This document shows positions 1-64,000 of a stretch of 64,000 nucleotides of DNA, in pieces; position 1 is the stretch's first letter, and each line of letters begins with the position of its first letter. The notes under the pieces are model-generated. The model saw only the letters and a program-made list of their open reading frames with translations, was not told where the DNA came from and made no database searches. This DNA is from Protonemura montana (Eukaryota; Arthropoda; Insecta; Plecoptera; Nemouridae), in NCBI GenBank assembly GCA_947568835.1, contig OX387612.1:3720001-3784000 (forward strand), written 5' to 3'. A program made the translations under genes and the position numbers.

Positions 1-244
1 ATTTAAGCTTTTTTTTAAAGACACCTTTGCTATATTTTGTGTTTATGATTTTTTTTTGTAAATACTGACTCAAAATTCCATAAAAAGCAATCATTGCAGG
101 TTAAGAAAGCTTGTTAGAAACACAGCAGTTATCGAAGTTTCAGTGTTGCTAATCTGAAAGTCGTTTGAAAAGCAATTATTATTGGTTTTACATTCTTTCA
201 GTTGTGATTCTGTGACCTATGGACACTTGTGATACGGTACCGAC

Positions 245-997
245 CTCCAATAACGCCCTGCAAAATGCAAAGGTGGACAAGATCGGTGGAGAAGTAGGCG
301 AGCGAATAACCGGCAGCCCCGACAAGGCCACCGATAATTGTTACCAAGCGAAATCCCAAGTGAACTGTCAAAATACTGGCAAACGGACCTGTTAAAAGAA
401 AACACATTTTATTTTGTGGAACTTACAAAAAAATGTGAGCACAATAATCCATCTTAAACTTTCTATGAACGAGGCTAGAGTATATTTTCTTATCATAACA
501 TTCTCAGAATATTTAAAAAAGATACACACATTAGTTAAACATGCTTAGCATATCAAATCACGCAAAAATCTTATGGTTTCTTATTTTATTTTCCTTTAGA
601 TTCTTAGATTTTCTGTCAAAAATAGCTACAGCAAAGAAGACAAATAATATACTGACTACGCATTATACGAAATCACATGTAATTGATTGAAAATTTGTTT
701 GTGAAACAGTGAGTTTGTAAACTCACCGATAATGAGCGAGAATCCTTGCATTAACCCCCCAGGAAACGACGCCAAATAATGGGTGGTATGCAACGTGATG
801 CTCACGTGGTCCATGTACATAGGTGATGCAGCCATACTGCCATAAGCGAGCGCAAGGCATAAGAAACTGCTAAAAGCCACAACAAAAGCCCAAGGGCTGA
901 CCGAAGGATCCCCTTCCGAAGACGAGGATGATGACGAAGAGGATGATGACGAGGATGATGATGATGACAGCGCGTCAACCGTTGCTGCAGTTTGCAT
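245..997 (-). CDS. SLC16/MCT-like MFS transporter, 5' part (two exons, truncated at window edge)
   Basis: Exons read on the minus strand are 997-727 and 388-245. The first ends phase 1 at a GTGAGT donor, the second begins after TTTTAACAG, and the joined glycine codon keeps the frame; exon 2 also ends phase 1 and the rest lies left of the window. The 138 residues seen start with a short N-terminus carrying a run of about 17 serines (residues 11-27). Then come a first membrane segment (about 35-55), a loop with a possible second segment, a GPFAS turn (about 91-95), and the GFR..TIIGGLVGAAGY pattern typical of helices 3-4 of monocarboxylate transporters. The usual acidic-G-G-W start of MCT helix 1 is replaced by SPWAF, so substrate cannot be inferred. 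The start is the first ATG of the open exon. It diverges from the small plus-strand gene at 1690. The family call is fairly safe; the MCT subgroup is not. Confidence 0.78.
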
Positions 998-1689
998 TAC
1001 TTGCGCTATGTGACATTTAAGATGTCACTGGTTTTGGTCGACTTGTCAGTAAGGTGAACATCAGAAAAACACGGTTTGAATTTGGGAAGCACTGCCATCT
1101 GGATGAAAATCGAGATCGGATTTAAATAAAATTTGATTTAATTTGAATAAATGATTTATTGAGCACTATTGTGGCAAATAATAAACACATTTTTCTCATT
1201 AAACTATTTCAACAACAAACACCAACTATTATTAACAACACTACAACCGTCTCAAAAATTGATGACCAAATGCGTTCAAATGTCATTCTCATCAAATACA
1301 CTAAAATCGTCTCGCAAAGCCAGTGTCCAAATAGCTCAATGGTTCAGTGCAACACCCACGACAGGTGGAGATCGGGGTTCGAGTCCCCGTTTGGGCATCA
1401 ACTTTTGAGACGGTTATAATGTTGATAATAATGAAATACCCTGTGCATTGTAAGCGTTTGCAATTTAAATAAGATTTCATCCTTAACACCAACTATTTTT
1501 TTATTTTCGCATTGGGAATAGGAACTAAAGAACAAAATCAAAAGAATTGTCCTTGCTGCTGTTGTCCTAAACACCGGCACCGGGCAATACCAAGCAATAA
1601 CACCCCATCAACAATAACAATAACAATACCATGCTCGTTGCCAGGCAAAGCTTACAGTTTGTTAAATTTACCAAAGAACTCATTGCAGG
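998..1689. promoter_or_regulatory. Divergent intergenic region between SLC16-like gene and four-exon gene
   Basis: This stretch of about 690 bases separates two start codons pointing away from each other, so both promoters, or 5' UTR exons, are expected here. I see no convincing TATA box. It holds one copy of the tRNA-cored inverted-repeat element (1275-1480). The region role is inferred only from gene orientation. Confidence 0.35.
1275..1480 (+). mobile_element. tRNA-cored inverted-repeat element, copy 1
   Basis: A tRNA-like core (about 1323-1398) has a pairable 7-bp acceptor-like stem (GTGTCCA against TGGGCAT), a D-arm-like TAGCTCAATGG and a B-box-like GGGGTTCGAGTCCCC. It is flanked by imperfect inverted repeats, CGTCTCGCAAA on the left and TTTTGAGACGG on the right, followed by a shared outer segment rich in GCAAACGCTTGCAAT-type sequence. 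Related copies occur at 6600-6835, 8105-8285, 8390-8645, 35895-36085, 39590-39880 and 60180-60410. The anticodon-like loop lacks a T at position 33, so this is a tRNA-like repeat rather than a working tRNA gene. Confidence 0.6.
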
Positions 1690-4600
1690 ATGGACACGAT
1701 TGGGGTCACAGTTCATGGATACGCCAATCCACTGGGCGACAGCATGCATCCGGATTACCACGAGTCGCGGATTCGAGCCTTGACTACCGACGCCGTATTG
1801 CCGAAGGTCAGTTTCAGGTTTTCGCCAAAATAACAAATTCCCATTGGAAATCGACTGAAATGAATATGGCTGATATGCCTAAAGCGTCCATTCTCAGCGC
1901 TAATATTACCCTGTGCTAATTTACATCACCCTAACGCCAATAATTACACTTAACAGTAAGATAAGTGTTCGTTAACACGGTTTTTAGTTAATTATTCAGT
2001 AACGCTTCGTGCAATTTGTTGTTTTGTCTTCACTGCACTGTGATGATCAACTGACAGCCGATAGGTCTTCTTGATAATGCTTCCACTGTAGCATGTTGAA
2101 AAGATCAATAAACTTTTCAAATTTCTGAACTAAATCAACATCTTCATAGCAATCTAGTAAAAAATATGCTCTTTGAAACGGTAGAATTTTGATGTGGGGA
2201 GATTTTTTTACCTCAATTGAATGTTTTTTACTTTTAATATCTGAACCTTTTTATCAGGCGCAAAATGGCCAATAGATTGCCACGACAATATAGAATAATT
2301 CAATTCTTATTTTTATTTTTTTGTGGTGTTTAACGACGCTCGGTTTTGACATCTGGCCGTGTGGCACTGGTCTAATGGCGTCGGTGAATGAGTGGATAAT
2401 GATGAACCTAACCTAGCTTGAAGGGAGGAGGGGAAAACCGGTGCCGGCACGTAGGGTTCTCCTGTCGAACAGCACAAAGGGGACCACCGGCTGAACGTCC
2501 CTTCCGAAGGACGGTACAACGCGAACAACAGGATTCCTCCACGAATCCATGCTGTCGAGAGGTTGATAAGCAAGGCGAGTGAAGTTGCTGTACTAACTTT
2601 CATGCCTGCAACCTCTCTCCCGAACAGAACTGGTCATGTGTATGATGGTCACACATCCAATACCTGACTCAGCGCAGTGTTGCTTAACTTTCATCCCTCC
2701 AACCTCTCTCCCGAACAGAACTGGTCATGTGTGTGATGGTCACCCATCCAATACCTGACACAGCGCAGTGTTGCTTAACTTTCATCCCTCCAACCTCTCT
2801 CCCAAACAGAACTGGTCATGTGTATGATGGTCACCCTTTATAATACCTGACTCAGCGCAGTGTTGCTTAACTTGCATCCCTCCAACCTTCTTCCCGAACA
2901 GAACTGGTCATGTGTATGATGGTCACCCATCCAATACCTGACCCAGCGCAGTGTTGCTTAACTTCCATCCCTCCAACCTCTCTCCCGAACAGAACTAGTC
3001 ATGTGTGTGATGATCACCCATCCAATACCTGACTCAGCGCAATGTTGCTTAACTTCGGTGATCTCACGAGAACCGGTGTTTCCAACACGACAAACCGTTC
3101 GGTGCTTCATTCAAACTTCAATCCCAAAATTGTCCGAAAATTTGACGTTTCTTCCCGCGCTTTTTATGTCCGCCTGTCGCAAATGGCCGCTTTAGGTTTG
3201 GTTTCATTTTGTCGTGGTTCCAGACGCTCGAGGACTTCCCGTCAAAGATCGACGTCTACCTCGGAGACTGCGATGGCTATTCGCACGACTCGCTCGACTT
3301 GCTTAAGCGCACACGACAGAAGGGCTACTACAAACCAGTTGGTGCGAATAGAGTGACCTGACATGGAGATCCTTAACGCGATACTTCACTTTATTATCGG
3401 ATTAAATTGACTGATTAGTTTATTAATCAATATAGAAGTAAAATATCTAAGATTTAAGATAAAAGATAAGGAGAAACCAGATTATCGAAGCGTCAGTGAC
3501 ATAAGATGTAAACATAATTTAGGTCCGGTATTACAATATTTTTAACTCAGAGTTAAGCTCCTAACTCACAGAAACAGCTGACTCTCACTGAATCTGATTG
3601 GTTGTTGCCATAGCAATTACTCTCACCCTATCTAGAATAAAAGAAGACAGTAATAACGGGTCTTAACGGCAGGTAACTTAGACTTTTTATTCAACTTCCA
3701 TGTCGAACATACTAATTATAATATCAGTATCAATTAAATGACAGTGGCCTGATGCCGTCGGCAAATAAGCGGGTGATGAAAAGGAGAAAAATATGTCTAG
3801 ATTTTATCAGTCCGGAAAACCTGTTGCCGGCACGTATACCCACTTCTTCTGAATCACCGGCTTAACGTCCCTTCCGAAGGATGGTACAACGCGAACAACA
3901 GGATTCCTTCACAAATCCATGCTGTCGAGAGGTTGATAAGCAAGACAAGTGAAGTTGCTGTACTAACTTTCATCCCTCCAACCTCTCTCCCGAACAGAAC
4001 TGGTCATGTGTATGATGGTCACCCATACAACACCTGACCCAGCGCAGTGTTACTTAACTTTCATCCCTCCAACCTCTCTCCCGAACAGAACTGGTCATGT
4101 GTATGATGGTCACTCATCCAATACCTGACCCAGCTCAGTGTTGCTTAACTTGCATCCCTCTAACCTCTCTCCCGAACAGAACTGGTCATGTGTATGATGG
4201 TCACCCATCCAATACCTGACTCAACGCAGTGTTGCTTAATTTTCATCCCTCTAACATCTCTCTCGTACAGAACTGGTCATATGTATGATGGTCACCCATC
4301 CAATAGCTGACCCAGCGCAGTGTTGCTTAACTTTCATCCCTCCAACCTCTCTCCCAAACAGAACTGGTCATGTGTATGATGGTCACTCATCCAATACCTG
4401 ACTCAGCGCAGTGTTGCTTAACTAGCATCCCTCCAACCTCTCTCCCGAACAGAACTGGTCATGTGTATGATGGTCACCCATCCAATACCTGACCCAGTGC
4501 AGTGTTGCTTAACATTTATCCCTCCAACCTCTCTCCCGAACAGAACTGGTCATGTGTATGATGGTCACCCATCCAATACCTGACCCAGCAGTGTTGCTTA

Positions 4601-7600
4601 ACTTTCATCCCTTCAACCTCTCTCCCGAACAGAACTGGTCATGTGTATGATGGTCACCCATCCAATACCTGACTCAGCGCAGTATTGGTTAACTTTCATC
4701 CCTCCAACCTCTCTCCCGAACAGAACTGGTCATGTGTATGATGATCACCCATCCAATACGTGACCCAGCGCAGTTGTTGCTTAACTCCGATTATCTCACA
4801 AGGACCTGTGTTTTTAATGAAATCTATGACGTCAATAGGTTAATGAGCAAGGCGATCAAAGTTGCTGTACCTACAACTTTAGTTACAAACTAACAATTCA
4901 TGATAACAAACATCGGTAATGTAAATGTTCTCGAGGGTATTTGCCCCGCACAACTTTCCGCTCTGTCAATGGTAGGTCACAGACCAAACGGTAAGTCGTG
5001 TTGGAAACACCGGTTCTCGTTAATCACCGAAGTTGAGCATCACTGCGCTGAGTCAGGTATTGGATGGGTGACTATCATACACATGACCAGTTCTGTTCGG
5101 GAAAGAGGTTGGAGGGATGAAAGTTAAGCAACTCTGCGCTGGGTCAGGTATTGGATGGGTGACCATCATACACATGAACAGTTCTGTTCGGGAGAGAGGT
5201 TGGAGGGATGAAAGTCATGGACAGCATTTTCCCTCGCCTTGCTTATCAACCTCTCGAAAGCATGGATTTGTGGAGGAATCCTGTTGTTCGCGTTGTACCG
5301 TCCTTCGGAAGGGACGTTAAGCCGGTGACCCCTTGGTCTTCGACAGGAGTAGGCTACGTGCCGGCACCAAGTTTCCCCTCCTGCCTTCTAGGCTAGGTTA
5401 GGTTCATAATCATCACCATCATCTACTCATTCACCGACGCCATTAGACCAGTGCCGCATGGGTAGATGTCAAAACAGTGCGTCGTTAAACATCACCAATA
5501 AACAAAATAAATTGTAGGTCCCACTGAGATGCATCGACTGCCCATCACGACCTCGATGGACATGGGTTGGTTTCTGAGCGATCCGACGCTGCGCGGCGCA
5601 GGCGCAGAATGGACGCGCAAACGCGTCTATTTCCCGCTGCGCAACAGCTACGAAACTAAGTGAGTTCTACGCATGGGACGTTATTTGCGTGGGAAATACG
5701 TTAAGTTGTAGAATTTTATTTTTTGGGGCTTGGACCAATTTGTTTAAAGCAGCAGATTGCTCTTTAAGACTGCCATGACAACCTTTGTTTCACCCCCTTT
5801 TACTTTCCCATTAAAGATAAGAAAAATATACACTAGGATGACAAAAATTAATATAAAGATTTATTTTTTATTTATTTTTTTGTTTTACTATATGCTTTTT
5901 TTATTTTTACAATTTTTTCAAGTTTATAAGAACTAAATTACTAAAATAAACTTGGCTGGCATTCCTATTATTTACACTCACCTAACCAAACCCTACCCAA
6001 CCCAAACCTAACGTAACATTACCTTACCTAACCTTACCTAAACCAACCTAACCCTAACCTAACCTAACCTTACTCATGCACACACACATTGATATGCATG
6101 CAAATATAAATAAAAAAAAAAAAAATTGGTTAATAAGGAAAACCAATATGATTTTTTTTTTTTTACAGTTTTTTTTTAAGAAAATTGGTGCATGTTTGTA
6201 TGTGCTAGTGCTTGTGCTTGTGCTTGTGCTTGTGCTAGTGCTAGTGCTAGTGCTAGTGCTAGTGCTAGTGCTAGTGCTAGTGCTAGTGCTAGTGCTAGTG
6301 CTTGTGCTTGTGCTTGTGCTTGTGCTTGTGCTTGTGCTTGGGCAAGCACGATGTCAATTGGGAGTAGACTTATCAATAAGTACCATGTTTAAGAGATATA
6401 ATTAAAAGCATAACAGTGATTTTATTTCTGTACTTCATATGCTTTATTACATGTAGTACATTGTAATACCGATGTGCTCGTTAATTTAACTTGAAATGAT
6501 TTGATGTGCTTGAGATGTCTCTTAAAGATAACAGATCGTTTTAGTTTTTTACGAGAGACCGAGATCTTATCTTGGCTAGCAAAATTGGTAATGATGTATT
6601 AGGATGAAATCTTATGTAAATTGCAAACGCTTGCAATGCGCGGGGTATTTTATTATTAACAACACTATAACCGTCTCAAAAATTGATGCCCAAACGCGGA
6701 CTCGAACCCCGATCTCCACCTATCGCGGGTGTTGCTCTGAACCATTGAGCTACTTGGACACTGGCTTTTTGAGACGATTCTAGTACGAGTCCGCGTTTGG
6801 GCATCAATTTTTGAGACGGTTATAGTGTTGTTAATAATAAAATTGGTAATGCTGTGTTTTTTGGTTTTTCTGGCTTTTTTCACACGGGAGTTGAAACCAG
6901 CAAGCGAATTATGGAAAGAAAGCTAGACTGGAGAAAAGTGCTACTGAACCGGGATACGAACCCGGGACAAAAACACTGCAACGATCGTAGATCTAAGGAG
7001 ATAAAACAGAATTCGAGGAAAAGTGACAGATCATTCTGTCCTGTGACCATTCATGGAGTTGCTAAGAACTCGTTCATACGAGTTACCTCGGCCTCTTTCC
7101 TCTTGAAGGGATCCCTGATCTCACCACCGTGAAATCTGGAATATGTGTGTCTGGATAGCTCAGTTGGTAGACCGACCAGCATATGAGAGGTCCTGGGCTC
7201 GTATCCCGGTTCGGTTGCACATTTTTCCACTCTAGCTTTCTTTCTAAAATCGATAGTGTTTTTTATTAGCTTTACCCAATTATCGTCAAAGAAGGATCAC
7301 TTCTTTACAGTAATCTCAATAAGCAATCCATTTATAAAATCATTTTCCTTGACCAACTTTAGATATGCTGGCGACAGATCAAATTTAATACATTTTGTCA
7401 AATTTTTTCTTGTGTTTTTTTATAATTATTTTATCACAAAAAGAAAATCAAAATGTTCTACAAAACAACTTGTCGAAGGTTTTTCCTGTACTTTTCTAGC
7501 TTGACTTTTAGCTTGAACTTTTAATTTTTAACGGAAAAACAAACAAAAACTATTTAATTATTTTCTAACTTAAATTTTAGTGTATATTTCTTGTTTTTCA

Positions 7601-7683
7601 AACGATTTCCGGTTCCTGTTTACAGGAGTCTGCACGTCGGCAGCTTGGCCGACAAAATGGTGACGCACACGAATCAGCTATGA
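1690..7683 (+). CDS. Small four-exon gene, 144-aa protein, possible ciliary/sperm microtubule inner protein
   Basis: Coding exons are 1690-1806, 3224-3341, 5518-5659 and 7626-7683. Phases match at every junction (0, 1, 2), with acceptors TTGCAG, TTCCAG, TTGTAG, TTACAG and donors GTCAGT, GTGCGA, GTGAGT. Exon bases are GC-rich inside AT-rich introns. The protein begins MDTIGVTVHGY, contains PTEMHRLPITTS followed by MGW (about residues 80-96), WTRKRVYFPLRNSYETK (about 110-126) and ends MVTHTNQL. From memory the PT..(Y/H)RLP.T.S...GW order followed by a DKM..TN-like end resembles the TEX49/SPMIP11 type of small axonemal proteins; this is a weak resemblance. At exon 3 the lysine codon and a following TGA overlap the AA/GTGAGT donor, so read-through of the intron would end the protein at the same lysine. 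All three introns are largely filled by SINEs or other repeats. Confidence 0.6.
2313..3115 (-). mobile_element. 5S-derived SINE with tandem internal promoter units, copy in intron 1
   Basis: Read on the minus strand, a 5S-rRNA-like head (about 3115-3040: CACCGGTTCTCGTGAGATCACCGAAG style) is followed by about five 91-bp units. Each carries GTTAAGCAACACTGCGCTG and TATTGGATGGGTGACC, which match the 5S internal control region. Then comes a unique body (2600-2400) with CGTCCTTCGGAAGGGACGTT and GTGCCGGCAC, and the tail with TTTTGACA and GTCGTTAAACACCAC near 2313-2350. The whole element lies in intron 1 of the small four-exon gene. Confidence 0.8.
3715..4835 (-). mobile_element. 5S-derived SINE, about nine 91-bp units, in intron 2 of the four-exon gene
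   Basis: It has the same architecture as the copy at 2313-3115: head at about 4835-4780, nine or so degenerate 91-bp units between 4790 and 3965, then the body with the GGAAGGGACGTT-like motif (about 3870-3890) and the GTGCCGGCAC-like motif, decaying before 3720. Single-base differences and short deletions between units show that expansion was followed by independent drift. Confidence 0.8.
4965..5510 (+). mobile_element. 5S-derived SINE, plus orientation, ending at the acceptor of exon 3
   Basis: The head starts near 4975 and shows GTTGGAAACACCGGTTCTCG then ATCACCGAAGTTGAGCATC. Two 91-bp units follow (about 5030-5215), then the full body and the tail GTGCGTCGTTAAACATCAC ending at about 5510. 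The AG acceptor of exon 3 of the four-exon gene is at 5516-5517, so the element's A-rich tail forms the last bases of the intron. Confidence 0.82.
5664..5975. other. AT-rich intron, no gene seen
   Basis: This is part of intron 3 of the four-exon gene. About 5745-5815 resembles, in reverse orientation, a piece of the 83-base duplication at 23735-23905 (CCATGACAACCTTTGTTTCACCC). I see nothing else. Confidence 0.5.
5976..6078. repeat. Degenerate CCTAA/TTAGG-like tract
   Basis: About 100 bases are made of variants of the pentamer CCTAA (CCTAA, CCTTA, CCCTAA, CCAAACC). The perfect arthropod-type telomere repeat TTAGG on the minus strand is only one of several variants, so this is an interstitial degenerate tract and not a chromosome end. 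Confidence 0.65.
6203..6347 (+). repeat. Hexanucleotide microsatellite GTGCTA/GTGCTT
   Basis: About 24 hexamers: GTGCTT on the left, GTGCTA in the middle and GTGCTT again on the right. All six frames are open, which produces Leu-Val, Cys-Ala and Ala-Gln pseudo-proteins that have no support as genes. Confidence 0.9.
6600..6835 (-). mobile_element. tRNA-cored inverted-repeat element with duplicated inverted arm
   Basis: The tRNA-like core is on the minus strand at about 6686-6761 (acceptor-like ATGCCCA/TGGACAC pairing, B box in GGACTCGAACCCC). The left arm is CCGTCTCAAAAATTGATGCCCAA and the right end at about 6790-6815 repeats GTTTGGGCATCAATTTTTGAGACGG in the opposite sense. The whole piece can therefore fold into a long hairpin closed by the tRNA-like core. 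Confidence 0.6.
6853..7260. mobile_element. Second tRNA-like foldback element
   Basis: The inner ends are inverted: GAAAGAAAGCTAGACTGGA at about 6915-6935 against CTCTAGCTTTCTTTCT near 7232-7247. A tRNA-like segment on the plus strand (about 7143-7219) has TGGATAGCTCAGTTGGTAGA and a B-box-like GGGCTCGTATCCCGG; a partial second one in reverse lies at 6945-6965. The leading TTTTTGGTTTTTCTGGC (about 6856-6878) recurs at 26090-26110 and, reversed, at 63600-63620. The related copy at 25820-25940 shares the same tRNA-like core. Confidence 0.5.
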
Positions 7684-8956
7684 CGTCACATCCGCTCTGT
7701 TTACGAGCGCGTTCGAAAAAAATTACACGCTTCTCTAGAAAATCTTGTCAACATACAAATTTGATCTCATCTAACTCAAGTAAAAAAAAAATTGAAAGAT
7801 AAAACTTTTTAATGTCTTAAAATCGCTAAAAAAACGTTCACACAAGTTGACATTTGTTTTTATTGATTTGATTTGTTGTCTTCTTGTGGTTTCTGTATAA
7901 TTAACCAGGTGGCGTGTTCATCTTATCGCAGTTTCGCTTCGATTGTTTTCGACTCAACAATGGCCGCTATTGAGCAACTACCGAAATTTAATGATTACCA
8001 AGAAGCAATCAGCACATCGAAATGATCTTGACCTTTGCATCATTACGGCAACTTCCTTTCAAGTGCACTGACAACAAACGCAGCTGTGTTTTATCAAAGT
8101 ATTGATGATGCATTGCAGTAATTAAGAAGTCTCTCAAATGCTGATGTACAAACCTGGACTCGAACTCCGATCTCCACCTATCGCGGGTGTTGCTCTAAAC
8201 CAATTGAGCTACTTGGACACTGGCTTTTTGAGAGGATTTTAGTGTATTTGATGAGATTGACAGATCTCCAAGGAGTAGAACCAAGAGGCTGTGAATACTC
8301 ACAGTCACTCTGATTCTAGTGACGCTATATCATGTCACAACCTGTCAATCTCGAATAACTTCAATTTGACGTTCGATTCGTTGCTGTATTAGGATGAAAT
8401 CTTATTTAAATTGCAAACGCTTGCAATGCACGGGGTATTTTATCATTAAGAACACTATAACCGTCTCAAAAATTGATGCCTAAACGCTAACTCGGTTTGG
8501 AGATCCGTCATTCTCATCAAATATACAAAAATCGTCTAAAAAAGCAAGTGTCCAAGTAGCTCAATGCGTTAGAGCAACACCCGCGATAGGTGGAGATCGG
8601 GGTTGGAGACCCCGATTGGGCATCAATTTTTGAGAAGGTTTGAGTTTTCATAATAATTAAAAAATATAGAAGGAAATACGTCTTTAATTCTAGCTGGGAA
8701 AAATGTATTGATTTTATTTTTCGCTCAATGAGATTTACATGTGTTAAATTTTAGTTACAAAGAATGAGGTTTTTTCACGCCAATAATTGCATTAGATTGA
8801 ATCTAAGATCAAAAGTACAGAGTGACCCAAAATATGTACATGTTTGTGCCTGCACAAAACATCTGAACATTTCTTGTTCCAACAATTACCGTCAGCCATC
8901 TAATTAAATGTTCAAGGAGTCGGTGAGAATTTTTTTTTTGTCATGAATAATAATTA
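7684..8956. other. Intergenic, with two tRNA-cored element copies
   Basis: After the TGA of the four-exon gene, whose last bases lie in a perfect CRE-like palindrome TGACGTCA (7681-7688), there is about 400 bases of AT-rich DNA without a recognisable gene. Next come tRNA-cored copies at 8105-8285 (minus) and about 8260-8645 (outer arm plus a plus-strand tRNA-like core at 8548-8623). A minus-strand AATAAA at 8714-8719 may serve as poly(A) signal for the chitin-binding gene that ends at 8957. Confidence 0.45.
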
Positions 8957-10597
8957 CTAAACGATTGTTTTGGACTCATCGCTCTCGTTGGTCCCATTTT
9001 CGTTGGTCTCGTTCGTCTCGTTTGAGTTTGTTTCGTTTGAGTTTGTTTCGTTTGAGTTTGTTTCGTTTGAGTTTGTTTCGTTCGTTTCATTTGTTTCGTT
9101 TGTTTCGTTTGTTTCGTTCGTTTCGTTTGTTTCGTTCGTTTCGTTCGAGTCTGTTTCGTTGGTATTTTCCTCAGAAGGCTTCGGCTTCTTCGTGGTAGTT
9201 GGCTTTGGTGGCTTGGTTGGCTTGGCTGTGGTAGTTGGCTTTGGCTTCTTTGTGGTAGTTGGCTTTGGCTTCTTCGTGGTAGTTGGCTTTGGCTTCTTTG
9301 TGGTAGTTGTCGTTGGTGGCTTGGTTGGCTTGGCTGTAGTTGTCGGCTTTGGCTTCTTCGTGGTGGTTGTTGTTATTTGCTGGGTTGTCGATTCACTGGT
9401 TGCTTCTGTGGTAGCTTCAGTCGTAGCTTCGGTGGTAGCTTCGGTGGTGGCTTCAGTCGTAGCTTCAGTGGTAGCTTCGGTGGTAGCTTCGGTGGTGGCT
9501 TCGGTGGTGGCTTCGGTGGTGGCTTCAGTCGTAGCTTCAGTCGTAGCTTCAGTCGTAGCTTCGGTGGTAGCTTCGGTAGGAGCCTCACTTGTAGCTTCAG
9601 TACTTCCTCCAGTTGGCCCAGCAATACAGCCTGCGTTCCATGGCCAGTCACACACGTAGATGGTCGGGTTGAAATGCAGACCATCAGGGCACGACTCGAC
9701 AAGTGGCTCACCGTGGTCGCATCGGATGAACAGGGTGCAGTCGGTCGGGTGCGGTAGAAGGTAGAACTCAGGGTCGATGCCGGTGCAGACGTTGTCTTTG
9801 AGGTCAGTCGACGGTCTGGCTTGAGCGAGGGCCGCTAAGGACACCAGCAGGACGAAAATAGCGGCTAATGGGGAGAAGAAAGTGTGTTATTGTCACGGTG
9901 CTTTAAGGGTAGTTATTTTTTCACAGTTGAGGAGTATTCTGAATAAGGTGATAAGCAAATGGAATCGCCTGTTGATTTGCAGGGCGAAAAAAAAATGTTC
10001 TGGTCGAACGGTGTTTGCACTTTTTATGAGGACCCCCTCATATGCAACCCTGCAGTCTGAAAAAACGCTTGGTATCCCGAAGTTTTGGGGGAGTTTGCTC
10101 CCCCTGAAGAAGACACAGTTAACCCCTGAGAAGCGGACACCGCGAACCTACAGGAACCATCATTAAAAATAACTACCAACAAAATCTGTTAAAATCAATT
10201 AAATCTTAATTTTGAAGTTCATGGTAAATTGACATGAGGAACATATCGTGATTGCAAGACAATCACGTTAATTTTTATGATTATTTGACTCATGTCCACT
10301 TTATCTAACCTTGATTCCGATCATGTTTGAATAAAAATCTAATTTCGAAATCTATCCTAATAAAACGCTTCAGGAGTGCGATGCCACATTATTTTCAAGA
10401 TGTGTTTAACTAACATTCTCTTCCGTGAAAAAGGTACGCACTAACTTGATTTTTTTCAAGGGGAAAATACAAGAAAAGGATCTGAATTTAAAGCCAACCA
10501 AAAGTCCTACAGCACCAGACAATAAAGTTGTCATTTGTATTTTCGTTTCAGGAACAATGTTCAGGATTAGAACAAAAAGCTTGTACGTACCATTCAT
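8957..10597 (-). CDS. Secreted CBM14 (peritrophin-A-like) protein with Thr/Glu and Asn-Glu-Thr repeats
   Basis: Exon 1 is only seven bases (10597-10591, ATG AAT G, GTACGT donor). Exon 2 is 9864-8957 after CCCCATTAG and stops at 8957. Splicing gives a clean signal peptide MNAAIFVLLVSLAALAQA. One type-2 chitin-binding domain follows (about residues 24-80) with six cysteines and the FYLLPHPTDC...F.RCD.G core. Residues about 85-160 are ATTEATTEA-type repeats, then a KPKPTTT block, then about 18 NET/NSNET units, each an N-glycosylation sequon. Predicted length is 304 aa. It probably acts in an extracellular chitin matrix such as gut lining or cuticle. A TATA-like run (10684-10699, minus) lies about 90 bases upstream of the ATG. 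It is a paralogue of 12744-14166. The antisense frame 8970-9659 is a shadow of the repeats. Confidence 0.88.
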
Positions 10598-10683
10598 CTT
10601 GCAAATGTCTGTAAGATTTCTTCGGAAATCTCTTTCTCTCTTCGCCACTTTCTTCAATGACTTTGACAAACTGCCGCATATTA

Positions 10684-10699
10684 CTTATATATATATATA
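10684..10699 (-). promoter_or_regulatory. TATA-like element of the first CBM14 gene
   Basis: On the minus strand the sequence reads TATATATATATAAG, about 87-102 bases before the proposed ATG at 10597. The second CBM14 gene has a TATAAAT at a similar distance. The match is by eye only and the run could be a simple AT repeat. Confidence 0.35.
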
Positions 10700-10944
10700 C
10701 ATAGTTGATATTGAAAGATAAAGGAATGATCGGACGTCATATGGGAGTATCTACGACTGATCATACCTGTACCACTTCAATCAAGTTCCAATGTGCAGAG
10801 AGTGATCTTATCTTCAGCACGCAAACATCCGACTAATTATTACAAACCTAATTGACATCAGCATCTCGAGTGTTCGGAAAACTGATATTCCTCTTATTGT
10901 CGGAGTAAGTACCGAAAGCACTCTATATTTTTTTTATTCTTCTG

Positions 10945-12345
10945 TAAGAAGCGGACACTCGCCGTCGCCTCTGTGCTGGACATTCCGTGACAGGGCGCTT
11001 GTTTCGCTCCACGCGAAGGAGCGGACACTCGCCGTCGCCTCTGTGCTGGACATTCCGTGACAGGGTGCTTGTTTCGCTCCACGCAAAGGAGCGGACACTC
11101 GCCGTCGCCTCTGTGCTGGACATTCCGTGACAGGGTGCTTGTTTCGCTCCACGCAAAGGAGCGGACACTCGCCGTCGCCTCTGTGCTGGACATTCCGTGA
11201 CAGGGTGCTTGTTTCGCTCCACGCAAAGGAGCGGACACTCGCCGTCGCCTCTGTGCTGGACATTCTATGACAGGCTGCTTGTTTCGCTACACACAAAGGA
11301 GCGGACACTCGTCGTCGCCACTGTGCTGGACATTCCGTGACAGGGTGCTTGTTTCGCTCCACGCAAAGGAGCGGACACTCGCCGTCGCCTCTGTGCTGGA
11401 CATTCTGTGACAGGGTGCTTGTTTCGCTCCACACAAAGGAGCAAACACTCGCCGTCGCCTCTGTGCTGGACATTCCGTGACAGGGTGCTTGTTTCACCCC
11501 ACGCAAAGGAGCGGACACTCGCCGTCGCCTCTGTGCTGGACATTCCGTGACAGGGTGCTTGTTTCGCTCCACGCAAAGGAGCGGACACTCGCCGTCGCCT
11601 CTGTGCTGGACATTCTGTGACAGGGTGCTTGTTTCGCTCCACACAAAGGAGCAAACACTCGCCGTCGCCTCTGTGCTGGACATTCCGTGACAGGGTGCTT
11701 GTTTCACCCCACGCAAAGGAGCGGACACTCGCCGTCGCCTCTGTGCTGGACATTCCGTGACAGGGTGCTTGTTTCGCTCCACGCAAAGGAGCGGACACTC
11801 GCCGTCGCCTCTGTGCTGGACATTCCGTGACAGGCTGCTTGTTTCACTCCACGCAGAGAAGCGGACACTCGCCGTCGCCTCTGTGCTGGACATTCCGTGA
11901 CAAGGTGCTTGTTTCGCTCCACGCAAAGGAGCGGACACTCGCCGTCGCCTCTGTGCTGGACATTCCGTGACAGGGCGCTTTTTTCGCTCTACGCAAAGGA
12001 GTAGACACTCGCTGTCGCCTCTGTGCTGGAAATTCCGTGACAGGGTGCTTGTTTCGCTCTACGCAAAGGAGTAGACACTCGCTGTCGCCTCTGTGATGGA
12101 CATTCCGTGACAGGGTGCTTGTTTCGCTACACACAAAGGAGCGGACACTCGCCGTCGCCTCTGTGCTGTACATTCCGTGACAGGGTGCTTGTTTCACTCC
12201 ACGCAAAGGAGCGGACACTCGCCGTCGCCTCTGTGCTGGACATTCCGTGACAGGGTGCTTGTTTCGCTCCACGCAAAGTAGCGGACACTCGCCGTCGCCT
12301 CTGTGCTGGACATTCCGTGACAGGCTGCTTGTTTCGCTCCCCGCC
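10945..12345 (-). repeat. 70-bp satellite, array A (about 20 units)
   Basis: The period is exactly 70 bases between successive GCCGTCGCCTCTGTGC motifs (11031, 11101, 11171). Each unit contains GGACATTCCGTGACAGG, GCTTGTTTCGCTCC and the hairpin CGCTCC-TTTGCGT-GGAGCG when read on the minus strand. Because 70 is not a multiple of three and the unit has no stops, the array is open in several frames, giving a 334-codon artefact. Other arrays are at 32945-33555, 40245-41135 and 53430-54125. This array lies between the two CBM14 genes. Confidence 0.95.
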
Positions 12346-12743
12346 AAAAATTTCAGTGAAATTTTAACAGTTAATAAAACATTTGAAAAAAACAAGCTCT
12401 AGTGGGTAAAAAAAAATAACAACGATATGAGTTACTTTTTAAACAAAATTTAATTGACAGTTGCCTTTTTTATGACAAATATATATATATATATATTTTT
12501 TTTTCTCTTGTCATGCAATCATGAGGCAGACTTTAATAAATGACCGTTACCAAGATGTGCTTGTTACGCCCTGCTTTTTAAATAATATTACAAATTTTAA
12601 ATAACTAAATTCTCCAAGATTAGCTGTCAATATGGCCGAGCTTCCATATGAAATATGATTTTGACATAAATTCATCACTGCCAGTGTAACTTAAGCTAGC
12701 TAAGGCACCACTGTTCATTGGCCAGGCTTTTTTCTATATCAAG

Positions 12744-14166
12744 TTAAGTTGTGTTATTTTTCGTAGTAGATCTAGGTTTGCTAGTCGATGGATTCTTTGC
12801 TGGTTTTCTTGCCGTAAAAGTCTTAGGTTTTTCACTATCTACCGACTTGACAGTAGTTACCGGAGTTTTAGCATGACCTTCAGAAGGTTCCGTAGCACTA
12901 GTGGTTGTTTTCTGTTTCCGTTTATCCTGCATGACCTCATTTATCGGGGTATTTGATGACAACGCCGGTGGCCTTGCACTTGTGGCCGGTGGCTTACCTC
13001 TGCCATCTACGGTCGATTGTGAAGGCCTTTTACCAATTGCTGGAGTTTTGGTTAAGCCAACATTCTTAGGCGACGCACCGTTATTTTTACTATCTACATT
13101 TGGGCGAGCTACAATATGTTTACTTGCAAATGGCTCTGAAGTGGCCTCTAATTCAGATCTGGCGGCACTTACTGAGATGTTTGATTTCTTACCGGTAGGC
13201 GTTTTTACAGTTTTAGAGGCAATCGTTTTAACGGTTGTCGTTTTCGGTGCTGGCTTGGTTACTGCCGATTTAGTTACCGTTGTCTTTGAGGTGAATGTTT
13301 GCCCCTCTGAACATCCGGCGTTTCCTGGCCAATCACAAACGCGGCTCTTAGTGCTGAATAACAGACCGGAAGGACACCATTCAATCAGCTGTTTGCCCCG
13401 ATCGCAACGGATGTACATGGCGCAATCTGTCGGGTGCGGCAGGAGGTAGAATCGCGGGTCGATTCGCGCGCACGCGTTGTCTTTCTTTGTGGAAGTAGGA
13501 AGAGTTTGAACGAGCGTCACTAGGGAGAGCAGCAAGACGATCGCAGTGGCTAAAAGAAAAAGTAAATGTGACATTCTGCAGTATTTCCGGGGTTTGAACC
13601 GCTAAATGTAACAACAAGGCTGTGTGATGGTTTTTGGACTCATGTCTACTTGATTTATCCTTAGCACTAGTTTTAAGAAAAACTATTTGAAATGGGTTTT
13701 GAATGCTAAGTAAAGGGCTACTAAATTTCCCGACGTTTCGCAACATGTACAGCCATATACATATGGCTGTGTGTCGGCCATGTTTAATTTTGATTGTTGT
13801 TCTGCCATTATGCTGTTACAAACATTTCTGCTATGACATTTCTTAAAAACGACAAGAAAAGGTTTAACCACAGGTTAAATGGTACTTAAAGTAGCTAAAA
13901 AGAAAAATATGAAAAGAAAAAGAAAAATATGCATATTAGACCTAAAATTAATCCAACCCTGTAATATTAATCAATGATTTTGGTACAATTTTTATTTTTT
14001 TTTACTTTTCCTAGTGTCTGACTCAAAATTACCAGTCATATGCTTTTAAAAGACTGACAGTATATGTTATGTACGTAAATCTAAATTATAAATAAGTTAC
14101 CAATAAACTAAATAACGATTTTATTTACTTGACAATTTTGGTTCAATTAGTTTTACCTTTCATCAT
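12744..14166 (-). CDS. Secreted CBM14 (peritrophin-A-like) protein with Lys/Thr/Ser-rich tail
   Basis: Exon 1 is 14166-14157 (ATG ATG AAA G, GTAAAA donor); exon 2 is 13549-12744 after CTTTTAG. This gives the signal peptide MMKATAIVLLLSLVTLVQT and a 271-aa protein. The phase and place of the intron are identical to those of the paralogue at 8957-10597, so the two arose by duplication. The single chitin-binding domain (about residues 27-80) keeps six cysteines and FYLLPHPTDCAMYIRCDRG. The rest is a low-complexity Lys/Thr/Ser/Pro tail without the Asn-Glu-Thr sequons, ending KNNTT. An alternative start inside the intron (ATG at 13574, MSHLLFLLATA) would also make a signal peptide, but the paralogue supports splicing. 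Likely an extracellular chitin-matrix protein. Confidence 0.88.
13622..13746 (-). mobile_element. Dispersed element of about 160 bp, copy 1
   Basis: Read on the minus strand it shares AAATTTAGTAGCCCTTTACT, TTGAATGC-type sequence, AACTAGTGCTAAGGATAAAT and ATGAGTCCAAAAACCATCA with copies at 22262-22420, 49335-49515 (inverted pair) and 61728-61893. It lies in the intron of the second CBM14 gene. Confidence 0.6.
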
Positions 14167-14248
14167 AAAGGGCAGCTGCTGATACATTTCAATGACAACG
14201 CCAGCCCAAATCTTCTCTATGACTCTTTAAAAATATCAAACCTCCAGC

Positions 14249-14255
14249 ATTTATA
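14249..14255 (-). promoter_or_regulatory. TATA box candidate of the second CBM14 gene
   Basis: TATAAAT on the minus strand, 83 bases upstream of the ATG at 14166. The comparable position of a TATA-like run in the paralogue gives modest support. Confidence 0.4.
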
Positions 14256-14514
14256 ACATCGGCATTCTCACATATAAAGCAGACAATAGGACATAAAATA
14301 CCTGTCTTACAGTTAGAGACGAAGTAAACCCGAGTTATGTTTCACGGTTGGGTGTTTCTTATCCCACTATGCGGTCGTTAAGCATCGAGATCTTGGTGAC
14401 ACCCAGTTAAATTACTTTTTGCTGCCTAATCAGTATTTTTTTTTTTAATATTTTTTTTAACCCACTTTTTTTTATCTCGAACAATAAATTGACATTCGTC
14501 GTCGCCTCTGTGTG

Positions 14515-15280
14515 ACACCTGTGTCGACACCAGTCCTCGTGGGATTACCGAAGTTAAGCAACACTGCGGTCGGTCAGGTATTGGATGGGTGACCATCATA
14601 CACATGACCAGTTCTGTTCGGGAGAGAGGTTGGCGGGATGAAAGTTAAGCAACACTGCACTGGGTCAGGTATTGGATGGGTGACCATCATACACATGACC
14701 AGTTCTGTTCGGGAGAGAGGTTGGAGGGAAGAAAGTTAAGCAAAACTGCGCTGGGTCAGCTATTGGATGGGTGACTATCATACACATGATTAGTTCTGTT
14801 CGGGAGAGAGGTTGGAGGGATGAAAGTTAAGCAACACTGTGCTGGGTCAGGTATTGGATGGGTGACCATCATACACATGACCAGTTCTGTTCGGGAGAGA
14901 GGTTGGAGGGATGAAAGTTAAGCAACACTGTGCTGGGTCAGGTATTGGATGGGTGACCATCATACACATGACCAGTTCTGTTCGGGAGAGAGGTTGGAGG
15001 GATGAAAGTTAGTACAGCAACTTCACTCGCCTTGCTTATCAACCTCTCGACAGCATGGATTTGTGGAGGAATCCTGTTGTTCGCGTTGTACCGTCCTTCG
15101 GAAGGGACGTTAAGTCGGTGGTCCTCTTGGTGCTCTTCGACATGAGTAGGTTACATGCCGGCACCGAGTTTTCTCTCATCCCTTCTTAGGCGAGATTAAA
15201 ATCATCATCATCCACTCATTCACCGACGCTATAAGACCAGTGCCGAGTGGCCAGTTGTCAAAACAGTGCGTCTCATAAAA
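14515..15280 (+). mobile_element. 5S-derived SINE, five 91-bp units
   Basis: The order is head at about 14530 (GATTACCGAAGTTAAGCAAC), units with AAAGTTAAGC at 14641, 14732, 14823 and 14914 (exact 91-base spacing), body from 15010 and tail GTGCGTC near 15265. Just before the head, 14490-14512 contains GTCGTCGCCTCTGTG, a fragment of the 70-bp satellite. It lies just downstream of the stop of the SLC15-like gene, in opposite orientation. Confidence 0.85.
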
Positions 15281-15381
15281 TTATAAACTAATTAAACCAC
15301 TGTTTAAAAAATTTTCAGCGTCTCAGTTATAGGAAAAAGAAGAAAATAACCAGTGACCACTACTACACGTTCTCACCTTGC

Positions 15382-15387
15382 TTTATT
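15382..15387 (-). terminator. Poly(A) signal candidate of SLC15-like gene
   Basis: AATAAA on the minus strand, 87 bases beyond the TGA at 15474-15476. Confidence 0.45.
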
Positions 15388-15473
15388 TAAAGTTCAAAAC
15401 AAGCAAACACTGACAAAAATCGTGATAAAGTAATTATTTTTTCGTATTTTAATATTGATTGTAAGAATAATGA

Positions 15474-18400
15474 TCAAAACTCTTCGTCTTCGGACTCCTG
15501 TTCTAGTTCATCTTCCGGTTCCTGTCTACGTTCAGCTTCCGGCTCGCCGTTTGCCGATGACGATGATGACGACGTTGACGATGACGAAGACGAAGACGAC
15601 GCCGACGCCGAAGCGTCGCGATGCAGCCAAAGCAGCACGCCCAAAGCCAACGTCGCGACGGTCATCAGGCAGCCGTAGATCAAGAAGGCTGTGCGCTGCG
15701 GAGGGTAAAAGAGGTAACAAGGTCACCATCAACTTGGACTCCATCAGGTTCTTTTTCACATCTTCTCATACTCAAACCCGATTTACCCAATGAAATAACT
15801 ACAATTGGTGTCAGTGGTTGGCATGGTAACACTACAATTGGTGCCAGTGGTTGGCATGGGAACACTACAATTGGTGCCAGTGGTTGGTATGGTAACACTA
15901 CAATTGGTGCCAGTGGCTGGCATGGTAACATTACAATTGGTGCCAGTGGTTGGCATGGTAACACTACAATTGGTGCCAGTGGTTGGCATGGTAACACTAT
16001 AATTGGTGTGAGTTGAATCAGAACTATTTAACAAAATGTTTAATTTTTGTATGTTTCTCACCCTTGTGGTCAAGACCCCGGAAGTGACTTCCAGTGCCAC
16101 GAGCACGTTTCCCAGCGCGTGCGCAGACAGCCAGGTTAGCAGTAACAGAGGCAGCATGCTCTGGTGAACCTGCGCAATGGAACATTTGAAGGGAAGTGAG
16201 ACCTTGCAAGGACCTCTCCTAGTTCGTGGTTGAATGATCTTAGTGTATACGTTCAAGAACTGTGTAATGATAAAGAATGTAAGTCATTATTCTAAGATAT
16301 ATAAGTAAAGGATAAAAAGGCTATAATACATTTGCCTCAATAAACATATCTGGTGCCAAAACTAAAAACAGAACGTTTGAACCAAAATATTTGGTTTAAA
16401 AACTTTTTTTTAATTCCCTTAATAATATGTTTTAAAATCAACAAGTGAGTGCAGCAACCTGGGTGATTGTGTATTCCAGTAGCAGTGCCGGGCAAAGCAG
16501 GTGCGCAAGCGCCATCAGCAGGTACTGCGGGATCTGCGTCGTCAAAGCAACAGTAAACGGTGTTTGAAGCACCACCAGGTGGCCGGTCTGCGGGCAAAGC
16601 ATCTTGGATGAAACATTTGTTGGTTGAAAAATGGTTTTCTTTTCGTAATTAATTTTTTTTTTGTTATTTTCAACGAGCTTTATTGAGTTGTTAATGGTCA
16701 AAGCAAATCTTTATTGATTTTAGATGTCTTAATAATTTTTTAGGCACGCATCATTTTAAATATGTTTGCAAAGCAATGTCTCATAATTGATGAAAACAAA
16801 GCATGGTGCTACTGACAGTGGTTTAGAGCTACGAATCACCACTCTAGGTCGGGGTCACTGCTTGGTGCTATGGTGGTTCTAGTTAGCACGGTGCTACTGA
16901 CAGTAATACCAGGGTCACTGCTTGGTGCTATGGTGGTGCTAGTTAGCACGGTGCTACTGACAGTAATACCAGGGTCACTGCTTGGTGCTATGGTGGTGCT
17001 AGTTAGCACGGTGATACTGACAGTAATACCAGGGTCACTGCTTGGTGCTATGGTGGTGCTAGTTGGCACGGTGCTACTGACAGTAATACCAGGGTCACTG
17101 CTTGGTGCTATGGTGGTGCTAGTTAGCACAGTGCTACTGACAGTAATACCAGGGTCACTGCTTGGTGCTATGGTGGTGCTAGTTAGCACGGTGCTACTGA
17201 CAGTAATACCAGGGTCACTGCTTGGTGCTATGGTGGTGCTAGTTAGCATGGTGCTACTGACAGTAATACCAGGGTTACGAATCACCGCTCTAGGTCGGGG
17301 TTACTGCTTGGTGCTATGGTGATGCTAGTTAGCACGGTGCTACTGACAGTAATACCAGGGTAACGAATCACCGCTCTAGGTCGGGGTTACTGCTTGGTGC
17401 TATGGTGATGCTAGTTAGCACGGTGCTACTGACAGTAATACCAGGGTTACGAATCACCGCTCTAGGTCGGGGTTACTGCTCGGTGCTATGGTGGTGCTAG
17501 TTAGCACGGTGCTACTGACAGTAATACCAGGGTTTCGAATCACCGCTCGAGGTCGGGGTCACTGCTCTAGGCAGAAAAGCGACTAGAGATCGAAGACAAT
17601 GAATGCTTTATTTTGATTAAGAGCGTTTTTGTTCGGAGAAATGAGTTGTGTACCCATCCGTCGTGCTTGCCGAGCGCCATGTACACATAGATCCCGCCCT
17701 TGCGCAGTGCGATTCCTTCGTCTGGTGTCAGCTGTTGCTGGCACACAGTCACTCGGTGTCTGCAGATTGGTAGAATTTTACAAAAAGTATTAAGAAAAAG
17801 TAAATCAGCTTGCCAAAAAAAATCTACCAATTTTAACGGATGTGGAGACGTATTTAATTAAAGGGTCTTTTTTGACAACAGTCCTCGTGGCACTGATCTA
17901 ATGGCGTCGCTGAATAAATTGGTAATGATTAAATAGCCTAGCTAAGAAGTGTGTAGGAGAAGTCCAGTGCCTACTCCTGTCGAAGAGCACCAAGAGGACC
18001 AAAGGCTAAACTGTCCGTTTTTTTCAACAAGGCTTTTGAAAGTGATCCTAATAGATGTTTGCTTTACAAATAAAAATAAGAATGCACCTTGAAATTTAAA
18101 ATAGACACCACGTTCACTGATTGTTAATAAATGTCAAACAATAGCTCAGTTTTTTATATCTAAGGAAAAGTTACCATGATGTGTCATAAGTCGAGTGTTT
18201 TCCAAGAGATTTACAGACCTGCCAGCCGGAACCGGCACAAAGTTTTTGCTGTTCTTGTTGGCGTACAGATGCGTTGTCGTGCGCGCATACCGTGCGTCGT
18301 TAAACATCTCGAGATTAGCACACGTTGGCAGCTCGAACGACCGGTTCACGAAAACGTGGTAGACAAAGCTGTGAAGGAGACAAAACGCGCGAACAAAACA

Positions 18401-21400
18401 TAAAGCTAGCATCGATATTTCATCCTTATGAGGCAAAGACTACCACAGATAAAGCTTGCACAGATATTTCATCCTTATGAGGCAAAGACTACCACAGATA
18501 AAGCTTGCACAGATATTTCATCCTTATGAGGCAAAGACTACCACAGATAAAGCTTGCACAGATATTTCATCCTTATGAGGCAAAGACTACCACAGATAAA
18601 GCTTGCACAGATATTTCATCCTTATGGGGCAAAGATGACCACAGATAAAGCTTGCACAGATATTCCATCCTTATGGGGCAGAGACTAGCACAGATAAAGC
18701 TGGCACAGATATTCCATCCTTATGGGGCAAAGATGACCACAGATAAAGCTTGCACAGATATTCCATCCTTATGGGGCAAAGATGACCACAGATAAAGCTT
18801 GCACAGATATTCCATCCTTATGGGGCAGAGACTAGCACAGATAAAGCTGGCACAGATATTCCATCCTTATGGGGCAAAGATGACCACAGATAAAGCTTGC
18901 ACTGATATTCAATCCTTATGGGGCAAAGACCACCACGGAAAAAGCTTGCACAGATATTCCATCCTTATGAAGCAAAGACTACCACCGATAAAGCTTGCAC
19001 AGATATTTCATCCTTATGGGGCAAAGACTACCACAGATAAAGCTTGCACAGATATTTCATCCTTATGAGGCAAAGACTACCACAGATAAAGCTAGCATAG
19101 ATATTTCATCCTTATGAGGCAAAGACTGGCACAGATAAAGCTTGCACAGATATTCCATCCTTGTGAGGCAAAGACTACCACAGATAAAGCTTGCACAGAT
19201 ATTTCATCCTTATGGGGCAGAGACTACCACAGATAAAGCTGGCACAGATATTCCATCCTTATGGGGCAAAGATGACCACAGATAAAGCTGGCACAGATAT
19301 TCCATCCTTATGGGGCAGAGACTACCACAGATAAAGCTTGCACAGATATTCCATCCTCATGAGGCAAAGACTACCACAGATAAAGCTTGCACAGATATTC
19401 CATCCTCATGAGGCAAAGACTACCACAGATAAAGCTTGCACAGATATTCCATCCTTATGAGGCAAAGACTACCACGGATAAAGCTTGCACAGATATTCCA
19501 TTCTTGTGAGGAAAGGACTATCACAGATTAAGCTTGCACAGATATTCCATCCTTATGAGGCAAAGACTACCACAGATAAAGCTTGCACAGATATTCCATC
19601 CTCATGAGGCAAAGACTACCACAGATAAAGCTTGCACAGATATTCCATCCTTATGAGGCAAAGACTACCACAGATAAAGCTTGCACAGATATTCCATCCT
19701 CATGAGGCAAAGACTCCCACAGATAAAGCTTGCACAGATATTCCATCCTCATGAGGCAAAGACTACCACAGATAAAGCTTGCACAGATATTCCATTCTTG
19801 TGAGGAAAGGACTATCACAGATTAAGCTTGCACAGATATTCCATCCTTATGAGGCAAAGACTACCACAGATAAAGCTTGCACAGATATTCCATCCTCATG
19901 AGGCAAAGACTACCACAGATGAAGCTTGCACAGATATTCTATTCTTGTGAGGAAAGGACTACCACAGATTAAGCTTGCACAGATATTCCATCCTTATGGG
20001 GCAAAGACTACCACGGATAAAGCTTGCACAGATATTCCATCCTCATGAGGCAAAGACTACCACAGATGAAGCTTGCACAGATATTCTATTCTTGTGAGGA
20101 AAGGACTACCACAGATAAAGCTTGCACAGATATTCCATCCTTATGGGGCAAAGACTACCACGGATAAAGCTTGCACAGATATTCCATCCTTATGAGGCAA
20201 AGACTACCACAGAGACAGCTTACACATGTATTCTATCCTGGATTTTTAGGGATTCGCAAAGCATTTGAATGGGGGAGCTACTCAATGAATTAAATTTTAA
20301 AATAGTTAAGACCACTTTCAAAAGCATTACTCGCGCCTGTCTATGATACATTTCTAAACCGCCAGCGAAAGCTATTTTATATATTGGGAACCACTTTCAA
20401 GAAACATATTCATGATACGAATTGTGCTTTTCAGAATGTTTATCTTAGCTATGATTTAAACTTGCAATTAAACAACTTTAAATTGTGGTCCAATTCCTGG
20501 CTCTGCAACGTAGATGGTTTTTTTAGTTGTTTAACTTTAAATAATTAAACTGAATCTCTTCGGAAACCGCACTGGATTTTTGGCGCAAAGACGAAAAGGT
20601 ACCATTAACCCTTTTTTTTATATACACACAGAAATTAGTGGCCTATCAGCTAAAATCTTCTGGTAAATTCTCAGCCTACCCGACGCGCGGCACTTGAAGG
20701 CGGCTACGATTGACGTCGTGCAATGCGATTGCGTTACTCGCCGGATAGCGCAGACGCACTGCGTAAAGTCTACGCGTGTTGATCACCGTGTATACGCCGA
20801 GCAGGTAGTGAGTGGTGACGTCAGCGACGAGGTGCAGTCTGGTGGTGGACGATGAAACCACTTTGTCGCAGGGCTGCAAGCATTTAAAAATGTTCAAACA
20901 TTCCAATTTTGTTGTGTTTTGTGCTTTTGTCAGCCAATCACGGAGCATTATTTTAACAACCATGTCGGGCACTGAATAAATGATCTTGACTGGCTAACGA
21001 TTATTATTATTATTATTTACGGTGTTTAACGACGCACTGTTTTGACAACTGGCCCTGTGGCACTGGTCTAATTGCGTCGGTGAATGAGTGAGTGGATGAT
21101 GATGAGGATTATGATGGACCCAACCTAGCCTAGAAGAGAGGAAGAGAAACCCGGTGCCGGCACGTAGCCTACTCCTGTCGAAGAGCACCAAGGGGGCCAC
21201 CGGCTTAACGTCCCTTCCGAAGGACGGTACAACTCGAACAACAGGATTCCTCCACAAATCCATGCTGTCGAGATGTTGATGAGCGAGGCGAATGAAGTTG
21301 CTTTAATAACTTTCATCCCTCTAGCCTCTCTCCCGAACAGAACTGGTCATGTGTATGATGGTCACCCATTCAATACCTGACTCATCGCAATGTTGCTTAA

Positions 21401-24400
21401 CTTCGGTGATCTCACGAGACGTTGAATGCTCTTTATTTATATTATGTGCCCGTGCAGATGGTCAATAACCATAGCTAACTCATGGCTACTTCATGGAAGT
21501 AGTAACGAGTAAAATTAAACATAGAAATTTGTCACAATCTTACTGTAAAGATGTCAAACTATTCAATATAAACTCAAACCTACTCTACTGACAGTGACAG
21601 CTGAGACAACGCCTTCTTTGTTACCGCCAGATTCGGAAATCAAGGTGGCCGATGACCGTTAAATTCGCTGTTTCGCTGTGCTAATGTTTGATCGTATTGC
21701 TATTTCAATTGAAGGAAGACCTTAATGAAAGGTTTCGTGTAATTTTACCAAAACTCGAAGCCACTTACCGTTACCCCAGCGCCTCTGAGCTCATCTAAGC
21801 TAAACTTCAGTCTATCCTTGACTGCCAGATTCTTCAGAACGGTGACATTATTTGGGGCGATCACCGCCCTCTGTATTCCCTCAGTCAAGCCTGACAAGGA
21901 GGCGGTGTACGTGCACTCGGTGGGGTTCCACAAGGCAATGTCGCCGGTCTTAGGTGGCCGTGAGGGCAGCGACTCTAGCTCGTCCTACGAGAGAGGATGG
22001 ACCTTTTTTGTGAACTTAAAGGCTGTTTTCGATGAATAAAGTGGATATGAAAAACCAACGCTAATAATTAAAAAACCAGATAATCTTCAAGATCATAACC
22101 AGATCATAATGAAAAGATAATTAATTATTATTATTTTTATATTATTATTAATTATTAATTATTATATTAAAGATTATTAATTATGAAAAGTTGCATTAAG
22201 GATGCTTGAACTAGGTAATTGTTATAATTTTATGTGGTTCTTTTGTTATTGGAAAATTGTCAGGACTGCTCTAACCCTTGAAGAAGTCACTAGTATATGT
22301 TACAAAAAGTCAGGAAATTTAGTAGCCCTTTACTTAGCATTCAAAACCCAGTTCAAATAGTTTTTGTTAAAACTAGTGCTAAGGATAAATCAAGTAGACA
22401 TGAGTCTAAAAACCATCATCACCTGGACGTGGCTCTCAACTTCGAATGCCAGGAAAAATGCTAGCGATGCGAGCGCTGCGCCGACCACTATGCGAAGTTT
22501 CGGCAACCTAAAGAAGTGTTCTTTGTCAAATTGATGGATCGATTATTTCTTGCGAAGGCTAGACACCATACGCAAAGTTCTCTTAAAAAATGTTGCCCTG
22601 TTAAAATGGCTTGCATAGTCCAAATACATCTGCAATCAATGTTTGACTAAAATCACAAATGTTTTAAACTTCAATATAGAAACTATTTACTACCAATTGT
22701 TTAAGAGAGTATGATTATCTAAGTTTCTAATTATTGCCAATTTTAGTTTCTTTTTGTATTTCATTGCCTTAAAAATAACACTAGCCCTTGGTAAGTAACC
22801 TTTTTAAACCCTACAATTACACTTTTCAGTCTTTAAACCTAAAAATACAAATTATTTCTCTTTAGTTCCGGTTGTACTCACCTGCACCATGAAACTTTGC
22901 CTAGCAACGGATAAATAATAGATCGCAGCACAGGTAGCGCTAGCATCGTCGTTAGAGCGAACACAAAAAACATGGCGTCCGGCTCTACGGAAGTGACGTC
23001 ATCGAGGAAACCGTCCATCACCAAACCTTGGTGGATAAATCGCGTGTACTGAAAATAAATCATCTGTCAAAAAATCATAAAACTGCCACCAAAAGTTCAA
23101 ATGGCCGTCCATTTATTTAAAAAAAACTAAGCCATAACAACACTTAATAATCGCTTGACATCCCCGTTTGTTCATCAATTTTTGTGAGGTTATTGGTGTT
23201 TCTAACAACAAAATCAAGACAATTGACTGACCATTTGATCGTGCACAGCCCAGAAGATCGTGAGTGGAGCAAAGAGCACGGCCACTCGAAAAGCTCGACG
23301 TATGCGTAAAACATAAACACCGTCGTCACGCACGACGGCGCATGTCTGAAAAAACATCACCAAATTTTACAAAAAAAAAAAAAAAAAAAAAGTAATGGAT
23401 ATGTTTGTCAAAGTATTTATTTGTATTGCTTGTGTTATTGTGAGAGAGTTGATATTTTTAAGTGAAGGTCTGATCAAACCCTAAACTAATTTGGAAGTAA
23501 ATCAGTAAAGTTGTACTTACCCCAATGAGCAGTATAGTTTCTTTCAAAGTGTTTGCCCTCGAGCGAGTCCACCAGTAAGCACGCGTGACCACGTTGAACG
23601 GCACTGTGACGTGGAGGGCAGCGTGGAAAATTGGTCAAAATACGAAACTTAGCCATTGGTTCCGACCAAATTAGCTTCTGACTTTTTAAACTTGCTTCCC
23701 TTTTTTGTCAGCACACAAGCCACCTGCTTTCGAATTATCATAATAGTAATGTGTGGGTGAAACAATGGTTGTCATGGCAATCTAAAACAAGTAACCCGTG
23801 CCCGGAATCGGGCAGTTCATCACAAAGTAATAGTAATGGGTGGGTGAAACAAGGGTTGTCATGGCAATCTAAAACAAGTAACCCGTGCCCGGCATCGGGC
23901 AGTTCATAACAATAATTTAGACTAGTTTGCAGTTATTTGTGTGCTTCTCAAAGGTTGTTTCGGCTACTTGGTCTCCTTGGTAGTCACCCAGTCCAATGAT
24001 AAGTCCCCCGACGGCCACAACCAGCGCTGCTGGCCAGCACACCGCATCCTTGTCGCAGATCAGGTTCATCCGAAGCGCTGGCAACGCCGCTGCAGCTAAC
24101 GCGAGTCCGACTGCGCTGGCGCCAAGGAGAGCTGTGAGAAAGCTGGTGCCTGCAATCATTTTAAAAACCCACTAACAATTGAATTAACTTGCGAAACGAT
24201 TATTTAATAAATTGGGATTTTTTGAGTGGGAGTTTACTCAGGTCTATTGGAGTGGGTGCTTACTCAGCTCTATTGGAGTAGGAGCTTACTCAGGTCTATT
24301 GGAGTGGGAGCTTACTCAGGTCTATTGGAGGGGGAGCTTACTCAGGTCTATTGGAGTGGGAGCTTACTCAGGTCTATTGGAGTGGGAGCTTACTCAGATC

Positions 24401-27400
24401 TATTGGAGTGGGAGCTTACTAAGGTCTATTTGAGTGGGAGCTTACTCAGGTCTATTGGAGTGGGAGCTTACTCAGGTCTATTGGAGTGGGAGCTTACTCA
24501 GGTCTATTTGAGTGGGAGCTTACTCAGGTCTATTGGAGTGGGTGCTTACTCAGGTCTATTGGAGTGGGAGCTTACTCAGGTCTATTGGAGTGGGAGCTTA
24601 CTCAGGTTTATTGGAGTAGGAGCTTACTCTGGTCTATTGGAGTGGGAGCTTACTCAGGTCTATTGGAGTGGGAGCTTACTCAGGTTTATTGGAGTGGGAG
24701 CTTACTCAGGTCTATTGGAGTGGGAGCTTACTCAGGTCTATTGGAGTGGGAGCTTACTCAGGTCTATTGGAGTGGGAGCTTACTCAGGTCTATTTGAGTG
24801 GGAGCTTACTCAGGTCTATTGGAGTGGGAGCTTACTCAGGTCTATTGGAGTGGGAGCTTACTCAGGTCTATTGGAGTGGGAGCTTACTCAGGTCTGTTGG
24901 AGTGGGAGCTTACTCAGGTCTATTGGAGTGGGATCTTACTCAGGTCTATTGGAGTGGGAGCTTACTCAGGTCTATATCTAGGCTTACTGGATACAACTAA
25001 TCGGCCAAACCACTTGTCCGATCGCGACGAAACAAAAATCTAGGCGACTCATCACACTATTGGCAACATATTGGCGATTTTCAAAATCAAAAATATATTT
25101 TTTTGCTCTAGTTACACGCGTTATATAAGAACCCGTCCAAGGCGTTTTAATTGTGTTAAAAAAAATTGTAACCCTACCAAACTACACAAAAAAAAAACAG
25201 AACTTAATTATTTAAAAAAAACCTTCCTTATTATTTGTGTCCAGTTTTTACATATATTTTAAGACAAGATATTTTAAGACAGACAAAATACAAAACAAAA
25301 ATCCAATGAAACCAAAATTAAATTTTTAGGACTTTTAACAATAAACTGATTAGAAAGGTTAATTTTGTTTCTTGTTTTACTCACGCGTGCGCTGAGGATC
25401 GTCACTTTGGGCGGCCAACTCAATCACTGCCAGATGGATGTATGCTTGTCTTGTCCATCCAGCGCCAGCGCAGAGCAACACGTGGCCGAGTACTGCACCC
25501 GATCTAGCGGTGGCAACGCACACTAAGATCAAGAAATCGAATCTAGCGATGCTATTGTTAATTAAATAACTTTTAAATTTTAATTATTTTATGAAGAATC
25601 CGGTTGGTACATGATACTCAATGGATGTATGGATTGTGGTGTTTAACGACGCACTGTTTTGACAACGGGCCCTGCGGCACTGGTATATTAGCGTTGGAGA
25701 AAACGCAGTCGAAAAGTGGGACTCGTGGGATTTCCCGTCTTTTAGTGCTCCATTAAGTCACAAGCAAACCGTTAACCAACAAAAACATCTTTTGATTCCC
25801 AGAAAAATAACAATTTTCCGACTGGAAAGGAAGCTAGACTGGAAAAATGTGCAACTGAACCGGGATACGAACTCGGGACCTTCCAATTGTCGGTCGGGTG
25901 CACTACCAACTAAGCTATCCGGACACACATATTCTAGCTTTCATGGGGGTGTAATAAGGGACCCCCTGAAGGGGGAAGAGACCGAGGTGACTCGTGTGGA
26001 TGAGTTCGTCAATGGCCACAGGACAGAATGGTCTGTCGCTATTCCTCCAATCCCGGTTATCTCGAAAGATATACGGTTGTTGCAGTGTTTTTTTGGTTTT
26101 TCTGGCATTTTCATAAGGAAGCTTAAACCAGCTTAAACGCGCCGAGATTGAACAGAGGGCCGGGGGACCAGGTGGCAATACGCGAGAGGATGCATCAGCG
26201 GTAATTCGGGGCAGGTACCCAGCTACCTGTACAGTATACATCCGACAGCACACCGGTGAACATCATCGCTCAATTTGTCCATCGCAAATATTGTCTTTGT
26301 TCATCGATTGTATTTCTAGCCAACCGAACAAATAAAATCACGTTATCATCTTGTCTTAACCTGTACAACCCGTGAACCACGCCGCACCCGGCCAAAGACT
26401 GTTACATTCTTAACAGGCCACTGAAAAAACCTATACACGTAATCGGCTTACGTCATAAATCCGTCGAGTCTATCCCAATATGGCGCCAACACAGCAACTA
26501 AAACTGTTGCCAACAGCAACGCATGTCCCATTGTTGCCACCACCGCGCCCGCGTTAGCGCTCAGCTGTTCGTGGCCTTGCAGGACGAAGATCGACAAAAT
26601 AGCCGCCACCGAGAAGATGGCGTTGCTGACGTGGACCATCGCGATGGAGGCGTTCAGCGACCACGAGAGTGCGGTGTAGTAGAACAGGAACGACATAACT
26701 TACCGGAACAGAAGTTAGGCAACAATGAGTTAGGTTGGGTGACCAATATCCATGAGATACATGTAGGTTACGATAAATTAATTAAACTATTGGCAAAATT
26801 TACTTTCTATTTTTTCGACTGGTATTTTCCAGGGCGAGTTAGAAACTTGCTCGAAATCGTCATGTTCTCCACCGGGTTTGCACCAGCTCTGAGCGAGAGC
26901 GCTCTTACTCGAACACGTGATCACTAGTTAGCAGTGCATTCATTTGTGTACCAAATGTATCTACTCGAAATTCTCGGGGTGCACTGGGAGTGACCCGAGA
27001 GCGAGCAACTCTGCCAGTGGAACACGTGAAAGTTGCACTGGGGCAGAGTCACATGCCCAGTTGAACACGTGAAAGTTGCACTGGGACAGAGTCACATGCC
27101 CAGTCGAACACGTGAAAGTTGCACTGGGGCAGAGTCACATGCCCAGTCGAACACGTGAAAGTTGCACTGGGACAGAGTCACATGCCCAGTCGAACACGTG
27201 AAAGTTGCACTGGGGCAGAGTCACATGCCCAGTCGAACACGTGAAAGTTGCACTGGGACAGAGTCACATGCCCAGTTGAACACGTGAAAGTTGCACTGGG
27301 ACAGAGTCACATGCCCAGTCGAACACGTGAAAGTTGCACTGAGACAGAGTCACATGCCCAGTCGAACACTTGAAAGTTGCACTGGGGCAGAGTCACATGC

Positions 27401-30400
27401 CCAGTCGAACACGTGAAAGTTGCACTGGGGCAGAGTCACATGCCCAGTCAAACACGTGAAAGTTGCACTGGGACAGAGTCACATGCCCAGTCGAATACGT
27501 GAAAGTTGCACTGGGACAGAGTCACATTCCCAATTGAAAACGTAGATCGCTTCCAGTACCCAGTCAGTCGAACACGGCGTTAGTGTACCTCACATTAACA
27601 GATGATAGCTACCCTATCATCTGGTAGCAATTCTTAAAAGTAAATAAAAAACACTAACCTTGAAAACCTTGGTAGGAGAAGCTAAGAAACGCCTCGAAGA
27701 TGATAACCCATTTGTAGCCGGGCTGCGAAATCTGTGGATCAACGGAGGAATTGAAGAGTTCTGCTTGCAAGATGAAAAGGAGTACCTCTTCTAACTTACT
27801 GATAATTCAAAAGCCGAGTTAGTGTTTCAAAATATTTTTTATGGCAAATTTGTAAGCTCAGCTTGACACTTTAATTGTAAATCTGTCATTTGACTTGTGC
27901 CAGCAACGAGAAGATGACTTTTGGCTAGTGACACCTTCTCAGAACCTCTAAGAAGACGGTGGTATGTTTTTTTGGCAGCAACTCTCCAGTTGCTTGTTTG
28001 GTTGAACTTATTAACTCGATATTAAATAAGAATTCAAGTGTTAACTCACCGCGTACATTTCGAAGTTGATTTGTAGGTAACCTTAAAGTTTGTTAACAAT
28101 GGCTGCCAACAATGGTCTCTATCAAGATTTGACAAGGAACATATGAAACACACTACAACAATGAGACAGGTTTAGTTTCGTTAGTAGATTTTATGATAAC
28201 AACAATGGGACGCAATCGCAAAACAGTAAACTAGATTATGAACGTCATTCTTTTGTTTTGTTGGCCGAATAAGGGCGGGGACATTTTTTAAATCAATTGT
28301 GCAAAACATTAAATTAGTCAGAAAGTTGATCTTTATTACAACCTAAGTAGTTTACTCTATAGAAAATCACCAGTTACGGGACTTGAAGCATTGCTTTAGG
28401 GCAATGTCTTATTACCTTTGAGTTTGTAAGTGTCTGTTAGCGTTGTACCGTTCTTCGGAAGGGACGTGAAGCCGGTGGTTCCCTTGGTGCTCTTCGACAA
28501 GAGTAGGCTACGTGCCGGCACCGGGTTTCCCCTCTTACCTTCAAGGCTAGGTTAGGTTTATCATCATCATCATCATCATCCACTAATTCACCGAAACCAT
28601 TAGACCAGAGCCACAGGGCCATCAGTCAAAACAGTGCGTCGTTAAACACCACAAATAAATCAAATTCGAGTAATTTCTGAAGATTTCAAAGAAGAATGTA
28701 CCTTACCTAGTAGCATGTAATATTTTGTCGGTGTAAAAAATAATCGGTCGGTAAATTTGAGCGAATACAGATCAAGATTATCAATGGTACCGACCTGTAA
28801 AACTGTAAGTAATCATACTCTGAGAGCCAGTTTAATATCGTGTAAAAAAAGATAACCAGCCGTTAAGATGCAAAAATAATTATCCATGTTTGGCTGTAAA
28901 TATGTCTTAAAATGGCAGTTTTTTTTTTAATGACTATTTAAAAACTGACCCAGAGTTATTGTTGATTAAAAGTAAAAATCAGTCAACAATGAATGTAAAA
29001 TAGCTACAATTTTGCTAAAAAAAATATTTATTTATATTGAAGACTCGTTTTTTGAGTGCTTGGTAAAGATATAAAATTTTGCAACACAAATTAAGTAAAA
29101 TAAAACATCTCAATTTAATAGCAGTTATAAATAGTTGTTATTTCGACAATAATATCCTGTCTTTCTATAAACTAACTGTATATTTATATGCAGAGTCATC
29201 CTGTTTTAGGCTAGCAATTGGGTCCGCCTATTCGGGTACAAGCGCCGACCGAGCGTAGCAGCATTCGCCAAGCGTTCGCGTGGTCTCGCCGCCAACCTCG
29301 TGTGTTTAATCACGTGACTTGTCCGCGCACGCAGCTTACTGCCTCGAGTAGCAACGACAAAACATGAACACAGCCAGTTTATGTTTCAAATCAGTTCACT
29401 GCCAGTGACCGTTGTCGCATGTGTGTCGTGCCAATAGCCACATGTCAAACCTCGGCCGTCTAGAGACTTAAACTGCGTTCGATTTCTAGTTCAAATTGTT
29501 GACCGTTACTTTTAGATCCTTTTGAAAAAACTGTTTCATTTCGAAACGTTGCTCGTTTGTTTTGAATTGTGACAGCTGGTTATTTGTTTATAATTGTGGT
29601 TATAATTCAGAAGCGTGGATTTAGGAATCCAGGTATTGGGTTATTAAAATGGTGAACATGTTTTGTGGCTGATGATTGGTTCGTTCCTACGAGTTGGGGT
29701 AAGTAGCGGACGTGCTTGCACATTTCATGTCAACGACTTTATGATCTAGTGTTTATCTTTTATTACGGTTAGGATGATTTCATTTCGAACAAGGTCATGC
29801 GATTAAATGACTGCTACTCATAAATAAACTTACAAGTTTTTTTTTTTTATACAGCATTGCTGCAGTTTTTGTCTGACAATCACTAAATTGTCACTTCCTA
29901 TGTTATGACACATGAACTATTTTTATTGAAATAACACGTTTGGTAGGAAGTTCTGATTGTTAATATGAACTCACCGTTGAACACCAGTCATATTAGTTGG
30001 AAACAGCCTAGTCCTGTAGCGATGCAAAATGAAAATATCAAAGTTTAAACTTCATCTTACCGACAGACCGCAACAAATTATTGTTTTCAAGTCTCGATTG
30101 CTACCACCACGGCTTGCTTGCCTCTAAAATCACACGTGCATCGCTTATGCCTTGATGTCGTAGAGTCAATATTAGCCTAACCAATCGGTAAATAAGGTGC
30201 CTAAATGCACGTCTCATTCGCTCTTGTTCCCATGCAGGCTTGAAGCCAGGCGTACTGGAAAATAAAACTTGCCAGCCAAGGTGTAGGGTAGCACGCTGCA
30301 AGCACAGCCATGGTGTGGTTCATACCCTACGACCTCCAGGCAAGGCTGGGACACGAGACATGGGACATAGGGGCAGGGTCCAGGCAAGGCTTGGACATGA

Positions 30401-32780
30401 CACATGGGACATGAGGGCAGGGTCCACGTTAGGCAGGGTGCGATGGGATAGGGTGGGTTCTTGGCACGCTGCAAGCACAGCCATGGTGTGGTTCATACCC
30501 CACGACCTCCAGGCAAGGCTGGGACACGAGACATGGGACATGAGGGCAGGGTCCACGTTAGGCAGGGTGCGATGGGACAGGGTGGGTTCTTAGCACGCTG
30601 CAAGCACAGCCATGGTGTGGTTCATACCCCACGACCTCCAGGCAAGACTGGGACACGAGACATGGGACATGAGGGCAGGGTCCACGTTAGGCAGGGTGCG
30701 ATGGGACAGGGTGGGTTCTTAGCACGCTGCAAGCACAGCCATGGTGTGGTTCATACCCCACGACCTCCAGGCAAGACTGGGACACGAGACATGGGACATG
30801 AGGGCAGGGTCCACGTTAGGCAGGGTGCGATGGGACAGGGTGGGTTCTTAGCACGCTGCAAGCACAGCCATGGTGTGGTTCATACCCCACGACCTCCAGG
30901 CAAGGCTGGGACACGAGACATGGGACATGAGGGCAGGGTCCACGTTAGGCAGGGTGCGATGGGACAGGGTGGGTTCTTGGCACGCTGCAAGCACAGCCAT
31001 GGTGTGGTTCATACCCCACGATCTCCAGGTACGACTAGGAGATGAGACATGGGACATGAGGGCAGGGTCCACGTTAGGCAGGGTGCGATGGGACAGAGTG
31101 GGTTCTTGGCACGCTGCAAGCACAGCCATGGTGTGGTTCATACCCCACGACCTCCAGGCAAGGCTGGGACACGAGACATGGGACATGAGGGCAGGGTCCA
31201 CGTTAGACAGGGCGCGATGGGACAGGGTGGGTTCTTAGCACGCTGCAAGCACAGCCATGGTGTGGTTCATACCCCACGACCTCCAGGCAAGGCTGGGACA
31301 CGAGACATGGGACATGAGGGCAGGGTCCACGTTAGGCAGGGTGCGATGGGACAGGGTGGGTTCTTAGCACGCTGCAAGCACAGCCATGGTGTGGTTCATA
31401 CCCCACGACCTCCAGGCAAGGCTGGGACACGAGACATGGGACATGAGGGCAGGGTCCACGTTAGACAGGGCGCGATGGGACAGGGTGGGTTCTTGGCACG
31501 CTGCAAGCACAGCCATGGTGTGGTTCATACCCCACGACCTCCAGGCAAGACTGGGACACGAGACATGGGACATGGGTCATGAAGGCAGGGTCCAGGCAAA
31601 GCTGGGACACGATACATGGGACATGGGGGCAGAGTCTACGTTAGGCAGGGCGCGATGGGACAGGGTGGGTTCTTGGCACGCTGCAAGCACAGCTATGGTG
31701 TATTTCATACCCCATGACCTGCAGGCAAGGCTGGGACACAAGACATGGGACATGGGGGCAGGGTCCAGGCAAGGCTGGGACATGAGACATGGGACATGGG
31801 GGCAGGTTCCAGGCAAGGCTGGGACACGAGACATAGGCCATGGTCCAGGCAAGGCTGGGACACGAGACATGGGACATGGGGGCAGGGTCCTGGCAAGGCT
31901 GGGACACGAGACATGGAACATGGGGACAGGGTCCATGCAAGGCTGGGACACGAGACATTGGACATGGGGGCAGGGTCTAGGCAAGGCTGGGACACGAGAC
32001 ATGGGACATGAGGGCAGGGTCCAGGCAAGGCTGGGACACGAGACATGGGACATGGAGGCAGGGTCCAGGCAAGGCTGGGACACGAGACATGGGACATGGG
32101 GGCAGGGTCCTGGCAAGGCTGGGACACGAGACATGGGACATGGGGGCAGGGTCCAGGCAAGACTGGGACACGAGACATGGGACATGAAGGCAGGGTCCAG
32201 GCAAGGCTGGGACACGAGACATGGGACATGGAGGCAGGGTCCAGGCAAGGTTGGGATAAGAGACATGGGATATGGGGTCTATGCAGCTACTGCAACAATG
32301 CAGTATGGATCTTACAATAATAAAATTCCACAAATCAATCGTGCTTAAAGTTAACAGAAATTTGGTCTGTTTTTCACCTACAATTATCTTTTAAGTAGTA
32401 CTTTTTAACGAGGAACATAAATTACGCTAGCCTCACATTTGAAACATCATCAATACTGGTATTAAAACTTTAGTATTTAGCTGAAGTTTCACGAAATATT
32501 CACGAAAAATACGCAACAATGCACCAGGCCATGTTTTGGATTGACGATATTATGAAGCATAGGTTTGTCGAAACCACTTTCTATAAGTGTGGTTCTCATA
32601 AAGCAGGTGAAAATTTATCGACAAATTGAAGTATTAAAATACCACACACACACACCTACCCCTGGGTGCAGATGGTTCTTCCGCGAACGGCTCGCAGTCA
32701 ATGAGATTTCCAGGCGCTCGGCGTGGCTGACACGCACGCGAACGGGTCCCACCCTTTCGTGCCGAAATCGCCGCCATCAT
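15474..32780 (-). CDS. SLC15/POT-family (PepT-like) transporter, 16 exons, ExxER motif lost
   Basis: Minus-strand exons: 32780-32660, 27760-27659, 26698-26452, 25503-25385, 24149-23988, 23603-23521, 23345-23232, 23048-22882, 22507-22423, 21984-21769, 20873-20680, 18368-18219, 17759-17654, 16587-16459, 16169-16063 (low edge uncertain by a base), 15695-15474. All phases agree, giving 774 aa against about 710-730 for PepT1/2. Landmarks: helix 1 GYKWVIIFEAF.SFSYQG (55-72), helix 7 FWAVHDQM (309-316), a GFLDDVTSVEPD..F loop, an extracellular domain of about 220 residues (401-622), helix 10 QIPQYLL...LLEYTITQ (640-665), two more helices, and a Ser-rich then acidic tail. In helix 1 canonical E-x-x-E-R is EAFLS. 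The helix-2 Gly-Asp signature, GGIKP and the INxG site are also missing, so proton-coupled peptide transport is doubtful. Exon 1 (in-frame TAA just before the ATG, phase 1) is the least certain. Confidence 0.82.
15798..16005. repeat. 33-bp tandem array in the last intron of the SLC15-like gene
   Basis: About six units of 33 bases around ACACTACAATTGGTGCCAG and GGTTGGCATGGTA. It fills most of the intron between 15696 and 16062. The unit is a multiple of three and open in several frames (TIGASGWHGN on one), but it sits between two well supported exons in the opposite strand and is not coding. Confidence 0.92.
16588..16809. other. AT-rich intron start, nothing seen
   Basis: Plain intronic sequence of the SLC15-like gene between its third-last exon and the 60-bp array. 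Confidence 0.5.
16810..17570. repeat. 60/86-bp tandem array in an SLC15-like intron
   Basis: The inner part (about 16860-17270) is seven units of 60 bases (GGGTCACTGCTTGGTGCTA, GTGCTAGTTAGCACGGTGC, TACTGACAGTAATACCAG). At the right (17275, 17361, 17447, 17533) the period becomes 86 because a 26-base segment, ACGAATCACCGCTCTAGG and neighbours, is inserted. The same segment is present once at the left edge (about 16832-16858). The simplest reading is an 86-bp ancestor with an inner 60-bp deletion form that was amplified. Confidence 0.9.
17875..18015 (-). mobile_element. 5S-derived SINE fragment (body and part of tail)
   Basis: GTGGCACTGATCTAATGGCGTC and a shortened body with CTCCTGTCGAAGAGCACC and GACCAAAGGCTAAAC, without 5S head or units. 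Lies in an intron of the SLC15-like gene. Confidence 0.55.
18408..20225. repeat. 49-bp tandem array (about 37 units)
   Basis: Period 49 bases, with AAAGCTTGCACAGATATT, CCATCCTTATGAGGC and AAAGACTACCACAGAT. Variants such as TATTCTATTCTTGTGAGG recur at several non-adjacent positions, which indicates higher-order amplification. The array starts about 40 bases from the acceptor AG (18369-18370) of the SLC15-like exon 18219-18368, so the upstream splice signals of that exon lie in or next to the array. Confidence 0.95.
20226..20679. other. Intron remainder, nothing seen
   Basis: AT-rich sequence between the 49-bp array and the SLC15-like exon 20680-20873. I find no gene or clear repeat. Confidence 0.5.
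20995..21425 (-). mobile_element. 5S-derived SINE, nearly unexpanded copy
   Basis: Only one full 91-bp unit separates the 5S head (about 21425-21385) from the body. The tail begins at 21010 with ACGGTGTTTAACGACGCACTG on the plus strand. This copy shows the probable ancestral structure: 5S head, body, tail. It is intronic in the SLC15-like gene. Confidence 0.85.
22262..22422 (+). mobile_element. Dispersed element of about 160 bp abutting a splice donor
   Basis: It begins TTGTCAGGACTGCTCTAACC and ends AGTCTAAAAACCATCATC. The copy at 61728-61893 has the same start and all four copies share the end. The minus-strand donor GTGATG of the SLC15-like exon 22423-22507 lies at the element's end, so the first intron bases are element sequence. 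Confidence 0.65.
23735..23908. repeat. 83-bp direct duplication with a GC hairpin
   Basis: Two copies of about 83 bases: GGGTGAAACAATGGTTGTCATGG, TCTAAAACAAGTAACCCGTG and CCGGAATCGGGCAG. The CCCG...CGGG part can form a short hairpin. It lies in an SLC15-like intron. Confidence 0.7.
24222..25250 (+). mobile_element. Element with 26-bp tandem core, copy A
   Basis: About 29 units of 26 bases (GGAGTGGGAGCTTACTCAGG plus TCTATT) at 24222-24980, followed by a non-repeated flank starting GGCTTACTGGATACAACTAA and containing CGGCCAAACCACTTGTCCG. The flank matches that of copy B (44040-44300) over about 250 bases with decay. Array plus flank therefore forms one dispersed unit. It is intronic in the SLC15-like gene. 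The long frames it contains rotate through 26 bases and are not genes. Confidence 0.85.
25625..25690 (-). mobile_element. 5S-derived SINE tail fragment
   Basis: GTGGTGTTTAACGACGCACTG and TTTTGACAACGGGCCCTG are the reverse of the SINE tail; the rest of the element is missing. Confidence 0.6.
25820..26140 (-). mobile_element. Second tRNA-like foldback element, copy 2
   Basis: The tRNA-like core on the minus strand (about 25928-25848) has CCGGATAGCTTAGTTGGTAG and GAGTTCGTATCCCGG. AAGGAAGCTAGACTGG lies at 25827-25843 and ATTCTAGCTTTC follows the core. The distal piece TTTTTTTGGTTTTTCTGGC (26090-26108) is shared with 6856-6878. Confidence 0.5.
26995..27545 (+). repeat. 43-bp tandem array A (about 13 units) with E-box
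   Basis: Units of 43 bases: GAACACGTGAAAGTTGCACT, GGGGCAGAGTCACATGCC, CAGTC. Every unit carries CACGTG, except one with CACTTG and one with TACGTG. The left flank (about 26845-26994: CGTCATGTTCTCC, GAGCGAGAGCGCT, GTGACCCGAGAGCGAGCAAC) is homologous to the left flank of array B at 56460-56590. It is intronic in the SLC15-like gene. Confidence 0.92.
27761..30284. other. Long intron part, with a SINE fragment and a GC-rich patch
   Basis: It contains a SINE body and tail (28440-28670, plus, with CGTTGTACCGTTCTTCGGAAG and GTGCGTCGTTAAACACCAC). A CpG-rich patch at about 29215-29350 holds AATCACGTGACTTG. The rest is AT-rich. The patch could be an internal promoter or 5' UTR exon of the SLC15-like gene, but I find no supported reading frame in it. 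Confidence 0.4.
28440..28670 (+). mobile_element. 5S-derived SINE, body and tail only
   Basis: Body with CTTCGGAAGGGACGTGAAGC and GTGCCGGCACCGGG, then an ATC repeat and the tail CAGTGCGTCGTTAAACACC. The 5S part is absent (5'-truncated). Confidence 0.75.
30285..32262. repeat. 129-bp array passing into a 44-bp array
   Basis: About ten units of 129 bases (CCATGGTGTGG at 30481, 30610 and so on) hold AAGCACAGCCATGG, CCCCACGACCTCCAGGCAAG, CTGGGACACGAGACATGG and the GGTCCACGTTAGGCAGGG part. From about 31575 only the segment GGCAAGGCTGGGACACGAG to GCAGGGTCC is kept and repeats with a 44-base period to 32262. Because 129 is a multiple of three, both strands have long in-frame repeat peptides; with no gene signals and both strands open these are artefacts. 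It lies in the first intron of the SLC15-like gene. Confidence 0.92.
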
Positions 32781-32944
32781 TTAGTCAGAAATAAAACGTT
32801 GGGGTGCCGAAAACCGCACCTACCTCGTCCCTCATCGATCTTTTAACTTACCTGATGTGGGCTGCATTAGGTGACCTGAACAGCTACCAATTTAGCACTC
32901 CGCGCTTTAAACTAGGCGATTTTATAGACTCTGTCAAAGAAAAC

Positions 32945-33555
32945 CCAGCACAGAGGCGACGGCGAGTGTCCACTCCTTTGCGTGGAGCGAAACAAGCACC
33001 ATGTCACGGAATGTCCAGCATAGAGGCGACGGCGAGTGTCCGCTCCTTTGCGTGGAGCGAAACAAGCACCCTGTCACGGAATGTCTAGCACAGAGGCGAC
33101 GGCGAGTGTCCGCTCCTTTGCGTGGAGCGAAACAAGCACCCTGTCACGGAATGTCCAGCACAGAGGCGACGGCGAGTGTCCGCTTCTTTGCGTGGGGCGA
33201 AACAAGCACCCTGTCACGGAATGTCCAGCACAGAGGCGACGGCGAGTGTCCGCTCCTTTGCGTGGAGCGAAACAAGCACCCTGTCACGGAATGTCCAGCA
33301 CAGAGGCGACGGCGAGTGTCCGCTCCTTTGCGTGGAGCGAAACAAGCACCCTGTCATGGAATGTCCAGCACAGAGGCGACGGCGAGTGTCCGCTCCTTTG
33401 CGTGGAGCGGAACAAGCACCCTGTCACGGAATGTCCAGCATAGAGGCGACGGCGAGTGTCCGCTCCTTTGCGTGGAGCGAAACAAGCACCCTGTCACGGA
33501 ATGTCCAGCACAGAGGCGACGGCGAGTGTCCGCTCCTTTGCATGGAGCGAAACAA
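32945..33555 (+). repeat. 70-bp satellite, array B (about 9 units)
   Basis: Same unit as array A but in opposite orientation: CACAGAGGCGACGGCGAG, TGTCCGCTCCTTTGCGTGG, AGCGAAACAAGCACCC, TGTCACGGAATG. It begins about 165 bases upstream of the proposed ATG of the SLC15-like gene (32780), so it would lie in or just beyond its promoter. Confidence 0.95.
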
Positions 33556-34840
33556 TAGTCGATTCAGGCGTCCTGAAATAGCCTGCCGTAGCGCACGCCA
33601 TCGACGAATGTGTGAATAATGCATCAGGCCTCTTATCAGTTCGCTGCTATCAGCACACGCTTAGAGCCACTGACCTATTTACCTGCGACCTAAGTCTCCC
33701 TTACCTGCAATATACTGTAGTTTTTACCTGGGTTCAATATATTATTACCTCTTTTATTGGATATCTCTTGCATTCCACGCGGTTCACACTGGTAGCTTCT
33801 CTCAAGCCAATGCTTATGTGCGTTTAATTATTACGGTGAAGTTTTTAGTTAGATTTTGCTTTGCACATGCAACACATTTCAATAACTTTTGATTGGTAGG
33901 CAATGACATTTTAATAATTGCAAACCAAGAAACTATGACAACACACGAAGAACAAGAATAAAATAGTTTTTAACAATGTGTTTGCTTCGAAACGGAATAT
34001 TTGGTGACTTGGAAATACAAACAAAATATCAATGGGACTTCTTACTTTGACCTCCAAATGACAGTTTAAAAGTTAAACCCCGTCCTTCCAGGTTCAAATA
34101 TTAAACGGTGATTTGGACAGAGAGAAAATAGTGACGGCTGCTAAATAAAATTTATTTTATGTGACAGGACAAAGCCTTCGTGAATCATCAATAAATTCAA
34201 ATTCAAATTTAGACATTTAATTTATTTGTTTAAAAATGTTTATTCAAATATTTCTAAACGGTGACTTAAAATATTTGAAATGACGGTCACTCTCACTAGA
34301 AGCATCTTCTTTTGCTTATCAGCTGATATTTGGCGGCAATTATTCACGTTGACAGTTATGGAAATGGAAGAACGGTCATATCGACTTGATTTATGTCAAC
34401 TATTTCAAGTCGCAAATATTTCAACAAACTTGCAAAGCTGTTCATTAAAATATCAAGTGCGAAACCGAATTTAAATTATTTTTTCCTCCATTTCGCTCGG
34501 CCACGTCAGTAGAGTGGGTCATATGTGTTCACTTTTTCTTGCTATCTGAGTCCCACGACAGCTCATAAAATGACAGCTTATCACGATTCATTAATTTCGT
34601 TTTTTTTTTTGAATATTTTTTACATTGGCATTATCTGCCTTCATATTTTTACAACTCGTGGAAATATCTTTTCGCTCGTTTGATAAGAAACTTTATGGTA
34701 TTTTAAATGAGGTGGCTCACATATCGCGCTAATATAGTTCCACACTTTTGTTTAAGTTATAAAAAGATAATAGATTCTAAATATAAAAACACTTTCTTTA
34801 ACTAAATGTATGTTTAAGTCGATCTATTTTCCTTTGTAAA
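33556..34840. other. Intergenic; one 310-bp dispersed element
   Basis: It contains a copy of the 310-bp dispersed family (about 33888-34205, plus). The remainder is AT-rich and holds no supported gene. Confidence 0.45.
33888..34205 (+). mobile_element. 310-bp dispersed element, copy 1
   Basis: Shared blocks: ACTATGACAACACACGAAG, TTTTTAACAATGTGTTTGC, GAAACGGAATATTTGGTGAC, TGACCTCCAAATGACAG, CGTCCTTCCAGGTTC, AAACGGTGATTTGGACAG and AAGCCTTCGTGAATCATC. Other copies are 36120-36345 (minus), 46075-46500 and 52565-52990. I see no terminal repeats or coding part. Confidence 0.7.
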
Positions 34841-35490
34841 TGTGTATGATGGTCACCCATTCAATACCTGACCCAGCGCAGTATTGCTTAACTTTTATCC
34901 CTCCAACCTCTCTCCCGAACAGAACTGGTCATGTGTATGATGGTCACCCATCCAATACCTGACTCAGCGCAGTGTTACTTAACTTTCATCCCTCCAACCT
35001 CTCTCCCGAACAGAACTGGTCATATGTATGATGGTCACCCATTCAATACCTGACCCAGCGCAGTGTTGCTTAACTTTCATCCCTCCAGCCTCTCTCCCGA
35101 ACAGAACTGGTCATGTGTATGATGGTCATCCATCCAATACCTGACCCAGCGCAGTGTTACTTAACTTTCATCTCTCTAACCTTTCTCCCGAACAAAACTG
35201 GTCATGTGTATGATGGTCACCCATCCAATACCTGACTCAGCGCAGTTTTGCTTAACGTGCATCCCTCCAACCTGTCCCCCGAACAGAACTGGTCATGTGT
35301 ATGATGGTCACCAATCCAATACCTGACCCAGCGCAGTGCTGCTAAACTTTCATCCCTCCAACCTCTCTCCCGAACAGAACTGGTCATGTGTATGATGGTC
35401 ACCCATCCAATACCTGACTCAGCGCAGTGTTGGTTAACTTCGGTGATCTCACGAGGACCGGGGTTTCCAACACGCCAAATCGTTGGCATT
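34838..35490 (-). mobile_element. 5S-derived SINE, head and about six units, no body
   Basis: Head at about 35490-35430, then 91-bp units down to 34840. The body and tail are missing, so this is an array truncated at its 3' side. Confidence 0.8.
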
Positions 35491-35894
35491 GTTTGAAAAG
35501 CAAGACAGTTTCGAGCACATGCATGCGCACACTCAATTTTACTTTCACAACTTCTAGGTTTTGGTCATAAAGTTAGATAGCACTGAAGGTAAAGGCGTCT
35601 TTAGATAGGAGACAATCGTAATTGTTATTTCCTAGAGCCAGTTGTTCAGAACTGAGAATAGGAAAATCGATTTCTTTATAAAAGATATCGAATTCTATTC
35701 TAGTTGATTCTTCAATTTCTTATCTGCAGTTATCTTTCTTGGGTCTACGATTATTAAATAAAGTCAAGGGATTGAAAACGGTAGAATTACTTCCTTGTTG
35801 TCCCATTAATTTATGATGCATCGACTATGGGATTATTACAGGAAGAGCCTAGGCAATGCCATTGTTTATTTGTGCGATATCTAATTTTAATTGC

Positions 35895-36085
35895 AATGCG
35901 CGGGGTATTTAATTATTAGGAACACTAATAACCTCTCAAAAAATTGAACCCCGATCTCCACCTGTCGCGGGTGTTGCTCTAACTAGTTGAGCTACTTGGA
36001 CACATAATTTTATTTTGTATTTTAGTGTATATATAAGTATTTATTAGTGGATATCGGGGTTTGATTCCCCATTTAAACATCCATT
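35895..36085 (-). mobile_element. tRNA-cored inverted-repeat element, decayed copy
   Basis: GAACCCCGATCTCCACC, CGCGGGTGTTGCTC and GAGCTACTTGGACAC give the reversed tRNA-like core at about 35946-36003. A reversed partial B box, ATCGGGGTTTGATTCCCC, follows at 36052-36071. Confidence 0.55.
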
Positions 36086-36119
36086 TTTGAGTAATAAATA
36101 TCTACATTTTAATTTTAAT

Positions 36120-36345
36120 TTGGTGATGATTCAGGAAGGCTTTGTCCTGTCACATAAAACACATTTTATTTAGCAGCCGTCACTATTTTCTCTCTGTCCA
36201 AATCACCGTTTAATATTTGAACCTGGAAGGATGGGGTTTAACTTTTAAACTGTCATTTGGAGGTCAAAGTAAGAAGTCCCATTGATATTTTGTTTGTATT
36301 TCCAAGTCATTAAATATTCCGTTTCGAAGCAAACACATTGTTCAA
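36120..36345 (-). mobile_element. 310-bp dispersed element, copy 2
   Basis: Reverse complement of copy 1 from the AAGCCTTCCTGAATCATC end to the ACAATGTGTTTGCTTCG block. It is truncated relative to copies 1, 3 and 4. Confidence 0.7.
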
Positions 36346-36915
36346 TTAAAAGTTGTTGAAAATATAATACGATAATTGTGAATTTATTTCTCACTAGATG
36401 TCATTTTAATCGAGCGTACATCCTAGATTAAAAAAAGGGTACTGAACTTTAAAAGACAGATTAAAATCTTGACTGAACCTTGACAACAGAACCTCTTTGA
36501 CTAGAAAACTGGAACTTAAGAACGAATCATGCAACAACAAAAAGAAAAGATGATATTAATAAAATAAAAAACAATGTTTTTCACCTTCAAGTATTTAAAA
36601 GTGTTACAGGAATGTTAAGATGGCGCTCAATTATTGGCTGAAACTGAACCAGCCACTTAAACTGCAAGTAATTTCCTGGCAACGACACAAGCTGGCCGAG
36701 TGCACAATAAATGTCCTCCGCTCAGGCAAAAAAATGCACTTGTCTTCGTTAAGAAAGGCCAGACAAATCAAGACGAACATTTAAACTCGTTTCTTAGACA
36801 GACAAACTCATAAGTGGTCGTGGGTAGTCGTCAAGAAAGAAGCTAAACGGTAACAAAACGAACTAAAAATGATTTATAGTAGTATTTTTTTACATTTCAG
36901 AAACATTTCACACTG
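36346..36915. other. Intergenic, nothing seen
   Basis: AT-rich sequence with no supported exon, RNA gene or repeat. Confidence 0.45.
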
Positions 36916-36919
36916 GTTT

Positions 36920-38008
36920 GTTTTGGCAAGTTATGTCTTGAGCTGGACAACAGCATGGACTGCAAGCTTTGTTTGGCAAGCCATGTCTTGAGCTGGACAA
37001 CAGCATGGACTGCAAGCTTTGTTTGGCAAGCCATGTATTGAGCTGGACAACAGCATGGACTGCAAGCTATGTTTGGCAAGCCATGTCTTGAGCTGAACAA
37101 CAGCATGGACTGCAAGCTTTGTTTGGCAAGCCTTGTCTTGAGCTGGACAACAGCATGGACTGCAAGCTTTGTTTGGCAAGCCATGTCTTGAGCTGGACAA
37201 CAGCATGGGCTGCAAGCTTTGTTTTGGCAAGTCATGCCTTGAGCTGAACAACAGTATGGACTGCAAGCTTTGTTTGGCAAGCCATGTCTTGAGCTGAGCG
37301 ACAGCATAGACTGCAAGCTTTGTTTGGCAAGCCATGTCTTGAGTTGGAAAACAGCATAGGTTGCAAGCTTTGTTTGGCAAGCCATGTCTTGAGCTGGACA
37401 ACAGCATGGACTGCAAGCTTTGTTTGGCAAGGCCATGTCTTGAGCTGGACAACAGCATGGACTGCAAGCTTTGTTTGGCAAGCTATGTCTTGAGCTGGAC
37501 AACAGCATGGACTGCAAGCTTTGTTTGGCAAGCCATGTCTTGAGTTGGAAAACAGCATGGGCTGCAAGCTTTGTTTGGCATGCCATGTCTTGAGCTGGAC
37601 AACAGCATGGGCTGCAAGCTATGTTTGGCAAGCCATGTCTTGAGCTGGACAACAGCATGGACTGCAAGCTTTGTTTGGCAAGCCATGTCTTGAGCTGGAC
37701 AACAGCATGGGCTGCAAGCTTTGTTTGGCAAGCCATGTCTTGAGCTGGACAACAGCATGGACTGCAAGATTTGTTTGGCAAGCCATGTCTTGAGCTGGAC
37801 AACAGCATGGACTGCAAGCTTTGTTTGGCAAGCCATGCCTTGAGCTGGACAACAGCATGGACTGCAAGATTTGTTTGGCAAGCCATGTCTTGAGCTGGAC
37901 AACAGCATGGACTGCAAGCTTTGTTTGGCAAGCCATGTCTTGAGCTGGACAACAACATGGACTGCAAGCTTTTGTTTGGCAAGCCATGTCTTGAGCTGGA
38001 TAACAGTT
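36920..38008 (+). repeat. 50-bp tandem array A (about 22 units)
   Basis: Units of 50 bases: GAGCTGGACAACAGCATGG, ACTGCAAGCTTTGTTTGG, CAAGCCATGTCTT. Most units contain a HindIII-like AAGCTT. Array B at 50748-51740 is the same family in opposite orientation. The open frames (up to 361 codons) shift by two bases per unit and are not genes. Confidence 0.95.
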
Positions 38009-38389
38009 AACTGTCAAATTTATTAAAAACCTTGCATGTTTCTTTTGAATCCCTTTAATGCAGGAAGAACCGACTTCTCACATGTTAAATAATGTAGTCT
38101 CTGTCAATATCTTCGTTGCCAGGCGACTGTTTGTTAACTTCTCGCTAATTGCTGTCAATTGCGTGCGACATGCCAGCTTCAGATGACGTATTTGCTGGAC
38201 CTTCTTTTATTAGTCTTGACATTTGAAATTGATTTGTAAGTCTGGCTGAAAGAAGATAAATGGTATCGGTTGATTTCCATAAATATTGACAAATCATTAT
38301 TTTGAATAAATATTGTTGTTAAATTTTGCTTCTCATCGTGCAAAGACGATGTACACACTTGTCGGAAAGCAAGTGGTCCGCCATTTTTT

Positions 38390-38800
38390 TAGTGATCTCA
38401 CGAGAACCGGTGTTTCCAACACGCCAAACCGTTCGGTGGTCACCCATCCAATACCTGACTCAGCGCAGTGTTGCTTAACTTTCATCCCTCCACATTCTCT
38501 CCCGAACAGAACTGGCCATGTGTATGATGGTCGCCCATCCAATACCTGACCCAGCGCAGTGTTGCTTAACTTTCATCCCTCCAACCTCTCTCCCGAACAG
38601 AACTGGTCATGTGTATGATGGTCACCCATTCAATACCTGACCCAGCGCAGTGGTGCTTAACTTTCATGTCTCCAACCTCTCTCCAGAACAGAACTGGTCA
38701 TGTGTATGATGGTCACCCATCCAATACCTGACCCAGCGCAGTGTTGCTTAACTTCGGTGATCTCACGAGGACCAGTTTTTCCAACACGCCAGACTGTTTA
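38390..38800 (-). mobile_element. 5S-derived SINE, units between two head segments
   Basis: A 5S head is present at the right (about 38800-38755) and a second, partial head (GTGATCTCACGAGAACCGG, TTTCCAACACGCC) at the left end (38393-38435). About three to four units lie between. The body is missing. This may reflect rearrangement between two copies. Confidence 0.7.
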
Positions 38801-39588
38801 GAAAGAGGTTCACTTACATAACCTTTTTTACCACTTAAGCGGTTACTTTCATGGCTTTTAGAAAACAAACGAAAACATGACAATATTCAGAAACTTGCTC
38901 CTCTAATGCACCTGGCTTTGTCATACATTCTTTGTTCCTTGGCATCGCCCACCTATCATAATGGTGACAAATCTTGGAAAACTGAAAGCTCGATAATAGA
39001 TCTGAGTCTGTTCCCAGAAAGCTGCCAACACTGACATGGATTTAATTACATTTTGATTATCAGACTCAGCGTCTCTCAGAATACCAAAGTCAATAGTCCT
39101 CGGTGTCCTATTTAAAAGAGTCCTATTATTTATACTATTACTATTTACTATTTACTATTACTATTTAAGAGTCCTATTTAAAAATCAGAAAACTGGATTA
39201 AATCTCGTCAAAAAGTTAGGGTGGGCGATTGTTGAAACACCTACCCTACTGTTACGTTTAGGTTATTGACAAGAAAATAAGATGCAATGAGTTAAACGTA
39301 ATTCAGAGAAGTTTCAATAACTAGAAAATTTGTACAGTATTAAGATTACTACAGTCTTTTCTTGAGGACATAAAAATCCATCTTGTATGACTACCATTTG
39401 CTGAATTATTGTGACAAAATTTGATTAAAATACATAAACCGCTGCTGCGGCCTGGCCTAAAAGAGAAGATACCAGCACAAGGACATATTTAACCATAACT
39501 TTTCTCATAAGAAACACTGCTTCTTCCTTAAAAATTGAAAAAAATATATATATTTGCAGAACATAACATATCAATAGTAAAATTTCAG
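38801..39588. other. Intergenic, nothing convincing
   Basis: AT-rich with a short CTATTTACTATTACTATTTA simple repeat near 39140-39170. No gene. Confidence 0.45.
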
Positions 39589-39589
39589 T

Positions 39590-39880
39590 TATTCGAGATT
39601 GACAGGTTGTGACGTGATATAGCGTCACTAGAATCAGAGTGACTGTGAGTATTCACAGCCTCTTGGTTCTTCTTCTTAGAGAACCGTCATTCTCATCAAA
39701 TACACTTAAATCATCTCAGAAATGTCATGTCCAAGTAGCTCAATTGGTTAGAGCAACACCCACAAACAGGTGACGCTCGGGGTTCAAGTCCACGTTAAGC
39801 CATCACTTTTTGAGACGGTTATTAAAGATCCTGATGATAAAATAACCCGCGCATTGCAAGCTTTTGAAATTTAAATCAGT
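39590..39880 (+). mobile_element. tRNA-cored inverted-repeat element, long copy
   Basis: The outer part has TTGTGACGTGATATAGCGTC, ACTGTGAGTATTCACAGCC and CCGTCATTCTCATCAAATAC. The tRNA-like core follows at about 39726-39803 (GTCCAAGTAGCTCAATTGG, CTCGGGGTTCAAGTCC), then TTTTTGAGACGG and TTGCAAGC-type end sequence. The outer part also occurs at 8260-8385 and, without the tRNA-like core, at 52330-52475. Confidence 0.65.
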
Positions 39881-40244
39881 TTCCACTGTAAACCAATATC
39901 TCTATTCCCGCTCAAAAAGTGTTTTCTGAGAAAACAGACTTAAATAAGCATCTAATTAAAATACAGTTCTAACACAAAACGACTCCCGCGCTTTTGGCAG
40001 CGCAATAGGTGAAGACAAGACAAGTTGCCAACCAAGCGTTTGGCGGAGATATTTTATATTGCAGACACCAGTTATTAGTCAGGGAGCGCTACAATCGCAA
40101 GAAGCTAACAAACCCAGCGTTCATTTGACTGGGAAACAATGAAAGTGGCGAGACAAAAATAGACCAACGGCGTCGATGTCCTCTGTACAAGTGTCATCTA
40201 TCTTGGGGAGCCTGGACCGCTCGCTGTTTCACTCCTTGCTTAGT
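39881..40244. other. Intergenic, nothing seen
   Basis: Non-repetitive sequence without a supported open exon. Confidence 0.4.
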
Positions 40245-41135
40245 TGCATCTGTGCTGGACATTCCGTGACAGGGTGCTTGTTTCGCTCCACGCAAAGGAG
40301 CGGACACTCGCCGTCACCTCTGTGCTGGACATTCCGTGACAGGGCGCTTGTTTCGCTCCACGCAAAGGAGCTGACACTCGCCGTCGCCTCTGTGCTGGAC
40401 ATTCCATGACAGGGTGCTTGTTTCGCTCCTTGCAAAGGAGCGGACACTCACCGTCGCCTCTGTGCTGGACATTCCGTGACAGGGTGCTTGTTTCACTCCA
40501 CGCAAAGGAGCGGACACTCGCCGTTGTCTCTGTGCTGGACATTCCGTGACAGGCTGCTTGTTTCGCTCCACGCAAAGGATCGGACACTCGCCGTCGCCTC
40601 TGTGCTGGACATTCCGTGACAGGGTGCTTGTTTCGCTCCACGCAAAGGAGCGGACACTCGCCGTCGCCTCTGTGCTGGACATTCCGTGACAGGGTGCTTG
40701 TTTCGCTCCACGCAAAGGATCGGACACTCGCCGTCGCCTCTGTGCTGGACATTCCGTGACAGGGTGCTTGTTTCGCTCCACGCAAAGGAGCGGACACTCG
40801 CCGTCGCCTCTGTGCTGGACATTCCGTGGCAGGGTGCTTGTTTCGCTCCACGCAAAGGAGCGGACACTCGCCGTCGCCTCTGTGCTGAACATTCCGTGAC
40901 GTAGGGCGCTTGTTTCGCTCCACGCAAAGGAGCGGACACTCGCCGTCGCCTCTGTGCTGGACATTCCGTGACAGGGTGCTTGTTTCGCTCCACGCAAAGG
41001 AGCGGACACTCGCCGTCGCCTCTGTGCTGGACATTCCATGACAGGGTGCTTGTTTCGCTCCACGCAAAGGAGCGGACACTCGCCGTCACCTCTGTGCTGG
41101 ACATTCCGTGACAGGGTGCTTGTTTCGCTTCACAC
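40245..41135 (-). repeat. 70-bp satellite, array C (about 13 units)
   Basis: Same orientation as array A. One unit carries a two-base insertion (GTGACGTAGGGCGC near 40895-40910), which shifts the artefactual frames. Unit variants are mostly CpG-type transitions. Confidence 0.95.
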
Positions 41136-41684
41136 AATGAAGTGGAGTGATAATGATGGATGAATAATATTTCGCAATCAAAAGTTCGAATTTCTTTGAA
41201 TACTACTTTATTTAATGAAAATGTACGGTTTCCTTTTCATAGCCACAGAGAAAAACAGTTTTCTTTCTGCTTCCATAAATTCCGAACTCGTATTGAAAAG
41301 TTTCCAATACAATTAACACTTTCGTGGTTTCTATGACTTTTCATAAAAGCCTCAACCCATTTTCCGGATCTTACTTTTAGAAAACATATTTTTTTTTGGG
41401 AGCGAAACCAAAAAAAAATCAGAAAATGCTTTTTCTTCTTGTTTACTCTTTGTGTTTTTGTGACGTTTGATTGTTGCTTTGTTCTGTTTCTTTGTGTGAC
41501 GTTAGCCATCAAGTCGACGGGATGGCAGCTGATCTTAGAATAGAACATGGGGTCCGTTCCGTCAAACAATCTTAGCTATTGCAGTTTTGATTTCTACTTC
41601 ACTGTAACCTACATGCATCGCTCTAATTGCATACCATGCGTACATCAACGTGCTTTGTCTTCGTTGAAAGCTGTTGTATCAGGT
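41136..41684. other. Intergenic, nothing convincing
   Basis: AT-rich; a minus-strand open frame 41237-41569 has no domain or splice support. Confidence 0.4.
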
Positions 41685-44300
41685 GCTTACTCAGGTCTAT
41701 TGGAGTGGGAGCTTACTCAGGTCTATTGGAGTGGGAGCTTACTCAGGTCTATTGGAGTGGGAGCTTACTCAGGTCTATTGGAGTGGGAGCTTACTCAGGT
41801 CTATTAGAGTGGGAGCTTACTCAGGTCTATTGGAGTGGGAGCTTACTCAGGTCAATTGGAGTGGGAGCTTACTCAGGTCTATTGGAGTGGGAGCTAACTC
41901 AGGTCTATTGGAGTGGGAGCTTACTCAGGTCTATTGGAGTGGGAGCTTACTCAGGTCTATTGGAGTGGGAGCTTACTCAGGTCTATTGGAGTGGGAGCTT
42001 ACTCAGGTATATCGGAGTGGGAGCTTACTCTGGTCTATTGGAGTGGGAGCTTACTCAGGTCTATTGGAGTAGGAGCTTACTCAGGTCTATTGGAGTGGGA
42101 GCTTACTCAGGTCTATTGGAGTAGGAGCTTACTCAGGTCTATTGGAGTGGGAGCTTACTCAGGTCTATTGGAGTGGAAGCTTACCCAGGTCTATTGGAGT
42201 GGGAGCTTACTCAGGTCTATTGGAGTGGGAGCTTACTCAGGTCTATTGGAGTGGGAACTTACTCAGGTCTATTGGAGTGGGAGCTTAATCAGGTCTATTG
42301 GAGTGGGAGCTTACTCAGGTCTATTGGAGTGGGAGCTTACTCAGGTATATCGGAGTGGGAGCTTACTCTGGTCTATTGGAGTGGGAGCTTACTCAGGTCT
42401 ATTGGAGTGGGAGCTTACTCAGGTCTATTGGAGTGGGAGCTTACTCAGGTCTATTGGAGTAGGAGCTTACTCAGGTCTATTGGAGTGGGAGCTTACTCAG
42501 GTCTATTGGAGTGGAAGCTTACCCAGGTCTATTGGAGTGGGAGCTTACTCAGGTCTATTGGAGTGGGAGCTTACTCAGGTCTATTGGAGTGGGAACTTAC
42601 TCAGGTCTATTGGAGTGGGGGCTTATTCAGGTCTATTGGAGTGGGAGCTTACTCAGGTCTATTGTAGTGGGAGCTTACTCAGGTCTATTGGAGTGGGAGC
42701 TTACTCAGGTCTATTGGAGTGGGAACTTACTCAGGTCTATTGGAGTGGGAGCTTACTCAAGTCTATTGGAGTGGGAGCTTACTCAGGTCTATTGGAGTGG
42801 GAGCTTACTCAGGTCTATTGGAGTGGGAGCTTACTCAGGTCTATTGGAGTGGGAGCTTACTCAGGTCTATTGGAGTGGGAGCTTACTCAGGTCTTTTGGA
42901 GTGGGAGCTTACTCAGGTCTATTGGAGTGGGAACTTACTCAGGTCTATTGGAGTGGGAGCTTACTCAAGTCTATTGGAGTGGGAGCTTTCTCAGGTCTAT
43001 TGGAGTGGGAACTTACTCAGGTCTATTGGAGTGGGAGCTTACTCAGGTCTATTGGAGTGGGAGCTTCCTCAGGTCTATTGGAGTGGGAGCTTACTCAGGT
43101 CTATTGAAGTGGGAGCTTACTCAGGTCTATTGGAGTGGAAGCTTACTCAGGTCTGTTGGAGTGGGAGCTTACTCAGGTCTATTGGAGTTGGAGCTTACTC
43201 AGGTCTATTGGAGTGGAAGCTTACTCAGGTCTATTGGAGTGGGAGCTTATTTAGGTCTGTTGAAGTGGAAGCTTACTCAGGTCTGTTGGAGTGGAAGCTT
43301 ACTCAGGTCTGTTGGAGTGGGAGCTTACTCAGATCTATTAGATTTGGAGCTTACTCAGGTCTATTGGAGTGGGAGCTTACTCAGGTCTATTGGAGTGGGA
43401 GCTTACTCAGGTATATTGGAGTGGGAGCTTACTCAGGTCTATTGGAGTGGGAGTTTACTCAGGTCTATTGGAGTGGGAGCTTACTCAGGTCTATTGGAGT
43501 GGGAGCTTACTCAGGTATATTGGAGTGGGAGCTTACTCAGGTCTATTGGAGTGGGAGTTTACTCAGGTCTATTGGAGTGGGAGCTTACTCAGGTCTATTG
43601 GAGAGGGAGCTTACTCAGGTCTATTGGAGTGGGAGCTTACTCAGGTATATTGGAGTGGGAGCTTACTCAGGTATATTGGAGTGGGAGCTTACTCAGGTCT
43701 ATTGGAGTGGGAGTTTACTCAGGTCTATTGGAGTGGGAGCTTACTCAGGTCTATTGGAGAGGGAGCTTACTCAGGTCTATTGGAGTGGGAGCTTACTCAG
43801 GTATATTGGAGTGGGAGCTTACTCAGGTATATTGGAGTGGGAGCTTACTCAGGTATATTGGAGAGGGAGCTTACTCAGGTCTATTGGAGTGGGAGCTTAC
43901 TCAGGTCTATTGAAGTGGAAGCTTACTCAGGGCTATTGGAGTGGGAGCTTACTCAGGTCTATTGGAGTGGTAGCTTACTCAGGTCTATTGAAGTGGAAGC
44001 TTACTCAGGGCTATTGGAGTGGGAGCTTACTCAGGTCTTTATCTAGGGTTACTGGATACAACTAATCGGCCAAACCACTTGTCCGATCGCAACGAAACAA
44101 AAACTAGGCGACTCATCACACTATTGGCAACAGATCGACGATTTTCAGAATTAAAAATATTATTTCGTCTTATAGTTACACGCGTTTTTAATCAGCCTTT
44201 TCAAGGTGTTTTTTTTTAGCAGTTTTGGCTCTCAAATTTCTTCAATCTGTTAACACTACCAAACTATACATAACAAAATACTCGAGCTAACCATTATGAA
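41685..44300 (+). mobile_element. Element with 26-bp tandem core, copy B (about 90 units)
   Basis: Longest array in the window (41685-44040), same 26-base unit as copy A. Blocks of several units with identical variants (for example GGTATATCGG near 42005 and 42345, GGAAGCTTACCC near 42175 and 42515) are about 340 bases apart, showing block duplication. The flank from 44040 (GGGTTACTGGATACAACTAA, CGGCCAAACCACTTGTCCG, GGCGACTCATCACACTATTGG) is homologous to copy A. The 666-codon frame is a no-stop artefact. Confidence 0.9.
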
Positions 44301-44682
44301 AAGTCTTTCTTTATGGTTGTATTGAGTTTATATATAATATAGATAAATATTATCACAGATTTGCCGTGCGCTACGGTTGTGCTCTAGATAAAAGAGGTTT
44401 GCGGTGTTGAAAAAGAGCCTATTGAATCGGAAGTCTTAACGAGGCACAGCTCATCATCTTAAGGAGAATGTTTACTGTATTTTTGTTTGACCCTGATTTA
44501 TGGGAAAATATCGGAAATTGATCAAATACACGAAAAGAGGGAAGATTTTTGTTTAGTTCAAAACACGTGTCGCAAAACGCCCATTCCTCAATACACTTTT
44601 CACTTTCACGATGTTTTCAATGTTATTCTGCGACAAAAACAATAACTTGCTATTGTTGTGTTCCAGGTCACCGTGCCACACG
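44301..44682. promoter_or_regulatory. Region upstream of the first kinase-gene exon
   Basis: Presumed 5' UTR or promoter of the alternative exon at 44683. A good acceptor-like TTGTGTTCCAG ends at 44666, so a non-coding exon may lie further upstream. I see no TATA box. Confidence 0.3.
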
Positions 44683-45320
44683 ATGTCAAAAAGCGTCGCG
44701 ACGCCTCGGAAGACGCCGAAGACGTTGAACGTCGAACCACGAGAGATTGCTGACCTCTCCAACGACGACGCCTTCCCATTGCCGCCATTGGCTCTAGAAA
44801 AAGGCGTACAAATGTCAGGAAAACTGTCAAAAATCGATGAAACCTCTCGGTTGACTGATTTATCGACTGAACTTGAAGAAAGCGAATCTGCAAATCCTGT
44901 AAAAACGATTAAGAAAACCATTGAAACTGGAATCATTAAATCAGCTGTTTTACTGACAGATTTAAGCATCAGCCATGTTATTCCCGCCAAAATCGAAGCC
45001 AGCCCAAAGTCGACTGCTCAACCGACTGAACTTGGTTCACCGTTATCACGAACGATCGCGCCACCTGCCTACACAGCTTCTGCGCACGCTTGCGGCGCCA
45101 TGTTTGCGCAGTGTGCCTCGCGGGCGGCGCCCGAAGTCGAGCGGATTTCCACGAGCAAACCCGAAGGTGGGACATGTGCTTTGCCGTTTGAACAGCCCGT
45201 CTCGCTATCGCAGATCCTGGCTAGTCGGTCTTCGGGGAAGGGGGACGCCGATGAGGAGACTGTGGGGGCGTTTCACAAGCATGGAGACGAGTTGAACCAG
45301 TTGTGCCAGCGACAGAACAG
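44683..45320 (+). CDS. Alternative first coding exon of the cGMP-dependent kinase gene (long disordered N-terminus)
   Basis: An open exon of 638 bases from ATG (MSKSVATPRKTPK) to an excellent donor CAG/GTGGGT at 45321. It encodes 212 residues plus two bases, rich in Ser, Thr, Glu and Lys, ending HGDELNQLCQRQN. It finishes in phase 2 with AG. Of all kinase exons found, only 57671-57851 starts in the matching phase (G TCC AAG), where the constitutive exon 55004-55167 also ends with AG. Joining would give ...[12 protein letters not shown], replacing the myristoylated, coiled-coil and autoinhibitory exons. It may instead belong to an unrelated gene or use an exon I missed. An in-frame ATG at 44611 is a possible earlier start. 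The mostly antisense frame 44553-44990 is taken as a shadow. Confidence 0.5.
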
Positions 45321-46074
45321 GTGGGTGATGGGGATATGACTGATTTTTGCTTGAAATTTGAAACCGATCGCTTACTTTCTCTAAAGTTACATTCATTTTT
45401 ACCTGTTATGTCAAAAAAATACAAAATTTGCTATCACCATGCAGGAAATTTACTTTATTTGAGGAGAATCTTTTAAAATGGTTGCAAATGTGGTATAACG
45501 GTAACCTAACAGCTCTTTTTATAAAAGAGTGAAGCTAATAAGAAAAATCACTTTCCAGGTAATAATATCAGCTGAAATGGCCGACCACAAAGCTGTCTTA
45601 CGGCGCATGTTAAGTTTTATACCAAAATTTTTGCACTAGAATGATTGGCCTCAATGATTTAAATAAAAAAATACTTTTAGTACAATTGGCGCCCACGTGT
45701 GGGATTCAAAATAAATTATTGACGTTCACCGTAAGCTTTTAATAATTTCATCTTAGATGTTTTGAAAATAGAAACATCTCAGTCTGGTATTAAAAATATT
45801 AGAAGTAATTCGTTGAGTAGCCACTTTGAAAATGTACGTTCATCTCTCAAAGATAGATTAATATATTTTTGACCATAATATTTTTGATAGCTGTTGTCAT
45901 TTGATTTCAAATAAATTATCAAAACCACCGTGGAATTAAAAAGGTTTCCAAAATGCAGTGATCCACAACAGCAAATGCAAAAAATATAATTACAGGGCAT
46001 AGTTTTTAAAGAATAATAGCCGATTTCACCAACGCCATTTAGGGATGATTTTAAGTGGCGCAGTAATTTGCTTT
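45321..46074. other. Intron or intergenic, nothing seen
   Basis: AT-rich sequence between the alternative exon and a 310-bp element; no gene or repeat recognised. Confidence 0.4.
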
Positions 46075-46500
46075 AAAACAATGATATTTTAATAATTGCA
46101 AACCAAGAAACTATGACAACACACAAAGAACAGGAATAAAAATAGTTTTTAACAATGTGTTTGCTTCGAAACGGAATATTTGGTGACTTGGAAATACAAA
46201 CAAAATATCAATGTGACTTCTTACTTTGACCTCCAAATGACAGTTTAAAAGTTAAACCCCATCCTTCCAGGTTCAAATATTAAACGGTGATTTGGACAGA
46301 GAGAAAATAGTGACAGCTGCTAAATTAAATTCCTTTTATGTGACAGTACAAAGCCTTCCTGAATCATCACCAAATTCAAATTTAAATTTACATATTTTTC
46401 TGTGTTTATCTAAACATTCCTTTTCAAATCTTTCAAAATGTCGGCTAAGCAGTGAAAATCAAATTTAGCTGAAAACCTCCGTTAAACGCCGATTAGGCAA
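46075..46500 (+). mobile_element. 310-bp dispersed element, copy 3 (longer)
   Basis: Shares all blocks with copy 1 and continues to AAACGGCTTTGGTAAAGTTGG, which copy 4 also has (TACGGCGTTGGTAAAATC). The family is therefore longer than 310 bases at its right end. Confidence 0.65.
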
Positions 46501-46939
46501 GATTTAAACGGCTTTGGTAAAGTTGGGCAAGTTTTCACGCAACTGGCAACCCTGTTTTTACAAAGCACCGGACGATTACTGATGTAAATACTAATTTAAA
46601 ATATATTTTTTCATACCGACACTCAGTTCTATGTTCTGATCTGAGTTCTAAACAGTTTCAAATTGTAAATGCACCGAGATCGTGGACATCGTTTTGCCCC
46701 GGACTCGATTCTGTAACTCAATATACATTGTTTACAAACTAGCAGCCAGCCCTAAGTGGTCTAGTTGGCGAGATAAGGGACGCTATCATAGAATCGATTT
46801 TTACTCGGCCTTTCACCCAGCAGTTATTTTAGTCCCTAACAAGCATTCAAGCGCTCGGTAACAAATCGTTGTCCCTTAATCTGACCCCCATAGTAGTTTT
46901 AAATTTTCACCTTTTCATATTTTAACTTTCTGAAAGACA

Positions 46940-48412
46940 GCAAAAAACTCTGTGGCAATGGTCTGATAATGGTAACTTTTATCAGGTGGGTGATGATGAT
47001 GAGGATGATGATTAACCTTACCTAGTCTAAAATGGAGAGTGGAAAATTTGGTGCTGGCACGTAGCCTACTCATGTCGAATAGCATCAAAGGAACCACCAG
47101 CTTAACGTCCCTTCCAAAGGACGGTTCAACGTGAGCAACAGGATTCCTCCACAAATCCATGCTGTCGAGAGGTTGATAAGCAAGGCGAGGGAAGTTATTG
47201 CACTAACTTTCATCCCTCCAACCTCTCTCCCGAACAGAACTGGTCATGTGTATGATGGTCACCTATCCAATACCTGACCCAGCGCAGTGTTGCTTAACTT
47301 TCATCCCTCCAACCTCTCTCCCGAACAGAACTGGTCATGTGTATGATGGTCACCCATCCAATACCTGACCCAGCGCAGTGTTGCTTAACTTTCATCCCTC
47401 CAACCTCTCTCCCGAACAGAACTGGTCATGTGTATGATGGTCACCTATCCAATACCTGACCCAGCGCAGTGTTGCTTAACTTTCATCCCTCCAACCTCTC
47501 TCCCGAACAGAACTGGTCATGTGTATGATGGTCACCCATCCAACATCTGACCCAGCGCAGTGCTGCTTAACTTTCATACCTCCAACCTCTCTCCCGAACA
47601 GAGCTGGTCATGTGTATGATGGTCACCCATCTAATACCTGACCCAGCGCAGTGTTGCTTAACTTTCATCCCTCCAACCTCTCTTCCGAACAGAACTGGTC
47701 ATGTGTATGATGGTCACCCATCCAATACCTGACTCAGCGAAGTGTTGCTTTACTTTCATCCCTCCAATCTCTCTCCCGAACAGAACTGGTCATGTGTATG
47801 ATGGTCACCCATCCAATACCTGACCCAGCGCAGTGTTGCTTAACTTTCATCCCTCCAACCTCTCTCCAGAACAAAACTGGGCATATGTATGATGGTCACC
47901 CATCCAATACCTGACCCAGCGCAGTGTTGCTTAACTTTCATCCCTCTAACCTCTCTCCCGAACAGAACTGGTCATTTGTATGATGGTCACCCATCCAATA
48001 TCTAACCCAGCGCAGTGTTGCTTAACTTTCATCCCTCCAACCTCTCTCCCGAACAGAACTGGGCATATGTATGATGGTCACCCATCCAATACCTGACCCA
48101 GCGCAGTGTTGCTTAACTTTCATCCCTCTAACCTCTCTCCCGAACAGAACTGGTCATTTGTATGATGGTCACCCATCCAATATCTAACCCAGCGCAGTGT
48201 TGCTTAACTTTCATCCTTCCAACCTCTCTCCCGAACAGAACTGGTCATGTGTATGATGGTCACCCATCCAATACCTGACCCAGCGCAGTGTTGCTTAACT
48301 TTCATCCCTCCAACCTCTCTCCCGAACAGAACTGGTCATGTGTATGATGGTCACCCATCCAACACCTGACCCAGCGCAGTTTTGTGCTGATCTCATGAGG
48401 ACCAATGTATTA
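46940..48412 (-). mobile_element. 5S-derived SINE with the longest unit array (about 13)
   Basis: Tail remnant and body at about 46940-47200 (GTGCTGGCACGTAGCC, ACGTCCCTTCCAAAGG), then about 13 units of 91 bases to 48385, then a head remnant (CTCATGAGGACCAATG). Each unit retains the 5S A-box/intermediate/C-box order. It ends about 140 bases before the myristoylated first exon of the kinase gene. A separate plus-oriented SINE tail (GTGCGTCGTTAAACCTCAC) lies at 48475-48515. Confidence 0.85.
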
Positions 48413-48551
48413 AAACGTTAAAATCGAGTATTATTGGATTTTTTAAGAAAAAAATGGTTCTCTTGTATCTGTTGTCAAAACAGTGCGTCGTTAAACCTCA
48501 CTAATAAATCAATAATGTGTCTACATTGACAGCAGCGGCCAGGAGAAGTCA

Positions 48552-51500
48552 ATGGGAAACGGGGCGTCTAGCAAGTCTGGAAAAGTCTCGCAATCACCTC
48601 CGCCCCCAGACGCCCCCGATGCCGCCCCCGACAAGGTAGGCAACTCTTTCATTTGCTCCTTACAACTCCTTACATATGATGATTTTTACATATTTCTAAA
48701 ATATAATTTTGACAGTTTGAATCTATCAAATGTCCTTATAGCTCGGATTATTGTTAATCCTACGAAAATTAATTTGACTTCTGTTCAGTGTGACATTTTC
48801 CTTAACTGCTAAATAAAGTGGGAGTTAAATTAATTGTCATAGCAACAAACAATTACAGACAGTGAAAGTCAGCTGTTTCTGAGCATACCGGGCTTAACGG
48901 TTAGTTTCACAATATCCGATTCAAACTTTAATCAGAGGTTATTTGGAATTATAACCAACTGATTAGCAGTTACCATGGAGATAAGTCTGTACCTGGCAGT
49001 TATATTTTTATAACTGGATACTGTCAAACTTGCCCTAGGTATGCAAGATCTCGTTGGTCTAGAGTGACAGTTGTGGAGCATGTAAGTGTATTCATCATTG
49101 ATATTAAAATGTAAATTATGAAAAGATTGTTTTTAGTTACAGAAAAAAGTACTCGCAAAATGGGTCAGGCAAGCTGGCACCTTAACCTAGCATAGTTTTC
49201 AATGTGAATTTTTGTTATTAAAGACTTTAAAGGCACTTCGAAGACAACAGCATTTTCCTGTCGGGCAATTCAACTCAGAGCAAAATATCAACAGGTGGAG
49301 CTACAAACTGTTAAAGTGTGAACAAAACTTGTGTTTTAACAAAAGCTATTTGAAATGGGTTTTGAATGCTAAGTAAAGGACGACTAAAATTAACAAAAAA
49401 ACATGGGGTAATTTAGTTGTTCTTCACTTAGCATTCAAAACCCAGTTCAAATAGTGTTTGTTAAAACTAGTGCTAAGTTTAGATAAAGTAGACATGAGTC
49501 TAAAAACCATCATAAAACTTGCATATGTTTGTTAATCGCCACAAAAACATGGCCGCCATTTTGTGTTGGTTTTTTTTGGATCAAAATAGTTTATGTTTTC
49601 CTCCACCAACCTAGAGGAGGTGGTGTGCGGTGGAACAAGAACAAATGAACAGTATTCTTGTACTCAAACATGGCCAAACAAAAGAAGAAATCAAACAAAA
49701 ATATAGCTGCAGTTTTTTGTTTGTTTGTCTCTCTGCAGTCAAATGTTTTCCACTGGTCCGTTGTGAAAAAAAAAAAAAATCTAAAACTGTTGAACTATGT
49801 TTTCTGTTCTATCCCAAAGTTTAAATTGCAATGAAATCAATTTTTAACTGGTTTCATCCTCGTTTCGAACTTGTATCAAATAGACTGATGAATGAAGTTT
49901 TATTGCCCATCAATTGGTTCAAACCTTCTTGCTATAAACTGAGCTGTCTAAGATCACGGCGCACACAATTTTATGTCGACATCCTGGCCTATATTTCTTA
50001 ATTTAGCATCAGCTTCAAAGACTTCAGATGTTTACAATTAAAAGCAGAATTTATGATGTTTTCTAGAAAAACCCAACAGATAATCATCAGGTGTGGCATT
50101 ACATTCATCTTCGTCCGTGTTCGACAGGTTCCGGAAGAGTACGAACATCTCCGAGCGCTGCTACCGAAGCTGAGACAGGAGACGAAGGAAGCCGACGAAA
50201 AGGCTTCTTTCTGGGAGGCGCATGCGCTCGAACTACGACGACAACTCAAGGTCAAGGAAGCTGAGGTCGGAAAGCTTCAAAGAGAAGTCCACAAGCTGAA
50301 GGTAGGATGTGGTTGACGGTAAATTTTGATTCGTTTCAGATTTTTTTGGTAGCTTCTGGAAGAAAAGTAAAATCTTTGTAAAAACCATGTATACATAATT
50401 TGTTTTTATTTCTGAAATATTCAACTTGCCTGCTGCTACCGAGTCTTGAGCTGTGATTACCTCAATTCAGTTCAAACATGGTTCGTGACCGCTCCTGGGT
50501 ACCGCGATGCGACACTCGCCTACTAGGAGAGATTAAACGCCGACCCGACGCTAATCCAAGCTGTTAATTTGTCCCTGCTTATCGCCCCCACACGCCCCAC
50601 CTTGACAGCGTTGTCGGCACGCAAGCTGCGGACACCCGAGTTTATTAGAACGCTGTTATCACGACCCCGCGTCGACGTCGGGTCGACGATCTGGCTTTGT
50701 CGAGAGAAGTGTGGGCGTTTGTTGCTCGATTTGAGATGTGCGGGAAGCATCAAAGCATGGCTTGCCAAACACGCATCCCATGCTGTTGTCCAGCTCAAGA
50801 CATGGCTTGCCAAACAAAGCTTGCAGCCAATGCTGTTGTCCAGCTCAAGACATGGCTTGTCAAACAAAGCTTGCAGCCAATGCTGTTGTCCAGCTCAAGA
50901 CATGGCTTGCCAAACAAAGCTTGCAGTCCATGCTGTTGTCCAGCTCAAGACATGGCTTGCCAAACAAAGCTTGCAGTCCATGCTGTTGCCCAGCTCAAGA
51001 CATGGCTTGCCAAACAAAGCTTGCAGTCCATGCTGTTGTCCAGCTCAAGACATGGCTAGCCAAACAAAGCTTGCACTCCATGCTGTTGTCCAGTTCAAGA
51101 CATGGCTTGCCAATAAAGCTTGCAGCCCATGCTGTTGTCCAGCTCAAGGCATGGCTTGACCAACAAAGCTTGCAGTCCATGCTGTTGTCCAGCTCGGGAC
51201 ATGGCTTGCCAAACAAAGCTTGCAGTCCATGCTGTTGTCCAGCTCAAGACATGGCTTGACCAACAAAGCTTGCAGCCCATGCTGTTGTCCAGCTCAAGAC
51301 ATGGCTTGCCAAATAAAGCTTGCAGTGCATGCTGTTGTCCAGCTCAAGACATAGCTTGCCAAACAAAGCTTGCAGTCCGTGCTGTTGTCCAGCTCAAGAC
51401 ATGGCTTGCCAAACAAAGCTTGCAGTCCATGCTGTTGTCCAGCTCAAGACATGGCTTGCCAAAAAAAGCTTGCAGTCCATGCTGTTGTCCAGCTCAAGAC

Positions 51501-54500
51501 ATGGCTTGCCAAACAAAGCTTGCAGTCCATGCTGTTGTCCAGCTCAAGACAAGGCTTGCCAAACAAAGCTTGCAGTCCATGCTGTTGACCAGCTCAAGAC
51601 ATGGCTTGCCAAACAAAGCTTACAGCCCATGCTGTTGTCCAGCTCAAGACATGGCTTGCCAAACAAAGCTTGCAGTCCATGCTGTCGTCCAGCTCAAGAC
51701 ATGGCTTGCAAAACAAAGCTTACAGCCCATGTTGTTTTCCAGAAGTTACGATGATATTTACTTTAGCTACTCGTGGTTTCAAAATCTTATCTGTGAAGTT
51801 ATAAGAAGGGTCGTTGTGCGGTCGAGACTTGTTCATGTTTAGCTATGTTGAAGTTATGTGAAGAATTACGAGACACTGACATGCATTCGACGCGGTCTGC
51901 TGATCTCGTGCTCACTTTCTGATGCAAGTTTCCGTGTGGATGCCTCGTTGAAAAAAACATTTTAACAAGTTTCGTTTTTGCACTGCAAGTAAGTTTCTAG
52001 AGAGCAAACCCGATTGAAAAATTCCCCGCAGCTTATGGCTCTGGGTAACCACTTTGCCATTCCATATCTCAGTTATTTTTTTTTCAATTTCACAACTATT
52101 TTCTTTTTTCAAAGCAATTTCGATCGTGAAGTCGATCGAAAATTTGCCAGTAGAACGGTTTTTTTAAATCTTATGGACACCAGTTAGACTAGTATTGCCA
52201 TAACGTTTTGATATTTAAAGATAAACTGATTTTCCTTTATATAACAGGAACAGAGAGCTACAATTAGTTTACATGGTGATCATATTGCATCTGATTTCAA
52301 TTGCAAACGCTTGCAATGCCCAGTTAAAGCCGAATGTCAAATTGGAGTTATTCGAGTTTGACAGGTTGTGACGTGATATAGCGTCACTAGAATTAGAATG
52401 ACTGTGAGTATTCACAGCCACTTGGTTCTACTCTTTGGAGAACTGTCATTCTCATCAAATACACTAAAATCGTCTGTACAAATTATAAACCAAGTGATGG
52501 TAAAATCAACTAAAAACTGATTTAACCACCGAAGTTTAGGGGCAATTTTAATATTGCAGTAATTTGCTTTAAAACAATGATATTTTAATAATTGCAAACC
52601 AAGAAACTATGACAACACACGAAGAACAAGAATAAAATAGTTTTTAACAATGTTTTTGCTTGGAAACGGAATATTTGGTGACTTGGAAATACAAACAAAA
52701 TATCAATGTGACTTCTTACTTTGACCTCCAAATGACAGTTTAAAAGTTAAACCCCGTCCTTCCAGGTTCAAATATTAAACGGTGATTTGGACAGAGAGAA
52801 AATAGTGACGGCTGCTAAATAAAATTAAGTTCTGTAACAGGTCAAAGCCCTTATAACGCATTGCCAAACTCTTATTTCAATTTTTACCTCCTTTGTGAGT
52901 CCATCTAAAAAATCTCTGTTCAAATATTTTTCGATGACGGATAAACAGTGAAAAACAATTTCCCGAAGATCTTCCAAATAGATTTATACGGCGTTGGTAA
53001 AATCTACGATAGCTTGGAGTTCTTTGATAAATCAAATTCGTCAAGATTCAAGCACCACGGTTTTACCACCAACTGGCAGCTCTTAGATCGACCTGATGCG
53101 GAGGTACAAGCTAGATTTTATGCACTTTTCCGATACCACGCAGTGACGATAGTAAAAACTGGCTGGCAAGTAAATCTAGGTCGCCGGTGTCGATGCCGGG
53201 ATACTTCCGGCCGCACCCGACCTTGGAACAAGCAAGCTTGTTGACGCCGTGACCCCAGTTGCCAAGGGTAACCCTTATTTTAAAGGGATGGTGGGTGGTA
53301 GGGTCACGGAAGTTACCGTTTAGAGGAAAAACAACTCCGTGGAGCTCTTCGATCGTCCCTTGAAGATGCCTGGATTGACGATGGTATGATTTGCATTTTA
53401 TGCAATACTTGCAATTAAATTTTCAAGAGTGAAGTACCCTGTCACTGAATGTCCAGCACAGAGGCGACGGCGAGTGTTCGCTCCTTTGCGTGGAGTGAAA
53501 CAAGCGCCCTGTCACGGAATGTCCAGCACAGAAGCGACGGCGAGTGTCCGCTCCTTTGCGTGGAGTGAAACAAGCTCCCTGTCACGGAATGTCCAGCATA
53601 GAGGCGACGGCGAGTGTCCGCTCCTTTGCGTGGAGTGAAACAAGCTCCCTGTCACGGAATGTCCAGCATAGAGGCGACGGCGAGTGTCCGCTCCTTTGCG
53701 TGGAGCGAAACAAGCAGCCTGTCATGGAATGTCCAGCACAGAGGCGACGGCGAGTGTCCGCTTCTTTGCGTGGAGCGAAACAAGCAGCCTGTCATGGAAT
53801 TTCCAGCACAGAGGCGACGGCGAGTGTCCGCTTCTTTGCGTGGAGCGAAACAAGCACCCTGTCACGGAATGTCCAGCACAGAGGCGACGGCGAGTGTCCG
53901 CTCCTTTGCGTGGAGCGAAACAAGCACCCTGTCATGGAATGTCCAGCACAGAGGTGACGGCGAGTGTCTGCTCCTTTGCGTGGAGCGAAACAAGCACCCT
54001 GTCACGGAATGTCCAGCACAGTGGTGACGGCGAGTGTCCGCTCCTTTGCGTGGAGTGAAACAAGCACCCTGTCACTGAATGTCCAGCACAGAGGCGACGG
54101 CGAGTGTCCGCTTCTTTGCGAGGAGCAAATCATGCAACGATCTAGGCTACTTTTATTTTATATAACCTATATTTTTTTTGCGAAGTCATGGAAATAGGAT
54201 CATAGATAAAAATGCTCATTGTCAATTGACATGCAAATGATGCTTAAAGAGGTTAAAGAATGAGACCTCGGAATTCCAAAGATAAATTCAGTAAAGCTGT
54301 ATTGAAGTCTTTGTAGCTTAGAACTATCTAAACGTTTAACTTATTTTTTGAGTAATTTGTGGTTTCAATTTTCTAGCCCAATACTGGGCCATGGTCTTAA
54401 TCAAACCGAAATATAACCATCAATCCAGATTACTTTCCCTGGCACCGATCGGTTGGAAACAGCGGTTCCCGTGAGACCACTGAAGTTAAGCAACACTGCG

Positions 54501-57500
54501 CTGAGTCACGTAATGGGTGGGTGACCATCATACACATTACCAGTTCTGTTCGGGAGAGAGGTTGGAGGAATGAAAGTTAGTACAGCAACTTCACTTGTCT
54601 TGCTTATCAACCTCTCGACAACATGGATTTGTGGAGGAATCCTGTTGTTCGCGTTGTACCGTCCTTCGGAAGGGACGTTAAGCCGGTGGTCCCCTTGGTG
54701 CTTTTTGACAGGAGTAGGCTACTTGCCGGCACCGGGTATCCCCTCCTCTCTTCTAGGCTAGGTTAGTTTCATCATCCACTTATTTACTGACGCTATTATA
54801 CCAGTGCCGCAAGGCCAACATATTTTAACTAACATTTTATAGAGGAGATATGAAAATGTTAATTCGGAGCCAGAGTGAACTATAAGTCCGTTATTTTTGG
54901 TAAGCTAATTCTTGCTTTTCAAGCTTTGACGTTTAGGTGGTAAGGTGTGGTAAGAAAACCTTCCTTTTTGTTACAAATATTTGTGTCTGTTTTTTGTTTT
55001 CAGAGCGTTCTGCGTCAAGCCACGAGCTTCGGCGATGGGGGGCTGACGACGACGCCGGCCCCCCCAACGACGGCGCTGAAGAAACAGGGCGTGTCCGGTG
55101 AGAGCTCAGACGTCAGTCAATTGGCGGCCGACGATATCGTCGTTCAGCATCACGACAAAGACTTCAGGTCGGTCCAAGGAAAGAATCATCGATCCTTGAT
55201 CGCGATCCTTGTTGGTCCTGGATAATTGATTATGAGGTCGTTGATTTCCATGATTAACCGCAATCACACAAGAGAAAGTTTGGATTTATTTTGGTTTCTA
55301 AACTCTTACTTATGTATCGAGTTCAAATATATATATATATTTATAAACTGGAGTTTTTTAATGCTAAGGAAATCCTCTAATTTTGCCGAAGTTAGGCATT
55401 TTTTGCCTTTTTGGGGGAAAAAATTAGGCTTTAAATGCGAATCTTCTGGGAATTTTTGTTAATTTACGAACCATACAAAACGCGTTTTTATTTATTTTCT
55501 TTTCAACGTTGGGATTGTTTTTTTGCCACAGGGCACGACCGTTTCTTTCCCAAGTCGGTGCATTACTGCATCTACCAGCCCAAGCTACCGAGGCTAGTTC
55601 TACTAACTTGAACCTAAAAATGGAAGAAATTACTAAACTCCAGTAGGCACGCTTGAGGTCCCTGACATTCCATTGTTTCATAGTCTTTTGAGAATCATTT
55701 AAGATGTAAATACAAATATTACATGTAAATTATGGCCTGTAGGTATATTTTCTTATTTGTAACTTGATAAGCGATTTATTTTCAACGCCCAGTGTCAGTT
55801 TTATATTTTTGCAAGCCATGCACATGACTTGGGTCTTATGGCCGGGTCTAAGCCACTTTCTTGAGGGATTGGCAGCACTGTCAACAGAGGTGAAAGTGCA
55901 GTTAAAAGCACTTTTAACATCAGTGCTGTGACAGTAACTAAACCTGTTATCCCGTCTGCACAGCTGTCCCATTGAACTACTTCTAAGAGAATTGGGACTT
56001 TGTCGCTTAACTTTTCGTGGTTCCAAGTTTCAGAGGATGGTTGTGTAAGTTTTGACACAAACTTTGAGGCCAAGCTTTCGTTTCTGCAGCCATGCAAGGT
56101 AACAGAAGTGACCTTGTAGTTGCTACTGACCACAATGCACCAGCAATCTAGGCTGAAAAAACTAACTATGATGGGGCTAAAGTATACTTGGTGATTAAAT
56201 TGACGTTTAGGTGTGTTTTAAATAAACATCTTAAGGTAGTGGTTTGTTAGAAATAGATAACTAGTTGTTGATCTGTCTGGCACTGTATAGTCTTAAGTAG
56301 TTGTTGAAATTGTTTGACCGGTAAGTCCATAGCGAGGACTTTATCTGCACTTCTATATTTGTGATATTTTGGGGTATTTGAGACAAAAAAATCGATAAAT
56401 CGCCACATCCCTGTGGCGTTCCCGACTGGCCAGCACCGGGGTGGGTTTCAAACTTGTTCAAAAACGTCATGCTTTCCAATGGGTTAACACTTGCTCCAAG
56501 CGAAAGCGCTTCCACCCAAACACGTTATTTAAATTCCACTGTCAAAATTCTCGGAGCAAGAAAAATGCAAGTGACCCGAGAGCGAGCAACTCTGCCAGAC
56601 GAACAAGTGAAAGTTGAACTGGAGCAGAGCCACATGCCCAGTCGAACACGTGAAAGTTGAACTGGGGCAGAGTCACATGCCCAGTCGAACACGTGAAAGT
56701 TGCACTGGGACAGAGTCACATGCCCAGTCGAGCACGTGAAAGTTGAACTGGAGCAGAGCCACATGCCCAGTCGAACACGTGAAAGTTGCACTGGGGCAGA
56801 GTCACATGTCCAGTCGAACACGTGAAAGTTGCACTGGGACAGAGTCACATGCCCAGTCAAACACGTGAAAGTTGCACTGGGACAGAGTCATATGCCCAGT
56901 CGAACACGTGAAAGTTGAACTGGAGCAGAGCCACATGCCCAGTCGAACACGTGAAAGTTGCACTGGGACAGAGTCACATGCCCAGTCGAACACGTGAAAG
57001 TTGCACTGAGACAGAGTCACATGCCCAGTCGGACACGTGAAAGTTGCACTGGGACAGAGTCACATGCCCAGTCGAACATGTGAAAGTTGCACTGGGACAG
57101 AGTCACATGCCCAGTCGAACACGTGAAAGTTGCACTGGGACAGAGTCACATGCCCAGTCGAACACGTGAAAGTTGCACTGGGGCAGAGTCACATGCCCAG
57201 TCGAACACGTGAAAGTTGCACTGGGACAGAGTCACATGCCCAGTCGAACACGTGAAAGTTGCACTGGGACAGATTCACATGCCCAGTCGAACACGTAAAA
57301 GTTGCACTGGGGCAGAGTCACATGTCCAGTCGAACACGTGAAAGTTGCACTGGGACAGAGTCACATGCCCAGTCAAACACGTGAAAGTTGCACTGGGGCA
57401 GAGTCACATGTCCAGTCGAACACGTGAAAGTTGCACTAGAACAGGGTCATATATTCAGTCGGAAACGCCATAAGTTATATAGAAAAGACAGATTTTAAGC

Positions 57501-60500
57501 ATTGATATCCAAGTGGTTTCTTGTGTATAGCTCATGGAGGAAAATCACGATTTTTTTTTTAATTTCTGTGATAAGATTTTAGATTTTGGAAACGATTTTT
57601 ATCCGCTCCAAATTTGAGTGTAAAACCAGGAACAAGCTTTGCCATGACATCCGTGGTCTCTGTACTTTAGGTCCAAGCAGCTAATCAAGGACTCGCTGAT
57701 GGACAACGACTTCTTGAAGAATCTTGACTCCGGCCAGGTGCGCGAACTGGTCGACGCCATGTATCCGGTACGCTTCCAACGTGGGAGCTACGTGATCACC
57801 GAGGGGGAGCCGGGACAGCACCTCTACGTCGCTGCTGAGGGCGAGTTCGAGGTACACTAGTGGTTACATAAGATAGCAGAATTAAGAAGCTCTGTCAGGC
57901 GATCTTAGCATCTTCATGGCTACCAAACGTTGAATCTACCATTGAACCTCCTATGCTAGGCCATGATATACCCGTGGTAACATAAGATAGCAGAATTAAG
58001 AAGCTCCGCCAGGCGATCTCAGCATCTCCATGGTTACCAAACGTTGAATCTACCTTTGAACCTCCTATGCTAGGCCATGATATACCCGTGGTAACATAAG
58101 AAAGCAAAATTGAGAAGCTCTGTCAGGCGATCTCAGCATCTCCATGGCTACCAAATGTTGAATCTACCATTGAACCTCCTATGCTAGGCCATGATATACC
58201 CGTGGTAGCATAAGATAGCAGAATTAAGAAGCTCTGTCAGGCGATCTCAGCATCTCCATGGCTACCAAATGTTGAATCTACCATTGAACCTCCTATGCTA
58301 GACCATGATATACCCGTGGTAACATAAGATAGCATAATTAAGAAGCTCTGTCAGGTGATCTCAGCATCTCCATGGCTACCAAACGTTGAATCTACCGTTG
58401 AACCTCCTATGCTAGGCCATGATATACCCGTGGTAGCATAAGAGAGCAGAATTGAGAAGCTCTGTCAGGCGATCTCAGCATCTCCATGGCTACCAAATGT
58501 TGAATCTACCATTGAACCTCCTATGCTAGACCATGATATACCCGTGGTAACATAAGATAGCAGAATTAAGAAGCTCTGTCAGGCGATCTCAGCATCTCCA
58601 TGGCTACCAAACGTTGAATCTACCATTGAACCTCCTATGCTAGGCCATGATATACTCGTGGTAACATAAGATAGCAGAATTGAGAAGCTCTGTCAGGCGA
58701 TCTCAGCATCTCCATGGGCACCAAACGTTGAATCTACCGTTGAACCTCCTATGCTAGGCCATGATATACCCGTGGTAGCATGAGAGAGCAGAATTGAGAA
58801 GCTCTGTTAGGCGATCTCAGCATCTCCATGGCTTCTTAACGTTGGTTCAAATCTCAGACCACAAGAGTAATATTTGACTCTTTTATTTTCCCTTACCCTT
58901 GACGTGTGCATTTTTTTTTTGGTAGCAACAGTGGAGCATGACGGTATCTTTGACAAACGCCTTGCGCTGATAAACTGACCTGGATGTCTTTCCCCGAGCA
59001 GGTGATGAAAGAAGACAAGGTGCTTGGACGCATGGGACCAGGGAAGGCGTTTGGCGAGCTTGCCATACTCTACAACTGCACGCGCACCGCCTCTATACGT
59101 GCAGTCGACCACGCCAAGGTAAATCGCCACGTACCCCCCTATAGAATGTAAGCGTGACAAATTAGAACTTTGTTTTTAAGAAACACAAATCTTCTTGTTG
59201 TGTGTGTTTTAGATAAGAAATTTTGTGACTATTTTTGGTCTTTTATGCCGACACCGAGTTTTCCTTTTTGCTTTCTGGACTAGATTAGATTTGTCATCAT
59301 CTTTACCTTAATAAAATAAAATTACAATGCTCTATGTGTAAATAATCTTTATAATCTTTATAAAATCAAATATGAATAACTTTAAAAAGACCAGCGAGGT
59401 GCATTCGCATGAAACGCGACAAAAGCACAATCTTTATGCAAAGAAAAAAACGTCCACTCAATGCCAGAACCTGGCTCATAATACCGGACAACGGTTTTAT
59501 AATGACTTACCTGAAGAGGTTAACACATTGAATTTGTTACAATTTAAGACTAAACTTCGACAGATTCTTACTCAAAAAACATTTTCTAGCATTCAAGAAT
59601 TTCAATTACACTTTGGTATTTAATTTGTATTGATTGTATATATATTTTCGATTCTTTTATGTTTACGTTTAACCATGCTTGCACATCATTTTTGATTTTA
59701 AAGACAAAAAATTACTTACTTACTTTATCTTCACTCACTGGTTCAACGACGTCTTAAGACTTGCGCCGCAGAGCACGTTCTAGAAACAGTGCGTCGTTAA
59801 ACTCCAGAAATCAATCAAAATTATTTTATATAAAGCCCCAGATGGTTGTATTCCACATTTTAACATTCAGCCTTCCAATCTGTTGTTTTAGACTTTCACA
59901 AGAAATCATTCCAAAATACCTAAAAGTTAATATTTACCATGTAATTCTATCCTATTTTCAAGTCGTTATGGCATTATTCCAGGCCTGGGTTCTGGACAGA
60001 CGAGTCTTCCAGCAGATTATGATGCGAACAGGACTACAAAGATTGGAAGACAACATCAACTTCCTCAGGAGTGTGCCGCTATTGGCCGAGCTCAGTCACG
60101 ACCTGCTAGCAAAGGTCGCCGACGTACTGGAAGTGGTGAGTTTTATTGGTGTTCTTGCATGTGTCCGGGCAGTCGGTAAGATTTTATTATTATCAACACT
60201 ATAACCGTCTCAAAAATTGTTGCCCTAAACGGGGACAAACAAAGCCAGTGTCCAAATAGCTCAATGGTTTAGAGCATCACCCGCGACAGCTGGTGGAGAT
60301 CGAGGTTCGTGTCCCCGTTTGGGCATCAATATTTAAGACGGTTATAAAGTTCATAATAATAAAATACCCCGCGCATTTCAAGCGTTTGCAATTTAAATAA
60401 GATTTCATTCTAGTCGGGTAGATGGTTGTAGCCTTTTCACCTTGCAAAGATCTTTTTTTCAGATTACTCGTATACATTTTGATTCATATTGCTAGAAACA

Positions 60501-63500
60501 AATTCAAAATACCCGAAAATTACCATGATAGAGAGGTTCTAGTCCCATGAAAAATAAATAGCTGTTTTTCCTTAAAATAATAAATAATAAATTCCTTTTA
60601 CAACAGGATTTTTAATTAATTTCTAAGGAGGTTGTAAGTCTTATAGGCTAGGTAAGAACAGGACATAGGCGAGATTTTTGTGATAATAATCTTAAAAGTC
60701 TAAAAGCTTCTCAAAATCAAAACACAAAACCAAACTTACAGGATTTACAAAAAAAAAAAAATATAATAAAAAAAATATATTTTAAAAAAAAATGTTTATT
60801 TAGCAAATTTTATATAAATAAGAGTAAAATAAAGTGACAGTTACAAGCCGTGTCTCGTTTGACAGGAGTTTTACCCGGAAGGAGCATACATCATTCGTCA
60901 AGGGGCGCACGGCGACACTTTCTTCATCATCAGTGGCGGTTGTGTCAAGGTCACTCAAAGGATTCCAGGACACAGGGACCAGGAGGAAGAGATCAGGACC
61001 TTGCAACGCGGCGACTACTTCGGCGAACAGGTGCGAATCAAACGCCGATTAGCTGCTGAATACTTGACTGATTACCTCGCTGATTACCTGAATAGGATGA
61101 CAAGGATTTAGAGTTTACAAAAAAATTTAAATTTCCACAGAAATAATATGAAATCTTGTTCGGGTACGTAACGGAATGATTTGGTATTCGATTCTTGGAT
61201 TCATACAATTTTCTTCAGTAGCATCATGCCTCTTTATACAGAAGATATTTTAAAATTTGGTCTAGGATTTAGGAGAAAATATTAAATTTGTGCTTCAGCA
61301 TATCTTTGAAAAGTAAATTTTTCAGAACAACATTCTATTAAGTAGTCAAACATCAACTCCAGTGATGGCATTTGGTGCGGATCCATAACTTTCACATCTG
61401 GAGAATACTCCAGGCGCCAGATCCACAAGGGAGAGTTGAAAATGAACCCCAGAGCCTAAAAATAATCTGGAATTTGAAATTTAGATGCGTTTTTGACACC
61501 GTCGCTTAGAATATTACTGCTAGATTTATTGGGGTTAAGCTTTGTGGATCATATGGATCATATGGATAGTATGGATCACATGGATCATATGGCCCAAGAG
61601 GCATATGGATCATTTGAAGACATCATCTCATGGATCATATCGCTTTTAAAACTCGCATTATTTATCGTTTTTCATAGTTTTTGACAGATGAAACTAAACT
61701 GAATTTGATGGAACTGTTATCGTAGAATTGTCAGGACTGCTTTCACCATTGATAAAGTAACTAGTACAAGTTACAAAACGTCGAGAAATTGAGTTGTTCT
61801 TCACTTGGCATTCAAAACCCAGTTCAAATAGATTTTATCAAAACTAGTGCTAAGTTTAGAGAAAGTAGACATGAGTTTAAAAAACCTTCAGATGGCCGAT
61901 ACCTACCGCCATGCCTATCGATAACATCCTACTTCGATAACAGAACTCATTTTATAGAGATGGACTTCCTGCGTACCACTTCTAGGTATGTGGTTATCTG
62001 ATGATAATATGGAGTCACTCTCAACCTGGGCCAAGGAGTTGTGTTTACCCCTAAATATATGCCCTTGTAGGGTGGATTCTCACCTGTTCACCTTGTGTTT
62101 TCTAGGCTCTGTTGAACGAAGAATGTCGCACTGCAAGCATCGTCGCCTTGCATCCAGGGGTCGAGTGTCTCACCTTGGACCGAGACTCGTTCCGGCAGCT
62201 CATCGGCGAGCTTCAGGTATTAATACAGGAATTACTCTTAAAATTCTTGGCAACGTCCCAATTTATTGACAGCTGATATATTGCTAGGAAATTCATCAGA
62301 GACATTTCGAAATAGTACTAATGATTGGTGTTAAGCAACACTGCGCTGAGTTAGGTATTGGATAGGTGACCATCATACACATTACCAGTTCTGTTTGGGA
62401 GAGAGGTTGGAGGGATGAAAGTTAAGCAACACTGCGCTGGGTCAGGTGTTGGATGGGTGACCATCATACACATGATTAGTTCTGTTCGGGAGAGAGGTTG
62501 GAGGGATGAAAGTTAAGCAACACTGCGCTGAGTCAGGTATTGGATGGGTGACCATCATACACATGACCAGTTCTGTTCGGGAGAGAGGTTGGAGGGATGA
62601 AAGTTAGTCCAGCAACTTCATTCGTCTTGCTTATCAACCTCTCGACAGCATGGATTTGTGGAGGAATCCTGTTGTTCGCGTTGTAGCGTCCTTCGGAAGA
62701 GACGTTAAATCGGTGGCCGCTTTGGTCTTCAACACGAGAAAACTACGTGCCGGCATCGATTTAAATTTCAATTCAAAAGGCCAATAAAATAAATGTCTAA
62801 GAAACGTAATTTTATGGTAATTTGAATCAATTAGCTAAGTTTAATTACATTGCAGGAATTATTTTATTCCTTTTTCCATTATTATTATTATTTTTATAAT
62901 TATTTTATTTTAATTGCAGGAACTGCAAGGCAAGGACTACGGGGATACGACAAGAGTCTTGTCACGTCCTTCAAGCTCGTTCAGCATCAACGCGGACCAC
63001 GGAGACGTGGGTACGTATGGGTTTTTGAGAAGAAAACAAAGGAAAAATTGTTTATTTAAAAGAAAACTGCCTCTTGCAGACTCACCTTCATGGTCACAGC
63101 TAATCAGATGCTTATATTTGCATCTTAAGATCTTTGTTTCATCGGTCCGTTTAGAATATAACAGTCTGTTAGTTTATTAATTGCTTAGCAACAGCCAATC
63201 AGATTTTTTTTTTTTTTTATTTGTTAACAGTCTCATAATTATTTGACATAACTTTTAAAATCTGGTCTCATCGTCACCAACTCATTCGCCGACGCCATAA
63301 GACCAGTGCCAAATGACCCGTTGACAAAACAGTGCGTCGTTAAACACCACAGATCAATTAATTGTGCAATCAAAGCACAGTTTTATCACAAATAAAGTAG
63401 TACGTCGGGCATTTTTGTCAATAGTTTGTTTATATTTGTCCATTTTTTTATCCACGTTTTGTCCATATTTGTATCCATATTTTGAATGGTCCATATTTGT

Positions 63501-63959
63501 AAATTGCTTAGTAATAGCCAATTATAATATATTTTTCTTTGGAATCATCTGCATCATCATCCGCTTTCCATCATCCACTCGCTGGTTTAAGCTCCCTAAT
63601 GGAAATGCCAGAAAAACAAAAAAAAAAAACACTTCATCTTTTTCTTTGTTAACGGTCTGTTAACTACTTAACATGCTATTACAAAACGCGACAAAAGAAG
63701 TTTTTTTTTAAATAAATTCACTTTCATGCCTCATTGGTGCAGAGTTCGACGACTACTTGCTGTGTGAACTCAACGTCGTTGCTACCCTCGGCGTCGGCGG
63801 GTTCGGCCGTGTCGAGCTGGTGCAATCGTCACGTGACAAGACCAAGACGTTTGCGCTGAAATGTTTGAAGAAGAAGCACATCGTGGACACTCAACAGCAG
63901 GAGCATGTCTTCAGCGAGAAGGCCATCATGTTTGGGTGTCGCAGTCCGTTCATTTGCAG
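48552..63959 (+). CDS. cGMP-dependent protein kinase (PKG II / foraging type), N-terminal 485 residues
   Basis: Exons: 48552-48635, 50128-50301, 55004-55167, 57671-57851, 59002-59118, 59983-60135, 60866-61030, 62106-62216, 62920-63010, 63743-63959; all phases match and the gene continues past the window. Residues 1-28 start [11 protein letters not shown], an N-myristoylation signal as in cGKII. Residues 29-86 are a leucine/charged coiled coil for dimerisation. Residues 108-118 hold KKQGVSGES, matching the autoinhibitory GVSAE region. cGMP site A (about 142-260) has [15 protein letters not shown] and site B (about 285-395) [15 protein letters not shown], both keeping the phosphate-binding Arg and the Thr favouring cGMP. 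The kinase domain begins at about 423 with GVGGFGRV (430-437) and the ATP-binding Lys at 453 (FALK). It should act as a membrane-attached effector of cGMP. Confidence 0.95.
48636..49334. other. Kinase intron 1, nothing convincing
   Basis: AT-rich intron sequence. The coding frame runs on into the intron to a stop at 48812 if unspliced; I regard this as chance. Confidence 0.4.
49335..49515. mobile_element. Dispersed element of about 160 bp, inverted partial pair
   Basis: The reverse piece AGCTATTTGAAATGGGTTTT with TGAATGCTAAGTAAAGGAC is followed, 55 bases on, by the forward piece TTCACTTAGCATTCAAAACC through ATGAGTCTAAAAACCATC. The pair can form a hairpin. Located in kinase intron 1. Confidence 0.6.
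50302..50747. other. Kinase intron 2 start, with a CpG-rich patch
   Basis: From about 50480 to 50740 the sequence is GC-rich and CpG-rich (ACCCCGCGTCGACGTCGGG) and unlike the surrounding intron. I could not assign it to an exon, RNA or repeat. It directly precedes the 50-bp array. Confidence 0.35.
50748..51740 (-). repeat. 50-bp tandem array B (about 20 units)
   Basis: Reverse orientation of array A: CATGGCTTGCCAAACAAAGC, TTGCAGTCCATGCTGTTGTC, CAGCTCAAGA. A few units have deletions or substitutions (GCCAATAAAGC, TTGACCAACAAAGC). Intronic in the kinase gene. Confidence 0.95.
51741..52564. other. Kinase intron 2, with outer part of a tRNA-cored element
   Basis: 52285-52475 carries the outer arm of the tRNA-cored family (GTTGTGACGTGATATAGCG, ACTGTGAGTATTCACAGCC, TCATCAAATACACTAAAATC) with the tRNA-like core deleted. 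Nothing else recognised. Confidence 0.5.
52565..52990 (+). mobile_element. 310-bp dispersed element, copy 4
   Basis: All blocks of copy 1 are present (ACTATGACAACACACGAAG through AAATAGTGACGGCTGCTAAA), with an extended, decayed right end shared with copy 3. Confidence 0.7.
53430..54125 (+). repeat. 70-bp satellite, array D (10 units)
   Basis: Same unit and orientation as array B. The first four units have GGAGTGAAAC instead of GGAGCGAAAC, a block-wise variant. Intronic in the kinase gene. Confidence 0.95.
54126..54449. other. Kinase intron 2, nothing seen
   Basis: AT-rich sequence between the 70-bp array and a SINE. Confidence 0.4.
54450..54815 (+). mobile_element. 5S-derived SINE, minimal copy
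   Basis: A 5S head (GGAAACAGCGGTTCCCGTGAG, GACCACTGAAGTTAAGCAAC) with a single unit, then body and part of the tail. About 190 bases upstream of kinase exon 3. Confidence 0.82.
55168..56459. other. Kinase intron 3, first half
   Basis: Contains minus-strand open frames (55730-56133, about 100 codons each) with no domain I can recognise; they may be fragments of an old element. Otherwise AT-rich. Confidence 0.35.
56460..57470 (+). mobile_element. Element with 43-bp tandem core, copy B (about 20 units)
   Basis: The left flank (CGTCATGCTTTCC, AGCGAAAGCGCTTCC, GTGACCCGAGAGCGAGCAAC) is homologous to that of array A at 26845-26994. Units of 43 bases run from about 56590, with CACGTG in nearly all. 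A shared variant, TTGAACTGGAGCAGAGCC, recurs at 56612, 56742 and 56917, indicating block duplication. Intronic in the kinase gene. Confidence 0.88.
57860..58840. repeat. 114-bp tandem array filling kinase intron 4
   Basis: Nearly nine units with exact 114-base spacing of CATAAGATAGCAGAATT (57867, 57981, 58095). Contains GCGATCTCAGCATCTCC, GGCTACCAAACGTTGAATC and ATGCTAGGCCATGATATACC. It starts within about 10 bases of the donor GT at 57852. Confidence 0.95.
59360..59740 (+). pseudogene. LINE remnant: C-terminal end of a reverse-transcriptase ORF with simple-repeat tail
   Basis: Open frame 59372-59623 (83 codons) contains [11 protein letters not shown], followed by [10 protein letters not shown] and [12 protein letters not shown], the end pattern of non-LTR retrotransposon ORF2 proteins (H.TR......YNdLP..i.....l..FK..lk..L). 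A short AT-rich 3' UTR ends in TTACTTACTTACTTTATC, a microsatellite tail typical of some LINEs. The rest of the element is missing (5' truncation). It lies in kinase intron 5 in the same orientation as the gene. Confidence 0.6.
60180..60410 (+). mobile_element. tRNA-cored inverted-repeat element, copy in kinase intron 6
   Basis: The tRNA-like core is about 60248-60327 (GTGTCCAAATAGCTCAATGG, GATCGAGGTTCGTGTCCCC) with a 3-base insertion in the variable region. Arms are ACCGTCTCAAAAATTGTTGCC on the left and TATTTAAGACGGTTATAAAG on the right. It lies about 45 bases after the donor of kinase exon 59983-60135. Confidence 0.6.
60411..60865. other. Kinase intron 6, AT-rich, nothing seen
   Basis: Very AT-rich (runs of A at 60748-60792). 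No gene. Confidence 0.45.
61540..61640 (+). repeat. Short GGATCATAT minisatellite
   Basis: About six copies of a 9-base motif, GGATCATAT, with variants; in kinase intron 7. Confidence 0.6.
61728..61893 (+). mobile_element. Dispersed element of about 160 bp, copy 4
   Basis: Starts TTGTCAGGACTGCTTTCACC, contains TTCACTTGGCATTCAAAACC and AACTAGTGCTAAGTTTAG, ends ATGAGTTTAAAAAACC. Kinase intron 7. Confidence 0.65.
62325..62760 (+). mobile_element. 5S-derived SINE in kinase intron 8
   Basis: Begins inside the 5S part (GTTAAGCAACACTGCGCTGAG), three units, then body to CTACGTGCCGGCATCG; the tail is lost. Confidence 0.8.
63265..63358 (+). mobile_element. 5S-derived SINE tail fragment
   Basis: CACTCATT-like CAACTCATTCGCCGACGCC, TAAGACCAGTGCC, then CAGTGCGTCGTTAAACACC. 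Only the last about 90 bases of the family are present. Confidence 0.7.
63570..63632 (-). mobile_element. Fragment of second tRNA-like foldback element
   Basis: CTGGTTTAAGCTCCCTAATGG and AATGCCAGAAAAACAAAAA are the reverse of 26090-26137. The tRNA-like part is absent. Confidence 0.45.
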
Positions 63960-64000
63960 GTATATTTTCAATTAGATGCACAACTTCATTTTTTTGAGGT

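Follow-up and report, generated by a model that had tools for sequence, protein, structure and literature searches.

In the window, the 64-kb stretch of Protonemura montana DNA analysed here, a SINE whose head stems from 5S rRNA occurs in ten copies (Table 1). A 91-bp unit bearing the 5S internal control region was present in 1 to 13 tandem repeats per copy, and the body and tail usually lay 3' of the unit array; the tandem units described in an earlier note on this DNA were confirmed. Period-91 arrays were reported by Tandem Repeats Finder at positions 2594, 3964, 5030, 14551, 34840, 38437, 47204 and 62330. Two control-region motifs, with at most one mismatch, gave 51 and 50 matches in the window, while 5.7 and 0.19 were expected from shuffling.

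Table 1. Copies of the 5S-derived SINE and a related repeat in the window.
Feature	Position	Strand	Composition	Basis
e1	2318..3103	-	full head, 5 units, full body and tail	parsed; Rfam 5S_rRNA 56.4 bits over 2983-3103
e2	3855..4870	-	body fragment and degraded head upstream, 9 units, body 1-115	parsed
e3	4983..5502	+	head, 2 units, body and tail	parsed; 7-nt flank match taken as a target-site duplication
e4	14527..15272	+	partial head (from about head 25), 5 units from 14551, body to 266	parsed
e5	21021..21419	-	partial head (from about head 33), 1 unit, body	parsed
e6	34840..35488	-	head, 6 units and 55 nt of a seventh, without body	parsed
e7	38392..38802	-	head, 3 units, 45 nt of a fourth, then second head copy, without body	parsed
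e8	46986..48411	-	partial head, 12 units and one without its first 8 nt, body 1-221	parsed
e9	54452..54817	+	partial head, 1 unit, body to 247	parsed
e10	62330..62758	+	no head found, 3 units, body 1-161	parsed
tRNA-headed SINE-like repeat (related context)	25637..25924	-		tRNA match 31.2 bits; no tRNA call by ARAGORN

A head, a series of units differing in number in every copy, and a fixed body and tail had been proposed for all full copies. This order was the usual one, but the head was incomplete in five copies and was not found in one (62.3 kb), while the body was clearly shortened in four (3.9, 47, 54.5 and 62.3 kb) and missing in two (34.8 and 38.4 kb). The unit number proved highly variable and not fixed, but it was not different in every copy, as two copies had five units and two had one. 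Copies e3 and e2 were oriented head-to-head. The tRNA-headed repeat and the 5S-derived SINE had a common 3' tail region (body 213-277, 88% identity, E=5.6e-20).

The 5S origin was borne out by alignment of the units with the 5S gene of the species itself. The local score of this gene against head plus unit was 100, compared with 25 or less in 500 shuffles, and the head plus first unit of three window copies exceeded the gathering score of the Rfam 5S model. Identity to the own 5S gene was 13/15 in the box A region, 4/6 in the IE and 13/18 in box C, the box positions following Xenopus numbering. Regions homologous to box A, the IE and the core of box C were present in every unit, as had been claimed, and the alignment to the genome's own 5S genes gave the 5S-derived 5' head with box A, IE and C that is typical of SINE3 elements. 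The body may resemble the Nin central domain (Nin-DC SINE superfamily). The tail was followed by CAAATAA-type repeats in most full copies. The single-unit consensus contained no TTTT run, and such a run was present in 5 of 22 near-full copies. Flank matches of at least 7 nt were found in 9 of 21 copies but in only 13 of 420 mispaired flanks, the remaining 12 copies having shorter matches only; one full copy with a single unit (L053) had a target-site duplication of 14 nt. These duplications indicate retrotransposition of the SINE. No partner LINE for the shared tail was identified.

In the whole genome (258 Mb), the number of junctions obtained by pattern searches with up to 3 mismatches was 8,738 for head-unit, 26,529 for unit-unit and 9,290 for unit-body, and the reversed-pattern controls yielded none. 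A single junction sequence recurs at thousands of places. Unit number across the genome ranged from one to dozens; at C1:990202-994478 about 47 periods nearly in phase are suggested by the positions of exact matches. An apparent enrichment at chromosome ends and a strand bias near C1:30-31 Mb were dropped as artefacts of incomplete position lists from the mismatch search. Besides the window, copies were inspected in about 180 kb chosen by place and about 54 kb of search loci, which partly overlapped. Among 51 copies that bore units and had 150 nt of body or more, 27 carried two or more units, whereas a duplicated stretch of body was seen in only 2 of 56 copies. Two traits of SINE-derived satellites were found: at least four head-to-tail units of a SINE part occurred at many loci, and there was a longer terminal unit continuing the SINE, since most copies had body and tail after the array, a head before it, or both. 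A second register, in which a 92-bp unit consists of head plus control region, had its junction 2,340 times in the genome (pattern with up to 3 mismatches). This junction forms the end of e7, and a near-full element (L064) had a 92-bp array. Both registers occurred once in the same element (L063). The control-region segment, here called A, was entire in both.

Unit site 22, which corresponds to 5S position 70 in the intermediate element, linked arrays at independent loci. G, the 5S letter, was carried by the last unit of 18 of 25 arrays, whereas 1 of 17 single-unit copies had it (p=2e-5) and 15 had A. Array units mostly carried G, yet the first units of arrays with a head had G in 3 of 12 cases and A in 9 (p=0.012 against last units). 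The contrast was partly confounded by place, as 13 of the 17 single-unit copies lay on C2, whereas 24 of the 25 arrays did not; off C2 the direction was unchanged, with G in 0 of 4 single-unit copies and 17 of 24 arrays, although these numbers are small. Gene conversion between loci could also have spread the G. Rare variants were shared within arrays by 92 pairs of units, the permuted mean being 14.4 and the maximum 35, and 65 of the 92 pairs joined units one to three apart. After removal of the three arrays contributing most, 65 pairs were still shared (permuted mean 10.0, maximum 22), whereas 9 of 25 arrays had no shared rare variants. Block repeats of two or three units were recognized by eye in L019, L020 and e8, the last with a duplicated two-unit block. 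The arrays thus seem to be inherited and also locally reshaped. The expansion after or during insertion that had been proposed earlier stands for the local duplication, as rare variants are shared; site 22 and the recurrent junction suggest that arrays were also inherited by retrotransposition.

Against this reading, no branch was starred in a tree of the bodies and single- and multi-unit copies were intermixed; clustering was weak, with 12 changes compared with 15.3 after shuffling, and among 500 shuffles 32 (single label) or 39 (multi label) reached this value. The head variant CTCATGAG versus CTCGTGAG was dropped as a marker of a multi-unit subfamily, as 6 of 9 loci with the A form had a single unit; the signal had looked strong, but many of the loci had been picked by the G form.

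The explanation considered probable is a LINE-dependent SINE derived from 5S rRNA with the plan [head-A]m, head, [A-B]n, body, tail, in which A is homologous to the internal control region of 5S. The 91-bp (A-B) and 92-bp (head-A) arrays would go back to a small number of founding tandem duplications, and the elements bearing these arrays would then have been copied by retrotransposition, so that arrays were inherited. Unit number would have kept changing at each locus by slippage or by unequal exchange between units. Transcription by Pol III would start from the promoter next to the head and read through the array, and a LINE recognizing the shared tail may have mobilized the transcripts. Most probably the repeated promoters arose as a by-product, though they may confer a benefit.

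That promoter multiplication is adaptive was judged unlikely. Additional type-1 promoters would raise TFIIIA/TFIIIC occupancy or provide upstream context, and sources bearing arrays would win over those with one unit. Segment A is whole in both registers, the unit rather than the body is amplified, and array units mostly have the 5S letter at site 22, all of which fits this idea. The geometry of box A predicts internal starts near unit position 44; however, none of the 43 unit-bearing copies from the window and loci L019-L050 began at unit positions 41-48. Twenty started at head positions 1-5, 10 deeper in the head and 9 inside a unit (at about 1, 3, 11, 26, 38, 53, 57, 62 and 63), whereas 3 were cut by the edge of the locus and 1 started with a body fragment. 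A cluster of 5' ends seemed to lie at unit positions 1-4, but it consisted mostly of degraded heads missed by BLAST. Conservation of the control region above the rest of the unit was not seen either (minor-variant frequency 0.032 compared with 0.025, p=0.30, CpG and site 22 being excluded). In arrays with a head, the first unit, which adjoins the likely start, mostly had A, and the window was rich in other tandem arrays without a recognized promoter. Multi-unit copies diverged slightly less from their own consensus than single-unit copies (0.046 and 0.058, p=0.026), but this difference was confounded by the choice of loci, and in 12 copies chosen by place unit number and divergence gave a rho of 0.17 (p=0.59). 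No sign was found that extra promoters start new copies, and the idea that many promoters per element are in use is not supported so far. The mouse L1 element, in which younger subfamilies have more monomers and a second monomer boosts activity (PMC9022269), is a favourable precedent. A version drawn from this analogy seems distinctly doubtful: the SINE would multiply its own internal Pol III promoter and transmit the array, units with the 5S-like intermediate element (G at 5S position 70) would accumulate within arrays and offset the upstream signals missing from a retroposed type-1 promoter, and promoter dosage would be selected, heritable and rapidly tunable, as a Pol III counterpart of the L1 monomers.

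An alteration of unit number during retrotransposition is likewise unlikely. The reverse transcriptase would jump between the AAGTTA at the start of the unit and that at the start of the body, which lie exactly 91 bp apart and are followed by a second common stretch, AGCAAC. However, the body holds direct repeats of at least the length of AAGTTA, and its 7-nt repeats gave no comparable arrays. Microhomology was therefore rejected as the sole cause of amplification; it cannot by itself explain the choice of segment, because the body is so rarely duplicated. Jumping also leaves the 92-bp register unexplained, no such repeat having been seen at its junction, and block repeats of two or three units better match exchange at the DNA level.

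Expansion of every array from a single-unit copy after insertion, by slippage or unequal crossing-over as in an ordinary minisatellite, appears rather improbable. The sharing of rare variants and the block repeats demonstrate duplication in situ, and many unrelated tandem arrays of 26-129 bp were present in the window. This reading is nevertheless disfavoured by site 22, because single-unit copies of the A type would have yielded A in the arrays. Identity was barely higher within arrays (0.951) than between them (0.943), and a rise of unit number with age or divergence was not seen. Capture of a dispersed minisatellite by, or its insertion beside, an unrelated SINE is very improbable: arrays lacking a head or a body exist (L019, L020, L023 (one end at locus edge), e6, e7 and C1:60690-64436), but elements with one unit are whole SINEs, a part of them flanked by target-site duplications, and the 5S control region that makes up the unit runs on without a break from the 5S head. 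Full single-unit copies such as L053 largely refute this reading.

Tandem arrays that derive from SINEs are generally regarded as by-products in the making of satellites. The closest known systems are the SINE-derived satellites of squamate reptiles and, by analogy, the promoter monomers of mouse L1. The three squamate families, sSat1-3 (Vassetzky, Kosushkin and Ryskov 2023, PMC10702118), are found in most snakes at thousands of loci, and their register varies little; as described there, the snake unit of 67 nt covers the terminal part of the head, including promoter box B, and some of the body. Multiplication of promoter sequence is thus not without precedent, although the earlier note knew of no such case. 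The likeness to sSat1-3 lies in the tandem SINE part, the thousands of loci, a widely variable unit number, alternating sub-variants and an extended terminal unit continuing the SINE. The SINEs behind them, however, are derived from tRNA (type-2 promoter) and the snake unit contains box B only, while the units described here have 5S-type A, IE and the core of C; many copies here retain head and body, and the two registers share the promoter segment. The authors invoke unequal recombination for the arrays (PMC10702118), whereas there is evidence here that arrays also moved with the element.

Mouse LINE-1 5'UTR monomers are likewise a tandem promoter segment in a retrotransposon with copy-specific number, but there the promoter is a Pol II promoter of measured activity (PMC9022269), whereas here a promoter of Pol III type is predicted. 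HaSE3, a SINE3 element of Helicoverpa armigera, has a 5S head with box A, IE and C and shares body and tail with a tRNA-derived SINE; tandem units are unreported and the word "tandem" is absent from the main text of its description (PMC3272025). PcH-sat of the limpet Patella caerulea also arose from part of an invertebrate SINE, the Nin-SINE, but from the 3' part, without boxes A and B, and is mainly pericentromeric (PMC11121367). The TRIMs Cassandra of plants and Ajax of nemerteans are mobile and have a 5S-type internal promoter, yet they are LTR elements in which the repeat is the LTR (PMC10886601), whereas the SINE has a tail and target-site duplications and no LTRs were seen. Long Cassandra arrays in tandem are named in the title of one study (PMC7215508).

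Conversion of SINE pieces into tandem repeats is known, but a whole promoter seemingly travelling as an array is new. What is arrayed here is a type-1 promoter for Pol III. The arrays lie within elements that are otherwise full and, to judge from the evidence, move along with these elements. One family thus offers a natural series of one to dozens of promoters. With this series one could examine directly how the effects of 5S-type promoters combine, whether the number of promoters matters for the success of retrotransposons other than Pol II elements, and in what way minisatellites are seeded throughout a genome by a mobile element.

The other tandem arrays of the window were compared by their flanks, and a common element identity was rejected. 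Only two 26-bp arrays had a long common flank (173 bp), and the 43-bp arrays shared 25 bp.

Period-91 arrays were detected with Tandem Repeats Finder at eight places in the window, and both 5S motifs were much commoner there than chance predicts. Parsing divided ten SINE copies (e1 to e10) into head (48 nt), 91-bp units and body (about 280 nt); they held 5, 9, 2, 5, 1, 6 plus a partial, 3 plus a partial, 12 plus a partial, 1 and 3 units, respectively. The body was absent from the copies at 34.8 and 38.4 kb, and in the latter the middle of a unit was joined directly to a second head. True 5S genes are present in the genome (47 candidates scored, 108.7 to 117.5 bits throughout). Head plus unit aligned to them from 5S position 1 to about 93, with a local score of 100 against the species' own gene and of at most 25 in 500 shuffles. 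The arrays, the parsed copies and this alignment bear out the 5S-derived SINE with a tandemly repeated 91-bp unit described in the earlier note, as well as its observation that unit number varies; in the window it ranged from 1 to 12 plus a partial.

The first position of the unit corresponds to 5S position 49. With the limits of box A, the intermediate element and box C placed on the 5S gene by Xenopus numbering, identity to the own 5S gene was 13/15 in the box A region, 4/6 in the intermediate element and 13/18 in box C. As the unit diverges from the 5S sequence past GACC, box C is matched in its core, without its last letters. Site 22, a variable position of the unit, falls in the intermediate element and corresponds to 5S position 70, a G in the 5S gene; TFIIIA presumably contacts this part of the element. 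The 5S genes at G000:C11:70-105743 showed a period of about 9.5 kb across the first 50 kb listed, each period containing three of the listed matches, one of which lay on the opposite strand.

In the whole genome (258 Mb, 34 contigs) 8,738 head-unit, 26,529 unit-unit and 9,290 unit-body junctions were found with up to 3 mismatches, while reversed-pattern controls gave 0 matches. By rough hand computation this is about 2.9 unit-unit per unit-body junction, and the units make up about 1.2% of the genome. Counts were used instead of densities because the position lists of the mismatch searches were incomplete, as judged by exact searches. Exact positions suggest that C1:990202-994478 is one array of about 47 periods, of which the body end alone was read (locus L038).

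The loci were a non-random set consisting of the window and of place-chosen and junction-chosen stretches. Fourteen stretches were taken at 1.0 Mb of scaffolds (20 were wanted; 6 contigs were too short). On contig C1, one stretch was picked from the loci of a pattern search and 18 by junction or unit positions; 12 stretches on contig C2 were picked by exact head-unit match, 4 stretches by the junction of a second register, and 9 short C2 stretches by another head form. Copies in the window and the 1.0-Mb stretches had 1 to 15 units. Among the 12 C2 head-unit loci, 10 carried at the selected position a single-unit copy that retained some or all of the body, one carried a 3'-truncated single-unit copy and one the 92-bp register; a single unit was also found at 6 of the 9 loci picked by the other head form. 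The family is thus a mixture in which single-unit copies are common.

The locus-choosing patterns exclude site 22. Of 17 single-unit copies, 15 had A at this site (one had G, one C), whereas 18 of 25 arrays had G there in their last unit (p=2e-5). The comparison is partly confounded by place, since 13 single-unit copies are from C2 and 24 arrays from elsewhere. Off C2, G was present in 0/4 single-unit copies versus 17/24 arrays. If single-unit copies had expanded independently, every array would show A; array formation must therefore have involved sources that already bore arrays, or exchange between loci. Rare variants were shared by units of one array in 92 pairs versus 14.4 expected (at most 35 in 2,000 permutations), 65 of these pairs joining units 1-3 apart. 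Sixteen of the 25 arrays contributed, and 65 pairs remained without the top three arrays (10.0 expected, maximum 22). This clustering demonstrates local duplication within arrays; in L019, L020 and window copy e8, blocks two or three units long could be seen to recur. Identity within arrays (0.951) exceeded that between them (0.943) only slightly (permuted maximum 0.948). The earlier note's expansion after or during insertion holds in part, as local duplication; site 22 argues against purely independent expansion.

The body tree of 45 copies was star-like, and the single/multi label clustered weakly on it (12 changes versus 15.3; 32 or 39 of 500 shuffles were as low). Unit number did not rise with divergence in all 45 copies (rho -0.25, p=0.10), in the 28 copies without the C1 set (rho -0.11, p=0.56) or in the 12 place-chosen copies (rho 0.17, p=0.59). 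We consider it fairly probable that the arrays were inherited by retrotransposition and that unit number then changed locally; our confidence is slightly reduced by the uneven distribution of the site-22 sample between C2 and other places.

Both the unit and the body begin with AAGTTA, the two occurrences being exactly 91 bp apart. Microhomology alone was rejected as the cause of unit amplification, because 7-nt repeats elsewhere in the element gave no comparable arrays and a body stretch was present twice in only 2 of 56 copies, one of which (e2) may be a rearrangement. A copy at L030 7207-7685 with a doubled body stretch of about 42 nt lies beside another tandem array.

The second register has 92-bp units of head plus control region. 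Its GACC/head-start junction had 2,340 matches in the whole genome (up to 3 mismatches), many of the listed exact places being 92 bp or multiples apart. Locus L063 contains six 92-bp units followed by 91-bp units, and L064 four 92-bp units followed by head, unit and body; L065 has four as in L064, but unit and body are fragmentary. The control-region segment is common to both registers.

Flank matches of at least 7 nt, taken as target-site duplications, were found in 9/21 near-full copies versus 13/420 mispaired flanks. The duplication was 14 nt in the single-unit copy of L053 and 11 nt in the two-unit copy of L034; the copies with at least 5 units in this set (L027, L033 and e1) matched over 5, 4 and 6 nt only. 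CAAATAA-like repeats followed the tail in most full copies. A 65-nt tail part is common to the 5S SINE and the tRNA-headed repeat (see table), as expected of SINEs using one LINE; the partner LINE of the 5S SINE was not found. Opposite-orientation SINE pairs, abutting or close, occurred in L038, L043, L047 and window 3855-5502, head-to-head in the last three; 5' inversion or a preference in insertion may account for them.

Initiation inside a unit predicts 5' ends near unit position 44. Among 43 unit-bearing copies from the window and L019-L050, 20 began at head 1-5 and 10 deeper in the head; another 9 began within a unit, but never at unit 41-48; 3 were cut by the locus edge and 1 started with the body. 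In 215 units the control region was not better conserved than the rest (p=0.44; 0.30 without CpG and site 22), which is expected for copies dead on arrival and says little on source elements. Read-through of the array seems plausible, since a TTTT run is absent from the single-unit consensus and present in 5/22 near-full copies. That the 5S letter G is mostly in array units, not single-unit copies, is the one hint tying arrays to promoter quality; however, the first unit adjoining the head mostly has A at site 22 (G in 3/12). Under the proposal of Kapitonov and Jurka, as cited in PMC3272025, upstream signals matter more to 5S-type promoters, and copies may therefore be weak after retroposition.

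According to PMC10702118 (Vassetzky and co-workers), SINE-derived satellites of squamates occupy thousands of loci in most snakes, with up to nearly 950 units; the snake unit has 67 nt and includes box B and some body. Mouse L1 monomers (PMC9022269) are the functional analogue of the multiplied promoter. Among the titles and abstract starts listed from the open-licence literature, none described a 5S-derived SINE with a tandem control region, which is weak evidence of absence. SINE-derived tandem arrays are already known; the new feature here is that the array contains a type-1 promoter, occurs in two registers and sits within mobile copies.

Other repeats and reading frames in the window
Feature	Window positions	Remark
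70-bp arrays	10946-12344, 32945-33555, 40249-41137, 53432-54126	unit also in L020
26-bp arrays	24224-24975, 41685-44038	common right flank, 173 bp, 86%
43-bp arrays	27014-27543, 56595-57449	
50-bp arrays	36917-38006, 50778-51742	
49-bp array	18400-20239	
Further tandem arrays	30335-32277, 57860-58844, 16852-17566	
tRNA-headed SINE-like repeat	25637-25924	3' tail region as in 5S SINE
tRNA-Ser (CGA) predictions, three	1324-1399, 6685-6760, 60249-60327	
ORFs with chitin-binding peritrophin domain (PF01607), two	8960-9844, 12747-13574	first with long threonine-rich repeats

Tandem expansion seems to be a general trait of the genome. The unit numbers of the non-SINE arrays in the window were large and variable, and a 114-bp tandem unit recurred in L026 and L029. 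The first two tRNA-Ser predictions lie in a shared 184-bp stretch with 91% identity and may therefore be parts of a dispersed repeat instead of plain genes.
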